Origin: Effrenium voratum
Lineage: Eukaryota > Sar > Dinophyceae > Suessiales > Symbiodiniaceae
NCBI GenBank assembly: GCA_963377175.1
Contig: CAUJNA010001035.1
Span: 366,418 to 430,417 of the forward strand
Length of the DNA stretch: 64,000 nucleotides
Reading direction: 5' to 3'
How positions within the stretch are numbered: the first letter of the stretch is position 1; every line of letters begins with the position of its first letter. The position numbers were made by a program, and so were the translations under genes. Shown here in pieces: positions 1-64,000 of the stretch. The notes beneath the pieces were generated by a model. That model was given only the letters and a program-made list of their open reading frames with translations. It did not search any database and had not been told where the DNA came from.

Positions 1-3000
1 CGGAAGGGACCGACCTGGTACCTGAAAATGAATGGTCATGCGGATGCATCGCAATGCCAACATATCGATGTCGGCCTGTCTTCAAAGGATCCACCCACAG
101 AATAAGTTTGACAGTAATTTTCATGTTTAAACGAGCCCAAAAGGATACCCACCCACATCCAAACAGAAGAACATCCCGACTGGCCTCCGCCGGGCAATCC
201 AGCTTGATGATGAGGCCAGGGGTGCCTACCTGCACCGCGAGCAAGCACTGAGGGATGCATCTTGTTTGGGCACACCCCTGAAACTTACGGCTTCCCTGTA
301 GTTTACCTTTGCAACAGCATCCACTTGACACCACAACTGCGCTCCCGGCGGTAGACTTTGGATGAGGAGCTCCGCAGGAGAAGCACAAGACGAAACCTGC
401 CTTGGCCTCGAAGTCTGGAAGCTCCTGACGAACCAGGCTCCAGCGAATTAATGGCTACGGGACAAGCATGATAGCTTCTCGCTGGGAACGAAGCTGCGCG
501 CAACACGCGTACTATCGCGTACTTCAGAGGCGCGGTTGATGTCCCATAGTCCACCGGAAACAAACCCCCTGCGCCACCGCGAGGGACCGAGAGAAGTGCC
601 GCGGAAGCTTCGGAGTTTGCACCCAAAGCCTGGCAAGGCACGCATAGGAAAAATGAAAGAATCAAACTCCCACAAAACGGACCAGGAAACACAACAACAC
701 GCAAAGGACAAAGAAAATCACGAAGCAAAGAAGCAAGCATGCAAGCCACCGAAAAAACAAGTGAGCAGTAAGAACAACAGAGAAATACCCGAAGGCGTAC
801 GCGTGCAGAGACGCATGCGCGCATGCATGCCCGCCCGCCGCCGCCCGCCCACCCACCGACCCACACACACACACACACATACATGGACATGCAAATATGC
901 ACAAGCACGCATGAACGCACGTTGGCCCCCCGCCCACGCACGAGCATGCATGTGCGAATAAACGCATGCACACACACACACACACACTCACGATTACAAA
1001 CAAATACGCACATGCACGCTGCCCATTGTGGTAGTCTGGAGGCATTTCGAGCAGACAACGAACGCGGCAAGCTACTTGGCTTGCAGAGGTTCAATGTCAA
1101 CAATCGCTTAAGAGAGCAAAACACACACACACACACAGATCATGGCATGGTATGTTGCACGCAGTTGGTGGTTGAATCATGCAAATGCCGTACTTGGGAC
1201 TCACAATATGCGCGCAAATGCATTGTTAATATGCGTTGGGCCCCATTCATGTGCTGACTCTACCGTGTTTCCGTAGAAAGCCTCGGAACATTGGAAGGCC
1301 AGAAGGCGAGCTGAACTCAGGTAGAACAGCGCGTCACCAAGCGCAAACAGCTCCTTCGGGAGGAAGCCATCAAAGGAGACCTGGGCCCGGTGCAGAACAC
1401 AACGGGCATCATTGAAAGGAGCAAGCGACCACCAGCTGAATGACAATGCCCGCAAATCAGTCGGTGAAAAGGGTTGAAAGTCCCAAGATAGCTTGACAAG
1501 GGGCATGAACACACGGCAGTCCCTAGAACGCCCCCTTTGGTTTGCACACACAAAAGGCCCGGAATTAGCAGAACAAATGCATTCCCATTGTTCGCTTCGT
1601 TGGTTGGAAGCAAGTTGTGGGTGCGCATTGTTTGAGGGTACCCATTTGAGGCGGTTGAAAAGATAGTCCAAAGACGGGTTCGGTACTATGTTGGCAGCTC
1701 CCTCATTTAGAGACACATCCGTCTATGCGTGCTCTGCCCCAAATCCCTGAAAGGTCCGCGAACTCGAACAAAGCAAAGGAGCCGGTGCCGGCGCGAGCAC
1801 CGCAGCCGCACGAGCCACCGCGGCAAACCTGGGAAGGGCTCGTTGTGCACTGCCCCTGCTGGACAGCCATGAGGTAAGGGATGACATATCTGAACCGATG
1901 CCCAGTTCTCGTTGGACATTCTATACCGTTCTTCTCCTATCCTCCTTTCCCGATCCGAAATTAGCAAGGTCTCTTGGAAGCGCAGGAGTTTGGCATCGCT
2001 TCACTCCGTTTAGAAGACCCTGCTTAAGGATTGACTATACAAGCCCAAACAGATACCAGCAATCACGAGCCACAGCCACTCTACCCTTCCGGAGCCTACC
2101 AGCCTGAACATGGCTCCCAAGCAGCAGGACAAGCAGTCCTAATTGGCATGGCTCAACCCCTGAGGCGTCAACACTTTGGCGACCGTCTGCTTGCGGTCAT
2201 CCTCTCGGTACCTCCCCGCTGGCAACCCTTCGGACGGAGTTCTGAGTTGAATCTGCTGAGCACACAAAGCCGAAAGAAAGACTGCATCGCTGGCTGGGAT
2301 GCTTGGAGTTGCAGCCTGATCCTGGCAGTTTGTTCTTGCGCATGCTCACTCATGACCATGGCAGACATGCCTAAACAGGTGTGGAAAGGGACCGCGCTAC
2401 GCTCAAGATTGTCGATATTGACAACTTCTGCGTCAGCATCTTTCTTGTGCCTGCCATGAGATAAGTTGCTGGGCATCAAGTTCATCAAGAACACCATGGT
2501 CATCAGGACCATCAAAATCATATGATTGTTGCCATGGTCATCATGACCATCATGACCATCATGACCATCATGACCATCATTATAATTATAATCATCATCA
2601 TCGTCATCATCATCACCATGTCCAAGATGGGAGGCTTGGGCAACAAGCCATGCCCTTCAGCCCTTCAGCCTTTCAGGGCACGCTCCAAAGAGACCGCGAG
2701 ACTTGGCGGCGCGGTAGGCGTCCCCTCGCGGTGTAGGCGGCTCAACCACATAGACATGGAACCCCCGAAGCTTGAAGGATCTGCGACACAATTTTCTTAG
2801 AGAAAGTCAGCTTTCTTCGGTTCGTGGTTGGCCCCCCCCTAAACGCCACATTGCCCAAAAGGAGCACATTGCACCAATAAAGGTGGGAAGTCGCAAAGGA
2901 CATGAGCCAGTCTCCATCCTCAGAGCCAAACCAAATTTCACCCTTGGTTCGACCACATTTTGTTTTTAGCAGATGCAACCTATTGGAGCAGGTCCTTCAC

Positions 3001-4366
3001 GCCCGCCAGCAAATGCATATGGTTCATGCTGATGGACAACACATCACCACTTGCAGAGGGCTGGCTCTCCAGAACTTATGAGCAGCCAAGTCCAAAATCA
3101 GACCAGCCGCCCTCTGACAAGAACAAGACAGGTCGCTGGCTCCTCCGGAGATGTGGTAGAAGCCGAAAGCTCTCTCCAGCCTCGCGGGCTCCGCTCTGGT
3201 TGCATCCCTGAATGCAGGCCGTATGACAGCTTTTCAGTGATTGATTGGCTGACATGCATGAGAAGCGTGAATGTCAAACTGGCACCAGTCTTCCCTCCCG
3301 CAACTCTGTTAAAATAATCATTACCGTCAACTACATGTGCTTTATGTACTCATGCAAAAGCATGTATGCAAATGTGTCTCTTTTGGTTGAGGGCCCTTTT
3401 AAAGGGGTTGCTTTGAAAGCGTGACCATTTGCCTGGGGAGCAGGATGAAGAATAATTCAAGCAAACCAAAGGGTCGGAGATCAAGGTCGCTCTGACCAAT
3501 ACATGTCAAGTTGATGGATTTTGGGTCAAACCCGATCCACATTGATCATGGCCACGGCTTCCTCACAAGGCCTGAGTTGCCTAATGGCGGGTTGACCCTC
3601 CCTACCAACCCCAAAGTCGACAAAATTCCCGGAGGTCAAAGGGCTGATTCCAACCCCAAGCAAGCGCCAAGTCTGGGACACTCCACCTGGGCCAACCGAG
3701 ACGCCGGGCTCGCGACCCAAAGCCGTCCTCGTGAGTGAGCCGCAATGGATTCTGGGCGGCTGTTTCATTAAACAGCTCGAAAAAATAATTCAAGCTGGTT
3801 GGGTCTGGTAAAGCATTCCCAACCTGCCTAGGAGCACCTGAAAGAGGTTGGGTCATCTTATGCAGAGGTAGCCACAAGCAGTACCCCCCGCGAGCAAAGG
3901 TATTTCCAAACGGTGCTCGGTTGCACCACATAAGCGAGTTAGCTATTTTAAAGTGCGCAAGCTTGCAAACTGTGAGGCATTCTGAAGAAGCCTCCAAACC
4001 AACTCATCATCCAGAAGCTTGGCTTTGACATCCTGTCCGCAACCCTAACAAATAGCCTGGCACGGAAATAAACTGGCAACTTGTTTCGGTAGGGTGCAGT
4101 GGAATCTTTGGGCTTGCCGGATGGCCCTATTCACGGCCAGCCAGGATTGTGCTGAATGGCAAAGACAAAGGCCGCACAAAGAATTGCTAGCTCGCAAGAT
4201 TGAAGCACAAAGGCCCCAGCGCCAACGCAGCCAGTGAACCAGCTGATTTGTGCACAACTTGGTTGGAAACTAGCCACTCAAGCGCCCCAGGCCCACAGCG
4301 CGCCAAAAAAAATGCTTCAACAACTCCAACGCTCGGCCGAGAGTTCTGAAACGGGTCACTGGCATT

Positions 4367-4467
4367 GGTGGCCTTCTGGAAAAATGGATGGCCCTGGCAA
4401 ATGGAGTAAAACCCATCGAAACCAGTGCCATCTATTTCTAACCAAACCTAAAAAAGGACACCTACGG
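4367..4467. repeat. Diverged copy of a foldback (MITE-like) repeat
   Basis: This stretch aligns by eye with the better-preserved element at 13170-13281. Both contain GATGGCCCTGG, then a spacer, then CCAGTGCCATCTATTT (CCAGGGCCATCTATTT in the other copy), then AAAAAAGGACACCTACGG (AAAAAGGACACCTATGG in the other). The left terminal arm is decayed here. Two related copies in one window indicate a dispersed family, not a chance palindrome. No protein is encoded. Confidence 0.55.
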
Positions 4468-7400
4468 TCACTGGAATGTGCCATGCCGCCAGCCCTTTTC
4501 CCAACGCTTTCCAACACTTGGCCGTGCCGATAGCTTTCTCGCTCCTTTGTTCGGACCATGCCACCAGCCCCGGCCAGCCGACTCGACTCGCTGGCCACCC
4601 TTGCCCCGACCCCCGAGCCGTCTTTCCAGACCCCGGAGGGCCGAAGAGGAGCACAAGGAAGCGGCGCGTGCGCCTCAGGCATGGAAGCGTTGGAGGAACT
4701 TGTTGTTCAAGTAGCTGTTTCCGGCTAGGTAGGTAGCCAAACAGAAGTTCACACGGATTCCCAAGAACTATGTTTCATGAATGAGGCCGTCTTCAGCCTG
4801 CGGGCTGCGCCATTTCACGCCAAGACCTGAACTTTGCTTTTTCTCCACAAGCAGCTTCGAGTCATTGCCTGAAATATCAATGGACCACATTGGCTATACT
4901 GCATGGCGTAGAGTGGCAGCCAACACTCCTCTGGAATAATAATGAGCGTGTTATGCTTTTGGGGGGGTTCTGATCTGGAAACATGCCATGCCAAGTATCT
5001 AAGATTCCAACTCTTGCGAGACAACTTACACGAAGGGTCAGGAAACGCCCCGGCACCAGGGGGGGGGGGAGGTGGCGGGGGGATGGGGCTGTCCAAGGAC
5101 TGCAAACCAGAAACATCTCTCTAGAACGCCGGGTCGTTGTCCAGGAACCCCACCAAGAGACTCTTGCGCAATCCAAGCTTTTGGCTTCGGCCACATCCAG
5201 ACATAGAACCAGGTGCTGCAGCCACTGGGCTCTGCAGCGTGTACGTGGCAATCACATCCTCGAGGATCCTCAGGAACCAGCACGGACGGGCCGCAAAGGG
5301 CTGGACAGGGCAGCAAACTCTTGAGCTTCAATGTGGCCGTCCCCTGGTTAGCTACCTCCCTATAAATTCACATGGAGCCCAAAAGAAAGGAGCTCCCCAA
5401 AAGAAGGTTCCTCCATACATTCATACATGCTTGTTGGTTGGGTTCTATGTTAATTTGCAGGGTCTGTACTTGTCAGCAGTTTGGAGCTGGCTGCAAGGCC
5501 AAGGTTTGTTCGCCGGAATGCCGCGGCTACAGGGCTCCGATCCCACCCATGTTCGGCACGACATGGTCCCAAGGTGCAACTAAGAAGGCTGCAGCATGAG
5601 TGACGCTGGTCAAGGGCATTGCCCTCAACGCCCGTGTCTGCCCCCCGGGCTCAGCAATCTGCGGCCTTGTCAAAAACTCGGCCCTTCTGCAAGTTGATGT
5701 CCCTCCTTTCGAAACCCAAACCCCGGGCCTCTTTCACCCCACTGCCACCCACTCCTCTCCTCCCCCCCCTGTGCGTTCCAGGCCCCGGGTGCACGGAGCC
5801 CTGCAGGTCATGGCCCTCTGCAGCAGCCGCACCTCTGATGGGAGACGATGACTGGTCAGCCCTGAAAACCAGGTCTTGGGGTCTAACACCCTCACTAGTC
5901 TTGGGTCCCAGGGTAGCGTCAGGCCAACCACTTGTTTGAACATTGTGCAGCGGCCTTTGTTTAAACAATCGCGGGCACCAGGGGGTGGTAGCTTAAACAG
6001 CATTTGCCCGGACATGGGTCAAACACAGGTGTCCTTTCAAAGTTTTGGTTAGCTGTAAATTATATCCCCCAGGTCTCCCCTTCTCCTTCTCCCAAAACAT
6101 TCCCGCTCCCTGCAAAACTTGTTCGCTAGGATAAGTGGTGGGAACCTTCACGCCCGCAGGTGCTTGGATGCATAAAGCCACAAGGTAGCAGGTCGCAACA
6201 AGTCTTTGAATGGCATTGCTTTTGCTGGGCGCACCCGGAAAGTACAAAAAACGAAAACAACAAAAAACACGCTCTTCCTGAGTCCACCGCGGATCTGCGT
6301 GGACGACAGAGTCACGGGGTCAACATAGTCCTGCCGGATTCACAGCCAATGGGCGGCTGTCCCGGTTTGAAGGTGAAGCCAGGCGCCCGTTGTTTGACAA
6401 CCTCTCAACTAGCCTGGATCTGGGTGAAGTATGATCGTTCATCAATCTGCCCCCAGTGGGGCTGCACGGAAATGCCGAACACAGTCAACCCAAACATTTA
6501 GCCAAACGCTGCAGCTCTCCTTGACCACTGCAACTCGCCGTCGCATGTCGGGTGGTATCTGGCGGCGCTTTGCTTCGGATCTGAAACCCACTATATAAGT
6601 TGTGTGTGACCATGTGAACTGGGGCACGGAGCCAACCCGGGAGTTGTGGCTGAATGGAACTTGAAATGAGAAAAATGATGGTACTGCTTGTGTGGCCATG
6701 AGAAAAGCCACGCAGCAAATAAAGCACTCTTCTTCAAACAAAAACTGGTCGCGAGTGTGGTATGCCTTCAGGTGACCTTCTGGTGCCGTTTGGTTGGGGG
6801 GCCGACCATGGTCGGGCCGAAAACCGGCTATCTCCCCCCATAGCAATGCCAAGGCACAAAGGACCCAACAGCCAACACATGCCAACACTTGAGCAGTGTT
6901 CTAAACAAAGTTGCGCCCGAAGAGAAATATCAAATCCCTTTTGCGAAGGCTTCCGCTGAGCTTTCCCGGCATGAACGGTTCCTTTCGCGGGTGGTTTCGA
7001 TGAAGAAATCGCTTCTGCGGCGTTTTTGCGGATTGGCGAACTGAGAAATGGCCAGTTTAAACTTTGTTTTCGCTTCATCGCGGTTGCACTGTCCCCCCCC
7101 CCATCTTTCACGGACTTCATACCCCCTGCAGTTGGCATGGTCTCGTGTAAAAACCACGTTTTCAAGCAGGGATCCCAAAGGTTCATTGCCGTTGTTCTAA
7201 GCAAGCATGGGCCTTTAGTTCAAAGCTCATGGCATACCTGCCTCGCTCAAGATTGTAATCAAGATTGTAAGTGTTTGTTCGTGAGTTTTGTCACCTGCAC
7301 CATACCAAACCACCTGCCTAAGCTTTGTTTAGACTCATGCATGCAAAAAACAGACCTTGAATATTGTGGCCTTTGCACAAACCTTTCGCAGGTGCATAAT

Positions 7401-8187
7401 TATTGATCAACTCCTCCCGCGAGACTTGCGCAGCGCTTTTGCGCCCTACAAACAATGAACGTTTTGAAAACGATATGGATCCCGAATACTACTTTCAAAT
7501 GCAAGGGTTTTAGAGCGTTTCTCACTCGTAAGCCCGCACGCAAGCCACAATCCGCAAGCAGACACACGACAAGCAAACTAAATGTTGGCCACCTCCACCG
7601 AAAGTTGGGGCACCATGAAGCAGTGGCAGGCGTCACCCTTCACGCAGAGGCGGCCAATCGTGCAGGCAGGGCATGTACAGATTCGTCACTGCCAGCGCGG
7701 GGGAACACCAAGAAGCGCGTACCTGTCTTCCGGCTGTCTAGAGGCCAAAAACGGCAACCACATGCAGGACACCAGTCAGGTTGTCCTGCCCTTTCCCCTG
7801 GCTATCTGATTGTCGTCCCGGGTCTCGGCAGGGCGCACTGGTGGAGAAAATGCCTTTGCCTTTGCCCTTGCCCTTGGGCCTGCAGAGGTACAAACAAGGC
7901 CATCCCTTCTGATTTGCTCCGGAATCATTGAGGGGTCCCACAAGCTGAGCCAACCAAAAATCGGAGACCCCCCAAAAAAAATCGGATTCATTGTACTTCA
8001 CATTTAAAACCGTCCAAAAGGCGTCCACCATTTCGAAAAACGACCATATAACTGACCTCACACCGGATCACATGCACGCAAAGCCACGGCAATAGGACCC
8101 GCCCCGCTGGGAGCCGGGCCTGCTGCGTCCGACGGCCTGCGAGTGCCGGAAACCTGTGGTGTTGCCATACGCATCGGACATGGCCAT

Positions 8188-8296
8188 GGGTCAAAATCCA
8201 AATTGTACCCCCAGTGAACATCCTAATCCAACCACTAAAATAGGTTCTAACATGGGTGGTGCCCCTACTCCAAAATGGTACCATTGGTTTTGACCC
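8188..8296. repeat. Imperfect foldback repeat
   Basis: The left arm GGGTCAAAATCCAAATTGTA (8188-8207) is an imperfect reverse complement of the right arm GGTACCATTGGTTTTGACCC (8277-8296). The two ends pair with a few mismatches and a small gap around a loop of about 67 bp. Size and structure fit a small non-autonomous DNA element, but no target duplication was established. Confidence 0.35.
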
Positions 8297-11200
8297 CCAG
8301 CCACATGGACAGCCGGCCGTTCACGCTTCGACCGCAGCGTTGTAACCAACACATCCACAAACACACATCCGTGTGATGGTTCAGGGTTCTATGCGGCTTT
8401 CAGGTGGGCAGGGCCCCCAACGTCCTTCCGGAAGTGGAAGATGCATGGCAACGCGCAACCAGGAGACTTCTCTTTTCAGGCGCTTGTGGTACGCGGGGCT
8501 TCCCCTGTCTTTGCGGTGGACATGGGCCCTGCACCTCACTGGTCGCGCGAGTCGCGCCTGCTCAAACGAGTCTTGGCCAAGGAGCTGATACACCTCGGCC
8601 TGGGCAAATCGCAAAGACGCCCAAAGCTCTCCCCAGCATAAGCGAGCTAAACTCCTGGTTCCCTGATAACTGCATTGAAACATGGGGAAGACACAGCGGC
8701 AAACATGGGCCAAACCTGATTTGATCCAACCCTGAGGATGGGAGATGCAGCCGCGCGGTGCTCCTCACAACCAAATTGGAACTTGACAGAAAGTTGCTTC
8801 ACAAAAAGCATGCATTCACTCAGGCAATGACTCGGGCAACATGAAGGTGACTGGGGGCGCAAAAGTTCGTGAACACCCGTCCCTTGGGAGCTATCCCCTC
8901 ATGTGAGTTCAAGATGCAAGGCTCAAACTCCCAAATCACCAATGATAAGTTGGCCAAAGTGAGTCGTAAGCCACCGACCCACCCACCCATCTATCCACCC
9001 ACCTCCAACCGAGTTCTGAGGAAAACTGGGGGCACGCACATTGCCTCCAGCCTCAACCAAGTACCTGGCACCGCAGTCAGGAACTTTGGACTGCGCCGCC
9101 CATATTTGGCCGGCTGGTGAAGTGGTCAACCTGATTAAAAGACCCATATAATGGCAAAGAAGGATCATCCCAGGGTTGCTCAGCAAAACAAGTTCCTAAG
9201 AAACATTCGTCAAATATTGCTTAATTAAAATTTGGTGCAATTTTCCCACTCCTCCTATTTTCTACCTCTCAAGTTTGCAGCCCAAACCAGCCCAGAAGTG
9301 AGCCCAGTTGAACAATACCCCAAACGTGTGGCAATAAGGGATAATTAGAGCACATTGAGCTACACCTGCATCGCGTTAGTGACAATCAAAACACGTCAAA
9401 ACCAGGTATTTAAGTGAATGTAAGAACAACAAGGCAGGATATCTGCTCCGATTCTTGGTTCGGATCATCCCTACCCTTCATCTACCCAAGTGTTGATCTT
9501 TCGCGGTTGAGAGACATCTGCCAGCCCGCCCGCCGGCGCCTTGCTCGCTCACAGATATCCTGGCGGTCCAGCCTCACACCAAAAGAAACAAATCGAGCAT
9601 GGTCGAACAGCATGACGCCACTTTGCAAGGATGGGGCGTGCAAAGCTTGCAATCTTCCAAGAACTGGGAGATGAACAACCAAACTTCAGGGATTGACAGT
9701 TGCATAAGAGATTTAGAGCCTCCTGCACGTGGCCGCGCATCAGCTCGTTCTGAGACGCGTGCCACCTCATGCGCCCGGCCTCTTCCCCCGAAAGCTCCAT
9801 CAGCCTGGCAACTGGCAATCTGCCGGTCCCAAACGCCCTGAAACAAAAGGCCATGGTGACCTCGTGAGTCCACTCCACTAACCGCCCGCCTCTAGAGATC
9901 AAAACGATGAACACAGAGAGGAATTGAACAAAGAGCTTCTGCCCACTTCCGGAGAGCATTGCGCGGCGGCGCAACTTAAGTCGGCTCAACAGGGGTCTTT
10001 GAAGGGGATCCCACAACCAGCTGGGCTCGCCAATTCCCTCATCTCTTGACCCAGTTACATGAGACGCGGTCAAAATTTGCATCCCTCCGGCTGGACATGG
10101 AACAATGAGTGAGTCACCTGTTTGTTGAACGGCAATTGCTCAAACCTGGAAACTTTGCACGTAGTGCTTGGAGGGTTAAAATCAATAGCGACCCGTTGTC
10201 AGACGCCATGTTAGCTGAGCGAGCGCTGGAGACCTGAGTAAGTCCTGTTATAAGTTGCGCCGGTATGTGTCAAAAAATGGTGGGACACCAGGCAACCGCG
10301 GTTTCCCTTAAAACCAACCCCTAAAAGGGTACCCGCAAAAAAGAAACACACTCAAGTAATGCTTGCGCAAGTCCCTTGCCATCCCGCCTGATGCGATCAT
10401 CCACTTCTAATTCCACTCGACGTCGCACAAGTCGCAGGCCTGAGCTCAAATCTAACACCCCAGAGGGTACACTGAAATTATAGGGGTGGATTGTCCAGCT
10501 GCTTCCCTGGGTGTTTAATGATTTCCTGCAAAAGAAGGATCCCTGGAGAGAAAAACAAGCGAATTCTGGAAAATGCGCCTTGTCACCAACAGCCTCAACA
10601 AACAAAAGCCCTTGAGCCTCGGTCTGTGGCTATGGGCTGCCTAGTGCTGGTGCCAGCCATGCGTCTGGACCTGCCGTTGGAGGCCGCTGCCTACCATTAG
10701 CATTCTGCTTGCAATTGAGTGCGCGGCGCTCCTCGTATGAGACAGCCTAGGGATACATGCAAGGATGCGTCAATAAAAGCTATTCACAAGCTCCTTTGAA
10801 CATATCCCCCCAAGGCCACCAGTGTTCCCCAGAAGCGCCTAGTTTACACGCAGCACCTGCTGAAGGTTGCGAGCTAAAGTTAGCAATCTGCAAAATGCAT
10901 TCGGCGGACCCAACTCGTTTTCGGTTTCTTACATTCGGACAACCATTTGATACAGTGATGGCTCCCTTCACCAGACTACAAATACGAGCCCTGAACGAAG
11001 GCTTGACGCTGGCACAGGCCTAAAACGTGGCTCCAGCAGGCCAGCTTGTCACACTAAATTGGGCCGCTCGCTGATGTTGGCAGGTTCAACCAACCTCCCC
11101 GAAGCCCAAGGTTGCGGCCAGCGGCTTCATGGGGTTGTCGCCTGAGGCACAAGGCCAGCTAAGCCACGAGCCCTGTCGACCAATCAAGCTGGCAAATCAA

Positions 11201-13169
11201 TAAAGGGGTTTCTGAGGGACAGGGGTTGATTCATACTGAGTCAAGTTAGTACTGAGAAGTAACATGCTAAGCACAGTGCCTGAAAGCCGCGACAAGCGTG
11301 CATGCCGAGCATGAGAAAATGATGCGTGCGTGCTGCCGTGCAGCGGGGGCGGACGCGCGACGGGGTGGGACAGGTCGCGGCAGGGCGGGCGGGCGGGCGG
11401 GCGGGCGGGGGCGCGCTTGCGGGCGGGCGGGCGTGCGCGGGGCGACCAGTTGAGATCGTCGCAAGAAGGGCAAAAGCACAACGGAGAATTCGGAATCGAG
11501 TGGCTCAATGTGAACACCCACTTTGAGGTCCCTGCCGTTCACCACAAGGTACACCATCTGCACAACGCCCTGAGTCAGCCTTAGCCAGGAAAACCACCGG
11601 ATTCACCCGCCTGAAGCATGTCATCGCGCAGGCTTTGTTTCGGCGGGCTACGAGCTAATTCATTGCTCAATGACTTGCCCCTTGACCGCACAAGCAATTA
11701 TGGCTGCTCACTTGAACAAAAAATATCCCGCAAAAGGACATCACGCCTTTTGCGCGCCATTGTGCACTTGCCCAAGGAGCCTGGCAAAAAAAGGTCTGCC
11801 TTTCTTGGCTAAATATGGCCGAACTGCATAACGAAAAGGGTGGACAGGTTGACTCGCTTTGTGGTGTGAGCTTCTAGTCATATCTTTCGGCAAAGACTGA
11901 GGCCTTCGCGCGTACTTGCAAAGGCCAATGTGATTCTCGTGGATGGGGTCGAAGGTTCCGAAGTAGACACCCACCGCATGCCTGGCGATTAGCCCATGCC
12001 CTTAGGCGCAAGAACCACCGAATGGGCGAGTAGGATTTGGACTCCAACAAATTGTGGTTTTCCTTTTGGTTCCCCTTCAAAACCGCCACAAAAAGGACAC
12101 CTGACAAAAAAGAGTTTGGGCGCTGCCCATTTGGGCGCAGTTCAACTCGGTAGTCAAGAAGGCATACCCCGTGGGCAAAACACGCGACGCCAGCCTTAGG
12201 TTGAACCTCTGCTTGCACCGAGGTTAAGACCGACTCGAAGGTCTCAAGCCAAATTACTTGGCACCGTGGGGGTTCGCCAGAGGCTGGCTACAGGCAACAT
12301 GTTCAATCTTTTGGCTTGTGCAGGGGGGGGCTCGGGTGATGAGCTGTTATGGACGGGACGTCAGGAAGAAGCTTGACACTTGCCAGCAACTGAGGCCTTA
12401 CGGGCTTAGCACCGCGAAAAGCGACACATCCTTGGCCGTGCCTCTCTGACCAATGGCACTACAAATGGAAAGGCTAAACCGCTTCTCAAGGTGAATGGTT
12501 GGTGGAACCCGGATTCTATGCGGAAGCAAAAGCCCCTCCTCATGCACTTGAACCTAAATAAGGGGTCATGACAATTTGAAAAATGCCAATGCCCTGTTAG
12601 CCTTTTGGCACATTCAAAATTATGGGCTAGCTAGCACCCTCTTCAAACCGCCGCAAGGTCGAACTATTCACACGCATGCCGCTTAAACACGTCCGTGCAT
12701 GTGTCAAAATTATGGGACAACCCTGGAAATTGGTGTTTTCCTTTTGATGTATCATTGAACTGCCTTCAGGGTACCCTCACAAACAAACGCGCACACACGC
12801 ACAAACCGACACACAAACTACACCCCTGTGTCCAAACTTCTTACCCCAGCCGCGATCAGTTCAAGAGGAAGAGCAAATGAACCTGTTGCCAGGATGATCC
12901 ACACCGTCCTGCAGTCCCAGATTTCACGGTGCTTCCGCTTCCCTTATCCCTGGCCTTTTAAAAGGAATGGTTTGGAGAACCTAGGTATGACTTTGACTTG
13001 AGACACTTTGGTGAATATCATTCACGATTCATGTCCACTACCCATTTTCAGGCGGTGTTCCCCATTTAAAATTCCGAGCACCGGAAGTTGACGGCGGCAC
13101 CTCCTACTCGCTGAGTCCTGTGGAGTGCAGTGGGCAGGCGGCGTTTAGTCCCAAAACGACAAGGGCACA

Positions 13170-13281
13170 CCCATAGGCGTCCTTTTAAGGGAAATAGATG
13201 GCCCTGGTAGATGATTAAACCACCAGGCAAACCAGGGCCATCTATTTTGTTAGCAAAACAGCCAAAAAGGACACCTATGGG
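13170..13281. repeat. MITE-like element with 17-bp terminal inverted repeats
   Basis: The ends CCCATAGGCGTCCTTTT (13170-13186) and AAAAGGACACCTATGGG (13265-13281) are inverted repeats matching at 16 of 17 positions. A second inverted pair lies inside: AAATAGATGGCCCTGG on the left and CCAGGGCCATCTATTT on the right. The 112-bp unit is therefore a double foldback with no coding capacity, typical of a non-autonomous DNA transposon. A related copy lies at about 4367-4467. I could not define a target-site duplication. Confidence 0.6.
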
Positions 13282-14027
13282 CACAACCCTTTGACTTGCA
13301 GTCGTGTTGCCTCTCGTTAGATGGGAAAATGAAAGGAAACTATAGACCGCAAGGAAGCGAACCAACGTCCGCGTGGCTGAAAAGTCGCCAAGCCTGCTTT
13401 CTCTCAAGCGCCATTGCTTTGTGACATCAACCGTGTAAGTTCTTTGCAGTGAAAAGGCTTGCGTGCCACTGGGATGCCAATCGCGCGCCTGTGTATTGCG
13501 GGTTCGACGGTCAGCACGAACAAATTACAGTTCGAAAAGCCTTGTCCGCTTCTAACTGCCTTGCTGATGTCTCCATACGGCTCACCTCTTTACAGTTTTA
13601 TGCCTCAGTGTGGTACAAGTGTATGTAGGAAACCAGCACCGTTGGCTGGCGATGTGGCGAAAGATACTTAAGAATGGGCGGCACTGCAAACGGTCCCTCC
13701 GCCCCGTGCACTGGTGCTTCACATGTGGCAGGGTGCCCCAAAGCCAAATGTGCGATAATCTTCATAGGTTGACTGCCATCCTTGATGAGCCAAAAACCCT
13801 AAGCTGCCAACCTGTCGCAATTGCAAGGCAAGCATGTTTGAGGCATAATGTGCCAGAGTCAAATACCAGCTCTTTCTTGCAAGGGTGATCGTGATGGCCG
13901 CCGAAACGAGGATCCCACCCAAACAGAAGGGAGCCTGCTCCCAGTTCAATGGGGACCCGTTGAACCGCCATTCGGCTCAAAGGCCAGGAGGCCAGGAGGC
14001 CAGAGGTGCCATACAACCGAAAAGGAG

Positions 14028-14122
14028 CCACCAAACAAAAACGGGAACCCCACCAAGCAAAAAGGCACACCCGCAAAACAAGGAGGGAAATTCACCAAAC
14101 AAAGAGGGAACCCACCAAGCAG
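14028..14122. repeat. Short degenerate minisatellite
   Basis: Four to five imperfect units of about 20-25 bp follow one another, each built on a theme like ACCAAACAAAAACGGGAACC with substitutions. It makes a purine- and A-rich tract. No function is suggested. Confidence 0.45.
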
Positions 14123-17100
14123 CGCCCTTCCGAAAACCGTCCTGCCAGGACCGGCTGGTTGTCCATGACCTCTGGCTCACAAAAGGCTATGGACCCGGAC
14201 CCATAAACCTCACGGCCATTGGAGACTCCTTTCGCGACTGGTTTGTCAACAAGTAAGGCCGACTGCTTACCCATACATAGTGCCCAGTCAAGCAAACTCC
14301 GGGTTGAAACCTAAAGGGCGACCTATGGGTTCGCACATTCAGACCTTGAGATGACAGCACGGAATGCTGGATGTACCTTTGACACATTGCCCCCAAATGA
14401 TCCCACATGAGTCCCTGTGAAATGTGGCAACCAAAAGGTGTTCAAATCAACCCGCAAGCAACGTATAGGACCCTCATCATAAAATGTGATGGAGCGTCCA
14501 GGCGATGGTACGTGTGAACAACACATATCGTCAAGTTGGGATGGCAAGACAATGAGTCACAATAGAAGTTTTGGCTTTGCGAAACTCGTACCTTCAAACA
14601 GTAACAGCTTTGAGAGCAATGCCAGGTGTCACCAAATGCTGGATGATGGCGCCAGGTCGCGACATTTCGAGTCCGTCGTCATTGTCCCTGGCAATTCATG
14701 TGCAGGCAAATGCGCAAGGTGCTCAGGGTGCCAGTCCGTATTCTCAGGCATCCGCATGTTCAGGCACCAGTTGCGATTCATGCGAAGGACGACTTCATCA
14801 TTCCAGCCACTCACATTTCCTGCTGCGAAGCTCTGACACGGCCATGACAGAGTGACGCAATTCACATTGGGGAACGCCATCAGCAAGCTTGACGATGCGA
14901 TCGTTTCGTGAAGATAGGTGCACTCCCTCCAGCTCATGGCAGCTGCCAAACACTGAATCGTATTTGCCTAAAGCAATGTGCTGGACGACATGCCCTTGCT
15001 GCGCCACCTGTCTTGTGTGCGCGTATGGGCAAGCAAGCGGTGACTTCGTTTGAAGAATTGTGTAACAATCATTTGTAGTCAACACTTGGGATAGCGCAAG
15101 TTGGCGGCGACGCGCATATATCTGAGAAAGAACAGAAGCACCACTTGGCAGATTCAATCCGCACCAAGTGCATGCCATTGCATGCTGACAGGCGCCACAG
15201 CCAAAGCCGGTCACAAGGCTTTGTGCAAGTTCGCCGGACGGTGACACCGGAACTATGTCGGGGAGAAAAAAAAGGCGATGAACTACATGTCCTTCACGTG
15301 CTGAACCGGAGTTGAATGAATATATGGACAAAATACTTAGCAAAATGTGTTTTGTTCCCATCCTTGTGGCCGCATTTAAGGCCATCCCCAGCCACATGGG
15401 TCACTTTGCTTTGGACTGGATTGAAACCCGGCCATTCATTGTGAGGGCTTCAGTGCGATCCCGGCGATCCCAGAAATGCTTCCTGACCATATTGGTCCCC
15501 AGTTGCTACGCCTTAGCCCCAGGCCAAGTATCTCCACCCCACCTTGGCAACTTGCACCGAACATGAGCCGATCAGCCAAGAAGGCATCATGAATCCCTGC
15601 AGGTTCCTCACAAAAACTCTGATGGCCTGCTTGCACGGTTGCCCACTAAATATGGTCAACCAGAAAAAGGCTCTCTTCTCCTAGGTCAGTGAACAACTCC
15701 GGGCCGGTGTGGGGGGGTGGGGGCGGGCATCCATGATATCCGTAATTTAGTAAATGCATAGCTCCTCCGCGGCGGGCACTACAACATGGAAACCACGACC
15801 ATCCGGCAAAAGGATCTTGCGGATTGATGTTGAACCACGCAGCCTTTTGCGATCGTGTGGGCCCATGCAGTTTCAGCTGCCTTTAAGAAGGCTGTCCCTG
15901 TTATGTTCAGCCGTGCTTGAAGAAACAAAAGGGTCAGAATGGCATGCTTGAAGGGTAAGAAAGAACTTGCAAATGGAGCTTGATTCAAGCCAGCTGACCA
16001 GATCCGGGTGCTTTCCCAAACATTTGTAAAATGTAAAATCCAACCAGGCTCCAAAACTTCAAATTCACAGCGCAGATTTGCACTTGAATTCTTTTTGCTG
16101 AGGCGAAATCCATGGTATACAACGGCTGGCCAGCCCAAACAGCAACGGCCCTGCTTCCTTCGTGGACCAGGCTAGAACCCCCGGGCCAACTTTTGTCAAT
16201 GGGAGAACACTGGAGAATCCAACGCGTTCAAACTGCAAAACGGCCTTCCAAAGTCAAGGCTTCAAGGGCCTGAAACGGATGAGCTGACTTGGTGCACCGC
16301 CATTGCCACTGTTGCCACTGCTGCCACTGCCTGAGACACTCACAAGGAGCACAGGTGTGCAGTGCTGACTGACGTTGAACTTGTTATTGCATTCGCAGGT
16401 GGCAATGTGTTTACGGACAACCGCGTAAGTCAAGGCGCCAAATATACTCAGATATCATCCGACTTGGCGATTGGACATGATGGTGCCAGTAAAGCATCTG
16501 CTACAAAAAGGGCACCTGTCTCAACACGGGCCTACGCGAAACACCTCAGAGAAAGCAGACCGAGGGCTAGCATTGCTTGCCAGAAAGGGATGCGTCTGGG
16601 CAACTTGCACCGGCTGAAGGTCGTGCATGCGGCGCTCGGACAGGGAGTCCAAACCCCAGCCGCGCACTGTCACACCCGTTCTTGCGCCAATCTTGCCACC
16701 CTGCCCCTCCCAAGCAAGTCGTGTTTGAGGCCAGCTTTTGGGATTCGAGAATGGAAGGTCAATGCAAAACACGTGGGCACTTGACTGCGGGTACACCCAA
16801 CCCAACGCCCATGCCTCCGGCAAGAACACATTCTAGTCCCGAGGGAAAAAGGCAGCAATGCAGACGATAAAACAAAATCCGTCTGCGCTGCAAACCGCAA
16901 GCGTCCAGCGGTGTCAGGAAAAGTGGACCATGACTTTGTCGGCCCATGGAACCCGGTGAACCCACCCAAAACAAGGAGTGTAGAATGGGTAGGTAGAATC
17001 CTGTGAGCAACAAAACATCTCCACGCCTGGCCATGGCTTAGCAGCTGTCCGGCCTGGAGGCCAAATCCGGCAATCTATGCGGGTTGCGTCATGAATACCC

Positions 17101-18740
17101 CTCTAAATAACATCCTCTCAGACACTCGGGATTTGTCAGGAGTGCAAATGCACATTATTGCACATTCATGTGAGGGATGGCAGTGTGCACGTGTCTCCCA
17201 TTCGGAGCACAGGTCTAGACTCAGAAGCGGCAAAATCATAGAATGCTCAGAGACGCCCTGAAAATAGCCAATGCTCCCTCCCCCTGGCGCAGCGGAAACG
17301 AAAGGAACACCAAAACCATGCTCGATCCTTGGGTTGAAGTCATCTTTACACTCTTGGGGCATGCCCGTTGCGTTGCTCGAGAAAACACTTGCCGTTCGCA
17401 GCATGTGTGCATTGCCTTCTCCACCTTTCTGGAGCCCACCCTCTGGCTTGAGTGTTTGGGTGTGCCATCTTCCTCGCGCGCCGTTGCATCGCCCCTCCGC
17501 TCACCTCCCGCGCGTGTATGCCAGAAGCTGCTCTGACCATGGGAACCCAAAAATGATCTCCTAGGCCAAAAGTGTTGCCCATGGATTGTGGCCTGCTTGC
17601 TGGTGGGTCCTGCCAAAACGCCGTCAATTCGACGCAAAAAGAAACCTGTCGGGAGGACACCACCCGTGGAGGAAGCTACCATGGTTCATGAACCCGTGGC
17701 ATATGGCATATATGGAGGGCTTCATGGCCCTAAGTGTGTCCTTCTGAAGCCAAAGGCACGAAACGCAAAGGCGCGATGACAACCAAAGGCTTGTGAAGGC
17801 CGCCCAAGGCTCAACGTGTGATTCTAGCTTTCATGGCTCTCTCTCGTGGTTGATGGCCCAACCCTGCTGCATGCTCCCCTCAAGCGAGTGGGACTCAGGC
17901 TTCTAATCCCGCACACCTGATCAGGAATGCTATCCGCGTACCAACTAGCCGAAATGGTCACCTACACCTGGAACTGCAATGTAAGGAAAGCAAGAGTGCC
18001 CTTCTCTGCCAGTGCATATCCAACACCGGTTGAACAGGTTCTTGCTCAGATGCATAAATGGCAGGATGGCAGATTTGTGTAGAGCGACAAATTGTCAACC
18101 CGGGGGCAGGGGCGGCGGTTTCGCCCAGCTCTCGAGAAGCTGAACGAACGACGGAAGACGGTCAACCTTGTTTACATTGGACAGCTGTAAAGATGTCAGA
18201 GGCTATTCCTTGAAAAAAGTCATGTAGGATTGGTGTTCCTGAAGTGCCACTTGGAGTGTCCCTGCCTGCCTTTGAATGGGTCGGCCCTGATGCAACTAGA
18301 AGCTCAATTCTCAATGATTCCTTTCCACCCAGAAGTTGCGTGATTTACCTGTAGTTTGGACATCGTGCTTTCTCTGTCTAACAAATTGCCATGGTGAGCG
18401 ATGACTTGAAGCATATACTGTATACACTCGATTTAGAGCTGTTCATTTCTATTGGCAGAGCCAGATCGGCACAGCCATTGGGTACATTTTAGCTTTCTCT
18501 CTGCGCATGTTTTGCCCGAATGGCTCCAGCACGGGCCACAAGGTAGAAATGTCATCGGATCCCTTCAGGGACGCACGGCGCTCATAAACGAGCCCCGGGT
18601 GCGCCGAGATGTCTTTCGCCATCCCCAGCATGAGCTTCTGCTCCGAGCATTGTCTGAAAGGGGACTTGGCTGCCCCAGTGGCCATCTGACAGAAGCGAAC
18701 CCTCGCTGTTTGGTTCTTGTAAGTTTGTGGTGCTGCTGGC

Positions 18741-18784
18741 GGTGATGATGACGATGAGGATGATGCCGATGACGAGGACGGTTC

Positions 18785-18835
<51 letters not shown>

Positions 18836-18840
18836 CGATC

Positions 18841-18874
<34 letters not shown>

Positions 18875-18925
18875 CAATGATGACAATGATGATGATGATG
18901 GTGATGATGATGATGATGATGATGT

Positions 18926-18984
<59 letters not shown>

Positions 18985-18993
18985 GCAATGACA

Positions 18994-19064
<71 letters not shown>

Positions 19065-19087
19065 CATGATGATCATGATGGTGATGG

Positions 19088-19119
<32 letters not shown>

Positions 19120-19272
19120 GTGATGGTGATGATGATGATGATGATGATGATGCTGGTGATGGTGATGATGGTGTTGATGGTAATGATGGTAATGATGATG
19201 ATGTTGACGATGATGATGATGACGATGGAGGAGGAGGAGAAGGAGGAGGAGGCGGAGGAGTTGGAGGAGTAG
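18741..19272. repeat. GAT/ATG trinucleotide array (about 0.5 kb)
   Basis: Almost the entire stretch is GAT repeated, with scattered GAC, GGT, GTT and CAT interruptions. It passes into a GGA-rich tail at about 19228-19272. The frames through it encode homopolymer-like Met, Asp or Ile runs and are judged artefacts of the repeat. The array is long enough to be polymorphic. Confidence 0.9.
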
Positions 19273-22200
19273 GAGTCCTTGGCGGGCTGATCACTTAGCA
19301 TGCATGTGTGCACAAGGGTGCACGAGAAAGAAGGAGTGAGATTGTCCGCTTCAAGAAGTAGGAAAGCCAAGTGTGCAACAATGAAAAAAACTGCGAATAA
19401 CGCAAGGGCGTGTTGAATGAGAACACAAAACAACAAGAAGCTGAAACGGCAACAGAAGGCAATGAATAAACTTGGTATTTTTCTTCGCCCACACATGATA
19501 TCAGGGTTCTTCCTGCGTATCGTTGGTGAAAAGAGGCACAACCCACAAATCCATGTGAGTTCACAGGGCTAAAGTCGAATGTGTATAATTCGCTTCCCCA
19601 AAGCGAGGCGGTAACTCTCACAGTTGCTCATGCTCTCGCCGCTCAGTTTGAGCTGGAAGGGAGGCATTACCCAACCAAAGAGGCTTAGCATCAGCATTAG
19701 GTGTCAGCAGGCGATGCTCTTCCGCTGCACTTGGCACCCTGGAACTGGAAAAAATAAGCAGCAAGCCATGCGATTCAAATCTCAGGAAGCCATAAACATG
19801 AACTGGTAAGTCTGAAGAGTAAATTGTCAGCACATTGGGCATGAAGGTTCAAAACGCGCCTTAATGGTCTAGAGGGGGGTAGGCCAACGGCTGGACACAT
19901 GCACAGTATAAAATTTGAATGATTTCCTATTGTGAGTTTCCAATTGGGCAGGGCCGCTTGGGAAGTGCCAACCCGATTCAGGACACAGCTTGCACAAGCC
20001 TGCTTGCATTCTTCTTTTGTTCCGGGAATTTACCTATCTGCAAACTTCATAATGATTTCCAAACCTGACATTTGAGGGATTGCCAGGACCAACATGATGA
20101 TGAGCTGGTTTTTCCCCAAGTGAGTCTCCATGCATAGGGGGGATGCTGACAAATCATGCCTACTGCCGGAGATGCACAAACGAACGCTTGGCATTGTGGG
20201 AGGTGCCTAAATAAATCGGTGTTTGCTCTGGCATCTCATTTGAAGCCATTCGGCAGAAATTCCGCTTGAAAGTGAAAGCATTTGACAATCAAGGGCTGGG
20301 CCCCAAACAAGAATGATCATCATGGGTAAGATCGCTCGATTTAGCCTCCAATTGGCTATGTCTAGCTCGGCAGTGTTGCCGGATTTGATCAAAGCTGCAA
20401 AAGCGGAAAACGCCCAGGGTCGATTAGCCGCTAAGCCCCTGGCAACCGGATGCAATTACTCTCCAGCTCTGGAACCATCGCCCGAGTCACCAGTGCTGAT
20501 GAAAGGGTGAAAATTGAAACATGTGAGACGCGCACCGGTACAACGGTGGAAGGAGCCGCGTTGCTAAAGGCTGAAGTGAAGGACCTGCATCATACTGACC
20601 TCACTTTTTCCCCAGATTGCTTGGACCCTACCAAACCAAGGAGGTTGACAAGCTCTACTCAGACCTTGACCAGCTACTCGGGGTTCAACAGAGACATATC
20701 CAATCAACTCAAGTTTGAAACTATTCTCTCTGAAACGCGCCGGGCTTCAGAGGAGCCTCCTTTGGAGGCAGATCTTTGGAAGTACCACCCAAGAGGCAGG
20801 CACCTCCCGATAGGTGCCCAGCAGGAATGTCAGCTCGCCAATAAATCAGGATGGGACACATCGTAATTCATGAATCGCAACCCGCGCTGCTTTGCTTAGG
20901 TTGAGGGGCCCTCCAACAAGCCAGGCACCCATATACACACCTCTGTCACACACTCCCAAGCAAACCCCGCTGGGATCCCTCCTATTTCCCAGCTACGACT
21001 TTTGGCCAGATGAGACCAAGTGGAGACTGAAGGCTCAGCGGGGTAGTCGGGAGCTCTACGACTTCGCTGCTTTGCCATGCCCTCAAAGGGTTTCAGGCTG
21101 TTGGAAGCCTGCAGGGTTGAGCAGCACCCTGACTTCACCACAGCAGATCTGAATGCAGCCAAACCGGACTTCCTTTCCCCACCATCTCCCGGCTCCTTCC
21201 AAAACCACTTTGCCCAGAGACCACAAAGGAAAAATAGGAACCCAACAAATATGATTGTGGAAGCGATCCTCACACTGACTGCCAGGTGGCTGCTATGAGG
21301 CACCAAAGAGATATTATAAGCATGACTTTTCAATGGAAACGACGCAGTCTTTCGCAGGTGGTGCCAGGAGTCTCCCTCTCAATATTCAGACTGCTTGGAA
21401 ACCAGCTACGTGTCATGTTTTTCTCAAACTTGCCACTGCTCTGCCGCCATCAAACAAGGTTCAAGCCTGCCGCACCTTACCTCCGTGCATTCTGAATAAA
21501 TGGAGAAAACGCACTGCATGTGTGAAAGGTCATGGGACCAGGCTCCTGCATTTGGAGCCCTCATGCAGGAGCATCGAATCCAGTCAGTGTATGGCTGAAA
21601 TATTTACTTAAACAAAACAAAACACCATCAAGCAATTGAAGCATAGCATTAGGGCCTATTTGGGCCCTTTGGGCTTCCTGTCAGGGCTACGTCAAAGAGG
21701 CTGACAGGCCCTCCCAATTACCACGCAATACCACGCATAAACCCTGTTTCGAAAGGCTTGCAGGGGAATTTGCCAGCTGCAATTGCATGTTCCTTTCTTC
21801 CTCCACCCGTCTTTTTGACAAATGACCGCAAACCCATGCAACATGGACAGGCTTTGCAAAGAAGCAATGCGTGAAACGTGTCAAGCATTGGGGCTAGCCT
21901 TGGATTTGCAACCAGACCTTTGGCTTGCGCGCCAAGCAAGGTAAAGGCCCCTGGCCTGCAGCATTGGCATCAAACGTTGCCAGCGCGTCTTATGGATCGC
22001 ACCTTGCCCGTGGCAGCGTTCTTTTGGGTCATCTCCTGGCGATGCGAGCTGTCGTGGCGAAAAGTCAGGGGGCCAACACCTTCTGTGTTGACACCTCTCT
22101 GGGTGCCAAACACGGGCTCTGGATACGTGTTGATTTCCGTTTGGGTAAATTCTACATGTTGAGCTATACGGCATCCTGCGTTGTTTTCTCGGCAAGTTCA

Positions 22201-24522
22201 AAAACCAGCTGACTGAACGCATGGGGGCCATGCAAGGAGCATTAAACATGTTGTTTGTCAATGACTGACCGCGTCTGCGACTTGATGCAAAGCAACAAAA
22301 AGGTCCTGGCTGAAGATTGGCAAACTGCCGCCCCTTCCACCGATCACAGGGAGGCAAAGAGACAGACAGACGGCCAGACAAACAGACAGAGAGGCAAACA
22401 AACAGCCTCAACAATAACAAAGCAAAGCAAAGCAACGCAAAGCAAAGCAAAGCAAAGTAAGAAAGGCAAGCCAGCGAGCCAACCAGCAGCCAGCCAGCAG
22501 CCAGCCAGCAAGCTGAAGGCATTGCCCACCAGCCATCTTCGGTGGACATAAGTCAGCAAAAACTCCTTAGTGGCAATTTTCCTCCACTAATCTTCGAGCC
22601 TCAAGTGGACAGGTGGCAGGGGAACTACATCCAGTGGGAGGAAACAGGCCCAGGTATCCACAAACAGCCCCGGCACCCCCTTGAACCATCCGGATTCCTC
22701 CCTCAAGGCTGCTCCGGACCACCCCAGAAATGCATATTTGGGCAGAGGCAACATATCTTTCAGCTGTTGGGAAAAAAGAAAGTCCAACTGGCAAAAGTGA
22801 GGTCTTGAGAACCCACAGCCACATGCGCTCTCTTCCCTTTGGCTCCAGGAGGTTGATCTCATAGCTGTGGCCCCGCAAATCGAAGCTGAAGGCTGACAGG
22901 CCTGGCCACCAAAGCACGGCGTTGCTGGCCACTGGGGCTGTCCGCTCTCAGAAAGACATTGAGCCCCCAACCAAAAATGTATGTTGCAGAAATCTGTTTT
23001 TTGGGGGACCCCCTTTCGGGTTTAACGTTGCTCTGCGGCGGGTTGTCCCCCTGACCAAGACAAGGCCATTGCGACAGTGACGGCGAATTGCCAGTTTGAG
23101 CATAGCAAGGTCCAAGAAAGCACGATGGGAAGACTGTGGACGAATCCGATTTCAACATCAGGAGGCCTACAGGTAGCCCTCAGTTAGAAGAAACGCACAC
23201 TGAGCTAATTGAGTTCATTTCTACTAATTAGGAGCTCAATTGATGCATTGACGGAAGCAAATCGGGCGGGCAAACCGTTCAGCTCGACCTTCCGCAGCTT
23301 GAAGACAATTGATTGCCACCCCGAAAATCGAAGAGCTTGTTTCACCAGAAGGGGCCTGGAATTGGTTGGGAGGACGCGTAAAAGCACAAATAGTTCAAGT
23401 AAATCCCGACTGGACTGAGACCGTCTGGACAGGTAAAACAACACCGTCGGATACAAGCTACCTGCTGCCACCCACAACCTGAAATCAGGCGCCGGAGGGC
23501 TAGTCTGGGTGGCATATTAGAGGCTCGTGAGAAAACAACGTTCATAAAGTTCAGCCATTTTCATGTGGTTTTCTTCGACGTGAAGTGCCCATCGATACGG
23601 TTTCTAGGGAGGTCACGCGACTTGCTGAAATCCAAGGGGTCATTTCACCCATCAAAGGGCTCAAGCTATGCTCGTTCTCCTGAAGAGCTGAGGCTGAAGG
23701 GAACAAATACCCGCCGCTTGGAAAGCAAAGCTCCACCACAGCCCACAAGCGCCCCACGCCGCACAGCATCTGCCTGATGCTACGGCGTCGGAAATCTCCA
23801 GGGACACGGAGGCATCAAAATCGATCCAGGAGCCTGCCAACCCGCGGCCATGATCAACACGTCTCCCAAAAGCATCTTTGTTACACTTCCATTTGCTTAA
23901 GCCCCCCGGGATGTTTGATTTGTTTTTTTAATATATTTTGTGTTTTTTTTTCGATTTCCTGTAGTGGTAGATTCCCTTTAAAAACAACAAGGGAAAATGA
24001 ACACATATTCTTAAGCAAATGGAAGTACATACGACCCAATGGGACAATGCCTGCAGGCCCCCAGTAAGTGCAGGCTGCGTGGTTGCCCACGGGGCAAGCC
24101 AACTTTTTCTGCGGACTCATCAAGCGCGACGGCCTTCGAACCGGGCGTCAAGGGCCAGAGAGATCAAATCTTTTGAGAAGCCAACCACGGGATCCACACG
24201 GGGCAGCAGCTCAGCAATCAGCATAGGCTGCCCAGTAACTTGCTGGGCATCCCATGTCACCAGCTTAGATCCCGTCAAGCGATTCTGCCCTCGGGCCCTT
24301 GGGTTTGTTCGTTCAAACCCGGCAAAACCAAGCAGCACCGGTCAGTAGTTCTCTTAATCCGCAATCCGCGCTGCGTTTCAAAACCATATGCTGGAGCATT
24401 GAAAGCCCAGCAACCAATAAAAGCACATGGTCCAAACCGTAAAACCGCACAATTCTCAATCAGCTAATCATTGGGGATAAGGTTTCGAACTAGCTAGGTT
24501 GCAATGAAGCCGGACCGATGAG
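19273..24522. other. Gene-poor stretch
   Basis: No recognisable coding sequence was found. Contents that can be named are an AAAGC/AAGC-type run followed by CCAGC repeats at about 22420-22510 and a foldback repeat at 23885-24026. The longest frames, such as 21881-22549 on the minus strand, carry low-complexity segments that follow the repeats. Confidence 0.55.
23885..24026. repeat. MITE-like element with perfect 17-bp inverted ends
   Basis: ACTTCCATTTGCTTAAG at 23885-23901 is the exact reverse complement of CTTAAGCAAATGGAAGT at 24010-24026. The 142-bp unit has an AT-rich interior with long T runs and no coding capacity. This is the structure of a small non-autonomous DNA transposon. Target duplications were not identified. 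Confidence 0.55.
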
Positions 24523-24530
24523 ATGCTACC
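24523..24530. repeat. 8-bp target-site duplication, left copy
   Basis: ATGCTACC sits directly left of the element end CAGGGTTGGGCC and is repeated exactly at 26453-26460, directly right of the other end. An 8-bp duplication is the hallmark of hAT insertion. Confidence 0.85.
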
Positions 24531-24724
24531 CAGGGTTGGGCCGGCCAAGTGTTTAAACGGCTTAAGCGAACAAATGTTTAACCGCAATTTGTTTAAACGA
24601 AAAGGCGGCCTCCGGGCACAGTGTTTAAACGACATGGCCGGCCAAAACCTGCCCTGGATAGGGTCCCCGTCCCCCAGCCACGCGTAAGCGAGCATTTGTT
24701 CAAGCAGGCTTCCAATGTCACTGT

Positions 24725-25444
24725 CTAGTCGTCCAGATTTACAATCTCACCCTTCTTAGGTGTCACTACAGTCACCGTCTCAGACACTGACCGGGCCACT
24801 GGGGCCACTGCATGCTTCCGTCTTTGCTTGAGAATGGACGGAAGATTGACCTGGCTTTGCACGATGGCGCCTAGAACGTCTGGATCCAGGTTGGTAAATG
24901 CCAGTCGGTGCCGGCGCCCACTGCTGGAGAACACCCGCTCTGCTGTGGCCTGACTCGCGCACACGCCAAGCATGTAGCGTGCCACCGGAGCCATGAGAGG
25001 GCACTGCACAACGCAAATCTCCTTTCAAAACTTCAAGGCATCATGGTAGCCAGGCTGTGGGGCGACCAAGTACGCGAACACCTGCGTTTTGAGGTCAAGC
25101 TTGAACTTTTGCCAAGCTTTCTCAACAGCCTGGTCGCTCCTGTCAGGAATTGGCCTGACCGCTGCTGCCTCGTTTGAAGAAGCTGCCTGGCTTGTGTCTG
25201 GGGGCTGGAAACGATTGAAGAAGCTCGTGCGCTCTTCAATGGCCCGCCGTTGCCGAGCGTTGGGGTAAGGGATCTCTGACACCACCCTTGTGTTGTCTGG
25301 AGGCTCGTCGTGCAGCTGCCCATGAATCTTGTAGCACTCCTCCAGAAAGGCTTGGTTGCGTTTCCTCTTGCCGTCCATGTCCGCGCCGGGCAACCAATGC
25401 AAAGACTTAAGCTGCGGGTCGCACATTGCAGCGCCAGTAAGCAT
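24725..25444 (-). pseudogene. hAT transposase C-terminal part with one nonsense codon
   Basis: Read on the minus strand, the frame gives a segment like CDPQLKSLHWLPG (the conserved region around DPRFKSL in hAT transposases). It ends with PLMAPVARYMLGVCASQATA followed by ERVFSSSGRR, the hallmark of the hAT C-terminal dimerisation domain (hATC). Both parts are in the same frame and are separated by a single TGA at 25025-25027. There the family normally has Trp (the frame reads DALKF, stop, KE; many relatives have a W at this point). TGG to TGA is a one-base change, so this is most simply a nonsense mutation. The tail reads GEIVNLDD and stops at 24725. The DDE/RNase-H-like catalytic middle is absent, so no active transposase is expected. 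The family call is strong; the inference that it is dead rests on the stop and the deletion. Confidence 0.82.
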
Positions 25445-25498
25445 GTCTCTGCTCTTTGGTGTAAGCTCTTTCTCATAGTCTTGGTACTCCTCCGGTCA

Positions 25499-25785
25499 GG
25501 GGCGAAGCGCCTCACTGCCAAAGTTACACACCTCTAATTTTAGGAATCGTTTGACCTTTCCTGGCACGGGCGAAGCGCCTCAGTGCCAGGAAAAAACCCA
25601 ACAGGACAGGGGCGAAGCGCCTCACTGCCAAAGTTACACACCTCTAATTTTGGGAATCCTTCGACCTTTCCTGGCACGGGCGGTGCGCCTCAGTGCCAGG
25701 AACAAACCCAACAGGACAGGGGCGAAGCGCCTCACTGCCAAAAATTACACACCTCTAATTTTGGGAATCCTTGACCTTTCATGCC
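25499..25785. repeat. 110-bp tandem repeat inside the hAT element (about 2.6 copies)
   Basis: Units begin with GGGGCGAAGCGCCTCACTGC at 25499, 25609 and 25719, a 110-bp period, and the third is truncated near 25785. Each unit contains GGCGAAGCGCC, itself a small palindrome, and an inverted echo CCTCAGTGCC. The units carry TTACACACCTCTAATTTT in common and are nearly identical, so the amplification is recent relative to the decay of the transposase. They lie where the central transposase coding should be. Confidence 0.85.
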
Positions 25786-25814
25786 ACGACCAAAGCGGTT
25801 TAGAGTTTAGGGTG

Positions 25815-26417
25815 TTAGGGTTTTAGGGCTAGTGGCTGGTCTTCTTCAGCTCCAGAAAAATCGGTCATGTGAGAGCTGCAGCACTTTAGTGTGACTTGCG
25901 TGCTAAAGATCGGCCCGGCCTGCAAAACAGCCGCTGGGCAACCAGCACCAGGCCATTCACTTGGCTCAAACGTCCGTTTAACGTCCGCCTGGCCTTCCTT
26001 CCCCGGGTTGCACACGCTGCAATCGTACACATTCTGCGTGACATTCTTTGATGGGGGCTGCCTCAAGTGGAACCAACTCCACAGCCAGCTTCGGCCTGTG
26101 GGCACATGCCTCTCGACGTCTGACGGGTGCACTTGCGCACCGCCGCCTGCTGAAGCCTTTGCCGCCGCCACTTCCAGCCGGTCAGCGCGGGACCGCTTGC
26201 CCATTGCCAAGCACTCTATCCTACCATTGGAAGCCGCTACCCTGCGGATATTTGCAGTGCCCCTTGCCACCGTGTTCGCACATGTCTCAACGCTGACCCC
26301 GCAATGTTTAAACAGTCCTCCTTTGACCATGCGTTTTAAACAGTGCCTAAACGCATGGTCAAAGGAGGACTGTTTAAACATTGTCAAGCAAACGAGGAAC
26401 TCCGTAAACGTGTTCAA
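25815..26417 (-). pseudogene. Possible hAT transposase N-terminal (BED-like) region
   Basis: The 200-codon minus-strand frame lies upstream of the hATC remnant within the same transposon. It contains SWLWSWFHLRQ followed by YDCSVCNPGKEG and later LKCCSSHM. This loosely resembles a BED zinc finger: an aromatic pair, then Cys-x2-Cys and a later Cys/His pair. The spacing is not canonical and the first 60 codons read through the 35-bp palindrome, so the start is arbitrary. It is probably the degenerate N-terminus of the same transposase, separated from the C-terminus by the 110-bp repeats. A chance open frame is the alternative. Confidence 0.35.
26302..26383. repeat. Perfect 35-bp inverted repeat with 12-nt loop
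   Basis: The left arm is 26302-26336 (starting CAATGTTTAAACAGTCC) and the right arm is 26349-26383. They are exact reverse complements over 35 bp, with the loop TAAACAGTGCCT between them. It lies 70 bp inside the right end of the hAT element. Each arm carries one GTTTAAAC. It would fold into a very stable cruciform or hairpin. Confidence 0.9.
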
Positions 26418-26452
26418 ACGGCTTAATGTTTAAACGGTTTGGCCCGACTCTG

Positions 26453-26460
26453 ATGCTACC
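26453..26460. repeat. 8-bp target-site duplication, right copy
   Basis: ATGCTACC follows the hAT right terminus and matches the left copy exactly. Confidence 0.85.
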
Positions 26461-29400
26461 ACACCATCCTTAACAACGAGCTCATGCGATCACAAAAAGC
26501 CTCAGCCGCAGAACAAAGACTCTCAACCAAGCTGTCAACCGCCAGAAGAATTCGTTCTTCAAAAGTTCCATAGGTGGAGCATCTGCCAGAGGTGGAGCAC
26601 AAATGGTTACTCCGTTTGGTGGGTTGGCGCTTGGATGTCTTGGCGTCTGGCTCGGGCTTCCAAAATGGTGCAAGCAGCTAGCGACCAGCTGGGACTCAAA
26701 TTTCACTGCTTGTGCTGCTTGCCGGCTGGCTCATGGGCAAGCAACACTGTAGATGGTTTTCTCATTGGGCACGAGCCAACTGAAACCTCCAGAATCAGAC
26801 CATCAATCTGGCCAAATCGTGAAGTCTACCAATTCAACGGTTGTTGTAGGACAATGCAACTTCATCGCGCTGTTTACCAAAATCTGGGAGTGCGTCAAAG
26901 ATAACCGCTACGTGTCGTTTTCAAGTGCCTAGTTTCCGGGAGAAAGCGACAGAACTACGGGCCAGCCTCCGGGGCCGGCCTGTACCTGCCACTTCTCCGC
27001 CACGATGTCATCGTTGCCCTGGGAGTGCGGGCAGAACTAGTCAAGGACTGAGTAAAGCGTGAGGGAGTCGTTCACGGTTAAGCATCCGGGCAAATCTGGA
27101 AAGAAGGGCACCCCCCCACGGACCTTCATCATGAACTTGCTTTTTCCCTGGATTGGTGAGCTCGTATTTGCCCAAGCCATGCATTGATGTTCCCAACGCC
27201 CTGGATCAACCAGGGCTTGACTCTTGGGTTCGCATTGGCTGCACTGCAGGGCCCGGCAAAGAGCTGAGGAGGTGGGTCAGGATCCGCAGCTCCCGAACGG
27301 ACGGGACTGGCGCCGTGCGTTTCGGTTGCGACTTGCAACTCCATGCCCTCTGCTTCATGTTCTGGCGCTTCTGCACGGGTGTTCTAACTTGTCGTATCTT
27401 CTGCTGGACTGTAATGATATAACGGTGGCGTGCAACATGCCAACAAAAAAACAGCCCAAGCGAAAGAAGCCAGTTTTGCCATGCCATGGATGAGGTAGCG
27501 AAAATGACAAATGAGTTACAACTGAGCAACTTTCAGAGGGGATATGACGCGAAACGGTTGAAAGCCCAGGAAGAAAGAGCCTTGTCTCCTAGCTTAATGA
27601 TCTCTGATTCCTTGTCATTGTCTGTTCACCTCACGTCGCGTTTGGCAAGGAAGGACCCAGCAGCAGCCCAAAAATGGCGACTTCGAACAAGCAGAACTCT
27701 TGATACGTTTTACTGGCGGCGCCGCAAAACGCAAAAATCCGGCAGCACCGGCGGGGTGTTGACGCTCACATTCGCGAAATGTGAGTTGCAGCAATGGAAT
27801 GCCCTAGAATCGGTCGGTATCCTTGACTTCCCTTCACGATTGACATGTCCTTCTTTATCTCAGTTGTTCAGTCACTGGCAAAAAAGGGAACCCTTGTTTG
27901 GGAAGACCATTTTTAGTGGGGCAGCCACCAAAAAAGTTGGAACAATAATTGGTGCCACTGAACAACTGTTATTATTGACATGTCCTGCCCATTTCTCCGG
28001 GCTGCAGATTCCCCATCTCGAGCCCGATCCTCCTGCGTGCCGACTCGTCCGCATAGCCCTCGTCAGACTCCGGCCTCCAGCTTTGGATGGCACGGTGGCA
28101 CTGAAAATATGCCCGACCACAAAGAGACTAACCTTACAATTTGGCCGAACGCGTGATGTTCAAATTCTCCCCTTCCCCCACAACAAATAGGCAAACAATA
28201 AATCAAAAAGAAGAAACTCAGAAGGACATAATTCCTTGTGGGAGACTGACTTTTCCCGTTCCAGACTCCCCAGTAAGAATTCTTTGCTTGCACCCGTGGA
28301 CCAACCGATCTTTGGGCTCGGTGGCTCTAAATAATCCATGGCACATGGTGGCTTAATTTGAGCTTCAAGTACGGACCAGTCTAACTATGGCTTGGCGAGC
28401 AGGGAGCCATATTGCAAACTTCGCAGCTCCGCCACGGCAATGAGGAATGCCAAAACGCTGCGGAAAAACTTCAATTCAAGTGCGTTCAGTTTCGCGAGCC
28501 ATATGCCTCGCTCTGTGACGAAGCCGGGTCCTCTTCTTGAGCTCCCCGTGAGGAAACAACACATGCGCCGCACATAGGAGCCCACAGGAGTGAAAGGAGT
28601 GAAAGGAGTGAAAGGACTGGACGTGAGGTCTTAGCTCCTTGTGGGTTCCACCAATGTCTTAAGCAGCACTTTTTCACGAAGGCCATGACAATTCTGGCAA
28701 AATGCCGCCCCAATTCGCCCAGGACATGCTCGACATGAAAAAGGACAAAGCGCACCATGGGCGCCACTCGAGGTCTGGTGCCAGTAGAAAACGCAAAAAA
28801 TCAGGGCCTACTACCGTCATCTGGCTGAGCAAAGTAGATTCAGGTGACTCAAGACAACTTTTCGAGGGCACCCTTTTCAGGTTGGTTTTGAGGGGAAAGT
28901 ACAGGACAGCCATAGAGAGCCACTGCTTTGGCCCCCCTATTTTGACAGGCTGCAAGACGCCATAATATGGAGTATGGGCTGATGCTGCTGTCTAACCGGC
29001 ACAATGGAAGCAACTCGTTAAACTGCCTACGGGCATGAGGAGGTCAGCCACCCGCCCCAATCTCCGCGGGCTGTGAGGGAGACATATTTCCCCGCAATGG
29101 GGGGGGACCTTGGTGGGTGCCATTTCAGTCTGGTGAGTTACTGAGCCAGCAAGGCCAACCTTCTGGTGTAGTTGCAAGAAAGGGACAAACCTTGGAAGCT
29201 GTGCCAAGATGATGACACCAAAACAACGCAAAACCGCGAGAATCACAAGGCTGCCAGCTCAACAAGTAGGCCCAAGTGAGCAACCTCTGCTGGCAACGCC
29301 AACTGTAACAGAGAGCCCGCAAGCAAATCTGGCCGGTCTCCTCCCACATCGCCACCCCCCTTTCCACGCCTCAAGTAGCAGCAAACTACGAAACCTGACG

Positions 29401-32000
29401 GTGCGGTTAAGTGTTTACAAAGCGCCTGGAAGTCAAACTTGGATTGGAGAAGGCTAGAAACAGAACTCAAAACGAACCAGCACCATTGAAACGTCCAAAT
29501 GTGACCTTGAGACAACTGAGAGAATTCAAACAATTTGGCATTCGGATCAGAAGAGCAGCGTTTTTGCCACCTTCCTTTTTGATCTAAAATATGTCTCCGC
29601 GGGACCCTTCTGCGGGCCATACATAGCTTACTTCTGCTCCCTTCCAAAATTATGCTTTGCGCATGGAGCTTCCCCTTCCTTAGTCTATTCGCCGCTAGCG
29701 GAGGTCGTCGCCTGTTGTCGAGTTGGTCGATATGTTTACAGCTGTACATCACTTGCCCAAGAAGAAACGAGGGTGCCCTTCCATGTCCTCAAAGCCAAAC
29801 ATGTGCATCTACGAAAGTGGTGGATGAACGTGATGCAGCGCCAAACGGCGCTGGATGTGTCATAGCATCTCCGGGTGAAGCTAAACGCTCTGCGTCAGCG
29901 TGTTTCTGATTTTTTGCGCCTGCTGAGCGGCAGTTCTCCGCGTCTTCGAGGCTACCAGTTTTGTTGCAGCATGATTAATGTTGACCCCGGATGAACGAAC
30001 CACTGGTTGATTAATCGGGGGTGTCCTCTTTTAGTGGGGATTCAGCACGGTTGGAGGGGAACATTACCGCGCCAACGCGGCATCACGCAGTGAGGTCCGA
30101 GGAAACTGGCTTGGGGAGGAGCTTCCCCCAAACCGATACGCAGCCAGCCGTTTAAATCGAGAGAGGATTACTTGCTAATACGCGCGCTTAGATTCCCGTT
30201 TCTCGGATATGCAAAGAGCAGCAATGGCCTGATCCTGTCAGAGCAGAACAAAACAATTGTCGAGGTCCAGCAGCGTTGATCAGAAGCCAGCCGCCGTGCA
30301 GCAGCCGTCTAAGAGCACGCGCGGCTTCTGAGAAATCGAAAGCTTGACAATTGAAATGCTCATACCGCATATCCAAGCCAGACACCATGTTCCCAATTGT
30401 TGTTTTCCCCGCCCGATAGGCGTGGGAACGTTGGGTAGCTCTCTAGAAAACAATGCAACAATGCACTCCCAATCGCGTCGCCGGTTGTTCAGCAAAAGGG
30501 TCAAAAGAGTGTCAAAAGAACAGCCGGAGCAAACGCATCTCTCGCGACATTAGTCTGCCCAGCCAAGGCTTCCTTGGGATGGCGCGTGGGCCGTTAGAGC
30601 GGGCAGGCGCCAAACCCATCATCTAGCCCTCAAAGCAACCCCTCAGCCATCCAATCGGAAAGCGTGATGTTATCCCGCGGCTGCCAGAAAGTCGGGCACG
30701 CCCTGCCGCCCTGCCACATGAATGCGATTACACCTACGTATCTGTGGAAGCACCTCCCCATTTGCAAGCTCAGACATGTTTTTTTAAAAAAATAATAATA
30801 TAAATATATATATATATATTTGCATCACAGCGAGCACACACTCTCATAATCCACTCATTCTCAATGGGGAAAACTCTTCGGAACTGGCTTTGAGCTACCC
30901 GCCCTGCCTCCAGTGCAACATAGGCCAACCAACGGCACCACGGCGCCCAGAAACTGCAGCCATCAAAGGTAAGGCGAAAAATCCGGGGCGTTACGCTGTC
31001 AATTCTAAACTGTATTTACGCATGGCTACATGGAAATAAGGGCCACCGGACGCAGCTTTGGAACCTGGCCTTGCGCAACGAACAAGGGATGCATTTCAAC
31101 ATCTAGGGCGCATTCGGACTGAAGGGCCGCAACACGTTTTCTGCCCAATCTCAGCCAAAAACATGTCAACCCTGCACGCAGAAGCGACTCACCTGCCCAG
31201 CCGAGCAAGGATTTACCTTTAAGGGACCATGACTGCATGGGACTACGTGCTTTTACGAGCGTTGGGAATCAACAGGCCAAAAGAACACAAGACTTCAAGA
31301 GGTCGACTCCCCGCAGGACCTCGCTGCAATCTGTCAATTGGGGCACTGGCACTGGACAAGTAGAAGAGCCATGTGACATGTGATAACATTCCTGGTGACA
31401 TTGTCGAAGCACTCAACCACGTGGCCCCAGCAAGATGGCGCAGAGGCCCAAGAACAATGGATGCCACGGGAAATAGTCGCTGAGTGTGGCTCCAGGAGTA
31501 CGGCCTCATAGGGAAAACACCGCCCCTTTGGTACAAGTGCGGTAACTATGCACTGTTGAACTCACAGCACCACTTGTATCCGAGCGGCTGGGTTCACGGC
31601 CGCCTTAGCTCCCGCGGCTGGGGTGGGGCACTAGCGACTGCGGCTGCTTCTTGCAGGCCCCCTATTGAGGTGACAGGTCCCGTTGCGTCAAACTGCTGGG
31701 AGCAAATGGGAACGTGTCAAGCAACTTGGCGGTTGAGGGAACTCAACACAGCACACGAACAAAACCTTAGCATCCACCATGTCTCAAATCTCACATCTCT
31801 CTTGCTTCCTTTTGGCATGACAGCGCGGATGCACTTCTTGCCCAAAATCTCCCCGCGCAACGTAGCACTGGCAAAGGCATGGGCCTGGACATAGTCACCT
31901 TGCCTCCCCTTTGAGGGGGAAAAACGTCTGAAGCTGTAGGGACCTGCCATTTGCCCGGACACAAGGCGCTTCCCCTGCAAACATCTAGTTTGGGCGTGGG
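26461..32000. other. Gene-poor stretch
   Basis: No protein family was recognised. The longest non-repetitive frame is 27486-28190 (+, 234 codons); it has no domain, no compositional bias and no clear start context, so it is not called. A triple GGAGTGAAA repeat lies at about 28585-28620, and an A/T run with (TA)n at about 30780-30822. Confidence 0.5.
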
Positions 32001-32029
32001 GCCCCAGAACTTGCAAAGGTGTGCTGACG

Positions 32030-32933
32030 GGGTGTTTGTGCGTTTGTCCTTTGAATATGTTGGTGTGTGTGTGTGTGGGTGTGTCTGTGCGCTCGGAAAA
32101 ATGATATATCTATGTAAAATATACATATATATATATATACACACGTATCCATATTGTATATACATATGCTTCTGCGCGTGTGTGTGCTTGTCGTGTGCGT
32201 TTGTGCGTCTGTCTGGTCCATGTTTGTCTCTGTGTGCACGATTGTCCTTGTGTTTGCGCTTGTGTTTGATTTTGCTTTCCTGTTTGTGTGTGTGAGCCTT
32301 GTCTGTGTGGCTGCGCGGCTGCGCGGCTGTGTCTGCGTGGCTATTGCGGTTTGTCTTTCTATCTGTGTTTGTTTGTGTTTACGCTTGCGCTTGCCCTCGC
32401 GATTGCTTTTGCTTGCTTGCTTTGCCTTGACTGGCCTTGCCTTGACTCGCCTTGCTTGCTGGATTGCCGGCTTGCTGCCTTGTTGCTTGTGCGTTTTGCT
32501 TGTGAGCTTGTGGGTTTGTTTGTTTATTTACGTGTGTGTGTGTGTGCGTGCGTGTGTTTGTTTGTGGTGTTTTGCGTTGTTACTTGTTTGTTTGTCTGAT
32601 TTGCTTGTTTGTGTGTTTGTTTGTTTGTTGGTTTGTTTGTGTGCTTGCTTCATTGATTGACTGACTGACTGACTGATTGATTTATGTATTGCTTGCTTGC
32701 TTGATTGATTGATCGATTGATTGATAGATTGATTGCTTATGGTTGTTTGCGCGTGCCTGTGTGTGCGTGTCTGTGTGTTTGTGTTTGTGCGTGCGTGTGT
32801 GTGCGTGTGCGTGTGCATGTGCGTGCGTGTGCGTGCGTGTGCGTGTGCGTGCGCGTGTGCGTGTGCGTGCGCGTGTGTGTGCCTGTGCGCGTGTGTGCGC
32901 GTGTGCGCGTGTGTGCGTGTGTGTGTCTGTGTG

Positions 32934-32965
<32 letters not shown>

Positions 32966-33110
32966 TGCGTGTGTGCGTGGGTGTGTGTGTGTGTGTGTCG
33001 GTCTGTCTGTGCACGTCTAAGTCGTGTGCGTGTATGCGTGTGGGTGTGGGTGTGTTTGTGGGTTGTTTGTTTGCAGTGTTGTCTGTGTGTTGCTTCTTTG
33101 TGTGTCTGTG
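32030..33110. repeat. Cryptic TG-rich simple-sequence tract, 1.1 kb
   Basis: The + strand is almost purely T and G with C interruptions: (TG)n, TTTG, TGAC/TGAT runs, CGTG and GTGC variants, plus a short (TA)n at about 32126-32139. All long frames through it translate to Cys/Val or Thr/His runs and are repeat artefacts. The G/T versus C/A asymmetry is continuous for about 1 kb. Confidence 0.85.
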
Positions 33111-34395
33111 TGTGCCTGAAGCTACCTTTGAACTGCTGGCTGCTTCAAAAGGTGTTGGCACGGTCACACTTTGTTTGCCGACCACTCCAGTGATCCACAC
33201 TGCCCTAGTCATTCAAACCACTGATATGGACACATGAGATTGGATTGCTGTTGGGCCATCGCAGGGTCGATTTGTCCTGCACACGTGAGTGGCCATCAAA
33301 GGTCACATCTCAACGTGTTTCAATCTTGTGACTCAGGACCTGCAAGCTTGAGAGGCCCCAAATCTTCAACTATCGAAAACATCATACCGCCCCTTCCGTC
33401 GTCATGGCCTGCGTGGGACCGTTTCAGTAAGACATCCTCAAGATTTCCCTCAACATAGCTGTGTGCTTTGTGAGGGTACATTTTTCGGGGTGGTGGCAAA
33501 GGGAAGCCAAAGGACAACTTTTTGGGTTCCCCTATTTTGATACATACCCAACACCGGCTTGCCCCCCAAAAGTAATGCTAAGCACCCTTCAAAGGATTCA
33601 CTTTAAGGGATCCCGTTCAGCTGAGCACCAATTTGCAACGGGCTAAGGCCATGACCAGGACAAATGCACCTGACGCGCGACTAAAGCGAACATACGGTCT
33701 GGGCTAGACCATTGACTGTACGATGGGGGTTTAAGGTGGAGGTGTTCCAAGCCTCTGATTTTGCATCCCTTCACGAAACACCGTGGAGCAGTGGATCAAT
33801 CAAACTGGCTGGCACTTATATTTTGGCCGGGTCACTCAAAGAGCTAAGCAGTATGACAAGGCCTCACCCCTTTCCAACATGGCGACGATGTCAGGCATCC
33901 TTTCAGGGATCGAGCCTCATAAGCAAACTGGAGCTAACGGCCATGGAGACACTGCCAAGGACCCTCCAGGCTTAGCAGCAAGCGTTCCCCTTGATTGCGC
34001 TCATGTCTATGATTCTTGCGGGCCCGCAGGAAGCAATGAAAACAGGGGACCGGAAAAGCGCGGCTAGGAAGCTCAAACAGCGAAGGTCTCTGTCTCCCTC
34101 TCTCTCTGTCTCTCTCCTCTCAATCTCCCTCATGTCAAGTGCTGCCCATGTTGTAGGCACCAATCCATTTCCCGGAAGGGAAGGCAATGCAACAGCTCTA
34201 ACTCAAATTGGCACAAGGCTGCCGTCGAATTGCTTTCGACCAAGGCCCAAGCTCCAGGGCACAATGATGAAAGCCGACAGCCTCGGGCGTTCCAAACTTA
34301 AACCAGGGACCGGGGAACTCATGGAATTGCTTCTGCCTCCCCACGCCAATTTCCAAGCACATCATTGATTCTCCTTGTTCTCCCCGAGGCCTCGG
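33111..34395. other. Gene-poor stretch between simple repeats
   Basis: Ordinary-complexity sequence with no recognised coding region. Frames of up to 125 codons occur on both strands without domain similarity. A short CTCTCTCTGTCTCTCTC run is at about 34091-34120. Confidence 0.45.
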
Positions 34396-34398
34396 CGT

Positions 34399-34440
34399 GG
34401 GTTTGGGTTTGGGTTTGGGTTTGGGTTTGGGTTTGGGCTT
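34399..34440. repeat. (GGGTTT)n hexamer run
   Basis: Six uninterrupted GGGTTT units. The unit resembles but is not the plant/dinoflagellate-type telomere repeat TTTAGGG, since the A is missing. It is directly followed by the GGT array and is taken as an interstitial simple repeat. Confidence 0.8.
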
Positions 34441-34700
34441 GTGGTGGTGGTGGTGGTGGCGGTGGTAGTGGTGGTGGTGGTGGTGGTTTGGTGGTTTGGT
34501 GGTGGTGGTGGTGGTGGTGGTGGTGGTGGTGGTGGTGGTGGTGGTGGTGGTGATGGTGGTGGTGGTGGTTGTGGTGGTTGTGGTGGTTGTGGTGGTGGTG
34601 GTGGTGGTGGTGGTGGTGGTGGTGGTGGTGGTGGTGGTGGTGGTTTGGTGGTGGTTTGGTGGTGGTTTGGTGGGGTGGTGCTGGTGCTGGTGCTGGTGTC
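34441..34700. repeat. GGT trinucleotide array
   Basis: About 260 bp of GGT/GTG with interspersed GGTTT and GGTTGT interruptions. Frames give poly-Gly, poly-Val or poly-Trp on the + strand and poly-Thr or poly-His on the minus strand, all artefacts. Confidence 0.9.
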
Positions 34701-36420
34701 TTTGAAGGGCCCTTAAAGAGGATGACGGGCCTGCATACCACATTTGCCCGCTATCCAACTCACAAATTATTATACACGCACCCCGTCAGGTTCAGGTACG
34801 GCTTGACCAAAGGGCAGTGACCAAACATCAAAGCAACTCAAGTATTCCATGGCAATGTCGGACAACCAATAATGAATGGGGAGGCAAATCATGTTTCCCC
34901 AAATTATTCACCACCATGAAAAGGATATTCCGAAGGACATGTCGACATCTTTGTTTAGCGGGAAACGAATCTGGCTGCCCGACTAGCGGTGAGGAACAAA
35001 ACCTGATCCCAAGCCCCAACTAACACTAGACTAATACTAACGAACACTCAACCAATGATCCGGAGTCAGCAAAACCAACTGAGGCCACAAAGAGCCAAAT
35101 TCTTTGTGACACCCTTTTCTATAAACAGCCGCCCAAGCAAAGTTTCAAGGGGATGGGGATAGGGAACAGAGAAACAACAAATCCCTGGGCCACTACCGAG
35201 AAGTACCAAACAAATACGAACCCAATTCTAAAGACTACTGAGCCTACAAAGGAATACTGAAAAAGCCAACCAGTACTAATGACCCTCAATTTATTGTCAG
35301 GATGTTCCCTATTGACTCCCCCTGCTTGTTTGAGGGGTGGGGCCTTACTTTTCACTAGCTACTAAACATTGAAGCTTGACAAAGTGCATTTTTTCGAATA
35401 CCCTCCCACCAATCAACATGGAACCTTACAGGGGGGTCCTGGTAGGCAATGTTCCTTCTACAGGGGCCTCCTGTTTGGTGGGGGGCTAAGCAATCTTGAG
35501 GAAGCCCAAGTTTGGGGCGTGAAGCCGAGCAACACTGCCACCGACGCACACACCAGGGTCGCAAAGTGCCTCGGTGAAGCTGGCGTTCCACACGCTCAAA
35601 CCGGGTTTTGGAGGGATTTTCCCTGGAGAGTGCCAGAATGGTGGGGTTTGCAGGAGGAACAAATTAGAGGGGGGTATTGTGGAACAACTGTATCAAGTTT
35701 TTGCAGTTTCCGGAAAACTCACTTTTCATGATATGCCAACACTTGGGATTGTGAAAGGAATTGGTTTTCGCATGTGTCGGCAAGGAAATATTGGCAGTAG
35801 CTTGGGTAATCTATGTTTGTAGATTTTGGGGTCGGGTTTCTGGGGGGAAGGGGACAGGGATCCCAAGAGTGCCAAACCGGATCCGCCTGTGCTTTCCCAA
35901 ATCTTGTGGGTGCTTACACAGTGGTATTGGTTGCCAGGTCTGGAAAAAGGGGCGTGTTCAATTGCAGTCTATTCCAATGCCAGAAATTGCACGCGGCTAC
36001 TCTACAAATATTGAGATAAGCCATCTACTAGATGGTGCGGGTTTCGTTCTGCCACAGGAGTCGTTCAACGCGGGCATTTGGGGCATGGAGGCTTTGCCAG
36101 TGATTTTGTCCATGTCCCGACGAAAACATGGTTAAAATAAGCTTTGACGCACCCGGGCAGCAGAGCTGTTGTGAACAGTGAAGGCTGCTGCAATTCAAGC
36201 CCTATCCACAAAGGGGCTCTATACTAAGTATCTATCAGACAAGCGTTGATTTACATGTTCCCTTCAGCCATGCCTCAACCAGCAAATTATGGAACGACTT
36301 GTTTGATGTTGTCTGGGTAGGATGTAAAACTGTTGTTTTTTGTCTTTTGCGTGTTGGCGTGTTGGCATGCTGCCGGGTTGGCTTGCCTGCACATTGGCTA
36401 GTTGGCACGTTGGTTTGTTG
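34701..36420. other. Gene-poor stretch
   Basis: No domain or conserved motif was recognised on either strand. Frames of up to 124 codons near 35761-36135 lack any family signature. Confidence 0.45.
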
Positions 36421-36429
36421 GTGTGCCAG

Positions 36430-36477
36430 AGTGTTGTCCACATGTGTGCGTGCGTGCGTGCGCGCGTGCGCGCGTGC

Positions 36478-36516
<39 letters not shown>

Positions 36517-38395
36517 TTGGTGTGGGTGTGGGTGTGGGTGTGAGTGTGCGTGTGCGTGTGGGTGTGGGTGTGGGCGCGGGCGCGCGGGCGCGCAGGGCGC
36601 GCGGGAGGGCGCGCGGGCGCGCGGGCGCGGCGGGGCGCGGGGGCGGGCGGGCGGGCGGGTGCGGGTGTGGGTGCGGATGCGGGTGCGGGTGCGGGTGCGG
36701 GTGCGGGTGCGGGTGCGGGTGCGGGTGCGGGTGCGAGTGCGAGTGCGAGTGCGAGTGCGAGTGCGAGTGCGAGTGCGAGTGCGAGTGCAAGTGCGAGTGC
36801 GAGTGCGAGTGCGAGTGCGAGTGCGGGTGCGAGTGCGAGTGCGAGTGCGAGTGCGCGTTCGTGCGCGTCGGCGCGCGTGCGTGCGTGCGCGCGCGTGTGC
36901 CTGTGCGCGTGTGCGCGCGTGAGCGCGTGCGCGTGTGTGCGCGCGTGGGCGCGTGTGTGCGCGTGTGTGCTCGTGTGCGCGCGTGTGTGCGCGTGTGTGC
37001 GCGTGTGTGCGCGTGTGTGTGCGTCGGCGCGCGTGTGTGTGCGCGTGTCTGCGCGTGTGTGCGCGTGTGTGCACGCGTGTGGGGGTTGGGTGTGTGTGTG
37101 TGTCTGTGTGTCTGTGTGTCTGTGTGTCTGTGTGTCTGTGTGTCTGTGTGTCTGTGTGTCTGTGTGTCTGTGTGTCTGTGTGTCTGTGTGTCTGTGTGTC
37201 TGTGTGTCTGTGTGTCTGTGTGTCTGTGTGTCTGTGTGTCTGTGTGTCTGTGTGTCTGTGTGTCTGTGTGTCTGTGTGTCTGTGTGTCTGTGTGTCTGTG
37301 TGTCTGTGTCTCTGTGTCTCTGTGTGTCTGTGTGTGTGTGTCTGCGCGTGTGTGTGCGCGTGTGTACGCGTGTGTGGGTGTGTGGGTGTGCGGGTGTCTC
37401 TCTGTGTGTGTCTCTGTGTGTGTCGCTGTGTGTGTCTGTGTGTGTGCGTCTGTGTGTGTGTGTGTGTATGTCTGTGTGTGTGTGTGTGTCTGTGTGTGTC
37501 TGTGTGTCTGTGTGCGTCTGTGTGTGTGTATGTTTCTGTGTGTGAGTTTGTGTGTGTGAGTGTCTCTGTGCGTGTCTCTGTGTGTGTTCTGTGTGTGACT
37601 CTGTGTGTGTCTCTGTGTGTGTGTCTCTGTGTGTGTCTCTGTGTGTGTGTGTCTGTGTGTATGTGTGTGTCTGTGTGTCTGTGTGTCTGTGTGTCTCTGT
37701 GTCTGTGTTTCTGTGTGTCTCTGTTTCTGTCTGTCTGTTTGTCTGTCTCTCTGCCTGCCTGCCTGCCTGCCTGCCTGTCTGTCTGTCTGTCTGTCTGTCA
37801 GTCTGTTTGTCTGTCTGTGCGTGCCTGCGTGCCTGCCTGCCTGCCTGCCTGCCTGCCTGCGTGCGTGCGTGCGTGTGTGTGTGTGTGGGTGTGGGTGTGG
37901 GGTGTGCGTGTGCATGTGCGTGCGCGTGCGCGTGTGCGTGCGTGCCTGCGTGCCTGCGTGCCTGCCTGTGCGTTGGCGTGCGCGTGCGCGTGCGCATGCG
38001 CGTGCATGTGCGTGTGCGTGTCTGTGTGTTTGGGTGCTGCGTGCGTGCGTGCGTGCTTGGGTGTGTGGGAGTGTGGGTGTGTGAGTGTGTGAGCGTTTGT
38101 GAGCGTGAGCGTGAGCGTGAGAGTGAGTGAGTGAGTGAGTGAGTGAGTGAGTGAGTGAGAGTGAGTGAGTGAGTGAGTGAGTGAGTGAGTGAGTGAGTGA
38201 GTGAGTGAGTGAGTGAGTGAGTGAGTGAGTGAGTGAGTGAGTGAGTGAGTGAGTGAGTGAGTGAGTGAGTGAGTGAGTGAGTGAGTGAGTGAGTGAGTGA
38301 GTGAGTGAGTGAGTGAGTGAGTGAGTGAGTGAGTGAGTGAGTGCGTGAGCGAGTGAGCGAGTGAGTGAGTAAGTGAGTGAGTGTGTGTGTGGGTC
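36430..38395. repeat. 2-kb compound simple-repeat block, G/T-rich on + strand
   Basis: Successive blocks can be read. They are (TG)n with GC islands (36430-36655), GTGCGG hexamers (about 36660-36735), GTGCGA hexamers (about 36735-36850), GTGTGC-type units (to 37080), a very regular GTGTGTCT octamer of nearly 30 copies (37092-37315), mixed TG/TCTC (to 37740), CTGC and CTGT tetramers (37750-37860), GTGC/TG mixtures (to 38110) and a GAGT array of some 55 units (38110-38390). The frames of up to 793 codons across it are Thr/His/Arg, Cys/Val or Ala/Ser repeats and are not genes. Confidence 0.92.
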
Positions 38396-41300
38396 TTTTG
38401 TTTTGTTGATGCGTTCATGCGCGGGTGGGTGGGTTTGTTGATGTGTTGCTCCCCCAACGGCGGGTTTGAGACCTGGAAGTGTTAGATGATAAGGGACTGC
38501 GCCGGTCAACCCGTTCTCCTTCATGTCCTCCTTCCGCCTCTCCGAGTGCGACGGACGAGGTTCTGTGGCGCCAGTGGTCTGACACTGATGGCGGTGCTGA
38601 CGTTGAGGCTGTTTTGGCTGCCTGTGGCCCCAACCCGCCACGGCAAACCGCTTGCACACGCAAGTAAGCACCTTTAACCCTTGTATGCCAGCTAGCATGT
38701 TTCGCATTCGACTTCTGAGAATGCTACCAGTTTGTGTTCTGGCCTTAGCTCTGGCCTTGGGTCTGTAGGCCTTGGGCATTGTCCAGACTCAGCCTCGCCG
38801 CAGACTACATTGCCCAGCGCCGCTTCAACGTGGCAGCAGCCTACTGCAACAGCTTATGACACCAGGGTGGGAATGTTGGCAAATCAGGTTGCATGAAGTA
38901 GGCCTCAGGCCTCCTCTTGCAATAAGAGCCCACGTTATGAGAAGAGAAGCAGGCTACCGCTGAGGGCCGGCGACGCCTTCCGCGGAGGAAACTGCCTGAA
39001 AGCCTTCCAAGAAGATTTTCACACATGGGGCTCTGAGGCTCGTTTTCATAAAACCGTCAGCTCCCTGACTACAAAAGACTGTGGCGAGTTTGAACGCAAG
39101 GAAAGTGAGGAGAAGCAACTTTTTGTGTTTGTGCGTTGACTTATTGGCTCCCAATCAACCTTGAAACGCAATGGCACTGAGGCCAGAGTCTGAGCGCCTG
39201 GCGCAAACGAATCTTCGCCCATCTTGTGCGGGGCAGGCGGCGATGGCCGAGGTCTATGTCCGCACTCTACGGCCAAAGACAAAAGAAAATGGGAAAATGA
39301 CGGAACATGCCAAAAGACCAACACTTTGTTTGAGCCATAGTCATCCCCCTTTGCGCGTGACCAGTACTTTATCGATGGCCCCACTGTGGAGCCGGCCTCG
39401 GAGACTTTTGTCCGGGCGAGCTGGGAGCGGGGCGTGGGTGCTGAGGGCGGTGGCGCTGACCCCAACTGCACCGCAGGACGTCGGACCCCCTTTTGGTGTT
39501 TGGGTCATCTTCTCAGAACGTGAGCAACCAATGCAAACCCACAAAGAATGCCGAAGGCAGGGTGTCACTGATGTTGAGGCAAGAAGGACTACATGTTCCT
39601 TGAAACACATGTAGGAGGTTTGTCAAATATGAGCTAGTGTCGTGTTTCTGCCAGTAGGAAGCAGGCCACTGACTATCCAGCCTTTTCCGGCCTGTGGAAG
39701 TTTCAGGAGCCCACCCCTTGCGGCCATGTATGCATTTCAGGATACCTGAGAAGGTGCTTTCCAATTAGATGCTGCCGAAAAAGGATACCTTTACGGCCTA
39801 CCAAACCAATGCACAAATGATGCAAACGTGCTGTTGCACATGCGCGCAAAGAGGATGATACCCCAACCTTATCCTGGGCTGCCGAATGTGCCAAACGATG
39901 CCAAGGTGCAAGATTCCGAGGCAGTGACTCAGGGTCCGTTGCTTGCGTTCGTTTGAAAAAGGTGCCGTATGGTGCCGTGACAGCGTGCATCCGACGCACG
40001 TGTGGCAACGGCACTAACAAGTGCATTGAGTAATTACCGCTCTTGAATGCACGGCACCTCCCTCTTGATTGTACAACATGTCACCCTTGAAGGAAAAAAA
40101 GTGGCACGACACCATGAGTTGCTCTGCAGATTCCGACTGGCCAACACATGTCCTCTGAAGAAAACGCCTGGGCGGCGAACGATACCACCTGGGGCCTAGC
40201 CCAAAAAAAAGAAGAAACAAGTCCGATTTGGTGATGCTGCCTGTGGGCCATAGCTCCTCACCAAACAAGAAATTGAGAGGGTGAAATCCTCCGAGCAACC
40301 AAGCAGAACCCGAAACCCACCGACTTTGTTCCTGCATGTCTCTGTCAACATGGTCATGGAGGTTTATGTGGGCCCCACCTTAAATCCGTCAAACCAGTCG
40401 CGCTACAGGGATCCTTACATTCTACACCTGACCATTGCCTTGTAAATGGAGGTGTTCCTGTATTTTGGTGGAAAAAGCCATGTTTCAAATGGGCAAAATG
40501 TATCTTTTGAGCCCTGAGCTAGCAGGGGTGATAGTGGTGTTGCTCAACCAGGCCAGCGCTTTTCTTGGTGCTTCAGGCGTCGCAGCTCGCAAGCGGATGC
40601 CAAGTCTTGCCCTGGCCAACGACACGCAGCGACCATCCAACGGGTATCCATCTGATGATTGTCCCAATCAGAAAATTCCAGCCGAGTTGTTGATGGCCTA
40701 ACCCCCCAAGCATTTTCCACAAAGGGCGTGAATTCATTTTCCAACATCGAAGCTAAGCTGACAGGAGGAGCTCGGAAAACTACAGCCGTCGTTCAAAGCT
40801 CGTCCACTTCTATTGCAGGAAAGAGGGTGTGTATATATATATATATGTATTTTATATATATATATATAGATTTGATAGATTCTATTTGGGCACGCTGTGG
40901 TGGACATCAGTTGCATGGGGAAGTTTTGTCCACCAACCTCCTTTCTCGAGAGCGTTCCTTCAAACACAACATAGCCGACCAATTGGAAGCTCATTCTGCA
41001 AGGGCCGCTGCTAAATCAATACCCTGGCAGATCCGCAAGGGGACATTGCTGTAGATCCTCTGCCCTTGCGAGGTTGGTATAATTTGTCCACTCATACTTG
41101 GCCATCCCGTGGATAGTAAACCAAGTGCGCCGAGTACCTAGCCCGCAGGTCTGTATACTCCCTCCGTGGCTTGGGTGGTTTCAGTGTCACTTCTCGTATG
41201 TTCTTGTTAACTAGGTTTCCTGCGGGTGCGAATGGGAAATCTAGGCCCGACAGTGGACGGTTCACACTCAGCTTGACTTCTGCCAAGAGAAACCCTCCTG

Positions 41301-41600
41301 CTTCACTTCTCAACACTGCCCAGTCTGGTGTAGTTCTGGCCAGGCCTGCCAAAAAAGCACGTTGGTGGAACTAGACCCTGCCAACCCACTAAACAAATGC
41401 CCAAAACACCAGAAGCTTGAAGCCTTGATTCACCATGCCTCGTGATTGGGTGCAGGTGACGCCGGAGCCTGCGTCGCATTTGGTTGTGTTGCACGACTCG
41501 TGGCTCCCAAGCTTCATTGCGAGCTCGCCGCTTGATGCACCGTTGGCACACATGAATTAACTGCATTTATAACTTAATCACCCGTGCAAAGTACATTGGC
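38396..41600. other. Gene-poor stretch downstream of the exchanger gene
   Basis: No recognisable domain was found. A (TA)n run lies at about 40831-40870. A minus-strand frame at 41092-41352 reads like plausible coding (KPPKPRREYTDLRARYSAH) but matches no family I know. It lies 3' of the putative exchanger stop, so it is left uncalled. Confidence 0.4.
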
Positions 41601-41607
41601 TTCGTCG

Positions 41608-41850
41608 CTAGTCGGTGCTGGACGACTCCTCGGAATCAAATTCGATGCACGTGCGGGCTGCTTGAAGTTTCATTGACGTGCCTCTGCGGAAGACTGCGTG
41701 CGATCTATGGTGCTCTCCTGACTCCTGCAGCATGTCATGCAGAGCGTTGCGTGTTAACTCATCGTCAGTGGCATCCTTCTGCGTCGCCTTGCCCACCAAG
41801 CAAGGCCACAAACAGCGGTCCTGCACCACTGCAAAGGCAGATTTCTGCTT
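41608..41850 (-). CDS. Candidate last exon of the Na+/H+ exchanger-like gene
   Basis: This minus-strand frame ends with a hydrophilic, acidic tail (FDSEESSSTD then stop at 41608). It includes ATQKDATDDELTRNALHDML, which reads like genuine protein and not random sequence. It follows the last membrane segment of the exchanger by about 80 bp in the same direction, as a cytoplasmic C-terminal tail would. A 3' splice site could be the CAG near 41850, but I cannot fix the donor, and dinoflagellate donors can be GC or GA. It carries no family-specific motif, so the assignment rests on position and appearance only. Confidence 0.35.
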   Translation of the reverse strand, partial: KQKSAFAVVQDRCLWPCLVGKATQKDATDDELTRNALHDMLQESGEHHRSHAVFRRGTSMKLQAARTCIEFDSEESSSTD

Positions 41851-41934
41851 CATGGGCGGAGCAATCGTCAGACAAAAAAAACAATCACACACACACAGAT
41901 TGCCACGATTCCCATTTGCGGCGGAGGATCATGG

Positions 41935-42211
41935 AAGCAAGCGCCGCAGCGTTGGGTGCAAGGCAGCATTGTCTGAGTGAGGTAATCGTCCGGCACATCT
42001 TCTCCCATTCGGATGCCAAGGGCGTGCAGCAGGCATTGTGTAGAGCCTCCAAGGACCAGGAGAAAAGCGACGATGACTACCAAGGTGGCCGTGACCAAGG
42101 TTTCCTTGGTGCCTTCTCCTTCGATGATATCCACCCAGGCACCTAGCTCCCAGCATAGGACCAGAGCGATGGCCCCTCTAAGGCCAGCATGCCACATCAT
42201 GAAGAGATGCC
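41935..42211 (-). CDS. Na+/H+ exchanger (CPA1/NHE-like), penultimate transmembrane exon
   Basis: The protein reads HLFMMWHAGLRGAIALVLCW, then a short loop, then GTKETLVTATLVVIVAFLLV and LGIRMGEDVPDDYL. The W-x-x-GLRGAIA signature followed by ETLVT...LV-V-hydrophobic-GG-x-T and LGIRMG is the conserved end of the membrane domain of NHE-type sodium/proton antiporters. These exchange Na+ (or K+) for H+ across membranes. The exon opens directly after a TGCAG acceptor at 42212. The right-hand limit is therefore firm; the 3' limit is not, since the frame stays open to 41868. Codons just past LGIRMG look unconserved, so the exon may end between 41935 and 41985. Confidence 0.78.
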
Positions 42212-42366
42212 TGCAGGACAGGCGGAACCATTGGGACGAGGGAGTGTGTTGTGAATGGCCTATTGCGGTCTTGATGCCGTTCACCATCAAGCCGCAAACG
42301 ATGATGCATAGAGCCCCTTGGTGCGCGATATGAGCACTTGACTCCCCATCAAGTTTACCAGGGTAC
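42212..42366 (-). other. GT-AG intron of the exchanger gene (155 nt)
   Basis: On the minus strand the upstream exon ends CGGCAG and the intron opens GTACCC. It closes CCTGTCCTGCAG before GCATCTC. Removing it joins QRKSGR to HLFMMWHAGLRGAIA in frame. That restores the short spacing between the cytoplasmic Arg/Lys loop and the GLRGAIA segment usual in NHE proteins. Without removal there are about 50 extra unconserved residues. Confidence 0.65.
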
Positions 42367-42580
42367 CTGCCGCTTTTTCTTTGGATCCCCGCATGGGAAG
42401 GAAATGCCATGGGAACAAATATTGAAATGTTTGCCGTGTCTGAACGAGGCTCGGCCGGCCAGGCAGAAGAGCATGACCCAAAGACTGAAATAGAACGCTC
42501 GGGGCTCTTTGCTAACAGCAACAGCTCCCACACCCACAATGAGGAAGGTGAAGGTGTCTGCAAGCGTCGCTGTGCCTTTC
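42367..42580 (-). CDS. Na+/H+ exchanger-like exon with an internal frame anomaly
   Basis: After a CCACAG acceptor at 42581 the frame reads KGTATLADTFTFLIVGVGAV and then AFYFSLWVMLFCLAGRA. This matches the NHE segment in which an ETF-F-Y-G-type helix is followed by a helix ending GRA. The next conserved block (ANI..FVPMAF, corresponding to the usual GRA-x-N-hFPL-F) is present but in another frame, shifted after GRAS near 42440. The gap is too short for an intron. Possible causes are a one-base indel (pseudogene or sequence error) or diverged sequence. Upstream exons are not visible: to the right lie simple repeats and the giant retrotransposon. Confidence 0.6.
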
Positions 42581-42704
42581 CTGTGGAAGCTTCACTGGAT
42601 CGTCTGGACACTTGAAATAACACGACCCTCAGCAGTGGACAAAGGGGCAACCCAGCAAACAAAACACAACAACACTTTGACCCTTCTTGGCCCAGCACAC
42701 ACGC

Positions 42705-42988
42705 GCACAGAGACGCACACCCACACACAAACACCAAAACACAAACAAACACACAAACACACACAATTACAAAACAAAACAACCAAACAAACACAAGCAA
42801 ACAACACGCGCACACACACACACAAAAACAAACAAACAAACAAACAAACAAACAAACAAACAAACAAACAAACAAACCAACCAACCAACCAACCAACCAA
42901 CCAACCAACCAACCAACCAACCAACCAACCAACCAACCAACCAACCAACCAAACACACAAACAAACAAACAAGCAAACAAGTACACAA

Positions 42989-43042
<54 letters not shown>
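42705..43042. repeat. Compound array: CA, then AAAC, AACC, AAAC, AAGC tetramers
   Basis: After a CA/CAAA-rich lead (42705-42825) the tetramers come in pure blocks: AAAC (about 42825-42875), AACC (about 42872-42951), AAAC again (about 42949-42980) and AAGC (about 42982-43041). Neighbouring blocks differ by one base of the unit. The frames of up to 390 codons through it (poly Leu/Val/Gly/Trp or Thr/Lys/Gln/Asn) are repeat artefacts, except where they run into the exchanger exons. Confidence 0.92.
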
Positions 43043-43044
<2 letters not shown>

Positions 43045-43454
43045 AATAAACAAAATGTGATTCGGGCACGAGCCTGTGCCCAGGCAATGGGTTAGTTGGG
43101 GTAAACAAGCCACAAAAGAAAGGTTCCCCAAAAGCAAACCAATCCCCGGTCCCAAAGATCAGGGTTTCCCACACACCAGAGAACAACAACCAAAGGAAAA
43201 CAAACCAAACAAGAAAAGGGTTAACCCGCAACCTTGGTCGACAACAGGCCGCACGACTGGTCCCTACCAACCTGGCGGCGGCCCGAGGTCTCTTTCTCCC
43301 CCGAGATGCCGTCGGTCGACGCAGGGGTTCGGCGACGCCCATTCGAGGCGCGACGGAACCCAAAACTTGAGCCAAAACACCACAGGTCGGTCACTAACGC
43401 GACGTCCCTGATGATGATATGAACCATGGCTAATCACACCCCCCTCACGAGGAG

Positions 43455-43470
43455 CCCGTCATATGACGGG
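43455..43470. repeat. 16-bp perfect palindrome
   Basis: CCCGTCATATGACGGG, identical on both strands. It lies in the putative LTR/3' UTR of the giant element. Confidence 0.9.
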
Positions 43471-43604
43471 TGGAGCGTGCCATTTACTGATAGGATTTAA
43501 CTGCTCGCATGCGTCCGCAAACAGCTGGACACTACCGCCGTCAGCGGTGGAGCAAACCCACAAAGGCAGTTGCGCGACATCCCGGGCATTAAATTCCCGC
43601 CACC

Positions 43605-43623
43605 ACCCCGAATTAATCGGGGT
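43605..43623. repeat. Hairpin, 7-bp stem, 5-nt loop
   Basis: ACCCCGA, loop ATTAA, TCGGGGT. It lies in the putative LTR/3' UTR of the giant element. Confidence 0.85.
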
Positions 43624-44018
43624 AACGCTGTCCAACAAACCTTGTGGAAAAGTCCACATGACGACATTAGGTCACAACTGTTTGCATCAACAATGCAAGA
43701 AGTTTAATTCTTATCAGAAGCCATGAAATAAAAGATAACGTATGTCCATTAGTACCCTCGCCTAACGGCAAGAGGTACCCCTGACCATGCGTACCTGGAA
43801 AAATGCTTGAATTCCGCAAACCCGGGAGTAACCCCCCATCAGTTTGCTTTCCCTCTCACTCACACTGCTCCCTGATGAACACGTCCAGCAGCCCAGCAGC
43901 GGTATGGGAGGGACATGATCTCCGCGCCTCAGCGGTTCGGGAGGAACATCATCACCTCCGCACCGCGCCGACCATTGGAGAATGGACGCAAGCCTATCGG
44001 CCGCAATCCTCGTGACTC

Positions 44019-44030
44019 AGCCTACCGGCT
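44019..44030. repeat. Micro-hairpin that supplies the stop codon of the post-pol ORF
   Basis: The + strand reads AGCC-TACC-GGCT. On the coding strand the loop and closing bases give CGG TAG, so the ORF terminates within the hairpin. If read past it, the frame would stay open about 30 codons more. Confidence 0.8.
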
Positions 44031-47000
44031 ATCGTCACGTCTCCTCCGGTCACGTCCGCCCCGCGCACGGTCCCTATCACGATCCCTTTCGGATCTCCTG
44101 CGATCATCTCGCCTTCGATCTCGCTCCCGATCGAGTGAATCATCATCACGACGATCACGAGCATCGTCCCTCCTCCTGTCGCGATCATCCTCGCGCCGCG
44201 GACGGTATCTGCGCCTCCTCGACTCTCTGGAATCCCTGGTGTCCACGGTCCTAACGGACCTCCGAGAAGGAGTACGGGAAACATCCGATTCCCTACGCCT
44301 CCTCCCAGATCGAGAGTTCGTCACGATCTGGTTGAGAGCCTCCAGTGCCGACGCGTCCTCACCATTCCTGATGAAATCCCTGACCTGCTTGTTCAGCACT
44401 CTGTTGGTGGAGATCGACAAGAAAGCGTCCACCACCGAACTCTCAGGCAGCACCAGGAAGTGACCCTCCACCGGGCTCGCCGCAGCCCGCTCAGCAGACT
44501 GCAGCCGGATCTCCCCGCCTTCAGGCTTCTTTGCCATCGCCTTGGAGGCAGTCAAAGGCGCTACCGCATCCTTTGCCGAAGATCTGCCAAGCGCGGAGTG
44601 AAGATCATCCCCGCTAGCTTCTCTCGCTGCCGCACCTGGTCTGCTGTCGACGTCGCCAGGCCTCGTGGATGCCTCCCGCTTTGTCGACTCCTTCGCAGCC
44701 TCGTCGGGATCCCAACGGGACTTCCTTTCTCTCTTCTGCCCTTCGGCCGACCCGCGGCTACCGCCGGGAGCGTCACCTCCGCCTGTCTTCTCCTTCTTGA
44801 CCTCAACCTTCGGTTCGGCCTGCTTCGTCTCCTTAGCCACAGCTTTTGGAGCCGGAGCACTCTTCGCCTCAGATGCTGAAGCAGCCTTCCCTTTCGGCTC
44901 GGCCTTAGGAACCGGGGTCACTTTAGCCTTGGCACTCGGCCTGGCCCCTTCAACCACCATCTCGGCCCAAGACTTCTTCGGCTGAGCTGCTGCTGTATCA
45001 ACCTCCATCGGAGCAGGTCCAGCATCATCCTTCGCCTTTGGGACGGATGGGCTACCGCCCTTACCGGATCCTTTACCTGGCACTTCACCTGATTTTGGTG
45101 GCGGGCCGGAAGGACTACCGCCCTTACCGCCCTTTTCCCCCTTCTTCCCTTTTCCTTTTCCGCCCTTGGGGACCGGCTCCTGCTTGGGACCAGGACCCGG
45201 CGCAGCATGATGCACCGATTGGAGTCCCTCGATGTCCACGTTCAATGGTTCGGGTTGACGACCGTCAAGAACCGTCCTCACCCTTTCGTCACTAACGTAG
45301 ACGAACGGGTCACGGAAGGGTGCGGGAGGCTCCGACTGTCCGGCGCTGATCGCCTTCTGCACCTTGGCTATCGCCTCCTTCAACCTCTTCTTCTCATCGT
45401 ACCCCGTCTCCGATACCATGTACTTCCTGAGCTGCGAAATCAACGCATGACTCTCCAGGATGTCCACGTCCTTTCGATGGGTCGGGTACAATGGGGTCAG
45501 ATGACCAGCCGCGGAACCAATCACGTAAGCCATCGGAATATAGAATGACAAGTACGTGTCATGACGAGCGAACTTCCTAACGGAAGTCGTCATACGCCTA
45601 CCCCACTGAGCAGCGTGTCTTGGGTTGGCCCGGAAGTACTCCGTGACCGACTCAAATTTATCGACTTGGTTGGTCTTGATCAGGTGCTTCGCCACCCACT
45701 TCTCCACAAACGCATCCGAGGCCGAAATCCCGGACACATAGGAGAATTGGAAGAGCACCTTCGCCAGCTCATCCCACGCCGCATCGACACCTCCCTTGTC
45801 TTCACCAAGATAAGGGGGAAGTCTGATGCCGCTCTGCACCGTCATCCTCAGATCGGATGCCATTGAATAGGAAATCAAATTCCTCTTGATGACTCCGACC
45901 ACTTCGGAGGGGATCCTCCTGGGCTTGAACTGCCCCATGGTCCTCACCCATTCCGGCACGATGTGGCATCTTTCGAAGTCCTTTTCCTCCGCGTTGGGGA
46001 TAAAGTTCGGGTAAAAGACCGGGAGCGCGCACCCGGGACACAAGTGCATCCCATTCGGCATCAATTCTGCGCACCTCAAGCAGAACGTGGCAGTCACATT
46101 CAGCCTGATCTCTTCCCGTGATCGCCTGTGCTCTCCCCTAACGGGGGTGAAGTCACCGTAGTCCCATGCCCGATGGTACACTATCGTGTAATCATCGTAC
46201 ATATACGCCGCCTTCCAAGCCCCCATGTGGATCTCGTTCCTAACGGCAAGAGTCTTCCTTCTCGTCAAAAACACGGGTCCAACCAAGGACCAGTGCACCC
46301 GAAGATCCACCATTACCACCACGTACCTACCGGAGTAGTTCCGCAGCCTGTCCCTGACATACCACGAAGGCGATACCTCAGCATCCGGCGCCATGGCTCC
46401 CACAAGTGGGATCAGGCCCTCATCCTGCCTACCATCCCCAATGGTCTCGTACACATCGGGCCTCGTGATCAATATCTCGATCATGGCCTTTCCATTTCGC
46501 CTCACCCTTTGGAGCTGAACCGCCTTCCGAAAGTCCGAGAACTTCATGATGACGTATCCCACCATGGGGAGTTCATTCCAATGCATCTCATACATCAGAG
46601 ATCCGCCAGGTGCATCTTCCTGAGTATACCTGTGCCTAACGGCACTGTAACTCAAGTCGCGTCCGATCCGCGTGTGCCTAACGGCAACCAACCTGGTGCT
46701 CTCCTTGAGGAGAACGCCATCCCCGTCGTACATGACCATGAGCATCGCCTCCACTTGCCCTATCGGGAAAGCTTTAAGCGTCGGAATGAAGAACTTCCAA
46801 GACATCTCAGCGTTCTCCATACCCGAAATCTCCTTCAGGAACCAGATGGCCTGGTCACTTTTCACCCAGTTTCCAGCCTCGCGTCCGGTCTCCTTCAGCA
46901 CACGTTCCTCGAATAACTCCGAGACTCTCTTTGAATTGATGACCAAGCCGTCGAAATCGCACGAGAGCAGTCTCATCAACTCCTTCGCCGCCTCCCGTCC

Positions 47001-50000
47001 TGCAACAGTGCCCACGGTCTCCTCGTAGTTCGGGAGGTATTCACCCAACCTCGTCTTCGAGGGAACCACAATCTGGCAAGTGACGGCCTCATCAGGGATA
47101 ACTCCCGTTTCCCTTAACTCTGGATTGATCTCTCGCCTATCGGCAAGATAATCCTCCTTCCCATCCAGTATCACAAGATTGTAGGTCATCTTGCTCGCCG
47201 CCCCACTAGGCCTGAACTTCCTGCTATCATCCAACTGGTCAGGAGCAAAGGGTCCACTAGGGGCGGCCGCACTCACCAGAGGCGCTCCTCGCCCAGAGCA
47301 GAGGTGCTTCTTGTGAAAGTTCACCATCTGATTCAGCTGCGATAGTGCGTAGGCACGATCCTCCAATGACGCACTCTTCATCCCGGCCTCAGTCAGAGGA
47401 GCCTCAGGCTTGTCATAACTCGCCTTTCCGCCCCATCTCGCCGCGACCAGCTCAGCAGACTTCACAGGGTCGATCATATTTCCCGACCACTCAGGCATGT
47501 TGCTCAACCTCCTAGTCAACGCGTCTACCGACGCAGCCAAGTCTTCGTCCGTCACGGTGTAAGGGTCGACCTTCTCCCTGTCCTCTTGACCCACATCCGG
47601 AAGCCTATAATCCCCGCGGATGGCCTCCAGCGCGGCCCTCTCGGCTTCCTCAGCCTCCTTCTGCGTGGCCACTGCCCTCGGAATCAAGAGCGCTACCTCG
47701 GCCGGCAACGACTTCTCCATGTCTATCGGAGTGTTCTTGGGAAGGATCCTTCGATCATCTCCCTCCCCGCTGTACTCGTAGTCAGGAGCAGTCTTCCGGT
47801 ACTCCTCGAAGGTAGCCCCTTTGAAGTTGGTGATCTCACTCGGGTCTGTCTTCCCAGCCTCAGTACCCCGAGGCGTGGGCTCCTTCGTCCCGGTGGAATC
47901 CTTCTTGGAGCCTTCCTGATCCACGTCCATGTCGTCCTTCTTCTTCTCCGTCACGGACAGCTTCCCAATGTCAGGAAGGGTCACATCATCATCCTTTCCT
48001 GACCCGGCGCCCCTATCGGGGGCCGGCTCGGTCCTTGGTTGCCCCGAAGAGCTCGCCCCAGGATCCACATCGCCCTCGTCGTCCACATGTGGTCGCTTCC
48101 CCCACACGATCTTCGTCTTCGGCTTCAGCGGGACGGCGACACCTCCAGCCATATGGTGTCCAGGCCAAGTGGCTCCTTCAGGGTCATCCTCGAACCATGA
48201 TTTCCCGAACGGGAACCCATCCCTTCCGATGATCTCCTTCCTATCGGAAGTAGATCCCGAATGGGACAACGCAGATACATGAGACAGCATGATCTCAGCC
48301 GCCGATTGCGCCAGCGTATCGGACATCTGCTCCCTTGTCGGGATAGTCCGCAGCTCCGGAGCGAGGTGACCGGCAATCATGCTGAAAGGCGCAGTCCCCA
48401 GCCGCTTGCCCAACACCGCCTCATTCAGCGCGTTGAAATACTTCTGCAGCTTCTCCAGCATTGCCGTCGCCGCCATCAGCTGGGGATGAAACATGGGCAT
48501 CCGCCACGCGCGCCCAAGGGCGGAATCCACGTGCGATGCGATCGCAGTGATCGTCCCTACCAGCAAGTGCGACGATGCAATCTCCGGTACCCAAGTCGGG
48601 TCGTCCAAAGGAATGCATTGACCCGTCTGCGCGTTCAGCAAGGTAGCCCTCACCCCCGGCGCTCGAAGACAATCATACGCCCTGCGGTTCGGGTCACTAA
48701 CGACACCACGAACCATGTAATCATCCCGATCGGGCATATCTGCCCAGTCCCCCGGAGGTGCCCGCCCATGATGGTACTTCGCCTGAATGTCCTGCCTCAT
48801 CCCTAACGGGATATGGGCAGCCTCGGACGCCACCTTCTTCATGTTCCATTGCTGATCACCCCACGGCGTAGACTTCCGATCTCGAGGATTGATGTACTCC
48901 TGATCGATCCTCCCAGCAGCTCGGGAGGCATCCAATGCCCCGTACATGTAATCGTTATGCACGGCCCTCTCCAATACCGCGTTCCACTCGCTATCGCGAT
49001 TCGGGAACACAATGTGGCTAGTCTCGTTCGCCTTCCTCCACTCCTCCGCGGTAACCCGCTCTTGAGTGATTGCCTTGTTCCTGATCACGGCATAGATGAA
49101 GGGCTCACCAGCCTCCCTAGCCAGGATGTGCTGAACGATGAACCTCCTATTCGACCTGCTCTCCGCCGGTCTTGCCGATGTCCGCGAGCCCCTCGTGGAT
49201 TGATAGGAACTATGCTCACGGTGGTGCCGAACTTCCGCTGACTTCAGCTCGGGCGCCTCTCCCGGGTGCTCCGGGTACGGCGTGTTCGCATAATTGTGTA
49301 TGCCCCCTCGAGACTCCTGGGTTGAAGCCGCCTTCGGGGTCGCTGCAGTATCCCGCAGGTCCCCGTCGTCGTCCGTGTACTTCGGAGCATAGGAGATTGG
49401 CACACCCGGGCCACATGCACCCGACGCCTCCTCCTTCTTCTGAGCACCAACAGGTTCTCGAACCCTGCGTTCCTCCCTAACGGGCGATGCCGCTCGCTTT
49501 GCCGCAGGCGATTCCACCGACGGCTCTGTCGTAGTCGTAGTGGCCTGAGGCACCTCAGCTTCCCTACCGGGAGTCTCCTCCTCACCTGCAGCGGGAACCT
49601 CGGCTTCCTTCTCCGGCTCCATCTCAACGTCTCCGGTGAACTCTAACACCTCGGCCTCGGTCGGACCCCCACCATCGTTGAAGGTATCCGTAGGGAGATC
49701 GACCCCTTCCCTATCGGGTAGGAGATCATCGACCTCGGCGGAGCCACCCGTGTTCTCCTCCTCAATCGTCGCCCTAGGCGTTCGAAGATTCGATGACCAT
49801 CGATTCCCAACTTCGGTCGCCGTGACCTGAGGTGAAGAAACCCTCGGACTCCGAGGTGGGTTCGGCGGGGATTTCGGTCTCACCGATGCCAGCATCTCCT
49901 TCGTGACTAACGCCTTAGGAGGCGCTTTCGGGGCAGCGGTCTGACCTACCGCATTCTGACCTGCGTCAGATGACTGCCCACCAGGGGTAACGCCTACCGG

Positions 50001-52958
50001 CGGTCCTCCCAGAGCGGCACCTGTCATGTCGACATCCTCAGACTCAGACATCGATCCGCCATCACCCATCTTCGAAGAAGTACCCTCCTTCAGAAGCTTG
50101 AGGATGTTGTCCCTGATGTGCAACGTGGCAGAACCAGGCCATGTAGTCCTGGTCAGGGAGAAAAAATCCGGGACAGCCGCAAGGTAGGGCGGCACCACGG
50201 CCCATGCCCTCTGGACCGGCCGATTCCTGCCGTAGCTGTCAACTTCACTCCCCCATGACACAGCATCTGCTGAAACCACTGGGATCAGATTCGCACGGAG
50301 ATCGCCCATCCTACACTGGATCTCCTTAGTCATGTGAACCCCTTGGTCGCCCTCTCGATCTAACGATCGCCCCGGGCCGCAAACCATCACCTTGACCTTG
50401 TTGTTGAGCGCGATCAGCGACCCCACATCCTTACTCCATACGGTTGCCGCATCATTTCTGGCCCTCCATGCATTCCTCTCCCACCTATACAGGTAGGAGC
50501 CACGAAAACCAAAGACGTATAGGTCATGCTTGGCGGCATCCGCATTGCCGTATTTCTGGATGCAGTCGTCCGTCCGCTTGTCCATCAGCTCGTACGCCTT
50601 GTCGATCATCATCCGAAGGGATGTCTCCTCGTTATCACGAGTGCTTGTCACGTAATGCACCTCATAGTTCTTGAACGGCCGGTGATCTGGGGAACCCCTC
50701 AACCGATCGTTCTTTGCCCTGCACTTGAGGATGTCCTCCGCCAGCGTGGCTGGGTCCATCCCTTTCTTGTTCTTCGTGGATGCAGTGTTGAACGTCTGAT
50801 CCAGCAGGTAAAACACAGTCGCATCCGGAGCCGCGGACTCCTCTTTGAACACCGGAGGACCGTACCCGGCCGCCATGGCCGCAGCGATCCTCACCGCAGC
50901 ACCTGTCCCACTAGCCGCTAAACACCGAAGCAAGATTACCATCTTGTCTTGGTAGCGACTCATCTCGTGCAGAACAATGGATGGGTAGATGGACAGCATC
51001 ACATCCGCTAACACGGCGATTGCCCATGCGTCCCACAGCCTTTCCATTTGTACGGGATCAACTGCCACACGGGAGTATCCTCCCTTCGGCAGCTCCATAG
51101 CTGGCGGAACGACCTTCCCACTCCTGACCAGGCGCATCACCTTCCTAGCTTGCTCGAAACACTCAAGCTCCTTCGGGACGAGAGCACCCCGACCAACGGC
51201 CTTTGCTTCGTCCTTGATCTCGGTAAGGTATCCCTTCGTTAGGGTGAGCTCAAATGTTTCACCCCGGATGGCCTCAAACATGTTCGACTTCGGCACGATT
51301 CTGGCGAATAGTGCCCCGCCTTCCGCCTCGGCAGCCTGAGGGGTCCCTGGAGCAGCACGCATGTTCTCCTCTTCAACGGATAGACCTATCGGTCCCATGT
51401 AGTTCTCAGGGAAGAACTTGTGCATAGCCCACACGACCGATGGGGCATGCGGATTCCACTCAACGAATGGGTTGTAGTACTGCAGGGTGCTATCGCCCCC
51501 TGAGTTGCACAGCTCCACATATTGTGAATCCGCTGCAGGCTTCTCGAGCTTGATGCAGATTCCGCAGATCCCCAATCTCGCGTTCGGGAACACACGCTGG
51601 GCTCCTCGCTTGACGCCCTTCAGGTGGGGATTGTCGCTGAACAAGTTCTCAGACTCGTCCGGTTGCGTAATGCAAACTGCGACCCTCGCCCACGTGTTCT
51701 GACCGTAGTGCGACAGAGTGCTGTATCCCAGGGCCTCAACCGCCTTCAAAGATGTCCACACACCTACCCATTCATCGCTCGCGGTGGACGCAGTAACCTG
51801 CATACCACCCAGAATGCTCCACAATGAGGATTGCGAAGTTCCATGGATGAGGACCCTTTCAGTGTCCGTCTGGCCCCTGAAATTGATGGCCAAATCGAAG
51901 AATGCCCATCCATCGTCGGGGCCAATTTCCACATCAGCGGTACTCGCCGGGTTCTTGGGCGAGATCCTCAACACCTGTCTACGGTCCCAGTCAAAGGCAT
52001 CATGCAAGGACGTGACCACACCTGACATCTGTCCCATCGCGTGCAGGTAACCCCGCATTCCTGGCTTATCAGCCGACGCGAACTTCTTGACCGACGGGAC
52101 CGACGAAAGCCTCCGTCCCGAGGAACGTCTAACGATCTCCTCCCTGTTTCTCCCCTCCGTCAGCATCATCGCGTCCACGACCAACTCCGGAGGCGTGAAC
52201 AGTGCGTTCGGCCTCTCGCTCATCCAGGCACGGATTGCGTTGAAATGGTGCTCCGCATCACCGAAATCATCTCCACTATACAGAGGGTGATCACCGAATG
52301 CCGCCTCTGCCTGATCAGCGACCGCCTTCACCAAGGCAGTCTGCGGGTGAACCGTCTTCCACTCCGGCCAGGCTTTCGGGTCTCCAACCCACATTCCTCC
52401 GCATGGTTCAGCTGCCGGCTCCGTACTGCTATCCATGGGTAGCGCACTCTTGCCACTTTCAATGCTCTCCTCAAACACGAACGCGATATGGTAGGGAAGC
52501 AAGAAAGCAGGGTCCGTCGGAACCGCAGCGCAGAGGATAGCCGCCAAGTGCACGGCGTTCATCTCCGTAACCTCCACTCCCCGGCGCTTCATTTCCGCCA
52601 CTATCGCAGCAGTCCTGACCGCCCGGTACCGGATCAGCTTTTCATGGTCCGTCACCGGCATGTGGGACTTGTCAAGCTTGTCCTTGCTGATGTGGGATAC
52701 TCTGCCAACCAGTTCGTCGAACCTCGCGGCACCGTCATCCTCAATCAGCTGATCAGCCTTCTCCATATCTGGATCAATCGTGGTGAACTTCGGATCCTGT
52801 CCCCGAAACCCCTTAATCGTCCACTCGCGGTACCCCGCAAGCAAACAACTGGCCACGGCCTTAGGCTTCTCCATACCCAGCCCCATCTCCAGGTCCCAGG
52901 ACGGCCGCGGAGGCGTCGCCAAGCAGCGCCCCAGGCCCATTCCGCCAGCTGCCGCCAT
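44022..52958 (-). CDS. 2,978-aa protein of unknown function encoded downstream of pol
   Basis: A single uninterrupted frame of 8,937 nt begins at an ATG (52956-52958) preceded two codons earlier by an in-frame TGA. It ends at TAG 44022-44024, inside a micro-hairpin. N-terminal third: at about residues 370-500, LIHGTSQSSLWSILGGM, then GVWTSLKAVEALGYS about 25 residues on. This recalls the His-Gly-Thr and G-V-[YW]...A...Y strands of ADP-ribosyltransferase/PARP folds. Middle: long Pro/Ser/Glu/Ala-rich, probably disordered linkers between unrecognised globular blocks. Near residue 2290 is a zinc ribbon, CLRC-x10-CPGC. The end has a Gly/Lys-rich stretch (GGKGKGKKGEKGGKGG) and a final tail of Arg/Asp/Glu/Ser, like RS/RD RNA-binding tails. 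No signal peptide or convincing membrane helix was seen, so an envelope is unlikely despite the env-like position. Membership of the element is inferred from strand, spacing (295 nt after pol) and the shared micro-hairpins. Confidence 0.8.
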   Translation of the reverse strand: MAAAGGMGLGRCLATPPRPSWDLEMGLGMEKPKAVASCLLAGYREWTIKGFRGQDPKFTTIDPDMEKADQLIEDDGAARFDELVGRVSHISKDKLDKSHMPVTDHEKLIRYRAVRTAAIVAEMKRRGVEVTEMNAVHLAAILCAAVPTDPAFLLPYHIAFVFEESIESGKSALPMDSSTEPAAEPCGGMWVGDPKAWPEWKTVHPQTALVKAVADQAEAAFGDHPLYSGDDFGDAEHHFNAIRAWMSERPNALFTPPELVVDAMMLTEGRNREEIVRRSSGRRLSSVPSVKKFASADKPGMRGYLHAMGQMSGVVTSLHDAFDWDRRQVLRISPKNPASTADVEIGPDDGWAFFDLAINFRGQTDTERVLIHGTSQSSLWSILGGMQVTASTASDEWVGVWTSLKAVEALGYSTLSHYGQNTWARVAVCITQPDESENLFSDNPHLKGVKRGAQRVFPNARLGICGICIKLEKPAADSQYVELCNSGGDSTLQYYNPFVEWNPHAPSVVWAMHKFFPENYMGPIGLSVEEENMRAAPGTPQAAEAEGGALFARIVPKSNMFEAIRGETFELTLTKGYLTEIKDEAKAVGRGALVPKELECFEQARKVMRLVRSGKVVPPAMELPKGGYSRVAVDPVQMERLWDAWAIAVLADVMLSIYPSIVLHEMSRYQDKMVILLRCLAASGTGAAVRIAAAMAAGYGPPVFKEESAAPDATVFYLLDQTFNTASTKNKKGMDPATLAEDILKCRAKNDRLRGSPDHRPFKNYEVHYVTSTRDNEETSLRMMIDKAYELMDKRTDDCIQKYGNADAAKHDLYVFGFRGSYLYRWERNAWRARNDAATVWSKDVGSLIALNNKVKVMVCGPGRSLDREGDQGVHMTKEIQCRMGDLRANLIPVVSADAVSWGSEVDSYGRNRPVQRAWAVVPPYLAAVPDFFSLTRTTWPGSATLHIRDNILKLLKEGTSSKMGDGGSMSESEDVDMTGAALGGPPVGVTPGGQSSDAGQNAVGQTAAPKAPPKALVTKEMLASVRPKSPPNPPRSPRVSSPQVTATEVGNRWSSNLRTPRATIEEENTGGSAEVDDLLPDREGVDLPTDTFNDGGGPTEAEVLEFTGDVEMEPEKEAEVPAAGEEETPGREAEVPQATTTTTEPSVESPAAKRAASPVREERRVREPVGAQKKEEASGACGPGVPISYAPKYTDDDGDLRDTAATPKAASTQESRGGIHNYANTPYPEHPGEAPELKSAEVRHHREHSSYQSTRGSRTSARPAESRSNRRFIVQHILAREAGEPFIYAVIRNKAITQERVTAEEWRKANETSHIVFPNRDSEWNAVLERAVHNDYMYGALDASRAAGRIDQEYINPRDRKSTPWGDQQWNMKKVASEAAHIPLGMRQDIQAKYHHGRAPPGDWADMPDRDDYMVRGVVSDPNRRAYDCLRAPGVRATLLNAQTGQCIPLDDPTWVPEIASSHLLVGTITAIASHVDSALGRAWRMPMFHPQLMAATAMLEKLQKYFNALNEAVLGKRLGTAPFSMIAGHLAPELRTIPTREQMSDTLAQSAAEIMLSHVSALSHSGSTSDRKEIIGRDGFPFGKSWFEDDPEGATWPGHHMAGGVAVPLKPKTKIVWGKRPHVDDEGDVDPGASSSGQPRTEPAPDRGAGSGKDDDVTLPDIGKLSVTEKKKDDMDVDQEGSKKDSTGTKEPTPRGTEAGKTDPSEITNFKGATFEEYRKTAPDYEYSGEGDDRRILPKNTPIDMEKSLPAEVALLIPRAVATQKEAEEAERAALEAIRGDYRLPDVGQEDREKVDPYTVTDEDLAASVDALTRRLSNMPEWSGNMIDPVKSAELVAARWGGKASYDKPEAPLTEAGMKSASLEDRAYALSQLNQMVNFHKKHLCSGRGAPLVSAAAPSGPFAPDQLDDSRKFRPSGAASKMTYNLVILDGKEDYLADRREINPELRETGVIPDEAVTCQIVVPSKTRLGEYLPNYEETVGTVAGREAAKELMRLLSCDFDGLVINSKRVSELFEERVLKETGREAGNWVKSDQAIWFLKEISGMENAEMSWKFFIPTLKAFPIGQVEAMLMVMYDGDGVLLKESTRLVAVRHTRIGRDLSYSAVRHRYTQEDAPGGSLMYEMHWNELPMVGYVIMKFSDFRKAVQLQRVRRNGKAMIEILITRPDVYETIGDGRQDEGLIPLVGAMAPDAEVSPSWYVRDRLRNYSGRYVVVMVDLRVHWSLVGPVFLTRRKTLAVRNEIHMGAWKAAYMYDDYTIVYHRAWDYGDFTPVRGEHRRSREEIRLNVTATFCLRCAELMPNGMHLCPGCALPVFYPNFIPNAEEKDFERCHIVPEWVRTMGQFKPRRIPSEVVGVIKRNLISYSMASDLRMTVQSGIRLPPYLGEDKGGVDAAWDELAKVLFQFSYVSGISASDAFVEKWVAKHLIKTNQVDKFESVTEYFRANPRHAAQWGRRMTTSVRKFARHDTYLSFYIPMAYVIGSAAGHLTPLYPTHRKDVDILESHALISQLRKYMVSETGYDEKKRLKEAIAKVQKAISAGQSEPPAPFRDPFVYVSDERVRTVLDGRQPEPLNVDIEGLQSVHHAAPGPGPKQEPVPKGGKGKGKKGEKGGKGGSPSGPPPKSGEVPGKGSGKGGSPSVPKAKDDAGPAPMEVDTAAAQPKKSWAEMVVEGARPSAKAKVTPVPKAEPKGKAASASEAKSAPAPKAVAKETKQAEPKVEVKKEKTGGGDAPGGSRGSAEGQKRERKSRWDPDEAAKESTKREASTRPGDVDSRPGAAAREASGDDLHSALGRSSAKDAVAPLTASKAMAKKPEGGEIRLQSAERAAASPVEGHFLVLPESSVVDAFLSISTNRVLNKQVRDFIRNGEDASALEALNQIVTNSRSGRRRRESDVSRTPSRRSVRTVDTRDSRESRRRRYRPRREDDRDRRRDDARDRRDDDSLDRERDRRRDDRRRSERDRDRDRARGGRDRRRRDDSR
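45572..45587. repeat. Micro-hairpin with 6-bp stem (type example)
   Basis: ACTTCC-TAAC-GGAAGT: perfect 6-bp stem, loop TAAC on the + strand and GTTA on the coding strand. Other examples of the family include GGTCC-TAAC-GGACC (44247-44260), GTGCC-TAAC-GGCAC (46632-46645), CTTCC-TATC-GGAAG (48237-48250), ATCCC-TAAC-GGGAT (48799-48812), CGATC-TAAC-GATCG (50356-50369), TGGGC-TATC-GCCCA (54530-54543) and TCCCC-TATC-GGGGA (63517-63530). The full list is in the findings. Confidence 0.85.
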
Positions 52959-53253
52959 GCGTCAGCAGGTTCGGGCCACCGGCCACGGAACCACGGAGGA
53001 ACCGGGAACCCAGCCTACCGGCCAGAATTCCCCTGTCCTTCAGAAGGCTCAGCCTATCGGCCAGAGACCCTCTCCCTAGAACAAGAACCTAGAAGATGAA
53101 TAATTGACTGAATCCGTCCTTCACGAAGCAGAAGAAAAACCTTAGTGACAGGCATATCTGCCTCATGTTTCTGTTCTGGTCAGTAAGCGCACTGAGTCGC
53201 CTGTGAATGTGGTGCGGTTGCCCGCGGTGTGAGCCAACTTGATCAAGCAAATG
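52959..53253 (-). other. Spacer between pol and the 2,978-codon ORF
   Basis: About 295 nt without a conserved frame. It carries two micro-hairpins, GCC-TACC-GGC (53013-53022) and GCC-TATC-GGC (53052-53061). It must hold whatever allows translation of the downstream ORF, such as a splice or trans-splice acceptor, a subgenomic promoter or reinitiation. None could be identified by eye. Confidence 0.6.
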
Positions 53254-56200
53254 CTACGCGGCAACGAAGTTGTTCAACCACTTCCCAACAGCAAGCAATC
53301 GGTCGTGCTGAGAGAGAGTATCCCCTCCTCGCATCTTGCAAGTACTCCAAAACGAATTGAAAGACTTAGAAGAAAAGCACCTAAACACAATCCCATGCCT
53401 CTTGAGACCACATTGGCAAGCGCAAACAGACCTGCAATCAAACCCATGCGTGGTGGCGATTCCTTCAACCTCACCTTCCTTCAAGATATTGCATTTAGGT
53501 CGATAGAGAATGATCGGAACACATCCACTGGTCCGAGCATCACAAGCCAAGTTGAACCTTTGCCTAACGGCAGCATCGGTCCTATCCCTAAGCTTTCTGG
53601 TCTGTCCCCACTTCCCAGTCCTGGAATCAACCCTATCGGGTGCAAGATCATTAAGAACAAGCACAACATAACAAAGGCTATCGCCTTCAATCCTACCAGA
53701 TCGTATGATGTGATTCCTGTAACCAGGAGCAACTTGAAGCGTGACAACCCTGCAAAGATCACTATAAGCAAGAACATCGGCTATCGCCTGATCCGCAATA
53801 ATAGTTTTCTCGCATCTTTTCCCTCCTTTTTCCTCGTCAATCACGATTCCCTCGTACTCAGAGAGTAACCTCTCAATGAGCCGATTGAAACCGGATTTTG
53901 CACCTGATTCCATGCGTACCCCCCTAAGCGGGGGCAGTCCAGGAGCGGCAGGGGGCTTAAGACAGGGTTGGGTGGGTTGGGCCAAATATTCCTGCAGGTA
54001 TCCCGGCAGGAACATACCAAGGGTGTGCAGATTTCTATTCCACACGACCTTGTCAATGCAGGCCTTAGTGAAAATGTCTGCACCTTGGTAGTGAGACGGG
54101 CACGCAACGAACCGAAAAATTCCAGCATTAAAACGTTCGTTGAGCCACGAGATGTCAATGCGCTGCGTCCTTGACATATAGCGCATGTTGGGATTATTCC
54201 CAGTTATAACGATCCGGCATGCCGATTCGTTATCCTCCAGCACGTTGATAATAAACGGCTGGGTCTCCTTTCCCTTCCCAATAGCGTGCTGCCAGAGGGT
54301 AGCTAATGCCATTCCCTCCTTGGACACTCCATGGTCGAGAGCAACAATCTCTGCTTCAGGAGTCGACTTCGAAACGGAAGTCTGTTTCTTGCTTACTCCA
54401 GTGATGGGCATGTAGGTCCTAGGACCCACAAGGCAAATAAGCACTCCCGATGTGCTCTTGGAATCAGTACGATCCCCAGCCAGATCCGCATCACAGTAAG
54501 CAACCAACTCAATGAACTCTGGGCTATCGCCCACCCAACCGTACAAATGAAGGTCGAGCGTAGAGTTCACATATGAAATTAACCTGTGGAGCTTGCGGTC
54601 ACACAGATGATTCCACTTCGTGACCCGGCTGGCTAACGCCTGCACGGGACGAATCAGGTCATACCTGCCCATCCGAGCCCCGTAGAGAACCTTCATCAGC
54701 ACCGCCGCCGCGTCATTTCCGAGGCATCCTGGCTGCGCATTGACGGTCTCCATGTCCATCGCCTGGTTGAAGAGTTTGTCAAATTCAGGATTGACGGAAT
54801 TCTCGTCAAACTCCGGCTTGCTCTCGTCCAGGAACGGAGTTTCAACCTTCTGCAGCTTCTTCGGGTACTTTCCCTGACACAGCTCAATGTATCTATCGAC
54901 ACACGCCTGCATGAAGCTGCTCTCGCTGTACTTGATGAACCTTATCGTGGTTTCCGGCTTGGGGATGTCCTTAGAGAGTAACCCCTCTGGACCAAACCTC
55001 AAGTCGGGTTGCTCCTTATCAGGAGGATTGCCGACCGTCCACGCCAGTCTCGGGTCAAAGTGACCCTTGACCACCTGTTGCGTGAATTCGTGCTCGCAGC
55101 CAAGATATCTCTTGAGCTGCCTTGGTTCCTCCATCTTGATGACCTTCGAGATCAGCGCCCATCCTTCTGCGATGTTCTTCGCCGGCCCACTCATCTTGAA
55201 GTCATCCACGTACACGACGAGGAAGAGGTCGAGCTCCTCATGCCTAAACACGCTGGCCCAATCCTTCACCTTGACGTATCCGACCTTCTTCAGCATTGCC
55301 TCGCAGTGCTGTTCCCAAAAGGTACCAGCGTCCGGATGTCCATATAGTGCGAGCACGAGAACAACGACTGGATCCTTATATCTGGGATTTCCGCTGCCGT
55401 CGAACCACTCAGGTGGCCACTGGTCACGAGGAATCCTCACCCAAGTCTTCTTTCCCTTCAAGCGGGCCTGAGTGTATGCAGATTCCCCATCACTCACTTC
55501 CAGAAGATTCCCTGGCAGTAACCCGTGAGCATCACCCATCTTACCCGCCGCCATAGTAGCGGGGCAGGAGGTGTTCTCGGAGAACAGGGCCCAATGCCCG
55601 ATCTCATCACGGACGAAACATCCCTCGAACACGACTCGCCCTTTATACTTGCGATTCGGATCGTCCTCCGGCAGCTCGTGATTCTTCTCGACACAAATGT
55701 CGAAAATTCTACCAACATGGATCTTCTCCCCCTCCTTACGTGCCTTGGCCGCAACATCATGCCACTCTTGGACAGTTGACAAGTCCCAGCATCCTTGCGA
55801 AGTTAACTTGTCCCACTCCTTCTGAAGAGCGGCCTTAGCCTTGGCATTCCCAGCTTGTTCCTTCTTGTTCACAGGTCTAGCGACACAAGCGTACAAGGGA
55901 GGAAAGACACCCGAGCTCTTTGGCCGATGAGAGAGGGATATCTCCCCCCTGGGCATAGAAAACTCAAAGGCCTTTCCGTCAGATCCAATCATAGGGGCAG
56001 CAGCAGCTATACCAGTGCTTCCGAAACCCGCGGATCCCCTATCGGTTCTCCGCTTGGTTTTCCTAGGGGCGATCGACGCGTCAATGAGCATGACACGCTC
56101 CAGTACGATCTGCGCAATGCGGTCCCCAGGATTTACGATGAAGTCCTCATCCCCATGATTAAAGAGGATGACCTTGATCTCTCCGTCGTAGTCGGGATCA

Positions 56201-58143
56201 ATGACCCCACCGCCTACAGCGATCCTATTCTTCACAGCTAGTCCTGACCTGGGAGCTATCCTAGCATACACCCCAGCGGGCATCTCTATCGAGATTCCGG
56301 TGTTGACCAAGCCTGACCCCCCTGCGGGAATACATGCTCCCTCAGAGGCATAGGTATCCAAACCCGCACTCCCCGAAGTAGCCCGCGTCGGGATCTTGGC
56401 AGTCTCACTGTTAAGACTAACGTACAAGGTATTCGGCTTCTTCTTCCATCGCTGCTCAATCGGGTCAACCTCGACCGGCATAGCATTCGCGACCTTCTTG
56501 AACGTGCCGTTTGGGTACCATGCTCTAACGATTGCCTCGCACATCGCGCTCGGATAGAGAGCAGTCGTTGGGGCGACCGACCCTTCAATGCGTGCATGAA
56601 GGTATCCCTTCTCGTGCTTGCATTTCCGACCTGACAGCTCATCAATGAGCTCCTTGGAGGTCGTCGCAACCTTCCACTGCTTTCTGATTGGCACACCGTC
56701 CTTATCCTGCATCCCGAAGTCACAGCCGTCGAAATCTACGGTCTCGACATCAGGATCAGCAAGAAACCTCTGCATGAACGGTTGCTTCCATCCAAGACAG
56801 TGTCTAGGCCACTCAAATGCAACCCTGCCCCCTCCTCGCCTAACGGCTCGGGAGGCCCGCAGGAATGCCGCAAACATTACCTGAGAATTTCTTCTCAGAT
56901 CATTCAGGTGTGATGCAAACTCAGCACCGTGGATTGAAAGGTTGACATACTGCCATGTACTCCACGGTCCGCACGGAATTGACGCCCAGAGGTCACACCC
57001 AGGATTATCCTCGATGATCTCAATAAGCCGACTAACGTCTTTGGCTTTGGTGATGTCAAATGAGCCAACGTGAACGCGAATTGCATCGCCTCCACACTCC
57101 ATCATCACTGCGGACAAACGCGAGTCAGGTTCACACGCAAACTCGATGAGGAGCTTGCGGCCAGGCGCTGGAGCAGCCGGGTCCCTCTCAGGATGTTCGC
57201 GGCGTCGTTCTTCCCTTAGGGATAACTCCCGTTCGGTTTGAACATATATCTCCCGAGACCGGGTAGACATCTGTCTCCAACTATCCGCATCAATCGAATT
57301 GGGTTTTCCGGTGCCTGCGTATGGCCGCTCACGCCTATCGGCGGATTGGCCATAGTCGATCCTGTCTCCGTGCAGCTTATGACCCTTCTTCGGACCTCCG
57401 GCAGGTTTGGCTCCTTCTTCCTTTGGCTTGAACCTGCCGTGGGGAGCACATCCCTTATCAAATAGGATGGTCACGCCGGTCCAAAAACCACGCGTGAAAT
57501 GCCGATGATTGGGGGCATCGTGATGACGATCATCTCTCACCCAATTTCCAACGGCATCAAGCCCCCGCATGTGCGTGACCCTAACGGTGTCAAGCTCCTC
57601 ATGCGAAGGATCACCTGGAGGAAGGTCCTCGTTCGTCGTCCCGAAGAACTTCTTCCGCACCTCAACGTGGATGCGACACCAGGCGCTGTCCTCGTCGTGC
57701 CGCTCCCAGTAATCTGAGACGCACGCGTCACCACTCCCTTGGACAGCCTTGCTCTGAATGGCCCCATCAGACTTGGAAGAGCTACCGCCCCCCTCGTCCT
57801 GTTGGTCATCGTCATCATCATCAGGATCATCAAATCGACCTTCATCAAAGTCGAATTCATCCCTGATCTTCTTACTCGGCTTAAGGTCGGCTCTTCGGTC
57901 AGCTAACGCCTCCCGAATGGTCCGAGTCCTAGCGTCATAGGATGCCAACATCGGGAACACGTAGGGCTCCTCAGGGTTCTTCCAGATACGTTTGACCTGG
58001 TGTATACTTGGTTTCCTGAGACCTCTTTGGATGTGCTCGAGATCAGCAACGAGATAGTCGCCCTTCCACAGCCCCCCTGGTTCTAACCGATAGCCCAGAA
58101 ATAGGCCTGGCTTGGAAGATGGGGCGAACTTTCGGATCCTCCT
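53254..58143 (-). CDS. pol: Pol polyprotein, second part: methyltransferase-like domain, dUTPase, reverse transcriptase, RNase H
   Basis: The frame is open from 58143. Its first residues, KFAPSSKPGLFLGYRLEPGG then WKGDYLVADL, are the integrase C-terminal motif of dinoflagellate-type copia elements. The nominal start at 57960 (a GTG) is therefore not a real start. Numbering from 57960: residues 268-480 hold a DNA-cytosine-methyltransferase-like block with FACEPDSRL, CDLWASIPCGPWS and VAFEWPRH. Residues 508-650 are a trimeric dUTPase with all five motifs (GSAGLDTYA, PRSGLA, GGVIDPDYDGEIKV, NPGDRIAQI, RGSAGFGSTG). It would cleave dUTP to dUMP and pyrophosphate. Residues 700-960 are a copia reverse transcriptase with YVDD at 917-920. 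Residues 1150-1300 are RNase H (AYCDADLAGD, STPEAE, EDNESA). A 250-residue C-terminal extension has no recognised domain. It stops with TAG at 53254. RT and RNase H catalytic acids look intact. Confidence 0.9.
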   Translation of the reverse strand, partial: RRIRKFAPSSKPGLFLGYRLEPGGLWKGDYLVADLEHIQRGLRKPSIHQVKRIWKNPEEPYVFPMLASYDARTRTIREALADRRADLKPSKKIRDEFDFDEGRFDDPDDDDDDQQDEGGGSSSKSDGAIQSKAVQGSGDACVSDYWERHDEDSAWCRIHVEVRKKFFGTTNEDLPPGDPSHEELDTVRVTHMRGLDAVGNWVRDDRHHDAPNHRHFTRGFWTGVTILFDKGCAPHGRFKPKEEGAKPAGGPKKGHKLHGDRIDYGQSADRRERPYAGTGKPNSIDADSWRQMSTRSREIYVQTERELSLREERRREHPERDPAAPAPGRKLLIEFACEPDSRLSAVMMECGGDAIRVHVGSFDITKAKDVSRLIEIIEDNPGCDLWASIPCGPWSTWQYVNLSIHGAEFASHLNDLRRNSQVMFAAFLRASRAVRRGGGRVAFEWPRHCLGWKQPFMQRFLADPDVETVDFDGCDFGMQDKDGVPIRKQWKVATTSKELIDELSGRKCKHEKGYLHARIEGSVAPTTALYPSAMCEAIVRAWYPNGTFKKVANAMPVEVDPIEQRWKKKPNTLYVSLNSETAKIPTRATSGSAGLDTYASEGACIPAGGSGLVNTGISIEMPAGVYARIAPRSGLAVKNRIAVGGGVIDPDYDGEIKVILFNHGDEDFIVNPGDRIAQIVLERVMLIDASIAPRKTKRRTDRGSAGFGSTGIAAAAPMIGSDGKAFEFSMPRGEISLSHRPKSSGVFPPLYACVARPVNKKEQAGNAKAKAALQKEWDKLTSQGCWDLSTVQEWHDVAAKARKEGEKIHVGRIFDICVEKNHELPEDDPNRKYKGRVVFEGCFVRDEIGHWALFSENTSCPATMAAGKMGDAHGLLPGNLLEVSDGESAYTQARLKGKKTWVRIPRDQWPPEWFDGSGNPRYKDPVVVLVLALYGHPDAGTFWEQHCEAMLKKVGYVKVKDWASVFRHEELDLFLVVYVDDFKMSGPAKNIAEGWALISKVIKMEEPRQLKRYLGCEHEFTQQVVKGHFDPRLAWTVGNPPDKEQPDLRFGPEGLLSKDIPKPETTIRFIKYSESSFMQACVDRYIELCQGKYPKKLQKVETPFLDESKPEFDENSVNPEFDKLFNQAMDMETVNAQPGCLGNDAAAVLMKVLYGARMGRYDLIRPVQALASRVTKWNHLCDRKLHRLISYVNSTLDLHLYGWVGDSPEFIELVAYCDADLAGDRTDSKSTSGVLICLVGPRTYMPITGVSKKQTSVSKSTPEAEIVALDHGVSKEGMALATLWQHAIGKGKETQPFIINVLEDNESACRIVITGNNPNMRYMSRTQRIDISWLNERFNAGIFRFVACPSHYQGADIFTKACIDKVVWNRNLHTLGMFLPGYLQEYLAQPTQPCLKPPAAPGLPPLRGVRMESGAKSGFNRLIERLLSEYEGIVIDEEKGGKRCEKTIIADQAIADVLAYSDLCRVVTLQVAPGYRNHIIRSGRIEGDSLCYVVLVLNDLAPDRVDSRTGKWGQTRKLRDRTDAAVRQRFNLACDARTSGCVPIILYRPKCNILKEGEVEGIATTHGFDCRSVCACQCGLKRHGIVFRCFSSKSFNSFWSTCKMRGGDTLSQHDRLLAVGKWLNNFVAA

Positions 58144-60955
58144 CTATCTTGATGAAGTCCCGCTCTTTCTTCTCGGCGGGCAGGGCAGTAGTGACGCTTG
58201 TCTCTTCAACCTCTACCTCATCAATGGGAACAAAGTCCGGTTCGTCGTTGCATTCGGGTTCATACTCCTCGTTCTCATAGATCTCGGCCTCGTCCTCATC
58301 GATCTGATCAAAATCACAGTCGAAATGAGTTTCTCCAGTCCACTCGTGGTTACCTCCACGGTCGTTCTCGGCCCGGAGCCAATTTTCGTCAACAACAAAT
58401 TCGGTCGATCCGTCCAGATAGTTGAGGACTGTGCTCCGCCTCCTGCCAAGGTCTTTGATCTTGACTGGACAGCTCGTCCCTATCGGGATAAAGAGCTCGG
58501 TTCGCGCTTCAACGTGGACGCGAGTGAGAACCTTCTCGTCTTCATTTGCGATCCAGTGGTCTCCTCCTTCATCAACGTCCTCTGAGTCGATCTTTCCAGC
58601 ATGTCTGAAGTCGTTTTGGGCGTTTTGAACCCCCCCCTTTCTATCCCTGCGAATCTTGGGAGCAATGGGGTAGAAGTCGACCAGACAACCAAACGGCAGA
58701 ATGACTCCGCTGAAGTTCCCGTCACCGTGGCGTCGCATCCACGGTGATCCCTCACCGCGATTTTCAATATTCCTTGCCATGGAAAAATGCCTAACGGCAA
58801 ATGGCCACCATCGAGGTTCAAATCCAGCCTGACGCAGGAGCACACGTGCCCCATGGAGAACAAGCTTGACCTTGTTCTCGATCAGGCCGTTGGTCTTGGG
58901 CATGCCCGGTGTAGAAAGCCGGTGCAACGCTCCAAGCGTAGTGACAGCATTCTTCAGCTCTGGGGCCTGGTCGCTGTACACTAACTTCAGAGTTTGCCCC
59001 CCTGCGAACCTGCGAAATGCCTCCAGCGTATTGCTACGGGATCTGGACTGCACAGGAAGGACTTCGAGGTAGTCAGTAGCGAGGTCATAGAACACTATCG
59101 CGTCTGCTTCGCCATGAAAGCCTCGATCCTTCAATCCTCTCAATACCATCGTGTCGGCGGTGGTTAGGTCCCCGAAACTTACCACGTCATGCGCAGCAGC
59201 ACCACCTTTGCGGCGAAGCTTGACATTCTCCATTTTCGCACGCTGGCAGTGCGGGCAATAGGGGTTCTTTGGGAGATGCGTGAGCATATGGCGAAGCGTC
59301 TTAGCATCTGCCCGCCACTCAGCCTCTGTGCGTAGTCCGGAGAGAAAGTTTATCTCGACAATGTCACCATCATCCCCTTCCCCCGGGCCAGGAAAAGGTG
59401 GTGAGTGGCTATCGCCCTCACCCCCCTGTTCCGCCTTTCCGGGAAGAGCAACGGTCTCGCACTTGACCCGAAACCACGTTTCACCCGTCCAAGGGACATC
59501 AGATGCTATCGCATGCTGATCTCTTTCGGATAACTCCCATAGACTATCAACCAGCACCTCATGGGTAACCCCATTTCGATGAACGACAGTTTTCCTGTAG
59601 TTGTCCAATCGATCAACTCCAACGGGGCAATCATCGCCTATCGGCACAAACTTTGCTTTGCGCGGAAGCCGGTGCTCCTTCACAACATGGCCCGACCGCT
59701 CAGTGCGCCAGGTGTCCTGTAGCTCACTCTTGGCCGCAAGCTCAGACCTACACGGCGGAATCTCGCTGGCTTCAAGCCCTCGATATGCCGCCCCGGGGGC
59801 AGGCATAGCAGGGATTGGCTCAGCATCATCAAGAGTGGGAGAAACGAACTGAGTGTCACCATGAGGAAGATATGGCACGTTGTTGATGACATCCAATGTC
59901 ACCGTCCGGCCCGAAGGACACGTGAGAGTAGGCTTGCAACCTGCAGCCCATACAAACGAGTATCCCATATCCATACAACGCTTTCCAACGGATATGATGG
60001 ATGGAGTGGACTCAAGGACGTGTGCCTCAATCACCTCGTCCAGGTTGCCAACATCAGCATCAACACGACCAGCGGTGCGAGTCGCCCCGTTGGCAGTGTG
60101 CAGCGCATGAGTGTGTCCGCCTTTGGCAATCAGGGCCGTATCGGGTCCTTTCAAATCACCGAGACCAACCAGATCCATTGGGCAACCAGTATCTACCAGC
60201 CACCTCACCCCATCGTATCCAACAGGTGCAGCAACCTTCTGAGTGTACTTCGGCTTTCTTACAACGCGATGTCCCCGCACATCCCCAGGGTTGGTGTCGA
60301 TGTCCTCGTCATCGTCTAAGAGCACTTGGGCATGAACAGCCGCTGCTCTTATCAGAGCACTTTGAACCTCCCTAGCAATCCTCTTGCGCGAAGGGAACTT
60401 AATCGCATTTGGATGGCTGTATCCAGCCTCACGGCAACGATTCACGACCCTACCCGTATTGTCATTCTCGATCGAGACAACAAACACATCAGGAAGATCG
60501 GGAATCTTGACCCTGAGAGGTTCCCTACCGGGACCCTTCGGGAAGTACTTGTTCCTCCAGGAGAGTACAGCCTCCGCATCATCGCAATACCAAAACGTCG
60601 TCTTGGTATCACTTCGTCTTGGGAGTCTCCTGAACAAGGTTGCTCGGCGATCACTAAAGTTCACCCCGTTATCCTCTATTACGGTCCCATTTGCGTCAAC
60701 TGTCCGTCTCCAGATGACTTGGTCCCATTTAGGACCTCCACCGGTAGTGCCGGAGAAGAACAATGCGCCTCGCTCGCTTTTCTCCCAACTGCTAACGCAA
60801 GGTGGGAGGCAACCCGGTGCAGACCCACCGGTAGCTGGGGCAACAGCCCACATAGCTGGACACGCCACAACAACACGGTTGGCCTCAGGGTAACGGCCCG
60901 CCCCGCCTAAAAATCCGTCAATCCTTGAGCGGGGCTGTCGAGACGCCTCGCCTCC
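58043..60955 (-). CDS. pol: Pro-integrase part of the polyprotein
   Basis: The frame is open from 60955, overlapping the end of gag in the -1 frame. The nominal start at 60868 is a GTG, so expression by frameshifting from gag is likely. Numbering from 60868: residues 221-240 contain WLVDTGCPMDLVG, the aspartic protease site (DTG followed by Cys instead of the usual Ser/Ala). Residues 527-541 are the integrase HHCC zinc finger (H527, H531, C538, C541). The catalytic core has D567 or D572 (GDLTTAD), D633 (YSDQAPEL) and E664 (NGLIEN), the last two 30 residues apart as in copia. PFGCLVDFYP follows at about 725. Two copies of a ~65-residue unit (F-[VI]-PIG-x2-CPV ... WTGET) flank the integrase core at 406-472 and 792-852. 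The frame ends at 58043 after leaving the conserved path near 58140, where the sequence continues in the next frame (+1). Confidence 0.88.
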   Translation of the reverse strand, partial: GGEASRQPRSRIDGFLGGAGRYPEANRVVVACPAMWAVAPATGGSAPGCLPPCVSSWEKSERGALFFSGTTGGGPKWDQVIWRRTVDANGTVIEDNGVNFSDRRATLFRRLPRRSDTKTTFWYCDDAEAVLSWRNKYFPKGPGREPLRVKIPDLPDVFVVSIENDNTGRVVNRCREAGYSHPNAIKFPSRKRIAREVQSALIRAAAVHAQVLLDDDEDIDTNPGDVRGHRVVRKPKYTQKVAAPVGYDGVRWLVDTGCPMDLVGLGDLKGPDTALIAKGGHTHALHTANGATRTAGRVDADVGNLDEVIEAHVLESTPSIISVGKRCMDMGYSFVWAAGCKPTLTCPSGRTVTLDVINNVPYLPHGDTQFVSPTLDDAEPIPAMPAPGAAYRGLEASEIPPCRSELAAKSELQDTWRTERSGHVVKEHRLPRKAKFVPIGDDCPVGVDRLDNYRKTVVHRNGVTHEVLVDSLWELSERDQHAIASDVPWTGETWFRVKCETVALPGKAEQGGEGDSHSPPFPGPGEGDDGDIVEINFLSGLRTEAEWRADAKTLRHMLTHLPKNPYCPHCQRAKMENVKLRRKGGAAAHDVVSFGDLTTADTMVLRGLKDRGFHGEADAIVFYDLATDYLEVLPVQSRSRSNTLEAFRRFAGGQTLKLVYSDQAPELKNAVTTLGALHRLSTPGMPKTNGLIENKVKLVLHGARVLLRQAGFEPRWWPFAVRHFSMARNIENRGEGSPWMRRHGDGNFSGVILPFGCLVDFYPIAPKIRRDRKGGVQNAQNDFRHAGKIDSEDVDEGGDHWIANEDEKVLTRVHVEARTELFIPIGTSCPVKIKDLGRRRSTVLNYLDGSTEFVVDENWLRAENDRGGNHEWTGETHFDCDFDQIDEDEAEIYENEEYEPECNDEPDFVPIDEVEVEETSVTTALPAEKKERDFIKIEEDPKVRPIFQARPISGLSVRTRGAVEGRLSRC
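60907..60955 (-). promoter_or_regulatory. Candidate -1 ribosomal frameshift window between gag and pro
   Basis: The two frames overlap only in this 49-nt window. The -1 frame is closed upstream by a TAG at 60956-60958 and gag is closed by the TAG at 60907-60909. The overlap ends with GATTTTTAG; a P-site TTT slipping back one base pairs again with TTT and exposes TTA instead of TAG. This resembles but is not the canonical X-XXY-YYZ heptamer. The 6-bp micro-hairpin CCTCCC-TATC-GGGAGG (60951-60966) lies just upstream, not downstream. A mutational frame break is the alternative. Confidence 0.4.
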
Positions 60956-62712
60956 CTATCGGGAGGACTGGGCGTAGGCGATCTAGGGGTATCCCCCTCT
61001 TCATCCTCAACAACCGGACCAGCAGTGGAACGAGGCGTGATGGGCTTCGTGCCTGGTGGTGGCTTCTGATGCAGGTACTTGCACGGCTGAGCTGTGCACT
61101 TGCCATACATCCAGTCGTAGCAGTATCCGAAGAACATAGGCTTGTCCCTAACGGGCCTATCTCCAGTCCTCGGCGTAGAAGGCGCAGCGGGGTTCCTTGG
61201 GCTCTTGTCGTGCTCGAACCTGCATTCCCGGCCATATTGACACTTCCCAGTCTTCGTATACTCCCAGCACGCCCGATCAGCAGGCCCAGCAGGGGACTGT
61301 CTTCTCGGCGACTTGGGAGATGGCGTGCGCTTGTCCCTCTGACTGCCTCTTCCTGGTGAAGCCCTGTTTCTTTGACTGCTCCTTCCGGGCGAAGATGATC
61401 TTGGCTTTCCGTCGGGTTTCCCATCCCTTCCGGACCTAACGGACCTTGAAGGACTAGGATCACTCTTCCTGGCAAGTGGATCGTATCTCCGCACAACACC
61501 AGGGGCACCAGGATGCCGATCCCTCTCCCGGGATTGAGAGCCTGATCGTGACCTCTGTTCATGAAAGGTCTGGTACATCTGGAGCGTGTTCTGGCGCTTC
61601 TGCCACCGTTCGACACAGTCCTGACAAGCCTTATAAAGCCACGCGAACGACCTAACGGTCACATCGCGATCCCACCTCTCAATGTCAGGCCGCATACAGC
61701 GCAGATGACGAACGTTCTCGATGAACACAGCCAATAGTACCCCATCATCGATCTTCTTCCTAATCCCAGAAATGAGATTGTCCCAGGTGCTCAGATAACT
61801 CCGGAGCCTTGCTTCATCATCAGAGTGACCTGTCTGCCGGCACTTGAGACTGGTCAACTCAGCAATTTTGAAGGTCTGGTCGTCCTCGACTCCAGTCTGC
61901 AGGTGGTTCAGCAGAAGCTTCAAGATCTGTCTCCCCTTGATACCCTGGGGGGGATTCATATTCTGAGCGGCTTCGGTCAGGCGATTCATCTTGTCCCTAA
62001 CAGCCCTGGTCTTGATACACTCCCTGATAGCACTCGTGAAGTTTGAGTCCAAAATCGGGTACTTGCAGGGTCCGCCAAGAGCATCATAGTCGAGTCTCTC
62101 AGTCTCTGAAATCCACGCTAACGCGTAGTCAGAGTCAAAGCTGAAAGCGTTCCTGACCCTCTCTTTGATCTCTGAAAGCCACTCCCGCAGCTTATCAGCT
62201 GTCGGCTCAGCAGGCAGCACGATCGTGTTGCACTTGTGATGGAACCGGTCCTTATCGACAACGGTGGAAATAAGAGCCCCTATCGGGGTACACGAGGTAA
62301 TCCTGCAACTTTCACACAGTCTAGCAGGCATAGGGCAGCAAACTTCACACGCCCTCATTCCACAACCAACGCAAGGAACAAGAGGGAAACCAGGCTCAGG
62401 GATCCTGTTACACTTAGTGCACCTGTCCCGTCCATCATCCCCCCTCAAGGCTTCAGGGAGAAGACCACCATCTCCCTGCCTACCGGCCCCATTAACGCTG
62501 TAGCCAAGGCTGAGACCTGGCCCAAGGTTACCACCACTTGCAACACTCGAGGGGTAACCTACAGCATCGTTGGGCTGACTAACGCCAGTGCCAACCCCGT
62601 GGTGGCTAACGCCTCCTCCGTAGGCAGGACCATAGAAACTGGAACCACACTGATTGTTCCCAGTTCCATGAGTATCCGCAGCACTACCATGGAACCCGGG
62701 CGCTCCACCAGG
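60907..62712 (-). CDS. gag: Gag with two CCCH zinc fingers
   Basis: The frame is open from 62712, right after a TAA at 62713-62715. The nominal start at 62448 is TTG, and no ATG is required if it is one protein with the upstream ORF. Numbering from 62448: residues 9-50 have Cys pairs (CTKC, CVGC, CEVCC, CESC) that continue the Cys-rich cluster of the upstream ORF. Residues 75-300 match the copia Gag core (LREWLSEIKERVRNAF, LDSNFTSAIRECIKTRA, GRQILKLLLNHLQT, LRSYLSTWDNLI, MRPDIERWDRDV). An Arg/Ser/Pro-rich linker follows. Then come two CCCH fingers, C-x8-C-x5-C-x3-H (CWEYTKTGKCQYGRECRFEH) and C-x7-C-x4-C-x3-H (CYDWMYGKCTAQPCKYLH), in place of the retroviral CCHC knuckle. Gag would package the element RNA. 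It ends ...LTDF-stop on GATTTTTAG, at which a -1 shift enters pro-pol. Confidence 0.85.
   Translation of the reverse strand, partial: PGGAPGFHGSAADTHGTGNNQCGSSFYGPAYGGGVSHHGVGTGVSQPNDAVGYPSSVASGGNLGPGLSLGYSVNGAGRQGDGGLLPEALRGDDGRDRCTKCNRIPEPGFPLVPCVGCGMRACEVCCPMPARLCESCRITSCTPIGALISTVVDKDRFHHKCNTIVLPAEPTADKLREWLSEIKERVRNAFSFDSDYALAWISETERLDYDALGGPCKYPILDSNFTSAIRECIKTRAVRDKMNRLTEAAQNMNPPQGIKGRQILKLLLNHLQTGVEDDQTFKIAELTSLKCRQTGHSDDEARLRSYLSTWDNLISGIRKKIDDGVLLAVFIENVRHLRCMRPDIERWDRDVTVRSFAWLYKACQDCVERWQKRQNTLQMYQTFHEQRSRSGSQSRERDRHPGAPGVVRRYDPLARKSDPSPSRSVRSGRDGKPDGKPRSSSPGRSSQRNRASPGRGSQRDKRTPSPKSPRRQSPAGPADRACWEYTKTGKCQYGRECRFEHDKSPRNPAAPSTPRTGDRPVRDKPMFFGYCYDWMYGKCTAQPCKYLHQKPPPGTKPITPRSTAGPVVEDEEGDTPRSPTPSPPDREARRLDSPAQGLTDF
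60951..60966. repeat. Micro-hairpin with 6-bp stem at the gag/pro overlap
   Basis: CCTCCC-TATC-GGGAGG, perfect stem. On the coding strand it creates the TAG that closes the pro frame upstream of the overlap. Confidence 0.85.
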
Positions 62713-63999
62713 TTAACCCCCGGTAGGAGCCCCTCCATTCGGGCCTCCAGAAGGCCCAGCGGGACCTTGGCCTCCACCATAATGCCCAGGACCTGGCGGT
62801 GGAGCTGGGGCATGTCCATGACCACCACTTCCGCTCCCACCTTGACCAGGTGGTCCGCCTTGCCCACCACCTCCCCCGGGAGGAGGAGGAGGGGGCGGTC
62901 CAGCTTGCGCGCGCTCATGCCGAATATTGCAGCGCGCACATCGCTCAAGGCCGTCACTTCCAAAGTAGCTGTGATTCTCACAGACGTGAGTCCCACAATC
63001 CGTGCAGAAATACATGGAGACCTCCTGAGCATTCTTGCGACATGCCCAGCATTTCATTTTCAAGAACTGACAATTGTAACAGTCCCCGTCGTCACCACAG
63101 CAAAGCCCGCAGAACTCACGACTGCATGTCACACACGAGAATTCAGCGTTCGGGTGCCTACGGTCGTTGGGATCATCGAGGGCACAAATCTTTGGCGCGT
63201 CTGGGCCATCGCCGCCGGGAGCCCCTCTTGCAGCCGGCGCTGAGGCCTGTCCACGATCCGACGGATCTCCAGCGGTCCCTCGCCTATCGCCGGGACTCTG
63301 GGCGTCGGCGCTGGCTCTACTCCCAGGAGTCCTCCACTCATCACCAGGACTCTGGATGTCGGCATGAACCCTATTACCCCCACCACCTCCTGAATGACGA
63401 CCTGGGTTCGGAGAGACGTTCCCGCTATCGCGGATTGGCCTATCAAAGCTCGGAGAGACGCTCCCGCTATCGCGGATCGGCCTCTCCCCCCTCGATTGTC
63501 GACTCCGGACCTCAGATCCCCTATCGGGGACGGCAGCAGGCCTCGGGCTCCTATTCCTACCCGCATCCCTATTGGGGGAAATAGAAACGTCCCCCCTTGC
63601 GCGCGCGCGGGGACCACCCCTTGCACGCTCCGGTGGCGAATGCGACCTGTCAGGCAACCCCCGAACCCTCCTGCTCCTGCTGTCGGACCTCTCCCTAACG
63701 GGATAGATGGGATGCCTGTCTGCGCGAGAAGGATCGACCCTATCGGGCACATTCGGCAAAACATGATCAGGCAAAACAACGCCTCCGCCTGGTCTCACCG
63801 GCAGGCCAGTACCCCGGCCGTCACCTTCCCCTGGTGTAGGCGTCGGTGACCTGATCCTATGTCCTTGCCCCGCAAATGCATGGTAACCAACATTCCGTCT
63901 TTCTCTGGGTTGTGGAGGAGCTTCATTAATCTGCTGGACACCCTGAATAATGCCAGCAGCCTCGTCAAATTGACCCTCCATCTCAAAGAGCTGGGACAT
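62713..63999 (-). CDS. Cys-rich, disordered N-terminal part of Gag (possibly incomplete at window edge)
   Basis: The first 265 residues are rich in Arg, Ser, Pro, Gly and Asp and probably disordered. They include a tandem repeat of PIRDSG[SN]VSP, mirrored in the DNA at 63415-63480. Residues about 270-360 form a Cys/His cluster: CVTCSREFCGLCCGDDGDCYNC, CWAC, then YFCTDCGTHVCENH and CARC. This resembles paired B-box/RING-type zinc folds, but I cannot assign a family. The C-terminus is Gly/Pro-rich. The frame ends at a single TAA (62713-62715), beyond which the same frame continues through a similar Gly-rich stretch straight into the next ORF, so the two were probably one Gag. An ATG at 63997-63999 is at the very edge; the frame may extend further right. 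Confidence 0.7.
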   Translation of the reverse strand: MSQLFEMEGQFDEAAGIIQGVQQINEAPPQPRERRNVGYHAFAGQGHRIRSPTPTPGEGDGRGTGLPVRPGGGVVLPDHVLPNVPDRVDPSRADRHPIYPVRERSDSRSRRVRGLPDRSHSPPERARGGPRARARGDVSISPNRDAGRNRSPRPAAVPDRGSEVRSRQSRGERPIRDSGSVSPSFDRPIRDSGNVSPNPGRHSGGGGGNRVHADIQSPGDEWRTPGSRASADAQSPGDRRGTAGDPSDRGQASAPAARGAPGGDGPDAPKICALDDPNDRRHPNAEFSCVTCSREFCGLCCGDDGDCYNCQFLKMKCWACRKNAQEVSMYFCTDCGTHVCENHSYFGSDGLERCARCNIRHERAQAGPPPPPPPGGGGGQGGPPGQGGSGSGGHGHAPAPPPGPGHYGGGQGPAGPSGGPNGGAPTGG

Positions 64000-64000
64000 G

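Follow-up and report, generated by a model that had tools for sequence, protein, structure and literature searches.

A young LTR retrotransposon in the genome of Effrenium voratum carries about 100 small hairpins with one tetraloop pattern on its sense strand, and selection acts on these hairpins at the level of the sense RNA. An earlier note on this DNA had suggested that they may be RNA structures; shuffled sequences, the antisense strand and related copies all failed to refute this, and the best reading of the family is that the hairpins have a function as structures in the genomic (sense) RNA. From sequence features, we see an even chance that proteins recognise them as sites scattered over this RNA, the most probable reader being Gag in the course of packaging.

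A 24-kb copia-type retrotransposon

The window, as we call the whole stretch of 64,000 nucleotides analysed here, contains most of a young LTR retrotransposon of the Ty1/copia type, about 24.1 kb long (Table 1). The two LTRs are 99.74% identical over 385 columns and both have TG...CA ends. The family is young and high-copy, with 30 of 30 scored matches (of 7291 candidates) being 98–100% identical. CAAAA found at both ends of the element is a probable target-site duplication, though the surroundings are a CAAA-rich repeat in which a chance match is easy.

Membership in Ty1/copia follows from an RVT_2 reverse transcriptase and a copia-type Gag capsid. The RVT_2 match of ORF D (E 1.6e-5, 25.1 bits) lies under the Pfam cut-off of 31.6, which is passed by relatives (for example, P0004 at 36.1 bits); ORF D itself is 57–64% identical to P0001 and P0002 over 80–91% of the query. 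In ORF B, the capsid fold is accompanied by two CCCH fingers in the nucleocapsid place, whose matches are under Pfam cut-offs. As for integrase, ORF C gave no Pfam match, while a profile including relatives to whose pol part it aligns matches Ty1 integrase (7z0h, 2.9e-11). No known domain was found in ORF E, which together with ORF A makes two large ORFs without recognised function. The final 12 nt of the spliced leader are present in the LTR. As far as the available part of PMC5890265 describes them, dinoflagellate Ty1/copia LTR retrotransposons share the RVT_2 reverse transcriptase, the copia-type capsid and the LTRs with our element, but differ from it in the length of 24.1 kb, the dUTPase, the extra ORFs A and E, fingers of the CCCH rather than the CCHC kind, and the array of hairpins.

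The hairpin family

Hairpins were called when they had at least four pairs, G.U allowed, with at least three being Watson-Crick. This rule yields 103 tetraloop hairpins on the sense (minus) strand of the element, 87 of them inside the window. They are stand-alone stems of 4–6 bp, spaced at about one per 230 nt, and their loop in the sense RNA is G-[A/G/U]-U-A (GDUA). Density is even over coding and non-coding parts, with 93 of 103 hairpins located within ORFs, whose share of the element is 0.91. No biased or conserved position was detected in the flanks within 25 nt (at p<0.01). In their sequence context the hairpins are predicted to form with a median probability of 0.97 (n=69), compared to 0.17 for other tetraloop hairpins (n=72), the control stems being lower in G+C (0.54 vs 0.71).

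The earlier note had described about 48 copies with a fixed GNTA loop and a fixed C-G closing pair. The family is real. Of the 48 starts given, 45 are correct to the base, while 54530, 58487 and 62614 are each 10 bases off real hairpins (54520-54533, 58477-58488 and 62604-62613, respectively). The count was too low: CGNTAG cores with at least three pairs number 57 in 43760-63747, nine of which had been overlooked, and the element, with its total of about 100, runs on to ~67159. One loop pattern does hold throughout, but it is really G[A/G/T]TA, as GCTA occurs in only 1 of the 57 hairpins. The closing pair is variable, and C-G is a preference: it closes 56 of the 103 element hairpins, and among GNTA loops with at least three outer Watson-Crick pairs the closures are CG 36, GC 11, TA 7, AT 7, TG 2 and AA 1.

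Other claims fared better. The family keeps one orientation, since between 43 and 64 kb at least three pairs flank 57 of 84 sense CGNTAG cores and none of 8 antisense cores. GNTA hairpins with at least four Watson-Crick pairs number 61 in this region, against a mean of 0.79 and a maximum of 4 in 100 dinucleotide shuffles, and there are none on the antisense strand. Codon usage does not account for them either: the five ORFs hold 58, compared to a mean of 1.69 and a maximum of 6 in 300 synonymous shuffles. The hairpins had been reported as absent from the first 43 kb; this is true of CGNTAG cores with at least three pairs (0 of 12 and 0 of 13 on the two strands), whereas with any closing pair allowed there are 2 and 3 GNTA hairpins with four Watson-Crick pairs. 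Confinement to the retroelement is borne out by a count of 73 sense and 0 antisense hairpins over its 24.1 kb; in 20 host stretches, each strand has 0.48 per 10 kb.

Selection on the sense RNA

That the sense RNA is the level of selection is seen in stems with exactly one non-Watson-Crick pair among the first five. At pairs 1–4 this pair was G.U in 17 stems, A.C in none and another combination in 12; at pair 5 the numbers were 9, 6 and 18. Taking pairs 1–5 together, G.U accounts for 26 of the 32 G.U and A.C pairs (p 0.002), while other tetraloops have 58 G.U and 48 A.C.

A comparison with a sister family (L029, about 82% protein identity) revealed that stems are kept in 19 of 20 cases, against 2 of 20 for chance control hairpins, and that 29 of 41 hairpin sites are common to both families. 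Identity at third codon positions is 94.3% in stems (n=35) and 53.5% outside (n=1526; p 3e-7), so that the conservation is independent of coding. Loop positions 1, 2, 3 and 4 have changed in 0, 11, 1 and 0 of 20 hairpins, respectively. Compensatory stem pairs were also seen, as the earlier description of compensated stems had implied. Thus, the stem sequence is free while its pairing is constrained, and loop positions 1 and 4 are fixed, position 3 nearly so, and position 2 is free.

Loop classes in related elements

Hairpins of the GDUA type are absent from a distant relative (L001, one contig), which has instead an excess of YNMG hairpins, on the sense strand only, with 16 of 17 closed by C-G. 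By loop sequence and preferred C-G closure, both families fall into the GNUA/YNMG class. Four other copia loci of the genome have neither a GDUA nor a YNMG excess. Pairs of CCCH fingers are also present in hairpin-less loci (L031, L032, L033 and L023+L034), so the CCCH fold alone does not explain the loop code.

According to the available portions of PMC6563195 and PMC5633025, a single enterovirus protein has GNUA and YNMG as its optimal loops, either of which can stand in for the other. The NMR work covered by the available portions of PMC5633025 and PMC5311481 assigns a UNCG-like (Z-turn) fold to GUUA and GCUA; GAUA and GGUA do not appear there. GNYA loops can adopt either of two folds, according to the same portion of PMC5311481, which makes a shape shared with YNMG uncertain.

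A proposed reader of the hairpins

Fixed loop bases on free but paired stems suggest a protein that would read the loop and its fold. Since the hairpins are missing from other copia loci of this genome, the gene for such a reader most likely lies in the element itself. Gag (ORF B) would be the likeliest candidate: with about 100 stems each displaying a GDUA tetraloop along the genomic RNA, many weak sites could enable Gag to select a 24-kb RNA, condense it and package it. A point against Gag is that the usual target of CCCH fingers is single-stranded RNA. The hairpin pattern would also be the same if dispersed protein sites had some other function.

Foremost among the alternatives, though rather unlikely in our estimate, is that the hairpins are read by an element or host protein in a different step, be it the export of unspliced RNA, the prevention of cryptic cis- or trans-splicing in the 24-kb RNA, stability, localisation or translation control. 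Even density over coding and non-coding parts and the lack of a conserved flanking base would suit a coating protein, ORFs A and E, both large, could encode a reader, and the spliced-leader segment in the LTR points the same way; a general host factor, however, should act on other copia families, and four other loci have no hairpins. It is quite improbable that no specific protein is involved and that the loops themselves fold or dimerise the genomic RNA through RNA-RNA contacts of the tetraloop-receptor type. A docking motif fits fixed loop bases on free stems, and YNMG loops take part in tertiary interactions, judging by the title of Proctor et al. 2002, but no partner motif is present within the 25-nt flanks. 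We regard as slightly more doubtful still a host-directed function, in which hairpins aid escape from a silencing or decay factor or act as its decoy: they are confined to a young, high-copy family, yet escape from a double-strand nuclease needs no fixed loop bases, and other copia loci persist without hairpins.

An origin by a mutational process (snap-back duplication, which the earlier note had offered as an alternative, or template switching) is strongly disfavoured, as is a hairpin function at the level of DNA. Template switching can yield perfect short palindromes. Against such an origin, loop bases are fixed, G.U outnumbers A.C on one strand, and third-position constraint is combined with compensatory pairs. 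Hairpin codons are also gapped no more often than others (16 of 664 vs 236 of 11128, summed over eight homologues), by which we rejected the hairpins as insertions; they arose through substitutions within existing codons. Chance, codon usage or composition, for which no supporting point was found, has a negligible probability given both kinds of shuffles, the antisense strand, the first 43 kb and the host stretches.

Stem-loops in other systems

Returning to recognition by Gag, a close parallel is offered by the packaging signals dispersed over ssRNA virus genomes (MS2, parechovirus and enterovirus E), which, in the available portions of PMC6281560 and PMC7793301, are likewise many short genome-wide stem-loops with a minimal common loop motif and variable stems, proposed to recruit coat protein. 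Those signals, identified through SELEX or by modelling, are sparse (EV-E has 29 peaks exceeding background), whereas the putative sites of this LTR retrotransposon number about 100, have a strict tetraloop and are evident without experiment. As with the Psi stem-loops of retroviruses and the binding of RNA by Ty1 Gag (PMC8396678, available part), Gag would select its own genomic RNA, but Psi is near the 5′ end and our hairpins are spread over the whole length; the same part describes Ty1 Gag as being without a zinc finger and of low specificity in vitro. The enterovirus oriL domain d tetraloop, bound by 3C(D), likewise comes in the loop classes GNUA and YNMG, with a free loop position 2 (PMC5633025 and PMC6563195, available parts). 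It is a single picornavirus replication hairpin, in contrast to about 100 per element here, and no 3C-like protein was found in the element.

It is debated whether RNA genomes are selected through one packaging signal or through many dispersed protein sites, and the sparseness and degeneracy of the sites proposed are part of the reason. In this element they are numerous and regular enough for selection to show at silent codon positions, and the loop class seems to differ between two related lineages, which makes the dispersed-site idea directly testable in a retrotransposon. We tentatively propose, as a possibility short of an even chance, that copia lineages of dinoflagellates tag their genomic RNA from end to end, at about one hairpin per 150–250 nt, in a lineage-specific loop dialect (GDUA or YNMG). 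A protein of the element, co-evolving with the dialect, would recognise it by its shape, and each family would thereby package its own RNA and not its neighbours'. This would explain how copia families in one nucleus keep their RNAs apart, and the dialects would correspond to the pair of sequence classes that, independently, work for a single enterovirus protein. The array also provides a simple computational signature to seek in other retroelements and RNA viruses.

Table 1. Features of the retrotransposon and its tetraloop hairpins (loop given as sense-strand DNA)
Feature	Position	Strand	Remarks
LTR retrotransposon, Ty1/copia type	43056..64000	-	on to ~67159 beyond window; 24.1 kb whole
Probable 5-bp target-site duplication CAAAA	43051..43055	.	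by eye; second copy adjoins other element end
3′ LTR	43056..43439	-	TG...CA ends
5′ LTR	66776-67160		beyond window; pair of 3′ LTR
ORF E	44022..52958	-	2978 aa; no known domain
ORF D	53254..57960	-	dUTPase, RVT_2 reverse transcriptase
ORF C	58043..60868	-	aligns to relatives' pol part upstream of RT
ORF B	60907..62448	-	Gag: copia-type capsid fold, two CCCH fingers
ORF A	62713..64000	-	open frame 62716-66174, past window edge; no assigned function
Hairpin GTTA	43390..43403	-	in LTR
Hairpin GATA	43708..43719	-
Hairpin GTTA	43755..43774	-
Hairpin GTTA	43824..43837	-
Hairpin GGTA	44019..44030	-
Hairpin GTTA	44247..44260	-
Hairpin GGTA	44755..44766	-
Hairpin GGTA	45049..45060	-
Hairpin GGTA	45110..45125	-
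Hairpin GTTA	45572..45587	-
Hairpin GTTA	46135..46146	-
Hairpin GATA	46177..46190	-
Hairpin GATA	46466..46483	-
Hairpin GTTA	46632..46645	-
Hairpin GTTA	46675..46686	-
Hairpin GTTA	46908..46923	-
Hairpin GTTA	47095..47106	-
Hairpin GATA	47131..47148	-
Hairpin GGTA	47521..47534	-
Hairpin GGTA	47857..47874	-
Hairpin GATA	48010..48021	-
Hairpin GATA	48237..48250	-
Hairpin GATA	48732..48745	-
Hairpin GTTA	48799..48812	-
Hairpin GATA	48988..48999	-
Hairpin GTTA	49048..49059	-
Hairpin GATA	49343..49358	-
Hairpin GGTA	49561..49572	-
Hairpin GGTA	49991..50002	-
Hairpin GGTA	50074..50091	-
Hairpin GTTA	50356..50369	-
Hairpin GATA	50628..50641	-
Hairpin GGTA	50858..50871	-
Hairpin GGTA	50931..50946	-
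Hairpin GTTA	51005..51016	-
Hairpin GATA	51071..51084	-
Hairpin GATA	51225..51236	-
Hairpin GATA	51383..51394	-
Hairpin GTTA	51788..51803	-
Hairpin GTTA	52042..52057	-
Hairpin GATA	52063..52074	-
Hairpin GATA	52595..52612	-
Hairpin GATA	52762..52773	-
Hairpin GGTA	52815..52850	-	16 pairs, 10 Watson-Crick
Hairpin GGTA	53010..53025	-
Hairpin GATA	53150..53163	-
Hairpin GATA	53314..53327	-
Hairpin GTTA	53561..53572	-
Hairpin GATA	53630..53641	-
Hairpin GATA	53674..53687	-
Hairpin GGTA	53688..53703	-
Hairpin GTTA	53715..53728	-
Hairpin GTTA	53861..53874	-
Hairpin GATA	54520..54533	-
Hairpin GATA	54888..54903	-
Hairpin GTTA	54973..54988	-
Hairpin GATA	55012..55025	-
Hairpin GATA	55101..55114	-
Hairpin GATA	55933..55948	-
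Hairpin GATA	56282..56295	-
Hairpin GATA	56598..56611	-
Hairpin GTTA	57219..57230	-
Hairpin GATA	57332..57343	-
Hairpin GGTA	57776..57793	-
Hairpin GATA	58477..58488	-
Hairpin GTTA	58788..58799	-
Hairpin GATA	59092..59103	-
Hairpin GATA	59503..59514	-
Hairpin GTTA	59561..59574	-
Hairpin GATA	60209..60226	-
Hairpin GATA	60344..60359	-
Hairpin GATA	60415..60428	-
Hairpin GGTA	60522..60533	-
Hairpin GATA	60951..60966	-
Hairpin GATA	60985..60998	-
Hairpin GTTA	61649..61660	-
Hairpin GGTA	61734..61745	-
Hairpin GTTA	61792..61803	-
Hairpin GTTA	62113..62128	-
Hairpin GATA	62188..62201	-
Hairpin GATA	62277..62288	-
Hairpin GTTA	62575..62588	-
Hairpin GATA	63422..63433	-
Hairpin GATA	63464..63475	-
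Hairpin GATA	63517..63530	-
Hairpin GTTA	63692..63703	-
Hairpin GGTA	63804..63819	-

GNTA hairpins fill one strand of a copia element

The giant retroelement at the right of the window is a 24.1-kb Ty1/copia LTR retrotransposon on the minus strand, and it carries a selected array of sense-RNA hairpins, coded by their loop and specific to one LTR retrotransposon lineage. Direct reading of coordinates placed 45 of the 48 hairpin starts listed in the earlier note exactly and the other 3 displaced by 10 bases. The family is real, but its size had been put too low: in the listed interval, 57 CGNTAG cores have stems of 3 pairs or more. The claims of a single orientation and of absence from the first 43 kb were both borne out, as 3 pairs or more are reached by none of the 8 cores on the opposite strand of 43-64 kb and by none in the first 43 kb, where one strand has 12 cores and the other 13. 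When all tetraloops closed by 4 or more Watson-Crick pairs were scanned, GATA came up 33 times, GTTA 19 times and GGTA 9 times, with the next commonest loop at 3; loop lengths of 3 and 5-9 gave no comparable family in the window.

The claimed excess over random sequence also holds. GNTA hairpins number 61 in 43-64 kb vs a mean of 0.79 (maximum 4) in 100 dinucleotide shuffles, and 58 in the five ORFs vs 1.69 (maximum 6) in 300 synonymous shuffles, so that composition and codon usage are rejected as causes. When G.U is permitted, the same region contains 96 hairpins (shuffle mean 4.69, maximum 11) and 2 in antisense. Host background, measured on 177,500 non-N bases in 20 stretches of this genome, amounted to 17 hairpins with both strands summed, or 0.48 per 10 kb per strand; the same count over the element gives 73 sense and 0 antisense. 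Under a relaxed rule the element has 103 hairpins, 87 of them inside the window, and 1 antisense match. They occupy the whole element, and on the sense strand there are none in the 3 kb bins on its left and few past its right end. No Rfam family matched at the gathering threshold. Among the matches listed from the open-licence literature no paper deals with such hairpins, which does not in itself show their absence from print.

Features of the retrotransposon, in transcription order for the ORFs, and of repeats elsewhere in the window
Feature	Position	Strand	Remarks
LTRs	43056-43439 and 66776-67160	minus	99.74% identical over 385 columns; adjoining stretches joined
Spliced-leader 12-mer	43366-43377	minus	in LTR, ~62 nt from its 5' end
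ORF A	62713-64000 (frame to 66174)	minus	unknown
ORF B	60907-62448	minus	Gag; tandem CCCH fingers in place of the usual CCHC knuckles
ORF C		minus	pol part
ORF D	53254-57960	minus	dUTPase (E 8.7e-38) and reverse transcriptase (RVT_2) in one ORF
ORF E	44022-52958	minus	2978 aa, unknown
Long microsatellites, GT-rich and TGA	36446-38391 and 18743-19227
110-bp unit	25497-25788		2.7 copies

The element begins with TG and ends with CA, with a possible CAAAA duplication, and the LTR identity indicates a young copy. The window corresponds to C1035:366418-430417 in a genome of 1.156 Gb. Of 7291 candidates in this genome, 30 were scored, and all 30 are 98-100% identical to ORF D. Symbiodinium names are borne by 6 of the 89 homologues of ORF D; these names and the spliced-leader 12-mer in the LTR are the grounds for taking the host to be a dinoflagellate. 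A search for known domains in the two large ORFs A and E found none, and ORF E has a single homologue (protein P0090, 56% identical over 57%).

Hairpin anatomy points to sense RNA

The loop reads G-D-U-A, where D is A, G or U. The 103 closing pairs comprise CG (56), GC (24), AT (13), TA (7) and TG (3), and no position within 25 nt on either side is biased at p<0.01. Spacing averages 233 nt with a CV of 0.83; there is no sign of periodicity, an exponential distribution not being rejected for the window set. The ORFs account for 0.91 of the element and contain 93 of the 103 hairpins. Within them, hairpins that are closed by C-G and have 3 or more pairs use two of the three phases, because the third, as read from the sequence, would bring a stop codon into frame. 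With 150-nt flanks, the 69 fully Watson-Crick hairpins have a median predicted folding probability of 0.97 vs 0.17 for 72 hairpins with other tetraloops, these controls being poorer in stem G+C (0.54 vs 0.71).

If sense RNA is the functional molecule, G.U pairs should be tolerated and A.C pairs should not. Among stems whose first five pairs include exactly one that is not Watson-Crick, that pair was G.U in 17 cases, A.C in none and another mismatch in 12 when it fell at pairs 1-4, and 9, 6 and 18, respectively, at pair 5; the comparison set of other tetraloop hairpins had 58 G.U and 48 A.C. For CGNTAG cores whose first break lies within outer pairs 1-3, the counts were 20, 3 and 25. This preponderance of G.U relative to A.C in the sense orientation points to sense RNA as the active form, and a function exerted by the DNA itself is disfavoured by it. 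Where G.U forms the second stem pair of a hairpin within 43056-67159, it is 5'G-3'U 16 times and 5'U-3'G once.

Stems are kept by selection and were not inserted

The sister-family locus L029 is of the type of protein P0014, whose identity to the window is 82% along most of the alignment and 73% along the rest of it. It carries 35 sense hairpins and 1 antisense in 10 kb. The alignment with the window covers 9940 bases at 73% identity; of the 41 window hairpins in it, 29 have a counterpart at the homologous site, with 12 found only in the window and 11 only in L029. In the ORF C/D part (7470 bases, 76%), pairing survives in L029 for 19 of 20 stems of four pairs, vs 2 of 20 for other-loop hairpins. 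The compensatory changes anticipated in the earlier note were found: 73 pair columns are unchanged, 4 have substitutions on both sides and 2 on one side without loss of pairing, and 1 is broken, the control columns giving 31, 5, 13 and 27, with 4 double breaks. Loop positions 1-4 changed in 0, 11, 1 and 0 of 20 cases. Codon position 3 in the stems of ORF D is 94.3% identical (n=35) vs 53.5% outside them (n=1526; p 3e-7), and positions 1 and 2 show no significant difference. A copy at 87% nucleotide identity, L030, has 26 of 29 sites in common.

Snap-back duplication, by which hairpins would have been gained as inserted units, is rejected. Against eight homologous proteins, 16 of 664 hairpin codons are gapped and 236 of 11128 others; hairpin codons are thus gapped no more often, indicating that the hairpins were not inserted, and motifs that are conserved and free of gaps, VARP and QALA among them, contain stems as well. 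In distant homologues the hairpin residues are somewhat less conserved than the rest (e.g. 0.39 vs 0.60 in P0002).

A distant relative uses another loop class

Three contigs resembling stray eukaryotic DNA turned up when bacterial and archaeal genomes were scanned; scans of viral contigs gave no relative, the single pattern match (L035) being without a match to the proteins. The distant relative L001, represented by one contig of 3,630 bases with its best aligned part 48% identical, has no GDUA hairpins. Its YNMG hairpins of 5 pairs, 4 or more of them Watson-Crick, number 17 on the sense strand and 2 on the antisense strand, 2 of the 17 within a tandem repeat (2569 and 2590), vs a mean of 2.18 and a maximum of 7 in 500 synonymous shuffles; related control loop patterns occur 0 to 2 times on the sense strand. 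Its single non-Watson-Crick pairs are G.U 9 times, A.C 2 and other 5.

Since YNMG was chosen after the loops had been seen, 608 loop patterns were scanned blind. GNTA came top in ORFs C, D and E, L029 and L030 (p 8e-25 to 1e-8, and only 1e-2 in ORF C), and TNNG/TNCG in L001 (p 9e-8). Nothing passed p 1e-3 in L002, L003, L031, L032, L033 or L023+L034. L002 and L003, chance finds in bacterial bins, have no loop excess, and four other copia loci of the genome thus lack a code. Among these, L023 first seemed YNMG-rich (6 to 0 for YNCG), but the excess disappeared once the next 10 kb was included (9 sense and 3 antisense YNMG); in L032 the best pattern, TNNG (6 vs 1.37 expected, p 3e-3), is not significant over 608 patterns.

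In the reverse transcriptase tree the nearest kin are the P0001-P0003 families, compared as proteins. L032 and L033 come out as close kin; L031 takes no firm position. L001 falls outside the GDUA pair in an unresolved fork, with bootstrap values that had not stabilised, and the tree is therefore compatible both with a single origin followed by losses and with two separate ones.

The array is probably read by Gag

According to a passage of PMC5633025 (citing Ihle 2005 and Melchers 2006), GCUA and GUUA assume the UNCG fold; a GNRA-like fold is given as an alternative for GNYA loops in part of PMC5311481. For one enterovirus protein, PMC6563195 reports both GNUA and YNMG loops as optimal. The occurrence of exactly these two classes in two related retroelements fits recognition of the loop shape by a protein. 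We infer that the array is read by a protein, probably Gag, for packaging. It would work like dispersed packaging signals, a class of which it is a putative member.

Other features of the element and its kin

The leader 12-mer in the LTR corresponds to the final 12 nt of the spliced leader of dinoflagellates (sequence taken from an excerpt of PMC6050394) and is the one exact match in the window, where 0.62 matches with up to one mismatch are expected by chance; it may be a leader relic or an acceptor carried by the LTR. A kinship of the hairpin core to the leader was dropped as mere resemblance to the leader start. Tandem CCCH fingers also replace the usual CCHC knuckles in L031, L032, L033 and L023+L034, the sampled copia loci with Gag in view. 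One relative, protein P0058, has a cytosine methyltransferase domain (PF00145) alongside RVT_2, in contrast to a statement in part of PMC5890265 that Symbiodinium Copia is without domains of that type.
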